Assembly (NCBI GenBank): GCA_022414725.1
Contig: CM039464.1
Span: 10,148,038 to 10,212,037 of the forward strand
Source of the DNA: Microglena sp. YARC
Taxonomy: Eukaryota; Chlorophyta; Chlorophyceae; Chlamydomonadales; Chlamydomonadaceae
DNA length: 64,000 nucleotides
Direction of reading: 5' to 3'
This document shows positions 1-64,000 of the stretch, piece after piece (position 1 is the stretch's first letter; each line of letters begins with the position of its first letter). A model generated the notes under the pieces. That model was not told the origin of the DNA. It worked only from the letters and a program-made list of their open reading frames with translations, and did not search any database. A program made the translations under genes and the position numbers.

Positions 1-150
1 CCTGACATAACCTGACTTGACTTGACTTGACCTGACCTGACCTGACCTGACCTGACCTGACCTGACCTGACATATCCTGACTTGACATAACATAACCTGA
101 CTTGACCTGACCTGACCTAACATGACCTAACATTACCTAACATTACCTGA
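1..150. repeat. CCTGA/CTTGA pentanucleotide array
   Basis: The window opens in a tandem array of five-base units (CCTGA with CTTGA, CATAA and CATTA variants). It runs up to the acceptor site of the first recognisable exon, so it is the 3' part of an intron whose 5' part lies outside the window. Confidence 0.85.
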
Positions 151-162
151 CGTGTGCCGCAG

Positions 163-256
163 TCCTTTTGGCTCTCATGTCATTGAGAAGGTGATGCTGC
201 GGCTTGAGAAGATGAGTGGTGACATGACGGAGGCAGAGTTTGAGACGTACAAGGAG
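163..256 (+). CDS. NOP9: NOP9-like exon (PUF repeat [11 protein letters not shown])
   Basis: The acceptor CCGCAG is followed by one base that completes a split codon, then 31 codons beginning [10 protein letters not shown] and ending FETYKE, then donor GTGAGT. The SHVIEKV core is a PUF helix. Three copies of this exon's 3' end follow in the intron. Confidence 0.82.
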
Positions 257-798
257 GTGAGTGGTAACTGGCGGTAGCTGCTTGTTGTAGATGTTGACAG
301 ATTGGATCTTGAGAAGATGAGTGGGGGCATGACTGAGGCGGAGTTTGAGACGTACAGGGAGGTGAGTGGTAACTGGCGGTAGCTGCTTGTTGTAGATGTT
401 GACAGATTGTAGCTCGAGAAGATGAGTGGGGACTTGACTATGGCAGAGTATGAGACATACAAGGAGGTGAGTGGTAGCTGGGGGTAGCTGGGGGTAACTG
501 CTTGTTCTAGATGTTGACAGATGGTAGCTTGAGAAAATGCATGGGGACATGACCGAGGCTTTCATCCCTGTTGCCTCAGCTGCTGACTGCTTTCAGCACA
601 GCCCTGTCTCCTCTTTAGTAGCTGTAGCTACCAGCCCTGTGTGTATGTTACAGTCTAGGGGTAGGCCAAATAGACTAAAGGGACATGCCCAACCATTACA
701 GGAAGTGCTAAAATGTATCCGCTGCTGATGCTGCTTGCTCCACCCATCATGCAATAAATAACAACTAACTAACTAACTAACTAACTAACGAACTAACG

Positions 799-832
<34 letters not shown>

Positions 833-3800
833 TTAAGCAACAGCAACTAACTAAGTAACCAAGTAACTAACTGACTCACTCACTCACTCACTCACTCACT
901 CACTCACAATTAACCCATCATGCACTAACCAATATCTTGCATCTGGTGTTGCCGCAGCATCTGACTGCTTTCTGCACAGCCCTGTGTGCTGACCTGTACA
1001 CCTACGCATGTGATCGGTACGCGACCCATGTGGCCAGGAGGTTAATCTGTTTGGCAGCTGGAAGGAATGTACTGCCCCCTACTGGAAAGAAAGTGGAACG
1101 AGGAGAAGGTGGAAAGGTACATTCCCGCCTAGTTGGATAAATAAATGAATAAATCAATAGTACGCCTTATTGCACCTTATTGTAACCACCGGACAGAAAG
1201 TGGAATGAGGAGTTGGTGGAAAGGTACATTCCCGCCTAGTTGGATAAATAAACATATAGTTCACCTTTTTACGCCTTATTATAACCACCGGACAGGAAGT
1301 GGCACAAGGAGTTGGTGGAAAGGTACATTCTCGCCTAGTTGGATAATTAAATAAATAAGTAAATCGTACACCTTATTACGCCTTATTATAACCACCGGAA
1401 GGAAAGTGGAACGAGGAGAAGGTGGAAAGGTACGTTCTCGCCTGGTTGGAAGAAATATATAAATATACAAATACATAAATAAATAAGTATACAAATATAT
1501 CGATAAATAAATATGCAAATATACAAATATACAAATACATAAATAAATAAGTATACAAATATATCGATAAATAAATATACAAATATATAAATAAATAACA
1601 CACCTTATTACGCCTTATTATGACCAACAGAAAGAAAGTGGAACGAGGAGAAGGTGGAAAGGTACAATCTCGCCTAGTCAGATAAATATATAAAAAATAG
1701 TTCGCCCTATTACGAGGCGTGAGGTTGAGGGGGCCAGCCCGGTATAATTGTACTGGGGCCATCCACTAAGACTAGTTGGATGTATGTTTTGTTTGTGGGG
1801 AATATACTTAGCTGCCTAATAAAATCTATGTTTTGTTTGTGGGGAATATACTTAGCTGCCTAATAAAATCTATGTTTTGTTTGTGGGGAATATGCTTAGC
1901 GGCCTAATCAAATATATATGTTTTGTTCGGGGGAGGGGGGGGGACTACCCATACCCATAACAACAAATAACGACTCAGTGTTAAACTCATCATGCAGAAG
2001 CTAACCCCTTAACCCTAAACCCACGCAGAAGCTAACCCCTAACCCCTAAACTCTAAACCCATGCAGAAGCTAAACCCTAAACCCATGCAGAACCTAAACC
2101 CTAAACCTAAACTCTAAACCCATGCATAATCAAAACCCTAAACCCTAAACCCATGCAGAAGCTCAAGGGCCCCACCAACCTTGGGAGCAAGGTGGGAGGA
2201 TCAGAATCTAAACCCTAAACCCTACACCCTAAACCCATGCAGAAGCTGAAGGGCCCCACCAACCTGGGGGGCAAGGTGGGAGGATCAGAATCTAAACCCT
2301 AAACACTCAACACTAAACACTAAACCCATGCAGAAGCTGAAGGGCCCCACCAACCTTGGGAGCAAGGTGGGAGGGTCAGATGGAGGAAAGGGAGCCGCGG
2401 CTGCGGCTTTCATGGGTGAACTTGAGGATGTGACCCCGGAAGCTAAATTTCCTGAGATCATTCAGGTACGCATGTGTGTCTGTTTGTATTATTTATCTGT
2501 ATGTATATTTGTTCGGGCATTATGTTTGAGGCCGTTGTCTGCGGGTGAATTAGTACCCTACACCTGCAGACAACACAACCAGGCCTCGTTAATACAAGCA
2601 CCTTATGCGCGTACCTGCTTCGTGCATTCTGATGCACTGCCTGATCTTGTTTGCAACTTAATGTATGTGTGTATGTTACAGCCCAGGGGTAGGCTAAATA
2701 GGCTTAAGGGACTTGCCCAAAAGGTAATCAGGTTGGGGTTCAGTTCATCAATCCTTTTTCTTTTTAGCCCTTCCTATCACTATCGGGGGAGTCCCTTCAG
2801 CCCATTTCGCATACCCCTGGACTGTAACATCCATACAATCAGATTCTTTGGGTGTGTGAATGTTACAGTCCAGGGGGTAACCAATTAGGCTAAGAGGACT
2901 TGTTCGTCCTTAAATGGTCAAGAAAATTATAAATAAAAAAATTGAAAAAAAAATTATTAATAAACACCAACGCCACCACCACACCATCATCACACCACCA
3001 CCACACTATCATCACACCACACCATCATCACACCACCACAACACCATCATCGCACCACCACCACACCACCATTACACCACCATCCATGTACCAACGGATT
3101 GTAATGGCTTCCTGCCCATTCATACATCCCCTCCCCCCTCTGCCCATTCGTACTATCATATTGCAGACCCTATCGGGAGTTGGTGGTTGGCCACAGCGCA
3201 AGCGAAAGGGATGGCTCGCCTCAACCTCAAGCCTCGTCATAGCACATTCATTTATGTTATTTATTGCAGACCCTCCTGGGCACAGTGTTGCATGAGGACC
3301 CTAAACCCTATTGCCTCCTGGACACAGTTTCGCATGATAACCCTAAACCATAAACCCTATTGCAGACCATCCTGGGCACAGTGTCGCATGAGGATCCTAA
3401 ACTCTGTACCCCAAACCCTATTGCAGACCATCCTGGACACAGTGTCGCATGAGGACCCTAAACCCTGTACCCTAAACTATATTGCAGACCCTCCTGGACA
3501 CAGTGTCGCATGAGGAACCCTAAACCATATACCCTAAACCCTGTTGCAGAACCACCTGGGCAAAGTGTCGCATGAGGACCCTAAACCCTATAGCAGACCT
3601 TCCTGGACACAGTGTCGCATGAGGACCATGGACCCTAAACCCTATAGCAGACCTTCCTGGACACAGTGTCGCATGAGGAGCCTAAACCCTATAGCAGACC
3701 TTCCTGGACACAGTGTCGCATGAGGACCATGGACCCTAAACCCTATTGCAGACCCTCCTGGACACAGTGTCACATGATAACTTTCAACTCTAAACCATAA

Positions 3801-6800
3801 ATTATATTGCAGGACCTTCTGGGCACAGTGTCGCATGAGAACCCTAAACACTAAACCCTAAATCCTATTGCAGACCCTCCTGGGCTCTGTGTTGCATGAG
3901 GACCCTAAATCCTATACCCTGAACCCTATTGCAGACCCTCCTGGACACAGTGTTGGATGAGGAGCCCTAAACCCTATACCTCAAACCATATTGCAGAAGC
4001 TCCTGGGCACAGTGTCGCACGAGGAACCCTAAACCCTATATCCCCAACCCTATTGCAGAACCAACTGGGCACAGTGTTGCATGAGGACCCTACACCCTAT
4101 TGCAGACCCTCCTGGACACAGTGTCACATGATAACCCTAAACTCTAAACCCTACACCCCTAAACCCTAAACTCATAACCCTAAACCCTAAACCCTACACC
4201 CTATTGCAGACCCTCCTGGACACAGTGTCACATGATAGCCCTAAACTCTAGACCCTAAACCCCACACCCTTTGCAGACCCTCCTGGACACAGTGTCATAT
4301 GATAACCCTTAACTTTAAACCCTAAACCCTAAACCCTACACCCTTTTGCAGACCCTCCTGGACACAGTGTCACATGAAAACATGCATGGCCCAACCATGC
4401 TGGAACTAGTGTATCACCAGAGTGCATCACCCTTCCTGCAAGCGATCATCAAGGCGATTTCAAGTGACAGGTGGGCAAGGTCTTAAGGTTGGGCAAGGTT
4501 TTAAGGTTAGGCATGATCCATCATTCCTACAAACAATCATCAAGGCAATTTCAAGTGACAGGTTGGCAAGGTTATACGGGCATGATGCATATGTACACCT
4601 TTTCTGCATGAAATGGTTAAGGCGATTTCAAGTAACAGGTGGGCAAGGTTGTAAGGTTGGGCATGATACATCAGTACACACCCTTTCTGGAAGCAATGGT
4701 CAAGGCGATTTCAAGTGACAGGTGGGCAATTCGAAGTGTCAGGTGGGCAAGGTTTTAAGGTTGGGCATGATACATCCATACACACACTCTTTCTGGAAGC
4801 AATGGTTAAGGCAATGTCAAGTGACTGGTGGAGAAGTTTTGAAGGTTGGGCATGATGCATCAGCATCATCTACATCATATGATCTGCCGGTTTCTATACA
4901 CACACCCATACGCCGGGCCCTGTATATCCACCTTTCTTGCAAGCGATGATCAAGACAATTTCAAGTGACAGGTGGGCAAGGCTCTCAGCTTGGGCATGAT
5001 ACACACATCACGTTACATCATACACATATGGGTCCCTATACAGACGCATATGTACACCCTTCCTGCAAGCAATCATCAAGGTTATTTCAAGTGACAGGTG
5101 GGCAAGGCTTTGAGATTTTGCATGATACATACTTAGGGGAAGGCAATATAATATACTGGTCCCTATACATACGTGTATACACCTTTTTCAGCTACCGATC
5201 ATCAAGGCGATTTCAAGTGACAGGTGGGCAAGGTTTTAAGGTTGGGCAAGGTGTTAAGGTAGGGCTTGATGCATCCGTACACACCCTTTCTGGAAGCAAT
5301 GGTCAAGGCAAGTCAAGGCGATTTCAAGTGTCAGGTGGGCAATTCGAATCGTCAGGTGGGCAAGGTTTTAAGGTAGGGCATGATGCATCCGTACACACAC
5401 ACTTTCTGCAAGCAATGTACAAGGCAATGTCAAGTGACAGGTGGGCAAGTTTTGAAGGTTGGGTATGATACCTCCACACACACACACACTTTCTGCAAGC
5501 GATCATCAAGGCAATGTCAAGTGACCGGTGGGCAAGTTGTTAAGGTTGGGCAAGGGGTTAAGCTTGGGTATGATACATCCACACACACACACCCTTTCTG
5601 GAAGCAATCATCAAGGCAATTTCAACTGATAGGTGCGCGAGGTTTAGGGTTGGGCATGATACATCCATACACACACACTTTCTGCAAGCAGTTTCTATGA
5701 TATCACATGGTATCATACTCTCCTTTTGTCTACATCATATGATATGCCGGTCCCTAAACAAATGCATGAAAACCCTTTCAGCTAGCGATGATCAAGGCGA
5801 TCTCAAGTGACAGGTGTGTTACTGGAAACGAAGTTGACATGTGTGTAAGTGACATGTGTGTAAGTGACAGGTGTGTTCAAGTGACAGGTGTGTTAATGGA
5901 AACGAAGTTGACATGTGTGTAAGTGACAGGTGTGTTCAAGTGACAGGTGTGTTAATGGAAACGAAGTTGACATGTGTGTAAGTGACATGTGTGTAAGCGA
6001 CAGGTGTGTTCAAGTGACAGGTGTGTTAATGGAAACGAAGTTGACATGTGTGTAAGTGACAGGTGTGTTCAAGTGACAGGTGTGTTAATGGAAACGAAGT
6101 TGACATGTGTGTAAGTGACATGTGTGTAAGTGACAGGTGTGTTCAAGTGACAGGTGTGTTAATGGAAACGAAGTTGACATGTGTGTAAGTGACAGGTGTG
6201 TTCAAGTGACAGGTGTGTTAATGGAAACGAAGTTGACATGTGTGTAAGTGACAGGTGTGTTCAAGTGACAGGCGTGTTAATGGAAACGAAGTTGACATGT
6301 GTGTAAGTGACAGGTGTGTTCAAGTGACAGGTGTGTTAATGGAAACGAAGTTGACATGTGTGTAAGTGACAGGTGTGTTCAAGTGACAGGTGTGTTAATG
6401 GAAACGAAGTTGACATGTTTGTAAGTGACAGGTGTGTTCAAGTGACAGGTGTGTAAGTGACAGGTGCGAAACTGGAAACGAAGCCCCCGAAACCCACCAA
6501 CACTCCAAATCCACCCAACATACCCCTCCGACACTCCAAATCCACCCAACATACCCCCCCAACACCCCAAATCCACACAACAGCCCCCTCCAACACTCCA
6601 AATCCACCCAGCATTCCCCTCCAACACTCCAAATCCACCCATCACCCCCCTCCAAATCCAACACCCATATAGCAACCCCCTCCAAATCCAACACCCATCC
6701 CCATCTTGCAGGCCCTCCCTGCTCCGATTCACACCGTGTGTGCTTGGGGCCACTGTTTTCAGTGACAAGCCCAAGGCCGGGAAGGTGGTTGAGTTTGTTG

Positions 6801-9800
6801 ATGTAGCTGCCTTCCATGAGATGGCGAGAGACCCAACTGCCAGTCACGTGGTGGAAGCTGTGGTGCAGGTGTGTGTCACCACCCTTATCACCACCACTTC
6901 CACCACCACCCCTATCACTACCACCACTACCGCCCCTATCCCAAATTTGTGATGTTTCTCCCAGAATTCTCAGAATTCTGTTAATTTCACGCACAATTCG
7001 AGGTACAAATGACAACCTGCTACCTGTTTCGAATTTTGTGCTCTAATGTCGGAATCCTACAATTGACATTCCTGGGTTGGACTCCTGCTATAACAGCAAT
7101 TCAGAGGAGGATTTGAAATTGACAGTCGTAGGTTGTCGTACCGCGACTTTTTCAGGCCAAATTTGTGATAATTCTCCCAGAATTCTCAGAATTCTGTTAA
7201 TGAATGATGTTTTTTCATGCACAATTCGAGGTTCAAATTACAACCTGCTACCTGTTTCGAATTTTTAGTCCGAAACATCCGCTGAACTGCTATAACAATT
7301 ACTCACGCTTTTATGTTGGACTGCGGTAATTTTTGCAAGGTTCTATAAGCGGGCGATTCGGCGTCTATCTGTGAAATTGACAGTAAAATGTTGCACATCG
7401 TACCAGGGAATTTTTCCGTTTTATTTGCTGGTTGCTACTTATGACCCCGTTTCGGCCCATATTGCTGTTATACAAATAAATAAATAATGTTTCGCCCTTA
7501 ATGGCCCTTCGAAGCTATAAAAGCTGTAAAAGGCTGTAGTACCGCTGTCCCTGGAGGAGGCCTAAAACCAAAAGGGTAGACAGAAAAAAACCACTTTCAG
7601 ATTTGAACAAAAAATCCCTGCATCAGACCTCGACTTTTTCAGGCTATATGTGCGACAACTCTCCCAGGATTTCCTCCAAGGTCCACACAAAAAAGGAAAA
7701 GCAGTGGAGGTGTGAGAGTTTGCAAAATAGAGTCTATGAAGGGAGTTTAAAAAAAGGAGTTTACAGAAGGGGAGTCCATAAAAGGGAGTTTAAAAGGGGG
7801 AGTTTAAACAAACAAAGGGTTGTGGAGGCTTATTGTTTTCAGTTCAGAAAGGTGTTCTTTTTATAGCTTTATGGGTTTAGGCCTCCTCAAGGGACAGTGT
7901 CCTAATAGCTTTTTATTGCTAATAGTGGCCATTTAAAGCCATTGAGGGCCATTTAAGGCCATTTAGGGCCATCGATTTAGGGGGTTTTGATAGCTTTATG
8001 GGTTTAGGCCTCCTCCAAGGATAGCATCCTTATAGTTTTTAGGGCTATTTAGGGCCATAGATTTGGGTTATTTATAGCAGCAATTGGGGTCAATTGGGGT
8101 CAAACGTAGCGTAAGCTATATATAGCAGGGGGGGGGGGATCTCTGGTGGAGGCATAATGTACAATGTGTGGATGTGTATTTATTTTGTGTGGATGCCGTT
8201 ACAGGGGTCTGCCTGTCTGTATGTTGTTTCGACAGGAGCACCTCAGGACCCGCACACCTTTCTGAGGCTTGCGTTGCACGGCTCAGTGTGTTGTGTTCAG
8301 CCTATTTGAATGTAAGTTGTTTCAGGCTACATAGGCAAGGTCTTATCATCACAAGCACCTGAGGAAGCGCACCCCTCTGTTAGGCTCGTGTTGCACTGCT
8401 CACCTTTGTGTTCAGCCTATTTCGATGTATGTTGTTTCAGGCTACACAGGCAAGGTCTTATCAACACAAGCACCTGAGGAAGCGCACCCCGCTGTTAGGC
8501 TCGTGTTGCACTGCTCACCTTTGTGTTCAGCCTATTTGAATGTATGTTGTTTCAGGCAACATAGGCAAGGTCTTATCAACATCAGCTCCTCAGGAAGCGC
8601 ACCCCTCTGTTCGGCTAGTGGTGCACTGCTCACCTTTGTGTTCAGCCTATTTGAATGTAAGTTGTTTCAGGCTACATGGGCAAGGTCTTATCAACACATG
8701 CACCTCAGGACCCACACATCTCTGTTTGGCTCGTGCTGCACTGCTCATCATTTGGTGTTATCAGCCTATTTGAATGTATGTTGTTTCAGGCAACATAGGC
8801 AAGGTCTTATCAACACAAGCGCCTGAGGACCCACACATCTTTGTTAGGCTCGCGTTGCACTGCTCACCATTTTGTGTTCAGCCTATTTGAATGTATGTTG
8901 TTTCAGGCTACACAGGCAAGGTCTTATCAACACAAGCACCTGAGGAAGCGCACCTCTCTGTTTCGCTCCCGTTGCACTGCTAACCGTGTTGTGTTCAGCC
9001 TATTTGAATGTAAGTTGTTTCAGGCAACATAGGCAAGGTCTTATCATCACAAGCACCTGAGGAAGCGCACCCCTCTGTTAGGCTCGTGTTGCACTGCTCA
9101 CCTTTGTGTTCAGCCTATTCGACTGTATGTTGTTTCAGGCAACATAGGCAAGGTCTTATCAACACAAGCACCTGAGGAAGCGCACCTCTCTGTTCCGCTC
9201 CCGTTGCACTGCTAACCGTGTCGTGTTCAGCCTATTTGAATGCATTTGTTTCACGCAACGTTGGCAAGGTCTTATCAACATCAGCTCCTCAGGAACCGAA
9301 CATCTCTGTTCGGCTCGTGGTGCACTGCTCACTGTGTTGTGTGCAGTCTATTTGAATACATTTGTTTCAGGCAACATAGGCAAGGTATTATTAACACAAA
9401 CAAGCACCTGAGGAAGCGCACCTCTCAGTTAAGCACGCGTTGCACTGCTCATCGTGTTGTGTTCAGCCTATTCGACTGCATGTTGTTTCAGGCAACATAG
9501 GCAAGGTCTTATCAACACAAGCACCTGAGGAAGCGCACCCCTCTGTTAGGCTCGTGTTGCACTGCTCACCTTTGTGTTCAGCCTATTCGACTGTATGTTG
9601 TTTCAGGCTACATAGGCAAGGTCTTATCAACACAAGCACCTGAGGAAGCGCACCTCTCTGTTCCGCTCCCGTTGCACTGCTAACTGTGTTGTGTTCAGCC
9701 TATTTGAATGCATTTGTTTCACGCAACGTTGGCTAGGTCTTATCAACATCAGCTCCTCAGCAACCGAACATCTCTGTTCGGCTCGTGTTGCACTGCTCAC

Positions 9801-12800
9801 TGTGTTGTGTGCAGCCTATAATTTGAATACATTTGTTTCAGGCAACATAGGCAAGGTATTATTAACACAAACAAACACCTGAGGAAGCGCACCTCTCAGT
9901 TAAGCTCGCGTTGCACTGCTCATCGTGTTGTGTTCAGCCTATTCGACTGCATGTTGTTTCAGGCAACATAGGCAAGGTCTTATCAACACAAGCACCTGAG
10001 GAAGCGCACCTCTCTGTTTCGCTCCCGTTGCACTGCGAACCGTGTTGTGTAGAGCCTATTTGAATGCATTTGTTTCAGGCAACGCTGGCAAGGTCTTATC
10101 AACATCAGCTCTTCAGGAACCGAACATCTCTATTCGGCTCGTGTTGCACTGCTCGCTGTGTTGTGTGCAGCCTATAATTTGAATACATTTGTTTCAGGCA
10201 ACATAGGCAAGGTCTTGTCAACACCAGCTCCTCAGGAAGCGCACCCCTCTGTTAGGCTCGTGGTGCACTGCTCATCGTGTTGTGTTCAGCCTATTCGACT
10301 GCATGTTGTTTCAGGCAACATAGGCAAGGTCTTATCAACACCTCACCTCAAGAAGCGCACCTCTATGGTAGGCTCGCGTTGCACTGCTCACCATGCACAG
10401 CTAACCACACACATCCTCACACATACACATACAAAACCACACACACGTACACATACACATATACACCGTACCCAACAACACAACACAACCATCTCCTCGG
10501 GCTTCAACTCCCGCCCTTTTTGAAGAGCTCTTCACAAGATACTTCAAGGGTAACCTTGCAGATCTTGCACACCACCCGATGGCCAACTTTGACACACACA
10601 CCACTACCAAACTCAACAACCCAACTTAACCATCTCCTCAGGCTTCTACTCCCTCCCTTTTTGAAAAGCTCTTCACAAGGTACTTCAAGGGTAACCTTGC
10701 AGATCTTGCACACCACCCGATGGCCAACTCTGACACAAACACAAGCACAAACACCGAACTCAACAATACAACACCACCATCTCCTCAGGCTTCTACTCCC
10801 GCCCTTTTTGAAGAGCTCTACACAAGGTACTTCAAGGGTAACCTTGCAGATCTTGCGCGCCACCCGATGGCCAACTCTGACACAAACACAAACACAAACA
10901 CCGAACTTGACAACACAACACTACCATCCTCTCAGGCTTCTACTCCCGCCCTTTTCTTATAGCCCTCCACAAGATACCTCAAGGGTAACCTTGCGGACCT
11001 TGCACACCACCCGAGGGCCAACTTTGACACACACAAACACAAACACCGAAATCAGCAACACAACACCACCATCTCCTCAGGCTTCTACTCCCGCCCTTTT
11101 TGAAGAACTCTTCACAAGGTACTTCAAGGGTAACCTTGCAGATCTTGCACACCACCCGATGGCCAACTTTGTGGTGCAGGCGGCCCTGGCAGCAACTAAG
11201 ACAACCCCTCAGGTGTGCATCCCTCCTCACTACTGAGCATCCCTCCACACAGTTTATTTATTTAGCATTAGCAGACTGTTGCCACCTAGACAACCCCTCC
11301 AATGAGCACCCCTCCTCACTACTGAGCATCCCTACGCACAGTTTATTTATTTAGCATTAGCAGACTGTTGCAACCAAGACAACCCCTCCAATGAGCACCC
11401 CTCCTCACTACTGAGCATCCCTCCACACAGTTTATTTATTTAGCATTAGCAGACTGTTGCAACCAAGACAACCCCTCCAATGAGCACCCCTCCTCACTAC
11501 TGAGCATCCCTCCGCACAGTTTATTTATTTAGCATTAGCAGACTGTTGCAACCAAGACAACCCCTCCAATGAGCACCCCTCCTCACTACTGAGCATCCCT
11601 CCACACAGTTTATTTATTTAGCATTAGCAGACTGTTGCAACCAAGACAACCCCTCCAATGAGCACCCCACCTCACTACTTAGCATCCCTCCGCACAGTTT
11701 ATTTATTTAGCATTAGCAGACTGTTGCAACCAAGACAACCCCTCCAATGAGCACCCCACCTCACTACTTAGCATCCCTCCGCACAGTTTATTTATTTAGC
11801 ATTAGCAGACTGTTGCAACCAAGACAACCCCTCCAATGAGCACCCCTTCTGACTACTGAGTATCCCTCCACACAGTTTATTTATTTAGCATTAGCAGACT
11901 GTAGCAACCAAGACAACCCCTCCGATGAGCACCCCTCCTCACTACTGAGCATTCCACCTCACTACTGAGCCTCCCTCCGCACAGTTTATTTATTTAGCAT
12001 TAGCAAACAGTAGCAACCAAGACAACCCCTCCAATGAGCACCCCTCCTCACCACTGAGTATCCCTGCACACAGTTTATTCATTTAGCATTAGCAGACTGT
12101 TGCAACCAAGACAACCCCTCCAATGAGCATCCCTCCTCACTACCGGTACTGAGTATCCCTCAGCACAGTTTATTCATTTAGCATTAGCAGACTGTAGCAA
12201 CCAAGACACCACCTCAGGTGTGCATCCCTCCTCACTACTGAGCATCCCACCTCACTACTGAGCATCCTTCTGCACGGTTTATTTATTCAGAATTAGCAGA
12301 CTGTAGCAACCAAGACACCACCTTAGGTGTGCATCCCTCCTCACTACTGAGCATCCCACCTCACTACTGAGCATCCTTCTGCACGGTTTATTTATTCAGA
12401 ATTAGCAGACTGTAGCAACCAAGACACCACCTCAGGTGTGCATCCCTCCTCACTACTGAGCATCCCACCTCACTACTTAGCATCCTTCTGCACGGTTTAT
12501 TTATTCAGAATTAGCAGACTGTAGCAACCAAGACACCACCTCAGGTGTGCATCCCTCCTCACTACTGAGCATCCCACCTCACTACTGAGCATCCTTCTGC
12601 ACGGTTTATTTATTCAGAATTAGCAGACTGCAGCAACCAAGACACCACCTCAGGTGTTCATCCCTCCTCACTACTGAGCATCCCACCTCACTACTTAGCA
12701 TCCTTCTGCACAGTTTATTTATTTAGCATTAGCAGACTGTAGCAACCAAGACACCACCTCAGGTGTTCATCCCTCCTCACTACTGAGCATCCCACCTCAC

Positions 12801-15783
12801 TACTGAGCATCCTTCTGCACGGTTTATTTATTCAGAATTAGCAGACTGTAGCAACCAAGACATCATTTCAGGTGAGCTTCCCTATACAATATTTTGTAGG
12901 ATAGCGTATGACGAATCACCTGATTAAGCATTCCTCCTCACTACTGAGCATCCCTGTGCAATATATCATAGGATATCATATGACATACCGCCCGATAATC
13001 TTGGGGACCAGTACGATGTAGACATCCCTAATTATGTAGCATTAGCTGGCGGCCCTACTGTTCAACCCTAAACCCTGAACGATGGACCCTGGATTCTGAA
13101 CCCTGAACCCTGAAACCTGAACCCCGAATGCAGATTAAGACCATGTTTTAGGAAGTGCATGGATAGATCAGAAGCGTCAAATAGCATAAAGTAGCATGTC
13201 AGTGTATCTATCGTGGCCACCCCGACCCTCCCCGACACCAACCCACAACAACTCACACCCACGAAAACTCGCACTCACACCAACCCACAACAACACCAAC
13301 ACAGCAACCCACAACAACACCAACACACCAACACACACCAACACCAGCACACCAACACACACCAACACCAGCACACCAACACCAGCACACACCACCCCAC
13401 ACCCACAGATTAAGGCTATGTTTGAGGAACTAGACCCACAGATCGGAAAGCTGCTGGTGATGCGTCGTAGCGGTGTAGTGGCGGCCCTACTGGCCTCATG
13501 TGGGCGTCTCAGCGCGTGTCAAAAAGATGTGTGCGCAAGTCTGTCAACCGCTCTGTCCACTCAAGCACATTGGTCCAGTCTGGCAACTGGAGGCGAAGCA
13601 GGTAAGATGGCATTCCTTCCACTAGCCCCTTTTGGTAGACTAGAGTGGGCTATGTGATGGTGTAGTGGCCGCCTGTAGGTGTCTCAACGTGCGTCAGAAA
13701 GATGTGTGCGCAAGTCTGTCAACCGCACTGTCCTCTCAAGCACATTGGTCCAGTCTGGCAACTGGAGGCGAATCAGGTAAGATGGCATTCCTTCTACTAG
13801 CCCCTTTTGGTAGACTAGAGTGGGCTATGTGATGGTGTAGTGGCGACCTGTGGGTGTCTCAACGCGTGTCAGAAAGATGTATGCGCAAGTCCGTTAACCG
13901 CACTGTCCTCTCAAGCACAGTGGTCCAGTCTGGCAACTGGAGGCGAAGCAGGTAAGATGGCATTCCTTCCACTAGCCCCTTTTGGTAGACTAGAGTGGGC
14001 TATGTGATGGTGTAGTGGCCGCCTGTAGGTGTCTCAACGTGCGTCAGAAAGATGTGTGCGCAAGTCCGTCAACCGCACTGTCCTCTCAAGCACATTGGTC
14101 CAGTCTGGCAACTGGAGGTGAAGCAGGTAAGATGGCAAGAGGCTTTCAATCAGCCTCTCCTGGATTAAGATTGTGTTGCAAAACACATCACTTTTAAATG
14201 TACAGAATATGTGATACGACACGCCACCTGTATATATAATATAATGTGTATAATGGCGTTCTTTCATTCAGCCTCTCCTGGATATATATCTCGATGCAAA
14301 ACACATCACCATATATAAATGAAAACCCAGGGGGGTATAAAGCGGGGCCCGTATATACAGTTGACCCGCTACAATAAAAAATTAAGTATGTATGTATGTT
14401 ACAGTCCAGGGGTAGGCCAAATAGGGACTTGCCCAACTTTGAGAGGAAGGGCTCAAAAGAAAAGGCATTAATGAACTGAACCCCAAACAATTGTTTTACC
14501 AACGGGGACCCTGATAGAGATAGCAGCAATGGCTAAATGGTGGTGATTCATAGATAATGATACCAAATGGCTAAATGGTGGTGATCCATAGATTGTGATG
14601 CCAAATGGCTAAATAGTAGCGATCCATAGATTGTGATGCCAAATGGCGAAGGGGTGCTGATCCATAGATTGTGATACCAAATGGCTAAATGGGGGCGATC
14701 CATAGATTGTGATGCCAAACACATCATCTGTATATATTTGGTATGTGATTCATTACATGTCCCCTTAATATATATGATATGTGATACAGCACACATCATC
14801 TTTAAATCATATATAATGTGTGATACCTTACACATCACCTTTATATTAGATATGATCTGTGATTCCACAAGCATACACATCATGTTAACCATTCACCCCC
14901 ATTGCAGTGCTCTGACCCCCACTAACTAACAAAATAAATGGTACGCCTAATTACGAGGCGTACGGTTGGCAGTATGTTTACGGGGGGGCAGCCCGTTTTC
15001 TTGGCAGTTTTTTTTTACGACGACGCGTCGCCACTGCGTCTCTATTCTGTCGTCGCAAATGCTTGCACTGGGGCCCACTAACTAACTAACTAAATAAATA
15101 AATGGTACGCCTAATGACAAGGCATACGGTTGGCAGTATGTTAACAGGGGGCAGCCCGTTTGCTTGGCAGTTTTATTTTTACGACGATGCGTCTCCACTG
15201 CGTTGCCATTCCGTCGTCGCAAATGCTTTCACTGTGGCCAACCACCAATAGTTATCCCCAGCTTTCTGCAGGTCCTGTTGTGTAGCAGAAGGTGCAACGC
15301 AAGCCTGATTTCAGAATTGTGGCATAGCACGGTATATCCGTACATGGTATGATGTAAAGGGGGCAGTGCGTTGCACTGGGATCCCATCGAGTCGTACAAT
15401 TTGCAACGCGTCGCACACACACATAAACACACACACACACACAAAACCGACGATCCCCTTTATTACCCTCCTTACCAGGTCTGGAAGCCGTCCTTGCTCC
15501 AGCCCTCCTGTGCCTAGATGCAGAGGCGCTGCTTGGTAAAAACGAGGCCCCACCAGAGGGGGGGCACTACGGGTTGGGCCCAGGCCATCGGTTGTCCTCC
15601 TTGGGGGCCCTCATCCTCATCAATGTGCTCAAGTTTGGTCAGGTAAGTTGGGTTGGCGTGTATGTATGTGTATCTGTGTGTGTTTGTGATCTAAGTGTGT
15701 GTATGTGTACTTGCACGTGTGCACGTATGTTTTTGAATGCATGTGCGTAAGTTTTTATGTGCGTAAGTTTTTTGTGTGCGACA

Positions 15784-15818
<35 letters not shown>

Positions 15819-15950
15819 CTCACCCCTCCCTACTCTACAGGGCTCCTGCCCCTCCCCCCTCCCCCCCCGCTCCTCCCCTCACCCCCACTCCCCTGCTTAC
15901 TGTACAGGGCTCCTGCTGCTCCTTCATGGACAGAGTGGCTGCTCTTTGGT

Positions 15951-15989
<39 letters not shown>

Positions 15990-18900
15990 TATACCATCTC
16001 CTCCCCCTCACCCCTGATTACTCTACAGGGCTCCTGCCGCTCCTCCTCCCCCCCACCACCACTACCCCCTCCCTCCCCTCATCCCCAACCTAGCCTCCCC
16101 CTCACGCCCCCCCCCCCCCCCCCCCCCCAACACACACACACACACACACACATCCCCAACCTTGCCTCCCCTCACGCCTCCCCACACAGATATCCCCAAC
16201 CTTGCCTCCCCCTCGCGCCCCCCCCCCCCCTCACCCCCCTCACCCACTCTCTTACTCTACAGGGCTCCTGCCGCTCCTTCACAGACAGCGTTGCTGCTCT
16301 TGGTCGTCACGACGCAGTCAGAGTGGGGCGTGATCCTTCAGGTAGCCGGGTGCTGGAGACTTTCTTGGAGGGGAGTGCCCCTATCAAGGTGAGTACTTCA
16401 GTTGCTGCTACTGGTGCTGCCACAAGTTCATCGGGAGTGGGGTAGGATCCTCAAGTTAGAGTAGTGGGTACTTAAGTTAGAGTGGGGTGTGATCCTTCAG
16501 GTAGCCGGGTGCTGGAGACTTTCTTGGAGGGGAGCGCCCCTATCAAGGTGTGACCTTTGGTTTTTGCTTGTGTACTGGTTTGACTTACTATCGGATGCTA
16601 TGAAGTATGATATGAATTCATACCGTACACTATAGAATATGTTATGAAGTGTGGTATGAATTTGTATCGCACGCAATGAAATATGATATGAAGTATGATA
16701 TGAATTCATACCGTACACTATAAAGTGTGTTATGAAGTGTGGTATGAATTTGTACCGTACACTATAGAATGTGTTATGAATTCATACCATCCGCTACTAA
16801 GCATGATGTGAATTCATACCGTACGCTACAAGGTATAATATGAAGTATGATATGAACTCATACTGTACATTATTAAGGGCGCCTGGAGGCGCGTCCCGAA
16901 TGAAATGATTCGGATCCTTAATTCAATGTATTTTAATTAATTTAATTGAATTGTATTTAATGTTGTGCTATTTTAATTCGATGTATTCCTTTCCATTTAA
17001 TTTAATTAACGTGATTTGAATGCATGTAATTGCTTTAAATTGTATCAATTCGAATTGGATTAAATTCGAAGAGCGCCTGGAGGCTTTAAATTAATTGAAT
17101 TCCAATGGATCGATTGATGATTTAGCATTGTTAACTACAGGTGACGAAGGTGACGAAAAAGAGAGTTGTTGGAGGGTTGTTGATTTTTAAGCAGTATTGA
17201 ACGTTTCTGTAATGTAATGAAATGCATGTATGTAGATTGCCTTTTTTAAAGAATTTGATGCAAGAAAAATGAGGCCAATCAGGTGTCTGGCTGATTTTAC
17301 GGAATTTGTTCAAGGTAATGCATGTTTCGGCCCAGCCCAGACGTGAACGGTATATCCCGTCCTGCTGAACGGGCTTTTGGCCAGCGGCAGGTGGCGTGGC
17401 TTGCCACTGCCCCCGCCCGGTGGCCCCCGCCCCCGTCCCCGCCCCTGCCCCCGGACCCTGCCCCCGCCCGGTGGCCACCGCCCCTGCCTCACGCACGGCC
17501 CTGAGGTGGGGTCCGTGGGCTAATTATAGCACAAGTGCCCGAGGGGAATGTTTAATCCATTGTGATGCTTACATGTTTCGCCTCCAATTTTTGACGACAA
17601 TTCTGCTCCCAAACCTATGTTTGCGCACATGTTGAAGTGGTTCAAATTTGAAATGTTAGCTCAAAACACCCTGAAATCAAATTGTTAACCGTTAATTGTA
17701 GCTATTTGGCCCAACCTGAGCTCCTTTTCATGAATTGCGATGCGCATATGTGCTCTGGTCAGAATTTGTCCGGTATAAATAAGTCTTATAATTCATCAAA
17801 AATAAAGAATGTTCAATTTTTTGATGTTTTTCATAAAACCTGAAAATTTGGTTTGTGACACACGGACGGACGAGCGGACATTTTAATGGGGCTAATCCCT
17901 CTTCAAAAAATCTGGAGATTTTTTTCATTCGGGTACAAAGTATGATATGAATTCATACTGTAAATTACGAAGTATGATATGAATTCATACTGTACATTAC
18001 GAAGTATGATATGAAATCATACTGTACATTACGTAGTATGATATGAATTCATACTGTACATTACGAAGTATGATATGAACTCATACTGTACATTACGAAG
18101 TATGAGATGAATTTATACTGTACATTACAAAGTATGATATGAATTCATACTGTACATTGCGAAGTATGATATGAATTCATACTGTGCATTACTAAGTATG
18201 AGATGAATCCATACCATACCCTATGAAGTATGATATGAATTACGATATGAAGTACCGGTTCCTGACCAATGTTGACCAGTCCGTCTGCTTCATCCCACAC
18301 AACTCTTGCACCACAATTCCTGCGCAGGTGAAGTACCGGTTCCTGACCAATCTGGTGGGCGGTTTCGGTGATGTGGCTCTCACCGCTGCTGGCAGCTTCG
18401 TGATGGAAAGATGCTACTCATGGGCGGTACGTTGTTTCTTTGAGCTACTTCGCAACAATATTGTATGTTCTAAGGTCACTTAGTTTGAATTCTTTTGCAG
18501 ACAGGACTGGAAACAAACAGCTCTGCTTTGATCTTTATGTTTTCTTGATATATACTATCACATAAATATATTTGGCTACCTCTGGACTGTAAAAATACAC
18601 ACATATTGATACAGACACATATTGGTACAAACCGTTGTGTTTTGTTGACACATAATGTACACATATACGCACTATCATAAATATATATAGGGAGAGGCAT
18701 CGATCTATATAGAGATAGATCTATATAAATCTATATATATATATATATATATATATGTATAGATCTATATTGGCCAAGTTGGATTTTTGAAAAGTCGGCA
18801 TAGGGCACCTTACAAAAATCAAAATCTGGTTTTACAATTATGGCATAGGGCACCATATCATTTTGCAGGCGCTTTGACTGGATTTTCCGGTGTCTATCTG

Positions 18901-21900
18901 ATGTAACTGCATATGTTGTAGATATACACAATAGATATATTTGCTATATATAGATCTATATAGATCTATATTTTTGGGCAATATAGATCTATTTGCCGCC
19001 CCCTATATATATATATATATGATTTTTTTTTGCCTCCCCCTATACTATAAAAATACACATATAAAGATACATACTGCTATGTTATGCTCTATTGGTACAT
19101 ACTGTTATGTTATGTTATGTTGCTACATACTACCGGTATACATATACACATACTGCGTTACTGATTTTCTTCTTATGTTCTCTTGATACATAGTTGTTGT
19201 TTGTATCAAGAGCACCTTGGTTCTCCTTGTTATAGATCTTGCCAAGGGGCTTATCAGATTTTCTAACAAGGAGACTCTATTTCTAGCTTTCAAAGTATTT
19301 TACAGTGCAGACGCTTTATGGAGACCCAACAGGGCTCAATACCAGGGGATTAGCAATTTCCCTGGTTCTCCTTGTTATAGATCTTGCCAAGGGGATTCTT
19401 CAGACTCCCTGACAAGGAGAGTCTTTTATGGTGACTACTGCTAGCTCCGGCTTCTGCAGTGGTGTCCTTAACTTCACGTCCCGAGAGTGGCACATTACTC
19501 GGATGTACCAATTTCAATTTTAATTGTTGCTCACCTCTGATTTGCTCCTTGTGTTTTGTCAATACATGTATGCTGACTCCCTCGCTTTCAAACAACCACA
19601 GGACTGTTGTCCAACACTCATACTCACCCCTGATTTGCTTTGTATTCATTTATAAACATAGGTTGCCTCCGTCACAAAAAAACAGGAATGCAGTCCAACA
19701 CTCCTACTCACCCCTGATCTTAGGGCGTACTAGCTTACCCAGAGTCATAGGCCGGTACCTGGAGTACCGCCCTGGGGGGCGGTACTTGAAATATAATAGA
19801 GAATTTGCCGCTTGTTTTTTTGGTACGCAGGCAGCCGCCTTCATATTCAAACAATCACAGGACTGTAGTCCAACATTCCTAATCACCTCTGATGTGCTCC
19901 TTATGTTTTGTTGGTACACATAGGCTGCGTTATTTTTATTCAAACAACAACATGGCTGTAATGCAACATTCTTACTGACCTCTGATTTGCCTCATGTTTT
20001 CTTGGTACACGTATGCTTCCTCCTCCACATTCAAACAGCCACAGGACTGTAGTCCAACATTCTTACTGACCTCTGATTTGCCTCATGTTTTCTTGCTACA
20101 CGTATGCTGCCTCCTCCACATTCAAACAACCACAAGACTACACTCTTACCACAAATGAATCCCATTACACCACCCTGTTCATAAAAACAACACAACTGAA
20201 AAAGACAACAACAAAAAACGATGCACAAGACAACTAAGCAAGACAACAACAAACCCCCCAAAAGCGTAGCATAGCATAGCAAAACAAAGTAAGACGATGC
20301 ACAAGACAACCAAAACAACACAACCAAAACAACACAACCAGCATAACAAAACACAACTCAACAAAATCCACTCCATCCCTCCACCCCCAGGACCCAACTC
20401 TGATGAAAAATATTGTGCAAGAATTGTGCGCATGCTCAGAGAAGTTGGAGTCCTTGAATTGGAGGCCCACTCAACACAACACAACAAAATCCACTCCACC
20501 CAACCCCCAACCCCCTCCACCTCTCAACCACCAGGACCCAACTCTGAAGAAAAATAGTGTGCAAGAATTGTGTGCATGCTCAAAGAAGTTGGAGTCCTTG
20601 AATTGGAGGCCCACACAAGACAGCACAACAAAATCCACTCCACCCAACCCCCAACCCCCTCCACCCCCAGGACCCAACTCTGAAGGAAAAGATTGTGCAA
20701 GAGTTGTGTGCACGCTCGAAGGATTTGGAGTCCTTACATTGGAGGCCTACACAACACAACACAGCCAACAAAACAGCCAACACAAAACATCAAAATCCAC
20801 TTTACCCAACCCCCAACCCCTTCCACCTCCAGGACCCAACTCTGAAGGAAAAGATTGTGCAAGAGTTGTGTGCACGCTCGAAGGAGTTGGAGTCCTTATA
20901 TTGGGGACCTAACCTGTTGCAGACCGTTGGGTCTGAGGCGTACAACAGAGACCCGGTACAGTGGAGGTAGGTGCCTAATTAAGACTGGTTTCGGTTTTGG
21001 GGTACATGTAGAATTTTCGTGATAGCTCCTTACAGAAATCCAATGCAGTGGAGGTGGGGGCATAATTAAGACTGTTTCTGGTTTTGGGTTACGTGTAGCA
21101 GCTTCGTGATAGCTCTCTACAAAGACCCGGTGCAGTGGAGGTAAGTGCCCAATTAAATATATTTCTGGTTTTGGGGTACATGTAGCAGCTTCGTCATAGC
21201 TCTCTACTGAGACCAAGTACAGTGGAGGTAGGTGCCTAATTAAGACTGTTTCTGGTTTTGGGGTACGTGAAGCAGCTTTGGAAAGCTCTCTACATAGACC
21301 CAGTACCGAGGAAGTAGGTGCCTAATTAAGGCTGTTTCCGGTTTTGGGGTACGTGTAGCAGCCTGATAGCAGCTCCCTACTGAGATAAAGTAAAGTGGGG
21401 TTGTTGATGTTTGTGTCACCAACCCCGACTCCGACACCAAATCCTGCACCAACGCCAACTCCTGCACCAACACAAACACAGACACAAGCACCAACACTGA
21501 CACCAACACCAACTCCTGCACCAGCACCAACCCCGACACCAACACCAACACGGACACAAGCACCAACACTGACACCAACACCAACTCCTGCACCAACACC
21601 AACTCCTGCACCAGCACCAACACCAACTGCCGCACCAACACCAACTCCAGCACCAACACTGACACCAATACCACCAATACCTGCAGGAAGCACATGGATT
21701 CCTCGACCAAGACCATGGCTGCTTACACGCAGCTCTTTGGGTCTGCACCAGCCGCAGTTAAACACCAACACCAAATCCGTCACCAACACCAAATCCTGCC
21801 CCAACCCCGACACCAACATCAACTCCTGCACCAGCACCAACCCCGACACCAACACCAACTCCTGCACCTGCACCAACTCCAGCACCAACACTGGCACCAA

Positions 21901-24827
21901 TACCAAGATTAAATCTAACACCAACATGAACTCCAGCACCAATACTGAAACCAACACCAATACCAATACCACCAATACCTGCAGGAAGCACATGGATTCC
22001 TCGACTAAGACCACCGCTGCTTACACGCAGCTATTTGGGTCTGCATCTGCTGCAGTTAACCACCAACACCAAATCCATCACCAGCACCAACACCAACTTC
22101 TGCACTGACACCAACACCAACACCAACTCCTGCACCAGCACCAACCCCGACACCAACACCAACTCCTGCACCAGCACCAACACCAACTGCCGCACCAACA
22201 CCAACTCCAGCACCAACACTGGCACCAATACCAGAATTAAATCTAACACCAACATCAACTCCAGCACCTATACTGAAACCAACACCAATACCAATACCAC
22301 CAACTTGCAAAAAGCACATGGATTTCTCGACCAAGACCACCGCTGCTTACACGCAGCTATTAGGGTCTGCACCTGCTGCAGTTAACCACCAACACCAAAT
22401 CCATCACCAACACCAACACCAACTTCTGCACCAACACCAACCCCGACACCAACACCAACTCCTGCACCAGCACCAACCCCGACACCAACACCAACACAGA
22501 CACAAGCACCAACACTGACACCAACACCAACTCCTGCACCAACACCAACTCCTGCACCAGCACCAACACCAACTGCCGCACCAACACCAACTCCAGCACC
22601 AACACTGACACCAATACCACCAATACCTGCAGGAAGCACATGGATTCCTCGACCAAGACCATGGCTGCTTACACGCAGCTCTTTGGGTCTGCACCAGCCG
22701 CAGTTAAACACCAACACCAAATCCGTCACCAACACCAAATCCTGCCCCAACCCCGACACCAACATCAACTCCTGCACCAGCACCAACCCCCACACCAACA
22801 CCAACTCCTGCACCTGCACCAACACCAACTCCAGCACCAACACTGGCGCCAATACCAAAATTAAATATAACACCAACATGAACTCCAGCACCAATACTGA
22901 AACCAACACCAATACCAATACCACCAATACCTGCAGGAAGCACATGGATTCCTCGACTAAGACCACCGCTGCTTACACGCAGCTATTTGGGTCTGCATCT
23001 GCTGCAGTTAACCACCAACACCAAATCCATCACCAACACCAACACCAACTTCTGCACTGACACCAACACCAACACCAACACCAACTCCTGCACCAGCACC
23101 AACCCCGACACCAACACCAACTCCTGCACCAGCACCAACACCAACTGCCGCACCAACACCAACTCCAGCACCAACACTGGCACCAATACCAGAATTAAAT
23201 CTAACACCAACATCAACTCCAGCACCTATACTGAAACCAACACCAATACCAATACCACCAACTAGCAAAAAGCACATGGATTCCTAGACCAAGACCACCG
23301 CTGCTTACACGCAGCTATTTGGGTCTGCACCTGCTGCAGTTAACCACCAACACCAAATCCATCACCAACACCAACACCAACTTCTGCACCAACACCAACC
23401 CCGACACCAACACCAACTCCTGCACCAGCACCAACCCCGACACCAACACCAACACAGACACAAGCACCAACACTGACACCAACACCAACTCCTGCACCAA
23501 CACCAACTCCTGCACCAGCACCAACCCCGACACCAACACCAACTCCTGCACCAGCACCAACACCAACTGCCGCACCAACACCAACTCCAGCACCAACACT
23601 GGCACCAATACCAGAATTAAATCTAACACCAACATCAACTCCAGCACCTATACTGAAACCAACACCAATACCAATACCACCAACTTGCAAAAAGCACATG
23701 GATTCCTCGACCAAGACCACCGCTGCTTACACGCAGCTATTTGGGTCTGCATCTGCTGCAGTTAACCACCAACACCAAATCCATCACCAGCACCAACACC
23801 AACTTCTGCACTGACACCAACACCAACACCAACACCAACTCCTGCACCAGCACCAACCCCGACACCAACACCAACTCCTGCACCAGCACCAACACCAACT
23901 GCCGCACCAACACCAACACCAACTCCAGCACCAACACTGGCACCAATACCAGAATTAAATCTAACACCAACATCAGCTCCAGCACCTATACTGAAACCAA
24001 CACCAATACCAATACCACCAACTTGCAAAAAGCACATGGATTCCTCGACCAAGACCATTGCTGCTTACACTCAGCTCTTTGGATCTGCACCTGCCGCAGT
24101 TAACCACCAACACCGAATCCGTCACCAACACCAAATCCTGCCTCAACCCCAGCCCCGACACTAACACCAACTCCTGCACCAACACCAACTGCCGCACCAA
24201 CACCAACTCCAGCACCAACGCTAAATACCAAAAATAAATATAATACCAACATCAACTCCAGCACCAATACTGAAACCAATACCAATACCACCAACTTGCA
24301 GGAAGCACATGGATTCCTCGACCAAGACCATGGCTGCTTACACGCAGCTCTTTGGATCTGCACCAACCGCCGGCAGCAGTGGACCAGGTGGAAAGAACGC
24401 TGCCAAGACGTCAAACACGGGGGCTGCAGGTTGCAAGGTTGCTGCCAAGACGTCGAATACGGGGGCTGCAGGTGGCATGGACGCTGCCAAGGCATCTAGC
24501 ACAATGGCCACTGGGCAGAAGCCAGAAGAGGTTATCGACGAGAAAAAGAAGCTGAAAAGAGAGCTGGTCGAGGGCGATGGGGATGAGGATGGGGACGGGG
24601 ATGGGGAGAGCAACGATAGGAAGAAGAAGAAAAAGAAGAAGGCAGCTGAGGAGGTGGCTGACTTGGAAGGGCAAGATGCTGGGTTGAAGGTAGAACAAGT
24701 AGCTGAGGGGGGTGATGCTGAAGAGGAAGTAGCTGAAGATGTAGCTGAGGGTGACGAAGATGCACATGCCAAGGCAGCATTAAGGAAGGACAAGAAGCAG
24801 AAGAAGAAGACAGGAAAGAAGTGGTAA
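163..24827 (+). CDS. NOP9: NOP9/APUM23-like PUF-repeat nucleolar protein, 12 exons, 5' end outside window
   Basis: Twelve GT-AG exons (163-256, 958-1116, 2334-2465, 4352-4470, 6712-6868, 11081-11212, 13409-13601, 15479-15642, 16263-16388, 18328-18426, 20833-20966, 24302-24827) join with matching phases at every junction into about 677 residues ending in a stop. PUF-type helices are readable in order: [67 protein letters not shown] and [12 protein letters not shown] conserved tail (WGPNLLQ, DPVQWR) and a Lys/Glu-rich C-terminus typical of nucleolar proteins follow. In yeast and plants NOP9/APUM23 binds pre-18S rRNA during 40S assembly, and the same role is inferred here. The first exon starts with one base completing a split codon, so upstream exons exist. 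Exons make up only about 8% of the span. I see no TGTAA polyadenylation signal in the first ~200 bp after the stop. PUM-type proteins are the alternative, but the repeat spacing and C-terminal block favour NOP9. Confidence 0.82.
257..957 (+). repeat. Intron 1: donor-side exon copies, CTAA and CACT microsatellites
   Basis: Three further copies of the exon end plus donor (CTTGAGAAGATGAGTGG through GTGAGTGG) start near 308, 413 and 528, about 105-115 bp apart. Near 570-612 there is a diverged copy of the downstream junction (TTGCCTCAG then CTGACTGCTTTC). A fragment of the dispersed GTCCAGGGGTAGGCC repeat lies at about 640-690. Tetranucleotide arrays CTAA (765-835) and CACT (870-905) fill the rest. 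Confidence 0.8.
958..1116 (+). CDS. NOP9: NOP9-like exon ([17 protein letters not shown])
   Basis: Phase 0 at both ends, 53 codons. It holds a PUF repeat with YATHVARRL and the linker [10 protein letters not shown] that follows this repeat in NOP9 relatives. It ends ERGEGGK and then donor GTACAT. Confidence 0.83.
1117..2333 (+). repeat. Intron 2: donor-side and acceptor-side junction copies with CCCTAAA units
   Basis: Four copies of the exon end and donor (GGTGGAAAG then GTACATTC) lie near 1190-1250, 1290-1345, 1390-1450 and 1625-1690, separated by A/T-rich ATACAAAT units. Three 44-bp units (TATGTTTTGTTTGTGGGG) occupy 1785-1920. From about 1990 to 2333 there are seven decoy acceptors (CCCATGCAG then AAGCT) spaced by CCCTAAA repeats. 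The last two of these extend well into the exon sequence (AAGGGCCCCACCAACC). Confidence 0.8.
2334..2465 (+). CDS. NOP9: NOP9-like exon (linker region [11 protein letters not shown])
   Basis: Phase 0 at both ends, 44 codons. It encodes a Gly/Ala-rich, probably disordered linker and ends FPEIIQ before donor GTACGC. Its start is the last of a series of near-identical ATGCAG acceptors. I chose this one because only this copy continues into an open exon followed by a donor. Confidence 0.72.
2466..4351 (+). repeat. Intron 3: about 18 decoy acceptor copies in CCCTAAA repeats
   Basis: The first part (2640-2900) carries two opposed fragments of the dispersed GTCCAGGGGTAGGCC repeat, followed by CAC/CAT triplets (2965-3085). 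From about 3265 to 4350 roughly 18 copies of the next exon start (TTGCAG, then ACCCTCCTGGACACAGTGT) occur every 45-75 bp, separated by CCCTAAA and CCCTATA units. Many retain a usable AG and pyrimidine context. Confidence 0.82.
4352..4470 (+). CDS. NOP9: NOP9-like exon (PUF repeat [13 protein letters not shown])
   Basis: Starts in phase 0 (TLLDTVSHE) and encodes the PUF helix [19 protein letters not shown]. It ends two bases into an Arg codon before donor GTGGGC. The next exon supplies the missing G, which confirms the intron between them. Confidence 0.83.
4471..6711 (+). repeat. Intron 4: donor-side junction array, then two minisatellites
   Basis: About twelve copies of the exon end plus donor (TTTCAAGTGACAG then GTGGGCAAGG) run from about 4500 to 5690, with CTGCAAGCGATCATCAAGGC preceding many of them. 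At 5800-6475 a higher-order minisatellite based on AAGTGACAGGTGTGTT and GGAAACGAAGTTGACATG continues the same TGACAGGT core. At 6490-6700 a 19-22-bp CTCCAAATCCACCCA array leads to the acceptor. Confidence 0.82.
6712..6868 (+). CDS. NOP9: NOP9-like exon ([13 protein letters not shown])
   Basis: The first base completes the Arg codon split by the upstream intron, and 52 codons follow. The end [16 protein letters not shown] is a clear PUF repeat of NOP9 type. Donor GTGTGT follows in phase 0. Confidence 0.86.
6869..11080 (+). repeat. Intron 5: dispersed repeats, 117-bp satellite, four exon-start copies
   Basis: At 6945-7045 and 7160-7270 there are two copies of a TTGTGATAATTCTCCCAGAATTC repeat (one with slight changes). 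At 7500-8130 lie inverted and tandem copies of a GTTTAGGCCTCCTC repeat. An 18-copy, ~117-bp satellite fills 8325-10385. Decoy copies of the next exon start at 10501, 10642, 10789 and 10936, before the real exon. Confidence 0.8.
8325..10385 (+). repeat. 117-bp tandem satellite, about 18 copies
   Basis: The unit is marked by TTTCAGGCAACATAGGC, AAGGTCTTATCAACACAAGC and GTTGCACTGCTCACC. Each unit carries an acceptor-like TTTCAG. Unlike the neighbouring arrays, the sequence after it does not match any exon of the gene that I can find, and its frames contain stops. Confidence 0.85.
11081..11212 (+). CDS. NOP9: NOP9-like exon ([14 protein letters not shown])
   Basis: Phase 0 at both ends, 44 codons: [19 protein letters not shown], then [17 protein letters not shown], ending TKTTPQ. 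It is a textbook NOP9 PUF repeat. Only this copy of the array continues past HPMAN into FVVQ and a donor; the four upstream copies break off into CAAACACAAACACC. Confidence 0.87.
11213..13408 (+). repeat. Intron 6: about 17 donor-side copies, then acceptor-side copy and CCAACA repeats
   Basis: Units of about 90-108 bp carry the exon end (GCAACTAAGACAACCCCTCAG) plus the first intron bases and the spacer TTTATTTATTTAGCATTAGC. Units nearest the exon have lost the donor (CCTCCAATGAGCACC). Those from about 12200 keep it (CCTCAGGTGTGCATCC). A diverged acceptor copy (GCAGATTAAGACCATG) lies at 13130-13160. CCAACACA repeats fill 13255-13395. Confidence 0.83.
13409..13601 (+). CDS. NOP9: NOP9-like exon ([16 protein letters not shown])
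   Basis: Starts in phase 0 after CCCACAG. Its 64 codons plus one base encode [16 protein letters not shown], then [14 protein letters not shown], a divergent PUF helix, and end SSLATGGEA before donor GTAAGA. The split Gly codon is completed by the next exon. Confidence 0.82.
13602..15478 (+). repeat. Intron 7: three long donor-side copies and dispersed repeats
   Basis: Three copies (about 178 bp each, ending near 13780, 13955 and 14130) repeat the 3' half of the exon from GTGTAGTGG through GGCGAAGCAG and donor GTAAGATGG. A dispersed GTCCAGGGGTAGGCC element is at 14390-14530. Five ~50-bp units with CCATAGATTGTGATGCC lie at 14535-14720. A two-copy repeat (GTACGCCTAATTACGAGGCG) spans 14933-15245, and its relative is at 1690-1760. 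Confidence 0.78.
15479..15642 (+). CDS. NOP9: NOP9-like exon ([18 protein letters not shown])
   Basis: Two bases complete the Gly codon, and 54 codons follow. The sequence reads [12 protein letters not shown], then a Gly-rich loop, then [17 protein letters not shown] and donor GTAAGT. The helix-loop-helix pattern fits a PUF repeat with a long loop, and phases match both neighbours. Confidence 0.82.
15643..16262 (+). repeat. Intron 8: three decoy acceptor copies and poly-C tracts
   Basis: TG- and CA-rich microsatellites are followed by three truncated copies of the next exon start (CTCTACAGGGCTCCTGC) near 15833, 15901 and 16024. The second extends about 45 bp into exon sequence before dissolving into a long poly-C run (about 15951-15989). 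A second C run lies at about 16110-16128. Confidence 0.82.
16263..16388 (+). CDS. NOP9: NOP9-like exon ([16 protein letters not shown])
   Basis: Phase 0 at both ends, 42 codons beginning [14 protein letters not shown]. It contains [12 protein letters not shown], a strong PUF signature, and ends SAPIK before donor GTGAGT. One donor-side copy follows at 16480-16550. Confidence 0.87.
16389..18327 (+). repeat. Intron 9: donor copy, palindromic ATGATATGAATTCATAC satellite with 1-kb insert, acceptor copy
   Basis: One donor-side copy lies at 16480-16550. Units built on GTATGATATGAATTCATAC, near-palindromic and ~30 bp, run at 16590-16870 and resume at 17935-18245. The segment between (16876-17934) is unrelated, low in repeats and ends in a dispersed CTGGAGATTTTTTTCATTCGGG repeat also seen at 40905-41050. 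A partial copy of the next exon start (GAAGTACCGGTTCCTGACC) is at 18248-18275. Confidence 0.8.
18328..18426 (+). CDS. NOP9: NOP9-like exon ([14 protein letters not shown])
   Basis: Phase 0 at both ends, 33 codons: [18 protein letters not shown], then [15 protein letters not shown], the last well-formed PUF repeat. Donor GTACGT follows. Confidence 0.86.
18427..20832 (+). repeat. Intron 10: AT-rich DNA, truncated LINE, ACAGGACTGTAGTCC units, three acceptor copies
   Basis: TATAGATCTATA-type repeats lie at 18700-19015. A truncated LINE 3' end is annotated separately. About six 75-100-bp units containing AACCACAGGACTGTAGTCC and CCTCTGATTTGC occupy 19540-20130. Three decoy copies of the next exon start (CAGGACCCAACTCTGA onward, about 80 bp of exon each) lie near 20390, 20530 and 20670. 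Confidence 0.8.
19283..19525 (+). mobile_element. 5'-truncated LINE 3' end, relative of the 26.5-36.2 kb element
   Basis: The first ~40 bp (TTTCAAAGTATTTTACAGTG, CAGACGCTTTATGGA) match 35901-35940 of the large LINE. The last ~90 bp (CTAGCTCCGGCTTC, GGTGTCCTTAACTTCACGTC) match its 3' UTR near 36120-36160, and both end in a TTTCAATTT tail. The middle differs, so this is a related subfamily rather than the same copy. It lies in the sense orientation inside the NOP9-like gene. Confidence 0.75.
20833..20966 (+). CDS. NOP9: NOP9-like exon ([10 protein letters not shown] ... WGPNLLQ ... DPVQW)
   Basis: Starts in phase 0 with [20 protein letters not shown], continues [20 protein letters not shown], and ends two bases into an Arg codon before donor GTAGGT. 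WGPNLLQ followed by DPxxW is the conserved C-terminal block of NOP9 proteins. Confidence 0.87.
20967..24301 (+). repeat. Intron 11: donor-side copies, then ACACCAAC minisatellite with eight acceptor copies
   Basis: About five donor-side copies (GACCCGGTGCAGTGGAG then GTAAGTGCC) occupy 21025-21395. From 21420 to 24300 an ACACCAACTCCTGCACC array is interrupted by eight copies of the last exon start (GCAGGAAGCACATGGATTCC through CAGCTCTTTGGGTCTGC), near 21680, 21980, 22305, 22630, 22935, 23265, 23690 and 24025. Some copies carry a mutated acceptor (GCAAAAAGCACATGG). A higher-order period of about 300-420 bp is visible. Confidence 0.85.
24302..24827 (+). CDS. NOP9: NOP9-like terminal exon with Lys/Glu-rich tail
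   Basis: The first base completes the Arg codon. [19 protein letters not shown] closes the conserved region. The remainder is low complexity: two [11 protein letters not shown] repeats, an acidic [12 protein letters not shown] stretch, a run of seven lysines and a final [11 protein letters not shown] before the stop. Such tails commonly carry nucleolar localisation signals. A tandem duplication within the exon produced the two AAKTSNTG units. Confidence 0.85.
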
Positions 24828-25052
24828 TTACCGCCATCAATGTAGCCGAGACCCCACTGGTGCACTGGTTACGCCAGGGGAAGTGGCGATTATACCTGAG
24901 AGTTCGGCGTCGACCATGCCTTTGGCCCACGCCACCTGCGCATAAACCGGGGGCATGGGCCGGTCACAGGTTGATAAGGGCGGCCTGGTTGGTAAATTCA
25001 TATTCACCTGTACATATCCTTAGTGCTACCTCCCTGGTTAGTGTGTGTGTGT

Positions 25053-25091
<39 letters not shown>

Positions 25092-25427
25092 TATTTCCGA
25101 ATCAGACTGCTATAGAGGGACATGGGATAAGAAAGAACTTAAAGCTTTATACGAGTGGTGACGCGTTTCGATCAATAGACGATCATCAAACTCTCTGGAT
25201 ATGTCTATACCAGGGTTGTTCTGGTGCACTCCATAACCTGCATCACGAGATGCAACTGCGTTGCAACGGACCCTGCACAGTCTGCATGTGCTACGCATCC
25301 AGACCCTCAGAAGATGCAGCGGAATCTCCAAAATCTGTGTCTGTGACGCAGCGTCTAGAGCACCCAGACCAGGGTACTACATTTCGTCAAATTGGTCAGC
25401 GCTTAAAGCGCACACACGTCAGATTGG
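24828..25427. other. Gene-free spacer with long poly-G tract
   Basis: No convincing gene follows the NOP9-like stop. A G run of about 40 bases lies at 25049-25089. The rest is unique-looking sequence up to the start of the 1.12-kb direct repeat. The 283-aa open frame here crosses the G run and has no recognisable domain. Confidence 0.6.
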
Positions 25428-26551
25428 TCAGCGCTTTTGAGTGCAACAAGCGCAAAAACTGCGCGCTGCGCCCACAATGGATTGAAAATACTGCGCGAAA
25501 CGCGCAGTGGGCCTCCAAAAGCGTGCGCAAAATCGCGCTGCCGCGCGCGCTTTGTAGTACCCTGACCCTGACCCATAGACTGTCCACCAACTGGATGTTG
25601 CTTGTCTCTCTATGTTGGATTGGATTGTTACATGGTATTTCAGCTAACTTGAACTTGAACTTGGTTACATAGCTTCAGCCAGCAATTGGGCTGCTCACTG
25701 TCCTCCAAACTTCAAATTTCAGCCAACTCTGGGCTGCTCACTGTCCTCCGATGCCAAGTCTCACCGTGTGATACCCACGAAAAACAGTGAGCATGCTAAG
25801 CGGACATAGTGCTACCTCCCTGGACATGTGGATAAACTGCCCAACTACTGGCTGCTGCTTAATATCTAGATTGGATTGGATTGGATGACGGAAATCTAAT
25901 TTTAGAAACGACAAATTAATAAATGTGATGAGAATCGCACAATTAAATTATCACTGTAGCACGAACTTAGGGAGTCGGGGCCTCCGTCAGTAAAACGATT
26001 GTTTGGGGATCAGTTCATCAGTGCTTTTTCTTTTGAGCCCCTCCTGCTATCTGGTTGAGAAATTCCATTTAGCCAATTTGGCTATCCCCTAGGCTGTAAC
26101 AACATACATGGATTGTTACCTGGCATTTCAGCTAACTCTCGGTTGCCCGCTGTTTGCCGATGCATGTCCCCCCCGTGCAACACCCATGGGAACCAGGGAG
26201 AAAACTAAGCAGATTGGACGGTTGTAAGACGTGTCCAGGTCTTGGTATCTACCGGTATATTGTACTTGATATCAGATCCTGCCTCATGTATGAAAGTAGG
26301 TATTGGGTTACATGATTAGCCGGAGGCGGCTTCCATTAGCCGCATATATTTGACATATCAGATCGTGCTGGGGGAACCAGTCTCATGGAAACCCTCCCAT
26401 GCAGTACATGACATGACGGACAGGTCATATCATAACATCATGAATTAGGCTATTCAGACGGTTGACTCAGATTCCTTACAGTTGCTTTTCATATTTCCAA
26501 TACATATAATTTACCCTTAAGGGTTGAGGAAATAAGCACATGCAGGCTTCA
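25428..26551 (+). repeat. Left copy of 1.12-kb direct repeat (long target-site duplication)
   Basis: This matches 36204-37328 over its whole length with about ten differences including a 1-bp indel. It is made of ordinary dispersed repeats (a TTGAACTTGAACTTGG-tailed SINE/LINE piece, the GTTCAGTTCATCAGTGC family) and codes for nothing. It ends exactly where LINE sequence begins. Confidence 0.85.
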
Positions 26552-26768
26552 ACATTGAGGATGCTGCCCTCTTCCACCAGGACCTCTATGCTGCCTACTT
26601 TGACTTTAGCTCTGCTTTCAACATGATTGACCACCAAAAACTTCTTTGCATCATGCACAGCTTGGGTTACACCCACGACACTATAGACACTATTAAAGGA
26701 ATTTACACAAACTCTACTACACATATCCTCCTCAACAATACAACTGGCTCCCCTATCCCCATCAATAC
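26550..26768 (+). repeat. RT-domain fragment duplicated at the LINE 5' end
   Basis: This 219-bp stretch equals 31197-31415 inside the RT domain (it encodes AYFDFSSAFNMIDHQKLL and onward) with one or two mismatches. It joins unrelated sequence at about 26769. The left junction shares CAAC microhomology with the target repeat, as expected for template switching at the 5' end of a LINE insertion. Confidence 0.85.
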
Positions 26769-27354
26769 CAAATGTGCGAAAGTGACAGATCACCCCAAAA
26801 TTAAAATATCCTCACCTCTCAATGGACAACCTGGGCAACAAGATCCTACAGGCAGCTTTCGGGCAGAGAGCAAAAGCCCCAAGGATCTACCTAGGACTCA
26901 CGCTGAACCAAGTTCTGCCAAATCTAAAAATCATCTCAACCCTACTCAATCAAAAAATATCTGGAACAAACAAGATACACGAAATCCTCCTACTACGAAC
27001 TCTGCCATTCACCTTATCATTGCCCTTCTTTTCGTCAACTGTTTGAACATCACCGCCGCTTCAACAGCCTCTCTCCGCACTCCCTTATCTTTCTTCGCAC
27101 CTAAATCTCACTCAGCCACCAGCATGTATTCGATGGGAGCTCAACAAAACAGGGTGCAACAAGGTAAGATCGATAGGAAATCGAACCGCCGCGAGAAACA
27201 AGCTGCTGATTCCCGCCTCGCTTTCCCACCTTTTCACCACACCGCCGCATACCTCTTTCCCCCGGCTACCACACCGCACTATCTTATAAACTGCAAACAT
27301 TCCAACACTACACTCATTGGCCATCTTCGAAACCCCATATTCTCTAAGGCTCTC

Positions 27355-29091
27355 ATGGCGACTAATACCGCCTCTCACGGCGTGGGTGCAAGTCCCGATG
27401 TGCCCCTCGTGGCATTGTCGTCTCTGACGATTAATACAGCCTCTCGTGGCGTGGGTGTAAGTCCCGATGTGCCCCTCGTGGCATTGTCGTCTCTGACGAT
27501 TAATACAACCTCTCATGGCGTGGGTGCAAGTCCCGATGTGCCCCTCGTGGCATTGTCGTCTCTGACGATTAATACAGCCTCTCGTGGCGTGGGTGCAAGT
27601 CCTTATGATCACAATCAACCTTACAATCAACATTGGACAACTGTGTCCTACAAATTTCTTCTCATCTTAGTCATAGACTTTTATAGCACCTCCCTGATTG
27701 CTCTCCTCCTCCTGGCTACTTGTTGGATCATAGGGTGTACCAAGCACAGTACATCCACTATTGACAAGTCAACCGTGAATAGCCTCCTTCTTTTTAATTC
27801 CCCTGCAAAGCAGAACTCTAGCTGTGAACCTAATAGGATCTTCTTCACTCAGTACTTAAGAACTTTGACCTATCCCACCTGGGAAACAACCCCTAGGGGA
27901 GGCAGACCTACTCCCAGACTTCGTTCCACCTCTGTAAACAGTTCTAGTTATTGGGAACCTCAAATATCCTCTCACTGTCTAATTCATTTTATTAACGCCT
28001 ACCTCGGATACAAGGCCCTGGACTACAAAGATGTCCTACAGTTCTCCATAAACCTCATTAAACACGTCACTAACTACACTCAACATGAATGGGATCTAGA
28101 ACATTGCTATTTTAACAAACTAACCGGTAACTACACAATCCCTTTAGTCAACTACTATCTGGCTAAAAGGAAATCTCACTTAGGCTTTCTCACTGGCCAC
28201 AGAAACTCACAAACATACATCCCATCCCATCCTCCCACCACTACACCAACAACTGAAGACACATCTGAGAATTATTCTGCAGGAATTATGCCTGGCAGCA
28301 CAAAACAGCAAATCCTTTCTCGACTTCCTCCTAGCTGCTCAAGGTTTATCCTCCACTACAACTGTGGATATGGACATGCTAGCACCATTAAGCAAATAAA
28401 TGGTAAGTGGTGGGACATGAACTCTGAACACAACGGCCCTAGTCTCCTCCACTCACAAGACTGGATAAAACTCCAAGGGCACATCTACACTCTTACTAAA
28501 ACACCAACCTCCTTCCTATCCTACCCCTTTCAACCAGAAATTAACCACACACTAGGCCACCCTATGAGGCAGAATGTTGACATGGTCTTCCCTACTAGTA
28601 GCACCACACCCACTCACAACCATCCTGACTCTCCCTACAGTATGGACCACATAAATTCCCCATGGCCTGCAGAACTCACAGATCACAATTTACCAGATCA
28701 GGACAACTCCTCAGATCTCACCATCCCAGATCTCACTCTCCTAGACTCCACTTTCTCAGATCACGAAGACCTCATAGATCCTCCTTTAAATCAAAAAGAC
28801 CTCACAGAAACTATTTACCTAGTCTCTGAAGATGAGGAACCTCCCAGATCAAAACAAAAAACATCCTCTACAAAGAAAAATCATTTAACTACAAAACGCT
28901 CACACTCCTGCACACATCAGATGCACAACACACCTCTCCCTATACCTAGCAAAGTCGTCCTTCCTGACTTCACTAAGTTTCGCCAATGCAGAATCTTTGG
29001 AGCAGAACCTCCTACCAAGAAACCTGCTCCTTTCAGACCCACTACTAAAACCCTGCCAACGAAAAGAATTAAAATAATTCATACTACCTGA
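27355..29091 (+). CDS. LINE N-terminal open frame with cysteine-protease-like region
   Basis: The open frame actually begins at 26623 inside the duplicated RT fragment, so its true start is unclear; ATG 27355 just before the 69-bp units is one option. A papain-fold signature is visible: SSHCLIHFINAYLGYKAL (Cys codon 27976-27978), then about 133 residues later NCGYGHASTIKQINGKWWDM (His codon 28375-28377, Asp 28414-28416). That Cys...His...Asp spacing resembles Josephin/OTU peptidases. OTU-like proteases are reported, from memory, for Dualen/RandI elements. The C-terminal part is Ser/Thr/Lys rich with alternating acidic and basic blocks. A single TGA separates it from the endonuclease in the same frame. 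Confidence 0.6.
   Translation: MATNTASHGVGASPDVPLVALSSLTINTASRGVGVSPDVPLVALSSLTINTTSHGVGASPDVPLVALSSLTINTASRGVGASPYDHNQPYNQHWTTVSYKFLLILVIDFYSTSLIALLLLATCWIIGCTKHSTSTIDKSTVNSLLLFNSPAKQNSSCEPNRIFFTQYLRTLTYPTWETTPRGGRPTPRLRSTSVNSSSYWEPQISSHCLIHFINAYLGYKALDYKDVLQFSINLIKHVTNYTQHEWDLEHCYFNKLTGNYTIPLVNYYLAKRKSHLGFLTGHRNSQTYIPSHPPTTTPTTEDTSENYSAGIMPGSTKQQILSRLPPSCSRFILHYNCGYGHASTIKQINGKWWDMNSEHNGPSLLHSQDWIKLQGHIYTLTKTPTSFLSYPFQPEINHTLGHPMRQNVDMVFPTSSTTPTHNHPDSPYSMDHINSPWPAELTDHNLPDQDNSSDLTIPDLTLLDSTFSDHEDLIDPPLNQKDLTETIYLVSEDEEPPRSKQKTSSTKKNHLTTKRSHSCTHQMHNTPLPIPSKVVLPDFTKFRQCRIFGAEPPTKKPAPFRPTTKTLPTKRIKIIHTT
27356..27605 (+). repeat. 69-bp tandem units near the LINE 5' end
   Basis: About three and a half units contain GCGTGGGTGCAAGTCCCGATG and TCTGACGATTAATAC. 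The 69-bp period equals 23 codons, so the frame stays open across the array (ASPDVPLVALSSLTIN repeats). By position it may be a monomer-type LINE promoter rather than coding sequence. Confidence 0.75.
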
Positions 29092-31590
29092 CATCCTGTT
29101 CAACAACAGCAAACTGCACTATATCTCACTAACATTATCACCTCCAACTGCAGAGGCATCTTCTCATCCTGGGAAACACTCTATGACCATATTCGAACTA
29201 ATGAGCCAGACATTGCTATTCTCACCGAAACAAAACTCATCTTCAACAACACAGGTATAATTAATATGATCAAACAAGACTTTTCTGACTACCACTTCCA
29301 TCACAGCAGCAAAACCATTAAGCAAGCTACCAATGCAGACAACATTGTTACCCGCTCAGCTGGAGTTATCACACTCATAAAAAAGACTCTTACTACCCAC
29401 CCAATTAAACATGAAATCCCCACTGACATAGCTGGTCATCTCACTCATCAAACTATTAACAACATCACTCACATTTCAGGCGTCTACATGCCCTGCAATG
29501 ACTCTGCCAAAAGAGCCCGTATCTATGAACACATTCACTACATCATATCCCAGAGCCCCTCTCACCACTATATTGCAGGGGGAGACTGGAATGCAGCTTA
29601 CTACCTCACTGATAGAAGCAACACAGTCCAGCACCTGGAGGACCAGCCTCACTATCAGCATCTTAATAAATACCCAATTCACATTCAACCATCACCACGC
29701 CCCCATACTTACTCAGACAACACTTCCTACAGCAGCAGGATAGATGACATCATTCTCATCAACCCCCCACCTGCAACCACGGTGACAGAAACCACACACC
29801 AAATGGGAGACACACTTGACCACTTGACCCAGGAACAACAAATTACCTCCTCTCTCTTTCCCCCTCCCAACCTGGACACACCACCTCACAATCCAACACC
29901 CCAACTGCAACTTCCTCTCAAACAACAGGACATGGCCAAAGCTAAAGAGGCCATTTCAAATCAATTTCTCCATCAATTTCAGCACAGCCACATCAACATA
30001 AATAAAGCCTGGACTATAGCACAAACTTTACTGGGAGAAGATAAAGCATCTGCACACATTCAATCTATTAGACAAGAACTCACAGCCACCATGCCAGAAA
30101 ACCTTAACAGCATGGCAGATCATCTCATGATCACTCTTCACCAAGCTCTCTCCATCATGACTGACACCTGCCCCACTAAGCCTAGCACACCAGGCACTTT
30201 CTTGCCCAGGCAAACTGCTAAAACTTACAGACGTCTTAACTACCATATTAAACACATTAAAGCACTTCGAACAGCCTCCAACCATCTTGACCAACAACAA
30301 TACATGGAGCTTAGAAGCACACCTCACACGGCAGGCACATACTCACCTACCACTAAAATTAAAATACAACAACACCTACAAAACTCACTCCTCCCTGACT
30401 ACTGCCTCTCTCTAACTGCTGATATTAAACAAAGTATTACAGAACTACGTAACATGCAGGCTGCACTCAAAGAGGAGAGAGCAACCGCTTCCATCAAGAA
30501 ATTCCGACGCCGCCTCAGCACACAGGCACGACAAACTCACAGGTATATTTTCTCTCCTGAAAATTACACACATACACCCACTGCTCTACTGGACGCATCC
30601 TCAAACACACTTAGCACCAGCACCCAGTGTCTCCTGGAAGTTATGACTAAACACATGGGTAAGCTCATGTCACCTCCCACACCACCCATCTCAGATGACT
30701 ATACACGACATGCCACCCCCCCACCATGGGAAACACACACGGATAAATATCACCTTGAAACCCCAGCCAACTCCATACAAAACACTGCCTCCCCTTACAC
30801 CTATCTCTCCTCCTCAACCACCTATGATGACTGTATTAGGAAACTCTCCACCAACAAAGCCACAGGCCCAGACGGCATACCTAATGAACTACTTATGTGC
30901 CTCCCACAGGAAATGCACCTCACCATACACAAACTCATGCAGCTAGTATGGATCCTGGGAGAAACACCAGACTGCTGGAAAACCTCACACACAGTCATGC
31001 TCTACAAAAAATCAGATCCTTGCTCGCCTCAAAACTACAGGCCAATAGGCCTTAACAATGCTGTAGCCAAACTCTGGACCTCTCTTGTCACTAACACTAT
31101 TACTACCTACTCTGAAACCAACCACATTCTTAGTGCCTGCCAAGAGGGTTTCAGAAAAGACAAAAGTACCTATAGACAACTCTTGACCCTACTCCACAAC
31201 ATTGAGGATGCTGCCCTCTTCCACCAGGACCTCTATGCTGCCTACTTTGACTTTAGCTCTGCTTTCAACATGATTGACCACCAAAAACTTCTTTGCATCA
31301 TGCACAGCTTGGGTTACACCCACGACACTATAGACACTATTAAAGGAATTTACACAAACTCTACTACACATATCCTCCTCAACAATACATCTGGCTCCCC
31401 TATCCCCATCACCAGGGGCACTATCCAGGGAGACACTCTCTCCCCCTTACTCTTCATTATTTTTCTAGAACCCCTACACAGATGGCTCCGTTCTGGGGAC
31501 GAGGATACAGAGCAGCATCCCTACCCCCCAAAACAGCAGATGAAAATCACACTAGCAGCTTGGGGTATGCTGACGACACTGCCGTCCTAA
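29092..31590 (+). pseudogene. LINE APE endonuclease plus N-terminal reverse transcriptase
   Basis: Reading in frame straight after the TGA at 29089-29091 gives TNIITSNCRGIFSSWETLYD, the start of an APE domain. IAILTETK, GVYMPCND, GGDWNAAYYL, SSRIDDIIL and LDHL follow, covering the catalytic N, E, D/N and D-H blocks. The first ATG (29266) is downstream of the first block, so this region has no start codon of its own. RT motifs NKATGPDGIPNELL (about 30850), PQNYRPIGL, AAYFDFSSAFNMID (31230) and GTIQGDTLSPLLF (31413) follow. The frame is lost near 31480-31560 before the YADD box. Confidence 0.8.
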
Positions 31591-32339
31591 CCGGCAGCTC
31601 AGAGGACCTTCGTATCCAATGTGGTGAAGTCCAAACTTTTAGCATCTGGTCGGGCATTCCTCTTAACGCCACTAAATGTGTGGTCAGTGGCATACTCCAC
31701 AAATCACACCCCTCACAACCTACTCACAACAACATTCTTAAACAAAGGTTGGAAAAAATTCCCTTAGGAAATTCCTATGCTACCTACCAGCCTCAAGACC
31801 AAGCCTACAAATACTTGGGGGTTCACATCTCACTTACCTTAAATTGGAAAACTCAACTCCACTCTACTATTGAAACCATTCACAACAAAGGCTTGAGCAT
31901 CCTCACTAAAGCTAAAAACAGGGCAACTCCCACTCAATGCTCATGAATAATTTCACAATGTGTTAGAGCAGCTATTAAATACCCGATGATAGTAGCCCCC
32001 TTCTCACTAACCGACATTCATGTCATTGACAGAGCAGTATTAAAAACAGTGAAACTCTGCTGCTCCCTTCCTAGATCTTTTCCGACGAGAGCACTCCACC
32101 TCCCCAAAACAGAGGCAGGACTAGGGGTGCCCTCTCTACTCACTGAATACACCCAGATTACTGCAACAGCCCTCACCCAGTCCATGAACGACCAAGGTCA
32201 CCTGGGAATCCTCACCAGGGCTCTTCTTAACAAATCAACCTCCACCATGACCACTCTAGATCCTCTCTCTCTCTCCCGCAAGCAACTTAAATATATGTCC
32301 CTAGCCCGCCAGCTGGAAATTATTAAAAATCTGACATAA
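31482..32339 (+). pseudogene. LINE reverse transcriptase C-terminal half, frameshifted
   Basis: In the +2 frame relative to the preceding block, LGYADDTAVLTGS supplies the catalytic RT motif, followed by the thumb region YKYLGVHISLTLNWKTQL. A TGA at 31944-31946 interrupts it in frame. Reading continues as IISQCVRAAIKYP and LCCSLPRSFPTRALHLPKTE, typical of the LINE RT thumb/connection, to a TAA at 32337-32339. Confidence 0.75.
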
Positions 32340-32425
32340 TAATTTATTGGAATGACACAGAACTTCTTGACAAACTTAACATACACTCTCTCCCTCTCCC
32401 CCCACAGGCAATTTCTGTCTCACTC

Positions 32426-34060
32426 ATGACTCCATTTCATGACCTGGACATTTACTCATACCATGACCTGGTCACCCCTATGGGAACCCATCTTGTCAGC
32501 ACTACAGATCTCTCCCTTATCACCTTACACAAAATTACTAAACACCACAAACGATCTCTGAACCGCCTCACCGCTCACCTCTCTTCCCTCCAAACCGTCG
32601 GTCCTCCAATACACTCTGACCCACTTCCTCTCTCTCACCGACAACTTGCGCCTGGTTACGCAATTGCGCAGAACACAACGGACAACGTTAAATCTCCCGC
32701 TCCTAACGAACCCTCTACTCCACTCGCCCAGCGCTACCAACCTCACGCCACCGTTACTGATTCAGACTACGAGGCGGATCCCACTGGGGACCTGGAAGGA
32801 AACCAATGGTGGGCGTGGCCCACGCAGATCGCAGGCAGCCACGCGCACCAAGCATGGGGCTGCCCCAGCAGTGATGCCACCTGGTCAGCACGTCACTACT
32901 TGTGCAAATCTTGGATTCGACACTCCTCCACTTCTAAATTTTACCGCGCATATAAAATAACTCCCACTTCACATCCTGACAGGATCCGCGAGGCCATGAC
33001 ATTTCCCGACAGCAGCGCACCTGCACCACCGGCGCGCCTGCTCCACCTTACCTACGGATCCCAGTACAAAGCCCTGCACATTACGAGCTGGCGGGGCAAG
33101 CGCTCTTACAACGACGACAAACTTGCCACCACTACCGTTGTCCACGTCCAATGGGCCCCAACAATTATGCACAACGACCATATCAACTCCTACACACACA
33201 TGGGATACAGCATCCACCACAGCACACCTCTTACCTCCACTACCTCCACCATATATTGGAAACCTCGATCTCACCATGCGGCTCATCTTGCTGAACTGGT
33301 GGGACAACCAGCATATGCCCAATTAACCCACACTTTTAAAATCACTCCCCCAACAACCACACACCTCAACCCCAGGAAGGACATCCACCTCACTAACCTC
33401 CAGCAACAAGGCCAATGGGCCACCTCTCCAGGATTTAATGCTGACAACCATAACCTTGTTCACAAACTTTTGAAAATTGACACACACGACAGGCACCCAG
33501 ACTGGGACATTCAACCACCCTCAGCCTACACTATACAAACAGGCATCCTCACTACTCTGGATGGCCAATCCACACACACACACACCAACGCCTCATATCT
33601 TTATAACCCCACTGGTCACTGTCTTGGGCACATACCCAACGACAGACTCACCTCTCTTAAACAAAACTATGACCATTTTAAAAACCACCACCCTACCAAA
33701 TGGAACCAACTGACTCAAGGAGGAACATACCACACTGACTTAGCTGCCCTCTTCACCAGATACAGAGCTGCCCCTTCCGCCACCAACATTCTTTCTCCTT
33801 TTCTCTACCAAGCAGCAGCTGCTCTGGGCATTACTCACCATCGTACTTCTAACCCCCTTAGCTACGACCAAAGCCTCACCAGCTTCTCTTCTACCAGCCC
33901 TGCTGACCAGCTCTTTGGCTCCAACCAAGACCCCTTTCTTACCACCTGGACTGGGGGCTCACTGGTGGACGTTCCCAACTCCACCACACAAGCACACCAA
34001 GCTCTAAGGTGGGCCCTAGCCAGTGCTGACCATGCTGAAAATACTCTCAGCCCTACCTGA
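32426..34060 (+). pseudogene. LINE region of unknown function between RT and RNase H
   Basis: A 544-residue open frame lies in a third frame. I recognise no domain. It is rich in Thr, His, Pro and Trp, with blocks such as GNQWWAWPTQ, SWIRHSSTSKFYRAYKI and AAALGITHHRTSNPL. Its length argues against random openness, and its position between thumb and RNase H makes it part of the LINE polyprotein. A TGA at 34058-34060 ends it, and the same frame continues past it toward the RNase H segment. Confidence 0.6.
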
Positions 34061-34305
34061 ACCCCGATGCTCCTCCCTGATGATCTTGCTGCCCCTTACA
34101 AAACTCTTCTCCATCACTCCTGGATTCACTATATTGACTCTAGACCACAGTCTGAATTTTATACTACCTCTGAAATTTGGCTTGGCAGCAAATCTCACAC
34201 TCCACCCTCCACTCAAAAACTACATCTCATTCTTATATGCAACCCCCACAGCCAAGCTACTTACTTTCCTAAACTTCCAGATTTATTGACCAATGGACAT
34301 ACTAC

Positions 34306-35455
34306 ATGCAAAGCCTTTCCTCATCCTGGGAGCCCTCTACTATCACACCACCTCCCACTCTTACCTTCTCTGACATTGTCATCACCTACCCTCGGAAACT
34401 TAAATCTCTTGCCAAAAATCCTTGGCAAACTCCACTCCACCAACACCCTCCTTCCTCCCCTCTTACCATTACCCACCCTTGTCTTTACCTAGCTACCCCC
34501 TCCTCAGGCCTCCAGGTCTACACAGATGGCAGTCTAATAAAAGGTAAACCAGGGCATCCTAGCAAAATCGGTGCTGCAGTCTATGTCCCGGCTGCAGGGC
34601 AAAGTTACACCATCAACCCTGGGGGAATAGGGGCCACCAAAACTAACAACCGGGCAGAACTGGTAGCCATCCACCAAGCCCTTCTCAACACTGATTATGA
34701 CAAATCTCTTACCCTCCATACAGACAGCCTCTGCTCTCTTCAACTTATAAAAAATGATTCACGACCCTACCACTACAACCCGTTCTATTCATACTGAATT
34801 ACTGCAATCAATTCAAAAACACCTCATTCAACGCATCCTGCATGGCTCACACACCACTCTTTGCAAAGTCCGTTCCCACACAGGTATCCTTGGAAATGAC
34901 AGAGCAGACACTCTGGCACGCAAAGCAGCTGAGCACCCCACCTTAACCAATTTTACTGACACCACTGGGGAAATCCCCCGCCACAATGTTTACTGGCCCA
35001 CAGTTCAACCTCCTCGCACACCCATGGGAGATATTCCCCCACGAATTTTAGCACCTAACCTTACACAAGGTATCACCTCTAACCTGCCCACTAGCTGCCA
35101 CCTTGGCCAACACCCTCTTAAAGGGATCTATGCAACCACCTGGGCTGATAACACTCCCCATCAACTTCCTCAAGCAAGAAACAAATTCTGGACCTCAACC
35201 CTTATCCAACATAAAACTAAATTCCACATCCTTAAAGCCCGCTGGGGTAGACTATGGAACCGTAAACTTGCATTCCGCTGGAAACTCCCTTATGTTACCA
35301 GCACTCACCCCCCCACGAACTCCCTATGCCCCATTTGCCACACCTGTGAGGACGGAGCGGGCCACATCCTGGCGGGCTGCACACACCGGACTTTCAAGGG
35401 GCTCTATATCAAAAGACATGACGCCGCAGTGCGACTCATCCACAAGGCCATTTGA
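34306..35455 (+). pseudogene. LINE RNase H and CCHC zinc finger, frameshifted
   Basis: LQVYTDGSLIKG (first Asp), NNRAELVAIHQAL (Glu) and LHTDSLCSLQLIK (second Asp) mark RNase H in one frame. A six-A run at about 34746-34751 coincides with a shift to the next frame, which continues VRSHTGILGNDRADTLARKA (His and last Asp). NSLCPICHTCEDGAGHILAGC then gives the zinc finger found before RLE domains. RHDAAVRLIHKAI follows, and a TGA at 35453-35455. Confidence 0.78.
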
Positions 35456-35968
35456 ACCGGCGCCCTGGGATCCCGCAGAATGATCATGGATGCTGGCAAG
35501 GAAGAGGACCTCCCCAGGGGGGTCCTGGGCAAACGTCTCCCTAACTGGTTACGCCCCTCCACTATTACTGTAGCGGACTGGAAGAGAATGAGACCCGATC
35601 TTGCCGTCCTACCTGACATAGACTCCCCTACCTGTATGTCTGATAAAGAACTCTGGGTTCTTGAGCTTGGATACTGCTCTGATACCAACCATGCTACTAA
35701 GTTTATCACTAAACACGCCCAGCATGTTGAATTAGTAAATGGCCTCCGATCGGCTGGATACCTTGTTCATTATGAAGTTATCACCGTTGGAACAACTGGT
35801 ACTATTCCTACCTCTTTTTTGACTTCTATGACCACTCTTGGACTCCAGAGAACCTGTGCCCTCAAACTGGCAGACACAGTCCACTCTCACACCATTACTA
35901 GCTTTCAAAGTATTTTACAGTGCAGACGCTTTATGGAAGCACACCCCGGGTCGATACCCGGGGACTAG
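35456..35968 (+). pseudogene. LINE restriction-like endonuclease (RLE) domain
   Basis: This is in the same frame as the zinc-finger block, directly after the TGA. GSRRMIMDAGKEEDLP and RLPNWLRP are followed by RMRPDLAVLP, then ELWVLELGYCSD, fitting the RLE pattern R/K-x-PD-(x)n-E. The C-terminal [13 protein letters not shown] ends at a stop shortly before the 3' UTR. With the upstream APE domain this gives the element two different endonucleases. Confidence 0.72.
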
Positions 35969-36203
35969 CACACAGACCGTCCCCCCTCTCAGGTTTTTTC
36001 TCACCAGCTGTATTGTGCCGGTGCTTCCCAATCGGGGTGAAAAACCCCCGTATTAAGCTGCACTGGTCTGATGTAGTTGGTCATTCTTTTTACTGAGATG
36101 GTCCTACGGTGACTATAGCTAGCTCCGGCTTCGCTATGGTGTCCTTAACTTCACGTCCTGTGAGTAACGGTTCTACACGGATGTAACAATTTCAATTTCA
36201 ATT

Positions 36204-37328
36204 TCAGCGCTTTTGAGTGCAACAAGCGCAAAAACTGCGCGCTGCGCCCACAATGGATTGAAAATACTGCGCGAAACGCGCAGTGGGCCTCCAAAAGCGT
36301 GCGCAAAATCGCGCTGCCGCGCGCGCTTTGTAGTACCCTGACCCTGACCCATAGACTGTCCACCAACTGGATGTTGCTTGTCTCTCTATGTTGGATTGGA
36401 TTGTTACATGGTATTTCAGCTAACTTGAACTTGAACTTGGTTACATAGCTTCAGCCAGCAATTGGGCTGCTCACTGTCCTCCAAACTTCAAATTTCAGCC
36501 AACTCTGGGCTGCTCACTGTCCTCCGATGCCAAGTCTCACCGTGTGATACCCACGAAAAACAGTGAGCATGCTAAGCGGACATAGTGCTACCTCCCTGGA
36601 CATGTGGATAAACTGCCCAACTACTGGCTGCTGCTTAATATCTAGATTGGATTGGATTGGATGACGGAAATCTAATTTTAGAAACGACAAAATTAATAAA
36701 TGTGATGAGAATCGCACAATTAAATTATCACTGTAGCACGAACTTAGGGAGTCGGGGCCTCCGTCAGTAAAACGATTGTTTGGGGATCAGTTCATCAGTG
36801 CTTTTTCTTTTGAGCCCCTCCTGCTATCTGGTTGAGAAATTCCATTTAGCCAATTTGGCTATCCCCTAGGCTGTAACAACATACATGGATTGTTACCTGG
36901 CATTTCAGCTAACTCTCGGTTGCCCGCTGTTTGCCGATGCATGTCCCCCCCGTGCAACACCCATGGGAACCAGGGAGAAAACTAAGCAGATTGGACGGTT
37001 GTAAGACGTGTCCAGGTCTTGGTATCTACCGGTATATTGTACTTGATATCAGATCCTGCCTCATGTATGAAAGTAGGTATTGGGTTACATGATTAGCCGG
37101 AGGCGGCTTCCAATAGCCGCATATATATGACATATCAGATCGTGCTGGGGGAGCCAGTCTCATGGAAACCCTCCCATGCAGTACATGACATGACGGACAG
37201 ATCATATCATAACATTATGAATTAGGCTATTCAGACGGTTGACTCAGATTCCTTACAGTTGCTTTTCATATTTCCAATACATATAATTTACCCTTAAGCG
37301 TTGAGGAAATAAGCACATGCAGGCTTCA
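36204..37328 (+). repeat. Right copy of 1.12-kb direct repeat (long target-site duplication)
   Basis: It begins immediately after the LINE (TTTCAA)n tail and ends at AGGCTTCA, exactly the point where the left copy gives way to LINE sequence. Divergence from the left copy is below about 1%, suggesting a recent insertion. Confidence 0.85.
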
Positions 37329-39135
37329 TCGTTGTCAGTACTTATATTTGCAAAAGTAGGGGGCCTGCTTGCTGGACATTGAGACACTGCACGAGAGGTC
37401 CAGCGATCTTTCAGATGGGGCCCCCATTGGTACAAGTGCTAGTAGACATATTTAAGGTGTATGCTGGGCCTTGTAAAGTTTTAGCTTTGTGTGCGATGTT
37501 TCCCTTAATTAGGGGGTATATCACAACACTGGCTGGCCTTACTGGTCTTATCAGCTTTTACCATTAAATAAAGTCAACTGCACTATCTAGCTTGTAAGTC
37601 CAGACTGTGCAGGTCTGTCTTTGTGCTACTACCAATAGAGTCGCTACTGTCAAATAATAACAGAGTCACTTCCCCTGGGAGGCTCTGGTAGCTTCTGGAA
37701 GATATAACTCCTGTGGGACAGAGGGATGGTGGTGGGTACTCGAAAAACTGGTTAAGATCAAGGCATAGGCAGCTTGGGGCACCAAGATTTTAGTGCCCCC
37801 AGTGACTGTGCACTTGATTATATACCGGGCAGGACAGTACTGCTGGGAAAACACTGGCGGTGGTTACTCCTGGTTTTGCCCGGGGGTTTACGGGTATTTG
37901 AAATATGAAGGCGTCCTGCGGAATCTTACGACGCGCGTCTGAATACTCCATTTCTCCCACTACTGTGTGGGAAATGCGGCGTTTACAGGCATGCTCTATT
38001 TTGTGCTCTTCACACGGTCTATCAGCTTCCAGGGTACTCACCGTCTGCTGTCAGAGTGAAAGTAGGCAGCATAAACCATTTTGTTTAAACGACCCGAGTT
38101 CGTGCTACAGTGATAATTTAATTAAACAATTTAATTAAATCATGATCTATGTGACATATCTAGGGATAGGCAATATGCTATCATATGATATCATGTCATC
38201 GTATGATATCATATGATATCATACGATGCCGGCGGTCTGAGTAACGGTAGGTAACTTTGGCCTACGGCATCATATCATATGATATTAAATCATACTAGCA
38301 TCCGAGCCCGTCGTCCCGACGGGCGGACCACCCCCGTGGCCACGTCAGCGACAGGTGTCGAAAAAACGAGATCCGAAACCACTGAAACCAAAAGCCCAAT
38401 TGCCTGGGCCAAAAGGGCTAAACCATATCACGGCCATGCTACTTTAAATAATAAGATGATATTTGTATGATATCATATGATATCGTACTCGTCTTTGGTC
38501 GGCATCATATGATTTGCCGGTCCCTAGACATATCATATGTCCATCCCCCGAAGGAATCAGGATTCATGACCTGCTTCATGCTGGAGTCTTTATGAACCAA
38601 TGCAGGTTCAATTTTCAATCCTTGTTGGGGAAACCCTTGCGCAGTACTACTGTTTCTGAGGCTTGGGGTAGGCTTGGGGCCTGAAGTAGAAAGCATCAAG
38701 CATTTGAGGTCGGATATTCGGATATTTCGAGTATTCTATCAATTGCTTGTACCCTGTGATTTTGAGGATTGGGTTGGAAGCCCCCCGCCCCCCCCGGCCC
38801 CTCTTCCGCCGGGGGCGAGCACCAGGGAGCACGAGTCTAGCCCGGTCTAGCCCAGCACGTCCAGCACGTCATACTGAAACCGGTTTCCGTCTGATTATAA
38901 AACATTTAACTAGGCATTATCGCAGCCCAATCTTAAGCGCCTCCTTGCTGCCCCACCACCCTTACCCCCACCCCACCTGTTTACTGCCACCCTGCGAACA
39001 CCACCTCGGCCTTGCCACGAGGTCATATACTGCGTCGGGCTCCTCTGGTCTCATCCTCCCCTTCGCTGCGTTACACACCATCAAATCTTCTGATCTTGCA
39101 TCGTTTTTGTCCTCTTCTTCTGCCAATCAAAGACT
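37329..39135. other. Spacer with palindromic ATCATATGATATC repeats
   Basis: No gene is supported. ATCATATGATATC-type palindromes at 38165-38285 and 38455-38530 flank a ~180-bp segment, which suggests a small inverted-repeat element. CATCATATGAT followed by TGCCGGTCCCTA also occurs near 5735 and 4880. A remnant of the CTGTAGCACGA repeat is at about 38090-38130. The part just upstream of 39136 would hold the promoter and 5' UTR of the next gene, but I see no clear TATA box. Confidence 0.5.
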
Positions 39136-39334
39136 ATGCGCATCGACGATAATTTCGCTATCCAGCTCGTGGATCGATCATCTGGGGCGACGCTCCCTGA
39201 GGTCGAACAAAATGGGAAGGTGTTCGTAGTTGCGAGACCTCAGACCTGGATTGGAGTTCAACGTCAAGATTTCGCAGCAGCACAGCGTAGCTGTTGGAAC
39301 CGGGCAAAACCTCTGCGTAGGTCACACATATTCA
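39136..39334 (+). pseudogene. DUF7918-like exon 1 with 7-bp duplication
   Basis: It starts at ATG with MRIDDNFAIQLVDRSSG. The frame switches at the duplicated AGACCTC (about 39236-39249), after which GLEFNVKISQQHSVAVG and CVGHTYS are read in another frame. The proposed donor is TCA|GTACCC. An alternative donor near 39413 (TGCAG|GTACAAG) would lengthen the exon. Confidence 0.5.
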
Positions 39335-41457
39335 GTACCCCTGAAATTCCATAAAAACGATGGAACGATGTCATTGATGTGCTTGTCTGCTTATCAAAAT
39401 TGCAGGTACAAGAGTAGAGGAAGCTTCTGGTTCTACTTGTCTGTCCTCCCCCCCTGTCTCTTACTTACTAATATGCAATGGTTTTCGATTTGGAATTTCC
39501 AGACTCACCTTGGTTGCAGCAGCCTGGCTGCTCATGGCTGTAAGGAGGGTTGCAGATTGTCCTATCTGCAATCTACCGTACGCGCCTTAAGTATTGGCAA
39601 GATTAAGTATTGGCAAATGTCGTTTTCCCCCTAAAAGTGGGTCTCAGAAAAGCATGGCAAAACTAACTTGGCAAAGAGGTCTATGGCTCTGACTGTCTCA
39701 AGCTCAGACTTGAGATCCAGTTGGCAAAGGGTCTTATGTTATTGTTACATTTCCTTGTTACATGTTCACCAAGTAGTCTGCCCAAGCTTGCTGTAAAACC
39801 ATGTGACAATTCAAATAAGGAGCATTAAACTTGCTAGGGCTTAGTAGCCAGAACGGTATATTGCTCCAGCCATCCAAATAGCAGGCTGGATCCTTGTAAC
39901 CAAGTTCAAGGTCGAGTACATGTTTACAAAGTAGTCTGCCCAAGCTTGCTGGAAAAAAAACCATGTAGCAATTCAAATCAGGAACATTGAACTTGCTAGG
40001 GCTTAGTAGACAGAGTACCATGGTAATCGTAACTTGGCAAAGGCCAACCACCTGGAGTGGTCTCAAGCTGGGTCCCTAATCCGGTTTGGCAAAGGGTTGT
40101 TTGCCAAACCGTTTGCCAATACTTAAGGCGCATACGATATATGAAGAAATGAAAACAGATATCAAAATTTCTCAAGTATTTGACAAACAAGCTCTGCTGA
40201 CATGTATGTATATTGCAGTCCAGGGGTAGGCCAAATAGGCTAAATGGACTTGCCCAACAGCGATAGGAAAGTTTTAAAAAGAAAAAGCATTGATGAACTG
40301 AACCCCGAACAATCGTTTTCCTGGCGGGGGCACTGAGTTCGTGCTGACATGGGTTTCCTCAATCATGTAGGCTGCTATGGAGCTTGATGGTGTCAACATG
40401 AACTACTTAGCGAGTTTGATGGAATGGCGTCCTGCATTTTTTGGTGAGAAACAAATTGGGCGACAAATGGCAGTTTCTAATGTTGAGCCCCTTTCTACCA
40501 CACCGCAATCTCTTCTACCTGAACCCCCTCCTACACCACCCTACCATACCTACACCACCCTACCATAATAAAAAATGCCACATGTTATCCTTACCTGCCC
40601 TAGCTTGCCCTGCACAATGTCTAATAATATGTTTTCCTGCCAAAGACGGCGAACAGCCAAATTGCTGGCTGAAGCTATGTAACCAAATTCAAGTTCAAGC
40701 ACACAGTCTCACAACCACTACCACCACAGCCACAACCATTGAAACATGAATGCCAAAAGCAGAACCCAGGGTAGAATATGATGGGAGGGTTCAAACTGGT
40801 GACCCGAAGCAGGGTTTATGTTTCCAACCCCCTCCTACACAACCCTACCATAAAAAACAAACGCTATCCTTACCTGCCCTCGCATGCCCTGCACAGTGTC
40901 GCAGTGTGATTTGAAGTGAAACCTGAAAATGTAGTTTGTGACGGACACACACGGACACACATACGTTTTTGACAGACTAATCCTTCAATCAATTTTTTGG
41001 ATTTTTTTTCATTCGGGTAAAAATCTGGAGATTTTTTTCATTCGGGTATAAAAAACAGACGCTATCCTTACCTGCCCTTGCATGCCCTGCACAGTGTCAC
41101 AGCACCACTACTACCACTGACACAACCATTGAAATTTGAATGCCAAAAGCTGAACCAATATTTCCCTCTTACCCCAACCCCTTGACCAACCTTACTGGTT
41201 TTGTTTTTACTGCCAAAGACGGCGAGCAGCCAAATTGCTGGCTGAAGCTAAGTAACCAAGTTCAAGTTCAAGTTCCCTTAACTGTATCCTTTACCGCTGC
41301 GTGCGCTTCCTGCAGATGGCTTCAAAGAAGTGGCGAACAAAAGGGTCACCCTGAGACCCTTCTGCTTTGCACCCTTCTCCACCATGGATCCTGTTGCGGG
41401 CGCACAAGAAGTCGAGAATCCTGAACATATCAAAGTAAGTGTTAGCACTACCAGAAT

Positions 41458-41508
<51 letters not shown>

Positions 41509-44500
41509 CATATAAATAAATCATGGTCGTGGTCGTGGTCGTGGTGGTCGTGGTGGTGTCATCATCGCGTAGCCACGTGCCGTGGGCGTGCGAAGTGTTA
41601 CCGATTTGCAACCGACTTTCCGTGCATCCAATCCCAGCGAAATGTTCAAATACCGAAACAGCAGATGCGCTTAGCTATGCGCACTCGTTTCATGTCGACA
41701 TCTGCCTCCCATACTATAACTGCGAGAAAATTCGAATGAGAAGATCCTCTCCTTGGAGGTCATCTGCTGACCCTCAGATAGCTTCGCATGACGCTCAGAA
41801 TAATAGTCACCAGTGCATTGCTTCTTAACGGAGCATGAGCCACAGGGCGCATGATGCATGCCAACGGTCCTGGACAGGAGGGCCCGCAACACCGCCAGTC
41901 AGCGCTCAAGGCGAGCCTGCCTGAGCTACGAAGATAGGGACAGAGCCAACAAGCGTTGACGAAATGCCCGCGCTGCCCGATCCGAGGACGTGCGTCAGGC
42001 TGATAATCAAGCCAGGCGAGAAGAGTATGCTGCCCAACCTTGGGAGTTACGCCAGACTCATAATCAAGCCAGGCCTTCAGATCGTCATGCTTTTTTTCTC
42101 CGTCTGCGAGCGTTGCCACCATTCATCTCACGCATGCCCACTTTTGCTAGCCATCGCATCGCATTCGTCGTGGTTGGCACCCAGTTGTTGCGATTATTTG
42201 ACTTTGTTCAGATCGCCATGGCCATTTCGTCCTCCTGCACACTCTCGCGCTTGCCACGATCATCCCATTTTTGCAAGCTCTTTTCGTTGTATCGATTGTA
42301 GTGAAAACGTTGCTGCGATTTTTGCTGTTCCGGGTGTTGACCGAGCATCGAATGGGGCACTGCAAGAGAAGAAGAAGCTGCAGGTGTATTGCCATGCAAT
42401 TGCACCGGTTCGGTGTTCTCGGCGTTATCGGAATCTGAGCGTTTGCAAGTTGTTGGTAGGATCAAAGCACAGCCTGCCCCTCTTTCTGCACGATTGAATC
42501 CCACAGGGTGAAGTGAAGGGTACGAGGTAGGGAGGAAGAGATTGTGTGTGCGTGTTGGTGGTTGGGGGAAGGGATGGTGGTGGGAGAAAGGTGAGAGAAA
42601 TAGAGTGTGTGTGGATGGGGTGGGGTAAGGGGTAGGGAGAGGTCGGGGGAAGTAGGGGATGCTGTGGGTCTGGATGTGGGGGGGAGGGGGGGGGGATGCG
42701 TGTATGTGAGGGTGGGAGGCCACAGCTGAAGCAGAAGGGTAATAGGTTGAGAGAAGAGGTGTGGGTGCGGGGGGAGAGGGGAGCGTCGAGCGAGGGCGGA
42801 GATGGCTGATATCTTGACTGTGTGTAAGGAAGAGGGGGGGGAGGGTATGCAAGGGCGTTACCCGTTATGTAACCCATACCAGACTAGGACCCATGACTTG
42901 GGTGGGAGGATGGGGGTGGGGGGGGTGGCCACCGGCCACAAGGGCTACCGTACTAGCGGACTGCCGTACTGAATATATGTGTAGCACTACCATAATCCTG
43001 AATATATCAAAGTAGATGCAACCAAGTTCAAGTAAGTGTTACCACTACCATCACCTACCTCCACTTTCATACCACCGCACCCCACCTCAACCAACCACCA
43101 CCATTGTCATCACCACCACCACCACCACTATACCACACAAACCGCAGCTGCAACCACTGTTTCGCACATTTGGCATGAACCTGCACTACCTTGAAGTATG
43201 TACGTGTAACTTTCAGGAGTCTGGGACGGGAAGAATAGTAGAGATAATAGCTGCTTACAAGATTGGATAAGGCATCAGTCGGAAGGGACCGGCTGATGAG
43301 GAAGATGGCAACCGTACATCAGGGTACTGTGCTGACTATGTGCGTGCCCTATCTAGTAGAGGCACTACTGTAGACGAGACAGGGAGGGCAACCTGCGCGC
43401 TCTAAGTCACTCTAGTGAATCCGGGAACACCGGATAATAACAGTACAGAGGCCAGTGATGCCCTGATATGTCACGCATGTGTACAGATATTGCATGTGTG
43501 AAAATTGCTTTCCTGAGGAAACTAAGGAGCATAAATAATTAAAGACTGATCAATGTTAATCCTGCAGGCTGGGTTGATAAACATTCCATTCCATGAAGCT
43601 GGGCTGATAAACATTCCTGCAATGAATTGTTGACCTGGTCAAAATAGGAAAACAAACGAAATCTACGAATAGGGGGGAAAAGTTCACGTTTGCTTTCTTC
43701 TGGATTTGTTTTTTGTACTGCTGAAGGCGGCGAGCAGCCAAATTGCTGGCTGAAGGTATGGGACCAAGTTCAAATTCAAGTTCAAATCAGTGGCTGAACA
43801 TTTTTGTTACTGCCAGAGACGGCAAGCAGCCAAATTGCTGGCTGAAGGTATGGGACCAAGTTCAAATTCAAGTTCAAATCAGTGGCTGAACATTTTTGTT
43901 ACTGCCAGAGACAGCGAGCAGCCAAATTGCTGGCTGAAGGTATGGGACCAAGTTCAAATTAGTGGCTGAACATTTTCGTTACTGCCAGAGACGGCGAGCA
44001 GCCAAATTGCTGGCTGAAGGTATGAGACCAAGTTCAAGTTCGGCAGTAAAAATAGATAAGGTAATGATAACGCCTGGTGGGGCGTGGTGTTAAGGGAGCC
44101 TGTCGTACGCGGGTGGGGAGCGGTCTCCTACCTCAACTGGACAACCTACCATCGCGGTTGACGACGACCTGCAACGCCAAGAGCGACCGAAGGGGGAGAA
44201 ATAGATTTACCAGGAAAGAAATTAGCAAACTTCTGTCATCGCGAATCTGCGATCAATTCTATTCTGAGCCATTCTCATCTACTGCCCTTCCTTTCCATCC
44301 TCTGAAGGCGGGTAAGATCTTTGTGAATGTCAAAGTCTTTGAGTATACTCCAGGACCGCGCATTGGGTATGGTCCCCTTGAGAGAAATCAGAACTTGAAA
44401 CTGCTGGTGAGCCTGGGTGCTTCTTACTTGCTTGCTGCAAAATTGCCTTTCTATTTCTGGGGATTTGTTGGAAGACCCCTCCCAGATGTTGTGGAGCGGG

Positions 44501-46724
44501 CTTGCCTTGGGCTAACAATGACCTCTCGATGACAATGCAATGTAATGTATTTGACAAAAGAGATTTGTACAGCTCTAACTTTTCATGAGGCGTAAAATAG
44601 AGTAATGCTAACGCCTGGTGGGGCGTGGTATTAAGGGAGCCCTGTCTTACGGCGGTAGAGAATGGGCTGCTACTTTACCTGGGCAGTGCTACCATGGCAG
44701 TTAACAGCGACACGAGGCGTGAAGGATTACGCAAAAGGGCGTATGCCTCTTGGTTCTTGAAGTGTGGTGATATACCCTTTGGTCGAGGGTCGGTCTCTCC
44801 GGGGACTACGAGACTACGTAGCCCCCCCCCCCCCCCCCCCCCCCCCCCCTTCCCCCCCCAAGTGTATTCCATCAATCCAAGTGCGCCTACTCTTTCGTAG
44901 GAGTGGCAACGCCATTCGAACTGAATCCTTGGTGCCGCTGGTTTGTGTAGGGAGACCCACCTCCTGGGGTGAAATACCTTTAACAACTAAAAAAAAAAAA
45001 AAAAAGTACAAAAAATATCTTCCTCCCCACCACAACCACAACAGGCGGAGAAAAGAAGTTCTTCCTTCAGCCATCCTTGGAATGTACAGCGGGAGCTGCT
45101 GAAGAATGTTTAGCCCTGCCCCTGCGTCCTGTTTGATATGTAGGTTTCATTTTCTTTCTTCGTCGGTTATTTTGTATCAAATATTTTTTATGTGTGTCTT
45201 TTTATTATGTATCTTGATGCATGTTTTTTTTTATGCATGTATTTTTATGTATGCGAGGGGCTGCTTTCGTGAAGATATGAACGTAGCAATACACTACGTC
45301 CCTCCGGGATCAGCCCAAACCCTGTGTCCTGTTCGATATGTAGGTTTCCAGGGTTTTGTTTTCAAATCTAAAAGTTTTTTTTCTAGCTTCATGGTTTAGG
45401 CCGCCTCCAGGGACAGTGTTTTAGAGCTTTTTAAGCTTTGTAAGCTTTTTATAGCGATGATTTTGCCCAAGCGGAGTCAAAACTAGCGATCACTATATAT
45501 AGCCGAAAATATAGCCCTGTAGGTTTCATATTCTTTCTTCATCGGTCCTTTTGTATGTACAGTATGTAGAACTAGTATGTAGAGTGCAATGCATGTTGTA
45601 GAGTACAGTATGTAGAACTGTCATGCAATGCATGTCATAAAGTACAGTATGTAGAACTAGAGTGCAATGCATGTTGGTGGGGTCCCTATTTTGCTTTCTT
45701 GTTTGTGTGACCAGGGGGACAAAAGGTGAGGACAAGTCAATTCATCAGAGTGACCTGGACAAGTCAAGTCATCAGAGTGACCTGGACAAGTCAAGTCATC
45801 AGAGTGACCTGGACAAGTCAAGTCATCAGAGTGACCTGGACAAGTCAAGTCATCAGAGTGACCTGGACAAGTCAAGTCATCAGAGTGACCTGGACAAGTC
45901 AAGTCATCAGAGTGACCTGGACAAGTCAAGTCATCAGAGTGACCTGGACAAGTCAAGTCATCAGAGTGACCTAGACAAGTCAAGTCATCAGAGTGACCTG
46001 GACAAGTCAAGTCATCAGAGTGACCTGGACAAGTCTTTATTTGGGTATCACATGGTGGGACTTGGCATTGGAAGACAGTGAGCGGCCCAGATTTGGCTGA
46101 AAAAACTGTTATAATCCAATCTAAGTCAAGTCATACATGCATTCATCCACACTCCCACTAACCCACCCATCCACAGATCAGAACCATCACATCTGCAACA
46201 CCGAGGTACGAGACAGCAGACACTCTACGGGTCGTAATACAAAAAAAACTGCATCCACACACTTACCCACCTACCTACCTTCCCACCCACACCATCCACA
46301 CACTAACCCAACCACCCATCCACAGATCAGAACCATCACATCTGCAACACTGAGATACGAGACAGCAGACACTCTACGGGTCGTAATACAAAAAAACCTG
46401 CATCCACACACTTACCCACCTACCTACCTTCCCACCCACACTAACCCAACCACCCATCCACCCACAGATCAGAACCATCACATCTGCAACACTGAGATAC
46501 GAGACAGCAGACACTCTCCGGGTCGTAGTACAAAACCCTGCATCCACACACTTACCCACCTACCTACCTTCCCACCCACACTAACCCAACCACCCATCCA
46601 CCCACAGATCAGGACCATCACATCGGGAACTCTGAGGTACGAGACAGCAGACACTCTGGCTCTTCGTAAAGTCCTGAAGCCCGATACAAACCAGTACCAC
46701 AGGAGGTTCATGCTGTTAATCTGA
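39136..46724 (+). CDS. DUF7918-like protein gene, seven exons, frame broken in exon 1
   Basis: Exons 39136-39334, 40371-40443, 41316-41434, 44308-44416, 45045-45107, 45715-45725 and 46608-46724 join with consistent phases into about 227 residues once a 7-bp tandem duplication in exon 1 is discounted. The N-terminus (FAIQLVDRSSGATLPEVE, VFVVARP), the mid-section with MELDGVNMNY, RVTLRPFCFAPFS and AGKIFVNVKVFEY, and the end YETADTLALRKVL resemble the beta-sandwich family DUF7918 (fungi, oomycetes, algae), whose function is unknown. Exon 1 carries an extra 7 bases at AGACCTCAGACCTGG (about 39238) that shifts the frame, so this is either a pseudogene or a sequencing/assembly error. Introns hold a TIR element, SINE-like repeats and junction-derived copies. 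The fifth and sixth exons are the least certain. Confidence 0.5.
39574..40139. mobile_element. TIR element (MITE-like) in intron 1
   Basis: The ~27-bp terminal inverted repeats read TACCGTACGCGCCTTAAGTA and onward (TTGGCAA) on the left, and the complement TTGCCAATACTTAAGGCGCA on the right. The 566-bp interior has no coding capacity and contains two half-repeats with CAAGCTTGCTG and AACTTGCTAGGGCTTAG. Related left ends occur at 55877 and 59851, and a right end at about 61060-61087. Confidence 0.72.
40203..40345 (+). repeat. Dispersed GTCCAGGGGTAGGCC repeat (SINE/MITE-like), one of at least seven
   Basis: Shared landmarks are TTRCAGTCCAGGGGTAGGCC, ACTTGCCCAA, AAAGCATTGATGAACTGAA and CGTGCTGACA. 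The same orientation is at 14390-14530. Opposite orientation copies are at 25955-26110, 36722-36885, 54893-55105 and 58843-59047. Both orientations are in pieces at 2640-2900. No coding capacity. Confidence 0.75.
40371..40443 (+). CDS. DUF7918-like exon 2
   Basis: 24 codons plus one base (AAMELDGVNMNYLASLMEWR, then PAFF), with acceptor ATGTAG and donor GTGAGA. The split codon G|AT is completed by the next exon to give DGF. Confidence 0.62.
40444..41315. other. Intron 2 with SINE-like and CATTCGGG repeats
   Basis: Two copies of the AGCCAAATTGCTGGCTG repeat, each with a GTTCAAGTTCAAG tail, lie at about 40640-40700 and 41205-41275. A CTGGAGATTTTTTTCATTCGGG repeat lies at 40905-41050. TTACCTGCCCT and TGCCCTGCACA(G)TGTC phrases recur three times (40590, 40870, 41065), again suggesting tandem growth of intron sequence. 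Confidence 0.6.
41316..41434 (+). CDS. DUF7918-like exon 3
   Basis: Two bases complete an Asp codon, then 39 codons: GFKEVANKRVTLRPFCFAPF, then STMDPVAGAQ and VENPEHIK, followed by donor GTAAGT. RPFCFAPF is the most family-like stretch of the gene. Confidence 0.65.
41435..44307. other. Intron 3: AT microsatellite, unassigned DNA, donor-side copy, four SINE-like units
   Basis: (AT)n lies at 41461-41505. 41560-42880 is GT/GA-rich on one strand and gives long Pro/Ser-rich open frames on the other that I do not trust as genes. At 42985-43060 a diverged copy of the preceding junction (CCTGAATATATCAAAGTAG and AAGTAAGTGTTACCACTACC) is visible. Four tandem AGCCAAATTGCTGGCTGAAGG units with GTTCAAATTCAAG tails occupy 43720-44045. 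A ~130-bp repeat (AACGCCTGGTGGGGCGTGGT) at 44068-44200 recurs at 44610-44740. Confidence 0.6.
44308..44416 (+). CDS. DUF7918-like exon 4
   Basis: AGKIFVNVKVFEYTPGPRIG, then YGPLERNQNLKLLVSLG. AGKIFVNVKVFEY matches the conserved beta-strand block of the family and joins exon 3 in phase 0. The chosen donor (CCTGG|GTGCTT) keeps phase with the next exon. A stronger-looking donor at 44407 (CTGCTG|GTGAGC) would break the frame with that exon. Confidence 0.55.
45045..45107 (+). CDS. DUF7918-like candidate exon 5
   Basis: After acceptor CACAACAG, in the phase set by exon 4, it reads GEKKFFLQPSLECTAGAAEE, and the donor GTTTAG is weak. It is supported mainly by phase and by resemblance to the FxLxPSLxTxAG pattern I associate with this family. 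Confidence 0.4.
45715..45725 (+). CDS. DUF7918-like candidate 11-nt microexon
   Basis: GTGACCAG, then eleven bases GGGGACAAAAG, then a consensus donor GTGAGG. It is exactly the length needed to restore phase between candidate exon 5 and the last exon. Microexons this short exist in algae and plants, but this one rests on phase arithmetic alone. Confidence 0.35.
45733..46035. repeat. 27-bp minisatellite, eleven units
   Basis: The unit is GTGACCTGGACAAGTCAAGT plus CATCAGA, very homogeneous. The 27-bp period leaves open frames on both strands, which is why peptides such as SSHQSDLDK appear; these are not evidence of a protein. The array starts within a few bases of a donor site, so it was seeded from the 5' edge of the intron. 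Confidence 0.85.
46150..46607 (+). repeat. Three decoy copies of the last-exon acceptor
   Basis: Copies near 46170, 46320 and 46465 repeat CATCCACAG, then ATCAGAACCATCACATCTGC, through ACAGCAGACACTCTACGGGT, about 145 bp apart, with CACCTACCTACC spacers. The fourth member is the real exon, which differs by continuing GGCTCTTCGTAAAGTCC to a stop. Confidence 0.82.
46608..46724 (+). CDS. DUF7918-like terminal exon
   Basis: IRTITSGTLRYETADTLALR followed by KVLKPDTNQYHRRFMLLI and stop TGA, in phase 0. TLRYETADTLALR fits a conserved C-terminal strand. It is downstream of its own decoy copies, as seen for the NOP9-like exons. Confidence 0.6.
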   Translation: MRTITSGTLRYETADTLALRKVLKPDTNQYHRRFMLLI

Positions 46725-46837
46725 TGTTAATGCTGTTAATCTGAACGGTGGCAGAGGGCAGCAGCGTTAATCTGTGGTTAATGCTGTTAATCTGAGGTTA
46801 ATGCTGTTAATCTGAACGGAGGCAGAGGGCAGCAGCG

Positions 46838-46904
46838 ATGGTAGTAGCAGCAGCAACAGCAGCGGCGGCAGATGCGGATGCGGATTTATTGGAGGGATCA
46901 GGAG
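46838..46904 (+). CDS. Possible first exon of a third gene (weak)
   Basis: ATG opens an Ala-rich peptide MVVAAATAAAADADADLLEG that ends at a GTAATT donor, three bases before the terminal-repeat element. It would be in phase with a candidate exon at 51656. The region is preceded by small GTTAATGCTGTTAATCTGA repeats. It could equally be low-complexity non-coding DNA. Confidence 0.25.
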
Positions 46905-46911
46905 GTAATTC

Positions 46912-47132
46912 TTTCAATCGTAGAGTTGTTACACGGTAGAGGACTGAATAGAAGATGTCTAATTGGCGCAACAGGCGCACTCATAAGGAAGCAAGATGCG
47001 TACTGCAGTGTACTGCAGTCACGTGCAGGCCTCAGCTAGTCGGTGGCCTGGCGGCAGGCAACACGGGTCCTGGAGGGAGCAGGAACCGGTGTGCATTATG
47101 CCAACTCAGTTACCGTATGTCGGATAATAACA
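46912..47132 (-). repeat. Terminal direct repeat (left)
   Basis: 221 bp, containing the internal palindrome CTGCAGTGTACTGCAG and the phrase GGTGGCCTGGCGGCAGGCAAC. It ends GATAATAACA. Confidence 0.78.
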
Positions 47133-48989
47133 TACCCCCCAATTTGAGGTATTCTTGAGCTCAAGAATTCCTGAAATTAACTGAGGGGCATAAGAAATTA
47201 ATATAGATATAAAAGGAATATAATGACTAAGAGCTGGTCTGCTTCGGTCAAGAACTTGGACAATAAAATTATTCAGGTCAAGACTAAAGGGAAGGGAGCA
47301 CTTGGAAAGTCTCGAAGTCAGTAAATCACTATATGTGGCTGTACACTGGTCAGGCTTGTCAAGAGATCAGAGGTAAAATTATACGGACCGTGGGAAGGCG
47401 GGCTGGCACAGTCAAGGGGGTAATCTTATCTAAAGAACTCTAAATCACTGATCTAGGTTGGCAGCTTAAGGAGCTGCCAGGAAGGTACCGACTTAAACTA
47501 AAGTAAGTCTATCAGAGGAAGGGGAAATGATGCGGTCATACCTGAGGTCAGCTAACTTATTCCCCCTCTGATTGGAAAGTCAAAGTCTGCAAAAGACTTG
47601 TCAAATCAAGAGTGACACCAGGATAACTAAATCAGAGGCGAGGGGGACTGACAGGACTAAATGTAATACGTCCCGCACAGGGAGCAGTTGGAATACATAA
47701 GGTCAGCATACTATTCCCCCCATAATTTGGGAGCTCTTAATGGATCCCAAATTACGGATGACATTATGAGAAATAACTTAAAGTAGAGATACCCCGCTGG
47801 CTCATAACTATCGGTCCAGATGAAGGATAGGATGAGATACTTCCAGTGTCATCTTTAAGAAATAGGAAGGTAGGCTGGACAGTAAATATAATTGCGCTGC
47901 AAAAGGAGGCCGCATGCTGAGATGCTAAAGCATATTTGAAGACAGCAAGTCACTAGGGGCGCCAGGTGTCGGCCAGGAAACTAGTCAAACTGCTGTTGTC
48001 AGTACATGGGGCAGTACATGGGGCAGTACATGGGGCAGTACATGGGGCAGTACAGGATTTAATTCCTAAAGTGCTCATTGCTAAGAGAAAAAATGTCATA
48101 CAGGTCAGAGGGCATATTTAAATGCCAGGTACTGGGAAGTCATCCAGGGTTAGTAGCTTGGCTGCAATGTTGCTAGAGTTGTCGCAATGCTGCTAGGAGC
48201 TGGTGAGAAGCTAAAGGGCATGTAGGGCCTGCTGGGGAACTGCAGGTCAATTGAGTACTCCTAGGGAGCTGCTGGGTAATCAATCGGAATCTACTAGGGA
48301 GCTGCCAGGTGGGTAGGATTTGCTGGGACATTGCAGATGAAGTGAGTGTAACTAGGACTGCCGTAGGAAAGGTGCAGACCAGGGTGGCTGCAGATCAGGG
48401 AAGCTTGAACAATCAAGAACGGGAGATTGTGTTGCTGATCAGTTCAAGGACAATTACGTGACACGCAGATTTAACTCAGCAAGCGAGGGTATCGCTCATT
48501 TGCTGAGGATCTGCATGCGAATGAAGTCAATGTAATCATTGCATGGTGAGTGCACATAAAATCAGCGGTACTGCGATTTATGCAGATCAGTGTGCAGATC
48601 AGATCATAATCCTCAGGTCAGTGCATTTCACCCATTCAGTCTTTCTCTATTGACATCCCCTCACAGACTATCCTATGTCCACCAGGATGTGTGGCTCCTT
48701 GGGTGTCTTGTGACGGTGGTGGGGACAGGGCAGGGGGGAAACGCCTTGGGAGACAGGGGTGATGTGAGGATGGTTGATGGTTTTCTCCCATGCAATCAGA
48801 TCATCAATGGGAGTGAGAGGCGTGGTAACGTGCTCAGTGGATGTGGATGTGTTGTCCTCAGGGTATGATGTGGATGAGATGGATGTGTCTGATGTGTGTG
48901 AGGTAGATTCCCCCTATTCTCCACCACCATGTTCCAGCACTACACATATCACATGCTGCAGCATTCTGTGCCCCTGATGAGGACACATC
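47133..48989. other. Interior of the terminal-repeat element, no coding evidence
   Basis: The sequence is largely unique in this window. A 15-bp unit (GGGGCAGTACATGGG) is repeated four times at 48008-48055. GAGCTGC(C/T)AGG phrases recur at 48230-48320. No open frame with a recognisable domain. Confidence 0.6.
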
Positions 48990-49493
48990 TGCCCACTCTG
49001 TCCCTGCACCCACCACAGCATCCTGCACTGCTCATGAAGACACCTGTCTTCCTGATCCTCACCTGCATGGGGGGGACCTTCGTACCTATGCAAGTCAGAC
49101 TAATGCTGTAGTGCTACCATCAGACCACCCTGCCCCCACTCTCACCACTGCTCATGATGGGGAAGACTACCTTGCTGATGCTCACTTGCATGGGGGGGGA
49201 CCTTAGTACCTATGCAAGTACATCCAGTACACGTGATGTGGATGTGTCCCCCTCACGTGTACTGGATGTACTTGCATAGGTACTAAGGTCCCCCCCATGC
49301 AAGTGAGTATCAGCAAGGTAGTCTATCATGAGCAGTGGTGAGAGTGGGGGCAGGGTGGTCTGATGGTAGCACTACAGCACTAGTCTGACTTGCATAGGTA
49401 CTAAGGTCCCCCCCATGCAAGTGAGGATCAGGAAGACAGGTGTCCCCATCAGCAGTGCAGAATGCTGTGGTGGGTGTAGGGACGGAGTGTGCA
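48990..49493. repeat. Long inverted repeat, ~245-bp arms and 16-nt loop
   Basis: The left arm ends TCCAGTACACGTGA at 49236. The right arm begins TCACGTGTACTGGA at 49253 and mirrors the left, with few mismatches near the loop and more toward the outer end. Each arm itself contains two related halves with GCATGGGGGGGACCTTAGTA and ACCTATGCAAGT. Transcription would give a long hairpin RNA. Confidence 0.85.
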
Positions 49494-49519
49494 TATGTAA
49501 GACGTCCCGTCTGCAAAAG

Positions 49520-49984
49520 TTATAATTGCAGGTGAGGGGTCAGGTGCAGGTCCGGGTACAGGGGTCCCCCATGCAAGCGAATAGCATTATCATTGGATAT
49601 GGTATGGTGGCTCAAGATTGTGGACGTGGGAAAGGATGTCTTCACCCAGTTATCATGGATTCGCTGAATGTTCATTTCTTCGATCTGATGCTCCATGTAT
49701 TGGAGCTTAATGTTCATTGCTTGGATCTGATAGTGCAACTCTGAAATGATGGGGTCAAGAGCAGGGTCGGTCGTAGGGGCAGGGATAGTCCTAGGGGCAG
49801 GGATAGTCCTGGGTATGTTGGGTTTCCTAGGGGTGTGGATGTTGGATGTCCTAGAGGTCGCAATTTTCCTAGGGGAAGTGATCATCCTACCACTAGTGCT
49901 GCTGCTGGGGATCATCCTACTGCTGGGCAGACGGCTTGAAGGTGGCCTTTGCCTTGGCGATTGACAGATCTCCTTAAAGGTCAT
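49520..49984 (-). CDS. Hypothetical coiled-coil ORF in the terminal-repeat element
   Basis: 154 codons on the minus strand, the element's inferred sense. The N-terminal part is Pro/Ser/Arg rich with repeated RTIPAP. Then SELHYQIQAMNIKLQYMEHQ gives a clear heptad pattern. A Gag-like structural role is possible but there is no zinc knuckle. The right arm of the hairpin lies just beyond its 3' end. Confidence 0.35.
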   Translation of the reverse strand: MTFKEICQSPRQRPPSSRLPSSRMIPSSSTSGRMITSPRKIATSRTSNIHTPRKPNIPRTIPAPRTIPAPTTDPALDPIISELHYQIQAMNIKLQYMEHQIEEMNIQRIHDNWVKTSFPTSTILSHHTISNDNAIRLHGGPLYPDLHLTPHLQL

Positions 49985-50736
49985 GATGCTTCCCCGCCTC
50001 GGGAGAGGATAGGATAGACAACGGGTAAAGTGAGGTCCAGTGAGAGCGTCCGCAAATGACGATCAGATTCCCCCCATTCCGGCTGTGCGCGGGTAGGGCT
50101 GCCGGAATGCCTAGGAGAAATTTGCAGAGTTGCAAAGGGCAGGAGGGAGGGGGGAAGGGGGGGGGGGGTTCTGGAGGACAGGGATAGGGGATAGGGAGGA
50201 GTAGGGGGAGTGGAGGAGGGAGGAGGATTTGCAGGTAGAGGAGGAGGAGGAAGATGGAGAGGTTGAGTCTTGGTGTAACAGGTTCGTAGCGATGGAGGGA
50301 GGGGGGCTGGCGGTTCAGCAATCCGAAAGAATGCTGATCGGGTTTCTAGCCAGTAGATGGCAAGGGGGTGAGTGGGGAGGGGGTAATGGGAATTACCAGC
50401 TTGGTGCTAGGGGGTCATGCCAGGCACAACGATCTCTAAGGATCGTTCAACGCTGTGTGGGATCTGGTGAGCTTTCTCACGTCGTGGATCTTCGGTGACT
50501 GCAGGACTGCGTTTGCTGGGCGTCTTGTACGCGGGACCACAGACAAATGGATAGTTGTTTGGGCAGTAGGCGAGGCAGCTTCGGTATGAATTCCTCACGG
50601 TGGAACGTAGGCAATCCAGGGGCCACTTAGCGGTACTCAGGCCTTCAAGCGAGTCAGAGTGTAAACTGTCGCCCGGAATAGGCGCAGCGGTTGGTCTTCG
50701 GTTAGCGGTCAGGGTTAGCGTGATTGGCCCATAGCC
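49985..50736. other. Interior right part of the terminal-repeat element
   Basis: G-rich on the plus strand (50140-50300) with GGAGGAGG runs. No convincing gene. Minus-strand open frames are Pro/Leu-rich complements of these runs. Confidence 0.5.
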
Positions 50737-50960
50737 TTTCAATCGTAGAGTTGTTACACGGTAGAGGACTGAATAGAAGATGTCTAATTGGCACAACAGG
50801 CACACTCATTAGGAAGCAGGATGCGTACTGCAGTGTACTGCAGTCACGTGCAGGCCACAGCTAGTCGGTGGCCTGGCGGCAGGCAACATGGGTCCTGGAG
50901 GGAGCAGGAACCGGCGTGCATTATGCCAACTCAGTTACCGACGTATGTCGGATAATAACA
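50737..50960 (-). repeat. Terminal direct repeat (right)
   Basis: Same features as the left copy with a 3-bp insertion (ACCGACGTATG) near its end. It is followed by the AATTC target duplication. Confidence 0.78.
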
Positions 50961-51168
50961 AATTCAGATCAACGTAATAATGACCTAATTATGATAGTAA
51001 TAATAATGGAAATAAAAATGGTAGTAACAATAATGGTAATAATAATGTCCTAATAATGATGGTATATGTTTTCATGTCAGGTTATTTATTTTTCTTTCTT
51101 AAACTACCTTCCGCCTACCTGTATACGTTGTTATATCTTGCCCTTTCTTTCATACCTTTTCTTGTTAG

Positions 51169-51225
51169 CTAAAAGCAGCAGCTTCTAGGCAGCTCCCTGA
51201 GCCAACCCATGTGCCAATTCCCAAG
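51169..51225 (+). CDS. Candidate exon, unidentified
   Basis: Acceptor CTTGTTAG, then 19 codons LKAAASRQLPEPTHVPIPK in phase 0, then donor GTGGTA. There is no family match, and the phase does not fit the following candidate exon in its long reading frame. Confidence 0.3.
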
Positions 51226-51504
51226 GTGGTAACAATACAGGAAATATGGTTGTGCCAGCTTCAAGGTGCACTAGGTTGCATCAGATTTGGCTGACTAGCC
51301 AGTCAGGGGAGCTGCACAGAAGCTGCTGGTAGTAGCTGAAAATGATGATGATTGGTGAGTACATTTTTCCTGATACCCTACTAGACTCAAAATGCGCCCG
51401 CAGCTTGACGGAGCCAAGGGGGACTTATGAGCATCATGCCCCAAATAAAGAAAACGAATAAAAGTTTAAAACAAACAGAAAAGTATGCTTTCTTTGCTTC
51501 CAGG

Positions 51505-51804
51505 AGACTCCACCTGCAATGCCCTTCATATTAAGCATACCGATATGAAGAGGAGGCTGGCATCAGCACCTGCATCAACATCAGCATGACCACTGATACC
51601 GGTTAAAACTACTCCAACCCACCCCAGCCCATCCCACCCTTCCCCACCCACCCAGGAGACTCCACCTGCAATGCCCTTCATAGTAAGCATACTGATATGA
51701 AGAGGAGGCTGGCATCAGCACCTGCGCCAGCCTCAACATCAGCATTAACACTAATACCAGTTAAAACAGAGGGACACCATTTGGCAGTCATGGACTTATC
51801 AAGG
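51505..51804 (+). CDS. Candidate exon (51656-51804) preceded by a truncated copy of itself
   Basis: CCAG, then GAGACTCCACCTGCAATGCC, occurs at 51502 and again at 51654. The first copy breaks off at about 51600 into C-rich intron-like sequence. The second continues through LASAPAPASTSALTLIPVK and HLAVMDLSR to donor GTAAGA. The arrangement matches the decoy-acceptor pattern of the other genes. No family recognised. Confidence 0.35.
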
Positions 51805-51805
51805 G

Positions 51806-52324
51806 TAAGAGCACAACTTGAACATAATTATTAACTTACATAATAACTATTTAAGGATTGAATACATTATTTAGTACCGCATCTAATATCGTGTATCTAA
51901 TATATAATAGATATTTATAATTTAATATATTATTATAAAAACAGTTTTTTTTATTACAACAGAGTATGTTTTAGTGGCCATGGGGTGCAACAGAGCCTTT
52001 TTTATATGACCGACTTTGTTTTACAACAGAGTTAGTTTTTGTGGACATGGGGTGCAACAGTTTTTGTTTACAATATAGTTTGGTGGCTATTGGTTGCAAC
52101 AGAGTTTTTCTTTGAAACAACCGATTTGTTTTTACAACCGATTTGTTTTGGCAAATGTATTAATATAACATTTAACATGTATAATGTAAGATGTTGTTTC
52201 ATATTATATAATAACTTGTTTTTTACATTGAAAAGTTGTAACTGGCTTTGCTCTTGACCTTGATCTTAGCCTCGCTCGGATGTTGTTAGACTCAACTTGA
52301 AGAGTACTATCTGACAATATGAAC
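51806..52324. other. AT-rich spacer with ACAACAGAGTT units
   Basis: A short degenerate repeat of TTTACAACAGAGTTTGTTTT and GTGGCCATGGGGTGCAACAG phrases occupies 51950-52150, and AT-rich unique sequence the rest. No gene seen. Confidence 0.6.
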
Positions 52325-53700
52325 AAGACTGAACATCATTACATTACATTACATTACATGTTAAAGTCTACTTGACACCGCGAGGGTGTATGAGACTCTG
52401 TGCTTTAAACAAAAAGAGAAAGCACCCACAAGGCAAAATACCCCATTACATCAGGGGTGTGTCGAGGACAAACAAACCAAACTCCCAACCACCGTTTTGG
52501 TGGCGTAGGTATTAAACCCCCTAGAGCAGGACCCAGATCTCAACCACTTACAGTGGCGGAGGTAAGAAGCTAACAAATGAGAAGTCACAAGAAGAAGAAA
52601 AAAAGGGATAATAAATTACGGTGCCACTAGGCAGTCCAGGGCTTCCTGTCTTGCTCTTCTACAAGTAGAAAGATAGTCGGCTAGGTTGCTCCAGAAAGTC
52701 TTAGTGCCATTTCCATTCATAAAGGTTCTGAATGTGGAATCGCAGAATTCCACATTCCATACGATTAAGTCGGTATCCTCATGGACATGCCTATAAATAT
52801 CTGTAAACAGCTTCTGGTAGCGGATGCGAATATCATTATAAAACTCAAACATATGCATTTCATCCTCATGTTTTTGGAACCCACACATTTGACAGTGTCT
52901 CATTGAACGAGGGATGTGTGCTCTATCCACCACCCTCATTCTTTCTGTGTTCAGCCAATGGGAACCCATTCTAAACTGTGCTATAGAACGAATCTGGCCC
53001 TGCTTATGTAAGGCAGATGTAAAGGGAATCAAGCCATTCTCATCATTGCTGTTGGCTGCGAACCATTTCTGGTATCGGAGGCGTTTATAGCCAACCCTTC
53101 TCTCATCAGGGATGTCTCTGACTGCATTGGTGTCACTTGGGTACTTAAGCCTCCATGACTCAAAAACTTCAGACATAATACCTTCGACATCGACAGCCTC
53201 CAAAATGTTGAGGTTTTTACTGGATCCTAGCTTGTGGAGAGCACAACGCAAGTCATGAACCCAGACAGTGTTGGAATCAAAAGATTCCTCAAGAGCCATT
53301 CTAATGAGATCCTCAGGTTCTTTATCTATGGTCTTGTTCCAGAAGCGCAAAGCTTGTTTAAGCCAAGCAAACCACAACGGGGTTCTACCCAGCTCTTCCA
53401 TGATAATATTAGATGTAGTAGATTGGCAAACACCCAACATTTGTTTAAGTATACCTCAATGCCATTTCTCACAAGCATGGTCATTTGAGATAAGTGTGTT
53501 GTTCAGAACAGAAGGAGCCCACGCCTCACAGCCAAAATTCAGGATAGTTTGTACAAGAGAATCAAACAGGTGGGTGAGAATATCAATATTGTATATCTCC
53601 ATAGTATGGCATCGCCTACGGAGCATGTGGTGTGCCTTTTGGGCCTTAGTGAGCATCCTAGAAAAAGCAGCTTTTGCACGATCATAATATAAATAGTACT
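52325..53700 (-). mobile_element. 5'-truncated LINE 3' end, copy A, with (TGTAA)n tail
   Basis: On the minus strand, KAQKAHHMLRRRCHTMEIYN and LFDSLVQTILNFGCEAWAP are the RT thumb of a LINE. After a stop, a 274-codon frame (53440-52616) gives RHCQMCGFQKHEDEMHMFEF, a zinc-finger-like segment. The element ends in TGTAA repeats at 52325-52360. In this copy the last Cys of the finger is missing. Confidence 0.72.
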
Positions 53701-56307
53701 ACCTTAGTTCAGTCCTGCAAGTCATGAGTCTGTTTATCCATGCATGTATAAAGAGATTGGATCAAATATATTTTGATAATAATGCTTATATTTTTGATTG
53801 TTTTGATACAGTTTACATTTCCCCTCCTAATAAATTTTACTGCCCAAGACGGTGAGCAGCCAAATTGCTGGCCAGAGTTCAAGTCACAATGTGGGGTGCA
53901 AAGGAGGTCAGTTTGTCAACTTGATTTTTGAAATTGATCGGAAATAATACTGAAATCCACTAGGATTTGTATTGGGGCTTTAGGATTTGAATTTTGATTT
54001 GTATTGGGGCTTAAGGATTTGTATTTGTATTTGTATTTGGTCTTTAGGATTTGGATTTTGATTTGGTCTCTAGGATTTTGATTTAGATTTGGTCTTTAGG
54101 ATTTTGATTTTGATTTGGGCTTTAGGATTAGGATTTGGGCTTTACGATTTGGATTTGGATTTGTCCTTGAGTTTGAAGTTGTGCCTGGCAATGCACTTGG
54201 TGCTTGCACAAAACTGAGTATGATTACTGCTACCTTAATGTACTGTGTTTATTTTTCCGACGACGCTACGCCAGTCCGTAGTTACATGGCAATGCATGGG
54301 TTTGGCGCTGTCCCCCGACCCCCCCAGGCTCCGCCATGCGATGGCTACGCAACAATCCTGACATCAGGCTTGAGTAGGGAACAGCAACTAATATTAGTGT
54401 TTGAAAAACTAATATTAACAAATATTATTATAGTGTCACAATAATATAAGTTTTTCAAATAGATTCGAAATTATGGTGAGACAGCTTGTCCGACTAATAT
54501 AGTAATATTATATAATATTATATAATATTACGTATTCACTATTATATATCATACTATAGCCGACCCCTCGGCTTGAGTACATCAAGTAGCTACTCAACCT
54601 GAGCTACAGAAATCTGACATACGTAATACTGACAATGTAGAGTGGCGCAGCCCCTGTTGATCTTGTGCCTGGCATTGCACTAATTGCTGCCACAGAACTG
54701 AACATGATCACTGCTACCACAATGTAGGCTGGCGCAGCCCCTGGTGATCTTGTTGTGCACGGAAGGCGGCTTGGGCAAGATGAAGCTGCAGTGTGTGACC
54801 TTACTTGCTCTTCGGGCTCGAGGTGGAAAGTGGTGAAGAAGCCTCGGGTTGTGATCAATGCGCTTTAATGCAGACGGTTGCAACTGTGTATAATTAAACG
54901 ATCACTGTAGCACGAGCTCTGGGTCTCCGTCGGTAAAACGATTCTTCGGGGTTCAGTTTATCGATGTTTTTATTTTTAAGCCCTTCCTATCACGGTCGAG
55001 TTTATCGGTGTCTTTCTTTTTAAGCCCTTCCTATCACGGTTGTTAAGCCCTTCCTATCACCCTTTAGCCTATTTGGCCTACCCCTGGACTTTAACATACA
55101 TACAGATGGTTGCAACAGGGCGGCTGGTGATGTTCAACCTACCAGTTGCACTTGTCATGTACTGTGTAGAGAATGTTGACTGAGACCAAATAAGAGGTGG
55201 CGTGAGCATGATCAAGCTGCAGGGGTGGATCAGAGGGGCAGGTGGGGTGAGAGCATGATCAAGCTGCAGAGCAACCCCGTGTTTCTGTTTTCTGTTTTTT
55301 TGCGTGCTACCGGCGTCTTTTCTGTTTTCTGTTTTCTTATGTGCTTTCTGACTGCAAATTTCGCAGGCCATGAAATTTGGCTGAAACAGAGTAGTTGTGA
55401 AGGAGCCTAGTTCTGCAGTTGAATTGGTATGGTGTTTGTAGGATTTGTTATTATTGATTGCCGTGTTGGTACGAAAGATTTGCCTAGGATACCGCAGCAA
55501 AAGTGGGGGTGCCACATACCTGCTTCTCGGTCTTTGGGCCGATACCTGGAGAGCTGCCACAAGTGATAAAACCATTGATTGGCGATGCTTTGACCTGCAA
55601 TGCTTTGGCACTGCAACAATATTCACAAGATGGGAAATGTGTCAGTATGTCTCCATTCAAAAGCGCTGCAATTGAAGTATGAAGCGCTAATGCTAGTTTA
55701 TTTCTCTGGACTGTACCGAATACTGTTCACTCTTACAATTCCAATTCCCCCTGAGCGATTCCCACAGAAACTAGGAAGCACACTTAGCAGATTAGACAGT
55801 TTAAAGACTTGTCCAGGTCTTGAGTCTTGATATGATTACAAGTATGTTGTATAATAATGCTCATATTTGAATTGTTTACCGTATGCGCCTTAAGTATTGG
55901 CAAGATTAAGTATTGGCAACTGTCATTTCCCCCCTAAAAGTGGGTCTCAGAAAAGCATGGCAAAACTAACTTGGCAAAGGGGTCTATGGCTTTGACTGTC
56001 TCAAACTCAGACTTGAAATCCAGTTGGCAAAGGGTCTTATGTTATTGTTACATTTCCTTGTTACATGTTCACCAAGTAGTCTGCCCAAGCTTGCTGTAAA
56101 ACCATGCATCCATTCAAATCAGGAGCATTAAACTTGCTAGGGCTTAGTAGCCAGACCGGTGTTTAGTAGGCAAATTGCTGGCTGGAGCCATCACATTACA
56201 TTACATTACATTACATTACATTACATTACATTACATTACATTACATTACATTACATTACATTACATTACATTACATTACATTGCATTACATTACATTACA
56301 TTACATG
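52361..56307 (+). repeat. Tandem segmental duplication, unit A (3.95 kb)
   Basis: Unit A and unit B (56308-60311) are about 98-99% identical over nearly 4 kb. Each contains a LINE 3' end, a GGATTTGTATTTGGGCTTTA minisatellite, a GTCCAGGGGTAGGCC-family repeat, a SINE-like piece and the left part of a TIR element. Confidence 0.85.
53701..56192. other. Non-coding part of duplicated unit A
   Basis: AGCAGCCAAATTGCTGG repeat at 53840-53885, TTTAGGATTTG minisatellite at 53960-54175, two GTGGCGCAGCCCCTG copies at 54640-54740 (about 84 bp apart), dispersed element at 54893-55105, and the TIR left end at 55877. Small open frames here show no domain and are dismissed. Confidence 0.6.
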
Positions 56308-57650
56308 TTAAAGTCTACTTGACACCGCGAGGGTGTATGAGACTCTGTGCTTTAACCAAAAAGAAAAAGCACCCACAAAGCAAAATACCCCATTACATCA
56401 GGGGTGTGTCGAGGACAAACAAACCAAGCTCCCAACCACCGTTTTGGTGGCGTAGGTATTAAACCCCCTAGAGCAGGACCCAGATCTCAAACACTTACAG
56501 TGGCGGAGGTAAGAAGCTAACAAATGAGAAGTCACAAGAAGAAAAGAAAAAAAAGGGATAATAAATTACGGTGCCACTAGGCAGTCCAGGGCTTCCTGTC
56601 TTGCTCTTCTACAAGTAGAAAGATAGTCGGCTAGGTTGCTCCAGAAAGTCTTAGTGCCATTTCCATTCATAAAGGTTCTGAATGTGGAATCGCAGAATTC
56701 CACATTCCATACGGTTAAGTCGGTATCCTCATGGACATGCCTATAAATATCTGTAAACAGCTTCTGGTAGCGGATGCGAATATCATTATAAAACTCAAAC
56801 ATATGCATTTCATCCTCATGTTTTTGGAACCCACACATTTGACAGTGTCTCATTGAACGAGGGATGTGTGCTCTATCCACCACCCTCATTCTTTCTGTGT
56901 TCAGCCAACGGGAACCCATTCTAAACTGTGCTATAGAACGAATCTGGCCCTGCTTATGTAAGGCAGATGTAAAGGGAATCAAGCCATTCTCATCATTGCT
57001 GTTGGCTGCGAACCATTTCTGGTATCGGAGGCGTTTATAGCCAACCCTTCTCTCATCAGGGATGTCTCTGACTGCATTGGTGTCACTTGGGTACTTAAGC
57101 CTCCATGACTCAAAAACTTCAGACATAATACCTTCGACATCGACAGCCTCCAAAATGTTGAGGTTTTTACTGGATCCTAGCTTGTGGAGAGCACAACGCA
57201 AGTCATGAACCCAGACAGTGTTGGAATCAAAAGATTCCTCAAGAGCCATTCTAATGAGATCCTCAGGTTCTTTATCTATGGTCTTGTTCCAGAAGCGCAA
57301 AGCTTGTTTAAGCCAAGCAAACCACAACGGGGTTCTACCCAGCTCTTCCATGATAATATTAGATGTAGTAGATTGGCAAACACCCAACATTTGTTTAAGT
57401 ATACCTCAATGCCATTTCTCACAAGCATGGTCATTTGAGATAAGTGTGTTGTTCAGAACAGAAGGAGCCCACGCCTCACAGCCAAAATTCAGGATAGTTT
57501 GTACAAGAGAATCAAACAGGTGGGTGAGAATATCAATATTGTATATCTCCATAGTATGGCATCGCCTACGGAGCATGTGGTGTGCCTTTTGGGCCTTAGT
57601 GAGCATCCTAGAAAAAGCAGCTTTTGCACGATCATAATATAAATAGTACT
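56193..57650 (-). mobile_element. LINE 3' end, copy B, with expanded (TGTAA)n tail
   Basis: Near-identical to copy A (one His/Arg and one Ile/Thr change in the 274-codon frame, 57390-56566). The plus-strand (TTACA)n tail at 56193-56306 is about 115 bp, three times that of copy A. Confidence 0.75.
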
Positions 57651-60311
57651 ACCTTAGTTCAGTCCTGCAAGTCATGAGTCTGTTTATCCATGCATGTATA
57701 AAGAGATTGGATCAAATATATTTTGATAATAATGCTTATATTTTTGATTGTTTTGATACAGTTTACATTTCCCCTCCTAATGAATTTTACTGCCCAAGAC
57801 GGTGAGCAGCCAAATTGCTGGCCAGAGTTCAAGTCATAATGTGGGGTGCAAAGGAGGTCAGTTTGTCAACTTGATTTTTGAAATTGATCGGAAATAATAC
57901 TGAAATCCACTAGGATTTGTATTTGGGCTTTAGGATTTGAATTTTGATTTGTATTGGGGCTTAAGGATTTGTATTTGTATTAGTATTTGGTCTTTAGGAT
58001 TTGGATTTTGATTTGGTCTCTAGGATTTTGATTTAGATTTGGTCTTAAGGATTTTGATTTTGATTTGGGCTTTAGGATTAGTATTTGGGCTTTACGATTT
58101 GGATTTGTCCTTGAGTTTGAAGTTGTGCCTGGCAATGCACTTGGTGCTTGCACAAAACTGAGTATGATTACTGCTACCTTAATGTACTGTGTTTATTTTT
58201 CCGACGACGCTACGCCAGTCCGTAGTTGCATGGCAATGCATGGGTTTGGCGCTGTCCCCCGACCCCCCCAGGCTCCGCCATGCGATGGCTACGCAACAAT
58301 CCTGACATCAGGCTTGAGTAGGGAACAGCAACTAATATTAGTGTTTGAAAAACTAATATTAACAAATATTATTATAGTGTCACAATAATATAAGTTTTTC
58401 AAATAGATTCGAAATTATGGTGAGACAGCTTGTCCGACTAATATAGTAATATTATATAATATTATATAATATTACGTATTCACTATTATATATCATACTA
58501 TAGCCGACCCCTCGGCTTGAGTACATCAAGTAGCTACTCAACCTGAGCTACAGAAATCTGACATACGTAATACTGACAATGTAGAGTGGCGCAGCCCCTG
58601 TTGATCTTGTGCCTGGCATTGCACTAATTGCTGCCACAGAACTGAACATGATCACTGCCACCACAATGTAGGCTGGCGCAGCCCCTGGTGATCTTGTTGT
58701 GCACGGAAGGCGGCTTGGGCAAGATGAAGCTGCAGTGTGTGACCTTACTTGCTCTTCGGGCTCGAGGTGGAAAGTGGTGAAGAAGCCTCGGGTTGTGATC
58801 AATGCGCTTTAATGCAGACGGTTGCAACTGTGTATAATTAAACGATCACTGTAGCACGAGCTCTGGGCCTCCGTCGGTAAAACGATTCTCCGGGGTTCAG
58901 TTGATCGATGTTTTTATTTTTAAGCCCTTCCTATCACGGTCGAGTTTATCGGTGTCTTTCTTTTTAAGCCCTTCCTATCACGGTTGTTAAGCCCTTCCTA
59001 TCACCCTTTAGCCTATTTGGCCTACCCCTGGACTTTAACATACATACAGATGGTTGCAACAGGGCGGCTGGTGATGTTCAACCTACCAGTTGCACTTGTC
59101 ATGTACTGTGTAGAGAATGTTGACTGAGACCAAATAAGAGGTGGCGTGAGCATGATCAAGCTGCAGGGGTGGATCAGAGGGGCAGGTGGGGTGAGGTGGG
59201 GTGGGTGAGTGGCAGGTGGGGTGAGAGCATGATCAAGCTGCAGAGCAACCCCGTGTTTCTGTTTTCTGTTTTTTTGCGTGCTACCGGCGTCTTTTCTGTT
59301 TTCTGTTTTCTTATGTGCTTTCTGACTGCAAATTTCGCAGGCCATGAAATTTGGCTGAAACAGAGTAGTTGTGGAGGAGCCTAGTTCTGCAGTTGAATTG
59401 GTATGGTGTTTGTAGGATTTGTTATTATTGATTGCCGTGTTGGTACGAAAGATTTGCCTAGGATACCGCAGCAAAAGTGGGGGTGCCACATACCTGCTTC
59501 TCGGTCTTTGGGCCGATACCTGGAGAGCTGCCACAAGTGATAAGACCATTGATTGGCGATGCTTTGACCTGCAATGCTTTGGCACTGCAACAATATTCAC
59601 AAGATGGGAAATGTGTCAGTATGTCTCCATTCAAAAGCGCTGCAATTGAAGTATGAAGCGCTAATGCTAGTTTATTTCTCTGGACTGTACCGAATACTGT
59701 TCACTCTTACAATTCCAATTCCCCCTGAGCGATTCCCACAGAAACTAGGAAGCACACTTAGCAGATTAGACAGTTTAAAGACTTGTCCAGGTCTTGAGTC
59801 TTGATATGATTACAAGTATGTTGTATAATAATGCTCATATTTGAATTGTTTACCGTATGCGCCTTAAGTATTGGCAAGATTAAGTATTGGCAACTGTCAT
59901 TTCCCCCCTAAAAGTGGGTCTCAGAAAAGCATGGCAAAACTAAGTTGGCAAAGGGGTCTATGGCTTTGACTGTCTCAAACTCAGACTTGAAATCCAGTTG
60001 GCAAAGGGTCTTATGTTATTGTTACATTTCCTTGTTACATGTTCACCAAGTAGTCTGCCCAAGCTTGCTGTAAAACCATGCATCCATTCAAATCAGGAGC
60101 ATTAAACTTGCTAGGGCTTAGTAGCCAGACCGGTGTTTAGTAGGCAAATTGCTGGCTGGAGCCATTACATTACATTACATTACATTACATTACATTACAT
60201 TACATTACATTACATTACATTACATTACATTACATTACATTACATTACATTACATTACATTACATTACATTACATTACATTACATTACATTACATTACAT
60301 TACATTACATG
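56308..60311 (+). repeat. Tandem segmental duplication, unit B (4.0 kb)
   Basis: It differs from unit A mainly by the length of the TTACA tract and a ~30-bp tandem gain of GAGGTGGGGTGGGTGAGTGG near 59190-59222. Its non-coding content is the same as unit A. Confidence 0.85.
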
Positions 60312-61087
60312 TTAAAGTCTACTTGACACCGCGAGGGTGCATGAGACTCTGTGCTTTAAACAAAAAGAAAAAGCACCCACAAAGCAAAAAACCCCAATAC
60401 ATCAGGGGTGTGTCGAGGACAAACAAACCAAGCTCCCAACCACCGTTTTGGTGGCGTAGGTATTAAACCCCCTAGAGCAGGACCCAGATCTCAACCACTT
60501 ACAGTGGCGGAGGTAAGAAGCTAACAAATGAGAAGTCACACGAAGAAAAGAAAAAAAAGGGATAATAAATTACGGTGCCACTAGGCAGTCCAGGGCTTCC
60601 TGTCTTGCTCTTCTACAAGTAGAAAGATAGTCGGCTAGGTTGCTCCAGAAAGTCTTAGTGCCATTTCCATTCATAAAGGTTCTGAATGTGGAATCGCAGA
60701 ATTCCACATTCCATACGGTTAAGTCGGTATCCTCATGGACATGCCTATAAATATCTGTAAACAGCTCCTGGTAGCGGAGGCGAATATCATTATAAAAAGG
60801 GCACTCAAACATATGCATTTCATCCTCAGGTTAGCCATGTAACCAAGTTCAAGGTCAAGTACATGTTTACATATTACGGTAGTCTGTCCAAGCTTGCTGA
60901 AAATGAAACCATGTAGCAATTCAAATCAGGAACATTTAACTTGCTAGGGCTTAGTAGATAGAGTACCATGGTAACCGTAACTTGGAAAGGCCAACCACCT
61001 GGAGTGGTCTCAAGCTGCATCCCTAATCCGGTTTGACAAAGGATCGTTTGCCAAACCGTTTGCCAATACTTCAGGCGTGTACGGTAT
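59851..61087. mobile_element. TIR element interrupted by LINE copy C
   Basis: The left TIR (TACCGTATGCGCCTTAAGTA) is at 59851 and the right TIR (TTGCCAATACTTCAGGCGTG) ends at 61087. Interior blocks match both halves of the 39574-40139 element, and the LINE tail and body sit between them. It is a nested insertion; the 55877 left end in unit A is the duplicated counterpart. Confidence 0.65.
60163..60832 (-). mobile_element. LINE 3' end, partial copy C, with intact zinc-finger cysteine
   Basis: The (TTACA)n tail is about 150 bp. The minus-strand frame (60818-60570) reads MHMFECPFYNDIRLRYQELF; the CP residues are deleted in copies A and B. Homology stops at about 60832, where TIR-element sequence resumes. 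Confidence 0.75.
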
Positions 61088-61852
61088 GAAGACGGCAAGC
61101 CATGTAACCAAGTCCCAAGTGCCTTGAGTCTTGACCCACAGCAACTACTGGGCAGGCAGTCCAAGTCATGCAATTGAGACAATGACCCAATATCAATGTT
61201 AAGAAAATAGAAAAGGTCTCCTCAGCTCCAACTCAAACTTGGTTAGCTGGTTACATGGCTCCAGCCAGCAATTTGGTTGCAGTAACGTAAACAATTCAAA
61301 TGCAAGCAGCATGATCAATTTGTACTTAATCCAAGCTCGTCATACCTCCATAGTTAGACTTCACACGATTCAGACTACTAGAATTTGAACTTGGTTACAT
61401 GGCTCCAGCCTTTAAGGCTGTATTCAATAGTGCATAATGTAGAGGACCTGCTTGGTCTCAGTTTGGGAAATCAGGTTCTGATACTTTCTTCATGTACTGT
61501 TACCTGCCTTCAAGCTGCTTACCCTCTGCGGTGAACATGCACAGAGAAAACAGTCAGACATCAGAGATGAATTAGCATGCAAGGCGACCCACCAGGAACT
61601 GCCCGCCGACAAGGAATCATGACCAGATCACCTACACCATACCTTGCATGCTGAGCGCTGACAAAGAGAGCACTTGCCACTTTGCATGCAGCGGCAACCT
61701 CATGCCTAGCCTAGTAGGAGCATAAAAAAGGTGGTTGGTGAGCTACCACAGGAAGCCACACAACAACTGACAACTAGAGCATAGTAAGATGCAGATAGTC
61801 ATCCAGCACTACAAATGTAGTCATGATTATGGAGAGGGGATAAAAGAAGAGT
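61088..61852. other. Spacer with SINE-like AAACTTGGTTACATGGCTCCAGCC fragments
   Basis: Two reverse-oriented fragments of the AGCCAAATTGCTGGCTG / GTTCAAG-tail repeat lie at about 61240-61280 and 61385-61415. The rest is unique-looking and would contain the H2B 3' flank. No gene seen. Confidence 0.55.
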
Positions 61853-61868
61853 GGTGTTGAAAAACACC
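61853..61868 (-). terminator. Histone 3' hairpin of H2B
   Basis: On the minus strand this reads GGTGTTTTTCAACACC: a 6-bp stem and TTTC loop, 37 bp past the H2B stop. It is the histone mRNA 3' processing signal, same sequence as at the H2A end. Confidence 0.88.
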
Positions 61869-61904
61869 GTTGTTTTGCTGTGGTAGCGAGAGCTCACTTG
61901 CAGC

Positions 61905-62273
61905 TTAAGCTGAGGTGAACTTGGTGACGGCCTTGGTGCCCTCGGACACGGCGTGCTTGGCCAGCTCTCCGAGCAGAACCAGGCGCACAGCGGTCTGGAT
62001 CTCGCGGGAGGTAACAGTGGGCTTCTTGTTGTAGCGAGCCAGGCGAGCGGCCTCGGAGGCGATCTTGTCAAAGATATCGTTGATGAAGGAGTTGAGAATG
62101 CCCATGGCCTTGGAGCTGATGCCAGTGTCGGGGTGCACCTGCTTCAGCACCTTGTAGATGTAGATCTTGTAGGTCTCCGCCTTGGCCATCTTCTTGGCCT
62201 TCTTCTTGCCCTCCGCAGTCTTGGCGGGGGCGGCCTTCTTGGCGGGAGCCTTCTCGGCAGCTTTGGGGGCCAT
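61905..62273 (-). CDS. H2B: Histone H2B
   Basis: 122 residues, intronless. The basic tail [20 protein letters not shown] is followed by a complete histone fold ([57 protein letters not shown]) and the C-terminal helix ending KAVTKFTSA. It pairs with H2A in nucleosomes. The tail is about 30 residues shorter than the H2B I recall from Chlamydomonas and Volvox. One near-invariant residue is changed: the usual LLPGELAKHA block reads [10 protein letters not shown], with Leu in place of Pro. It is transcribed divergently from H2A, with 205 bp between the start codons. Confidence 0.93.
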
Positions 62274-62478
62274 TGTTGCAAGTTGGGGGGTAACGATCAG
62301 GAGAAGCTGTGTGTGGTAATATCACCTTCCCTGACTCGACGAATATGTACTCGTTCACTCAAGGCCAGGGCCAGAGCGAACAGCGGATCAGCAGGAGATA
62401 ACCGAACCAAATGGAAAGGGTCTAGATCGGCCTCGGATCAGCAGGACCTGTAGGGGGAGTACTAAATCGCCCTCGGTA
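62274..62478. promoter_or_regulatory. Divergent H2B/H2A promoter
   Basis: 205 bp shared by both genes. CTCAAGGCCAGGGCCAGAGC (62358-62377) resembles the GGCCAGG...CGAG promoter element I recall for volvocine histone genes. GGATCAGCAGGA occurs twice (62385 and 62435). A TATA-like GGTAATATCACC is near 62315. Which elements serve which gene cannot be decided by eye. Confidence 0.5.
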
Positions 62479-62814
62479 ATGACGAAATCACAGGTCCCTG
62501 TGGGCCGTGTTGCCCGCTACCTGAAGAAGGGCAAGTACGCCGGGCGAGTTGGCGCTGGTGCGCCTGTGTACCTGGCTGCTGTCCTCGAGTACTTGTGTGC
62601 TGAGGTCCTGGAGCTGGCTGGCAACGCTGCCCGGGACAACAAGAAGACCAGGATCGTCCCCCGCCACGTCCAGCTGGCCATCCGTAACGACGAGGAGCTG
62701 TCCAAGCTGCTGGGCTCCGTCACCATCGCCAATGGCGGAGTTTTGCCCAACATCCACTCTGTGCTGCTCCCCAAGAAGTCGTCTAAGAAGGAGATGGATT
62801 CCGCCTCTGTCTAA
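62479..62814 (+). CDS. H2A: Histone H2A lacking the usual N-terminal tail
   Basis: 111 residues from the only in-frame ATG. The start [20 protein letters not shown] enters the fold directly; the usual SGRGK tail and AGLQF are absent (QVPVGR instead of QFPVGR). The fold is intact ([49 protein letters not shown]), including acidic-patch residues. It ends [13 protein letters not shown] with no SQ-E/D motif, so it is not H2A.X. Upstream the same frame stays open for about 48 codons without an ATG and reads RGSTKSPSV just before the Met. A lost start, a non-AUG start or an upstream spliced exon are possible. AERVG is AGRVG here. Confidence 0.9.
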
Positions 62815-62843
62815 ACAGTTACAGACTTGTTAACCAACGAACC

Positions 62844-62859
62844 GGTGTTTTTCAACACC
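62844..62859 (+). terminator. Histone 3' hairpin of H2A
   Basis: GGTGTTTTTCAACACC, 6-bp stem and TTTC loop, 30 bp after the stop. Identical to the hairpin following H2B. Confidence 0.9.
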
Positions 62860-63614
62860 ACCATATCCCCGGACCACAAGATGGCTAACCAGACACAAAT
62901 TCGGCAGGTATGTAGTTCCTCCTAAAAGCTACATGCTAGGGCAGATCCTGTTCTGGAAATTCTTGTTTTTCAGCCAACCTCGGGCTGCGCACCGTCTTCC
63001 AAAGGTCAGTTCCCCGTGTGATACCCACAGAAACAGAGAGGCATGGAGCACGCCAGTTGCAACGAGAGTCGGCGCCAATGAGGTCGTATCAAGGCCACGG
63101 TAATTCCCAGTTCACCAATAAGGTGAATAGCTCAGATGTTAAGAATTTGTGATTGTGAAAAGCTAATGGTGGCCTAAGACAGGCCAACTAGCTGTTGAGT
63201 TGCACTTTTGAGTTGTGCTGAGCTGTCATTGCTTAGCTAGATAAGCAAAACCGACTGATGTTGCTCTTACCTTTGTTAATGATCTAGTTTTGATGTGTAA
63301 TGTCAGAATCAATTATGCTCCCATTTGGAACATGGCTGGAAAATCCTTGTATATAGGTTTTGTTTGTGGACTTGGAGGATATGCTGGGTTTGAAGAACCA
63401 TCTAGCTGTCTAGTTCAACATGTTTTGTGGATGATAGTCATACGTTATCTGTGTTGCTAACTACCGGTAATTATGTGAAATTGTGGAGTTTGGAAGCTCT
63501 AGTGTTTTCATGTGTGTACAATAATTGAATGGGTAAGACTAGAATATTCTTCCTGTACCCCCTTCACTGTGGAATTTCCTGGGTGTTGGCTATTTAAAAT
63601 TTGGGGGAGATATA
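62860..63614. other. Spacer downstream of H2A
   Basis: A repeat fragment (CAGCCAACCTCGGGCTGCGC, CCCCGTGTGATACCCACAG) at 62970-63045 is related to 25690-25790. Otherwise AT-rich unique sequence. No gene seen. Confidence 0.55.
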
Positions 63615-63844
63615 TGTTATTGACCGACTTCCATGTCGGCAATTGAGTAGGCAAAGTGCACACCGGTCTCCGTTTCCTCTGGGACCCGTGTTGCCTGCCG
63701 CCAGGCCATAGGCTAGCTATGGCCTGCACGTACTTGCAGTGTCATGCAGTACGCCTCCGATCTTTGTATACATCGCTCTATTGCGCCTAATAGCTATCTT
63801 CCTCCATTGAGTCTATACCGTTGTAAAACACTTAGATTGAAAAG
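63615..63844 (+). mobile_element. LTR related to the 46.9-51.0 kb element
   Basis: In plus orientation it begins TGTTATTGACCGAC, contains GTTGCCTGCCGCCAGGCCA and ends GATTGAAAAG, matching the minus-strand terminal repeats at 46912 and 50737 with roughly 70-75% identity. TTGGGGGAGATATA immediately upstream is purine-rich and parallels the purine tract of the larger element. This may therefore be the 3' LTR of a decayed copy, not a solo LTR. Confidence 0.65.
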
Positions 63845-64000
63845 ATAAGACTCAGTGAGGGACGCTGGGGCATGTGCAGCACATTGGGATGTACATGCCT
63901 GGCTTGTACAATGGACCTGGGTACTGTGCACTCTTGGTCCAATATCCTAAAAGGGTATTGTGATGCTAGCTGTGATAGAGCCTGGTTTCCTAAGGAAATC

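Follow-up and report, generated by a model that had tools for sequence, protein, structure and literature searches.

Introns of a NOP9-like gene from a chlamydomonad alga carry tandem copies of their own splice junctions

Introduction

Minisatellites occur in introns, and introner-type elements consist of related sequence dispersed over many introns. The latter are named in the introduction of PMC4974935, and that paper also describes tandem duplications that supply splice-site sequence: in the intron gain of Rogers and Hellsten an exonic AGGT is duplicated in tandem and gives rise to an intron, and fission yeasts carry 24-bp exonic tandem duplications. The same text reports that one tandem duplication across an intron-exon boundary of a potato RdRp gene made one new intron (PMC4974935).

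We analyzed a window of 64,000 nucleotides of DNA from Microglena sp. YARC, in which a NOP9-like gene carries repeated copies of its own splice junctions. In both potato RdRp and NOP9, duplication across a splice border leaves part of a former exon inside the intron; the difference is that potato shows one duplication and a new intron (PMC4974935), whereas in NOP9 15-16 of 22 borders are involved, many of them in multiple copies, and it is the introns that grow. Existing donors or acceptors were copied here, unlike the exonic AGGT of the Rogers and Hellsten route (PMC4974935). The repeats resemble intronic minisatellites in being head-to-tail, tens to hundreds of bp long, diverged and re-amplified in blocks, but differ from them in that the units, at most borders of a single gene, hold an exon edge and its splice site. 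Given the published potato duplication (PMC4974935), the statement of the initial annotation that no described process does this was too strong. In the titles and abstract openings of the papers listed, our literature search recognized no junction-copy arrays at this scale, nor did passages of PMC11228838, PMC11247165 and PMC8226300 describe any.

The host gene

The host gene is a chlamydomonad-like NOP9, the gene for a ribosome-assembly protein. We read the exon coordinates from the sequence and then fixed them by script. The 12 exons in the window, all on the plus strand, form an open frame of 677 residues: exons 1 (163..256), 2 (958..1116), 3 (2334..2465), 4 (4352..4470), 5 (6712..6868), 6 (11081..11212), 7 (13409..13601), 8 (15479..15642), 9 (16263..16388), 10 (18328..18426), 11 (20833..20966) and 12 to the stop codon (24302..24827). 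The start and 5' part of the gene lie upstream of the window, and the gene model P0013 has further N-terminal residues. The 11 introns are all GT-AG, measure 620-4212 bp and total 22.6 kb. The ~60 nt before each of the 11 acceptors are rich in C+A (0.60-0.97), with a T fraction of 0-0.29 and no T-rich tract.

Joining the outermost copies of each junction gives a match to the NOP9 protein family. The joined exons match PUF_NOP9 (PF22493) with an E-value of 2.5e-62, above the Pfam cutoff, indicating a NOP9-like PUF repeat domain (NOP9/PUM23 membership), and the PDB match is to Pumilio homolog 23 (5wzg, E 2.6e-47). Among the matches listed were 24 homologues, and those named by organism are green algae except for one fish. 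These matches bear out the earlier identification of the gene. We take eight of the named homologues, with 40-51% identity, to be chlamydomonadalean, going by their names. An alignment with 11 homologues was continuous through the exon joins, its gaps falling for the most part where conservation is weak, for instance in the exon 2-3 region and the tail. Two gene models, P0001 (100% identity over 48% of the query) and P0013 (98% over 26%), probably come from the same species as the window.

Copied junctions

We scanned the 22 borders, each taken as up to 60 exon nt and 40 intron nt, at E<=0.01. A rule of at least 10 exon and at least 6 intron bases gave 83 copies; a looser rule that required at least 3 intron bases and located each junction exactly raised the count to 92 copied junctions (53 donor and 39 acceptor), in line with the approximately 90 decoys previously proposed to surround the 12 exons. 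These lie at 15 of the 22 borders and in all 11 introns, and the repeat units combine exonic with intronic sequence in register with the splice site. Acceptor 9 is a 16th border, with an exon-only copy of 23 nt that lacks AG (18248..18270). Donor copies occur in introns 1, 2, 4, 6, 7, 9 and 11 and acceptor copies in introns 1, 2, 3, 5, 6, 8, 9, 10 and 11, exactly the borders that had been listed; the scan at E<=0.01 found no copies for donors 3, 5, 8 and 10 or acceptors 4 and 7, and exons 5 and 8 had no intronic copies on either side. Head-to-tail arrays of diverged copies stand at 12 borders. The description in the initial annotation holds, with the qualification that acceptors 1, 6 and 9 and donor 9 have one extra copy each and are therefore duplications, not arrays.

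All of these features lie on the plus strand. The donor-1 array (257..559) has a 105-bp unit with 55 exon nt, two junction copies (last exon bases 361 and 466) and a truncated copy at 527-559, and is followed by the single acceptor-1 copy (569..607; 28 exon nt plus AG). The donor-2 array (1117..1697) holds four decoy donors in units of ~107 bp with 36 exon nt. Two decoy acceptors were located (2159, 2243) in the acceptor-2 array (1991..2333), and 17 (from 18 matches, with 30 exon nt) in the acceptor-3 array (3264..4351); both have a telomere-like CCCTAAA spacer. The donor-4 array (4471..6466) has 22 decoy donors with up to 43 exon nt; nine of them (5876-6457) are short matches of 15-21 nt, with E-values of 0.002-0.006, which are units of a secondary 59/133-bp array that begins at ~5803. 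The acceptor-5 array (10463..11080) has four copies (three AG, one GG) in a 147-bp unit with up to 91 exon nt, and the donor-6 array (11213..12883) has 17 copies, seven with GT and ten with AT. Acceptor 6 has one copy (13131..13154; 21 exon nt plus AG). The donor-7 array (13602..14137; three decoy donors, 175-bp unit) carries up to 114 exon nt, and three decoy acceptors lie amid C-rich repeats before exon 9 (acceptor 8, 15812..16262). The single donor-9 copy (16489..16568) reaches 73 exon nt in the whole-exon scan described below. Three decoy acceptors with up to 79 exon nt form the acceptor-10 array (20377..20832; 144-bp unit), four decoy donors with 22 exon nt the donor-11 array (20967..21362; 87-bp unit), and eight copies (four AG, four AA) with up to 69 exon nt, embedded in CACCAA-type minisatellites, the acceptor-11 array (21417..24301). 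The stretches from each border to its farthest copy sum, by our own arithmetic, to about half of the total intron length.

Other repeats share the introns. The CCCTAAA repeats of introns 2 (2006-2233), 3 (3341-4340) and 6 (13066-13079) each lie upstream of acceptor copies; 21 of 21 matches to the 14-mer, with one mismatch allowed, were on the plus strand, and 0.02 were expected. Intron 5 contains a 115-bp array of ~18 copies (8237-10392) with an acceptor-like TTTCAG and no exon match at E<=0.001. A search of the whole window against Rfam at gathering scores gave no match.

We compared whole exons with the exon-masked first 25 kb at E<=0.001. Each of the 60 matches was on the same strand and in the adjacent intron, with none on the other strand and none elsewhere; for exon edges this differs from the dispersal of introner-type elements, which resemble the present case in that repeated sequence affects introns. 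The matches cover 766 of 2035 exon bases (our own sum), and 59 of them touch the border within 5 nt, the other being the truncated copy of the donor-1 array. In the looser junction scan, a single exon match of 16 nt fell on the minus strand of a non-adjacent intron (18296-18311, E 0.002); we took it as chance.

By fit to the protein family, the outermost copy, i.e. the first donor or the last acceptor, is the real exon edge: it is favored in 78 of the 100 amino-acid differences that could be decided. Among 104 distinct amino-acid changes it fits the homologues better in 78, worse in 22 and equally in three, and one had too little family data to score. The decoys resemble real splice sites, and the cell would need to disregard them: 77 of 92 keep GT or AG, and 35 match the real site at all nine bases compared. 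Splicing at a decoy would nevertheless cause a stop or frameshift in 90 of 92 cases, the two others being the acceptor-8 copy at 16029 and the acceptor-10 copy at 20671. P0001 includes the start of exon 12 twice, and P0013 continues from exon 3 into an acceptor-3 copy, where it ends; both models are predictions that followed decoys and took decoy sequence as coding.

Proposed origin

The copies are local, on the same strand, contiguous with the border and neutral-looking, and the outermost copy is under protein constraint. We propose, with a probability of roughly two in three, that tandem duplications arose within the gene one after another and that selection against exon damage filtered them. 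Head-to-tail duplications of ~60-400 bp would keep arising in the NOP9 transcription unit and would then be amplified again, with slippage or unequal exchange as the probable mechanism. Duplications confined to an exon would normally break the protein and be lost, those confined to an intron would be neutral, and those that straddle a border would be neutral as long as splicing still used the outermost copy. The introns would thereby gradually fill with diverging copies of their own junctions. The outermost site may be chosen since it would be the sole place where a complete exon is recognized (exon definition). Exon 12 has in its tail the only two arrays that are wholly exonic; their units, 42 bp (24385-24491) and 6 bp (24576-24607), are multiples of three, which we count in favor of the exon-damage filter.

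Placement of the duplications

The initial annotation had the arrays seeded at exon borders. Under such targeting, R-loops, co-transcriptional break repair or the border sequence itself would start the duplications preferentially at the junctions, an origin that we consider possible but rather improbable. We evaluated coverage by self-comparison, keeping 513 plus-strand matches and setting 12 minus-strand matches aside, and scored a 20-nt interval as duplicated when it lay inside a match of at least 30 nt at E<=1e-5. By this stricter rule 14 of 22 borders were covered. On the intron side, 13-14 of 22 were covered at a distance of 10-60 nt and 15-17 at 80-300 nt; inside the exon, coverage fell from 14 of 22 at 10 nt to 11 at 20 nt and 6 at 40 nt. 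Coverage without a peak at the border, flat or slightly rising into the intron and falling in the exon, argues for filtering and not for targeting, and lends good support to the earlier suggestion that selection limits spread to the intron side. On the side of targeting, with intronic families counted once, 25.7% of intron sites (2090/8123) were duplicated versus the 14 of 22 borders (binomial P 2e-4), microsatellite sites being excluded from the intron count and kept in the border count.

A test on TRF output alone found that 8 of 23 arrays with a period of at least 40 bp straddle a border; 3.9 were expected with collapsed introns (P 0.026), and there was no excess against the 14.6, 11.6 and 7.9 expected with introns of 200, 300 and 500 bp. 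Because TRF breaks up or overlooks donor 4, acceptors 8, 10 and 11 and the single copies, we repeated the test with a hand-made list of unit families of at least 60 bp. On this list 16 of 21 families straddle a border and five do not, again in favor of targeted seeding, although the hand selection, with unit lengths typed from nearest-copy spacing, is a weakness and the list omits the 5803-6466 array (derived from donor 4) and families with units below 60 bp. Our placement script, in which units are capped at the model intron length, expected 14.5 straddling families with 198-bp introns (P 0.31), 10.3 with 343-bp introns (P 0.008), 7.5 with 500-bp introns (P 0.0001), 5.0 with 788-bp introns and 3.9 with collapsed lengths. 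When the four single-copy borders were dropped, 12 of 17 families straddled, with P 0.47 at 198 bp and 0.029 at 343 bp. Borders or families were treated as independent in the coverage and family-placement tests.

The border excess thus depends on intron length at the time of seeding and vanishes if that was ~200 bp. In six core-Reinhardtinia algae the median intron measures 198-343 bp (PMC8226300), a range whose lower end removes the excess, and the mean intron of Limnomonas is 720-823 bp, depending on annotation method (PMC11228838). If the introns were long, the observed 16 of 21 against 10.3 or 3.9 expected counts against uniform seeding. Seeding at the borders is therefore not established: the excess is present for introns above ~200-300 bp and absent at ~200 bp. 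Arrays with a period of at least 60 bp also make up 48% of the gene (11905/24665 bp) versus 3% of the rest of the window (1341/39173 bp), which would fit targeted seeding; the other 39 kb is a poor control, not matched to the gene, because it holds a LINE-like frame, a ~4 kb tandem segment and histone genes. Should targeting apply, junctions would be preferred birthplaces of arrays through a transcription- or splicing-linked process, introns in much of the genome would expand outward from their own borders, and the spliceosome would need whole-exon recognition to pass over dozens of near-perfect decoys in each transcript; we regard this wider claim as equally doubtful.

Divergence of the copies

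The junction copies look neutral. Their exon parts changed at 303 of 3125 positions (9.7%) and their intron parts at 275 of 2490 (11.0%), with no clear difference over 15 borders (Wilcoxon P 0.68). Changes in the splice dinucleotides number 15 of 184, ten at donor 6, four at acceptor 11 and one at acceptor 5, and at donor 6 and acceptor 11 many copies probably inherited them. By codon position (1, 2 and 3), the distinct changes number 52, 49 and 75 over 265, 265 and 264 covered sites. Synonymous changes make up 64 of them, nonsynonymous changes 104 and stops eight; the synonymous share is 36%, versus 26% expected for random changes. Counted per copy, the changes are 80/1169, 74/1169 and 176/1154, richer at the third position. 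We read the codon-position pattern as neutral copies combined with silent change in the constrained real exon; the third-position and synonymous excess could alternatively reflect constraint on the copies.

Such constraint would be expected if the decoys were functional, serving as alternative exon ends, in splicing regulation or as a sink for splicing factors. The retention of GT or AG in most decoys and of the whole nine-base site in over a third of them, and the third-position excess at the copy level, are compatible with function. Donor dinucleotide columns also changed somewhat less than their neighbors (1 of 14 array-columns versus 55 of 154 flanking columns, one-sided P 0.023), hinting at retention; acceptor dinucleotides were not specially kept (4 of 14 versus 32 of 153, P 0.84). 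The copy-level tests treat related copies as independent, and their P values are therefore too small. Divergence of ~10% would leave most dinucleotides intact anyway, the exon parts are not clearly better kept than the intron parts, and nearly all decoys would bring a stop or frameshift. We therefore consider functional decoys quite unlikely.

Other explanations

We consider it very unlikely that tandem duplication of exon segments gave rise to the introns themselves, as in the intron gain of Rogers. Border-crossing duplications can create introns (PMC4974935), but the copies at the two sides of a NOP9 intron stem from two different exons, and the simple model needs one segment. Least probable of all is an assembly artefact or mis-expanded repeats: homopolymers of 37-38 C or G at 15952-15989, 25053-25089 and 44822-44859 suggest difficult sequence, and the agreement of P0001 and P0013 is not an independent check since they probably come from the same assembly, but the units differ between introns, the exon matches keep strand and neighborhood, and the copies differ by ~10% from the real junction, in line with the case that the initial annotation made against assembly stutter.

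In GT/AC introns, the ends of one intron pair better than the ends of different introns. The NOP9 introns are somewhat enriched in G/T at their 5' ends and strongly enriched in C/A at their 3' ends. We rejected pairing of the intron ends, as mean duplex energy was -58.8 for own ends versus -58.8 for crossed ends; with shuffled 3' ends as the reference, a z below -2 was reached in 2 of 11 introns.

The rest of the window

At ~40-47 kb there are putative exons similar to P0025, a DUF7918 protein, with 73% identity across 56% of the query part (E 6.7e-20). A 118-aa query gave no homologue and a longer one gave a single protein, P0025; searches with these exons gave no Pfam match and either none or only weak matches in PDB (E 0.48 or more). 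In this putative gene one donor border has a single 21-nt copy (E 4.7e-5) ~1.6 kb downstream, and three copies of an acceptor-like border lie at 46144-46517; the junction-like copies lie within 42994-43014 and 46144-46657. The putative second gene model suggests that the junction-copy pattern extends beyond NOP9.

The window also contains a LINE-like frame in which endonuclease and reverse transcriptase domains are present (29092-31590) and a ~4 kb segment in tandem at 97-99% identity (52337-60832), in which a 279-aa frame has no convincing Pfam match. Histone H2A usually carries an N-terminal tail; in the divergent pair of H2B (minus strand) and H2A (plus strand) at 61905-62814, the H2A frame is without the usual one.

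Significance

The junction copies mislead annotation, as both gene models that match this gene carry decoy sequence. NOP9 is also a natural experiment on splice-site choice, with true site and decoys within one transcript; because 35 of 92 decoys are identical to the true site over nine bases and 90 of 92 would be ruinous, the context that marks the true site is testable. Finally, serial duplication filtered by selection suggests a simple route of intron growth, in which duplications at borders are tolerated and those in exons mostly are not.
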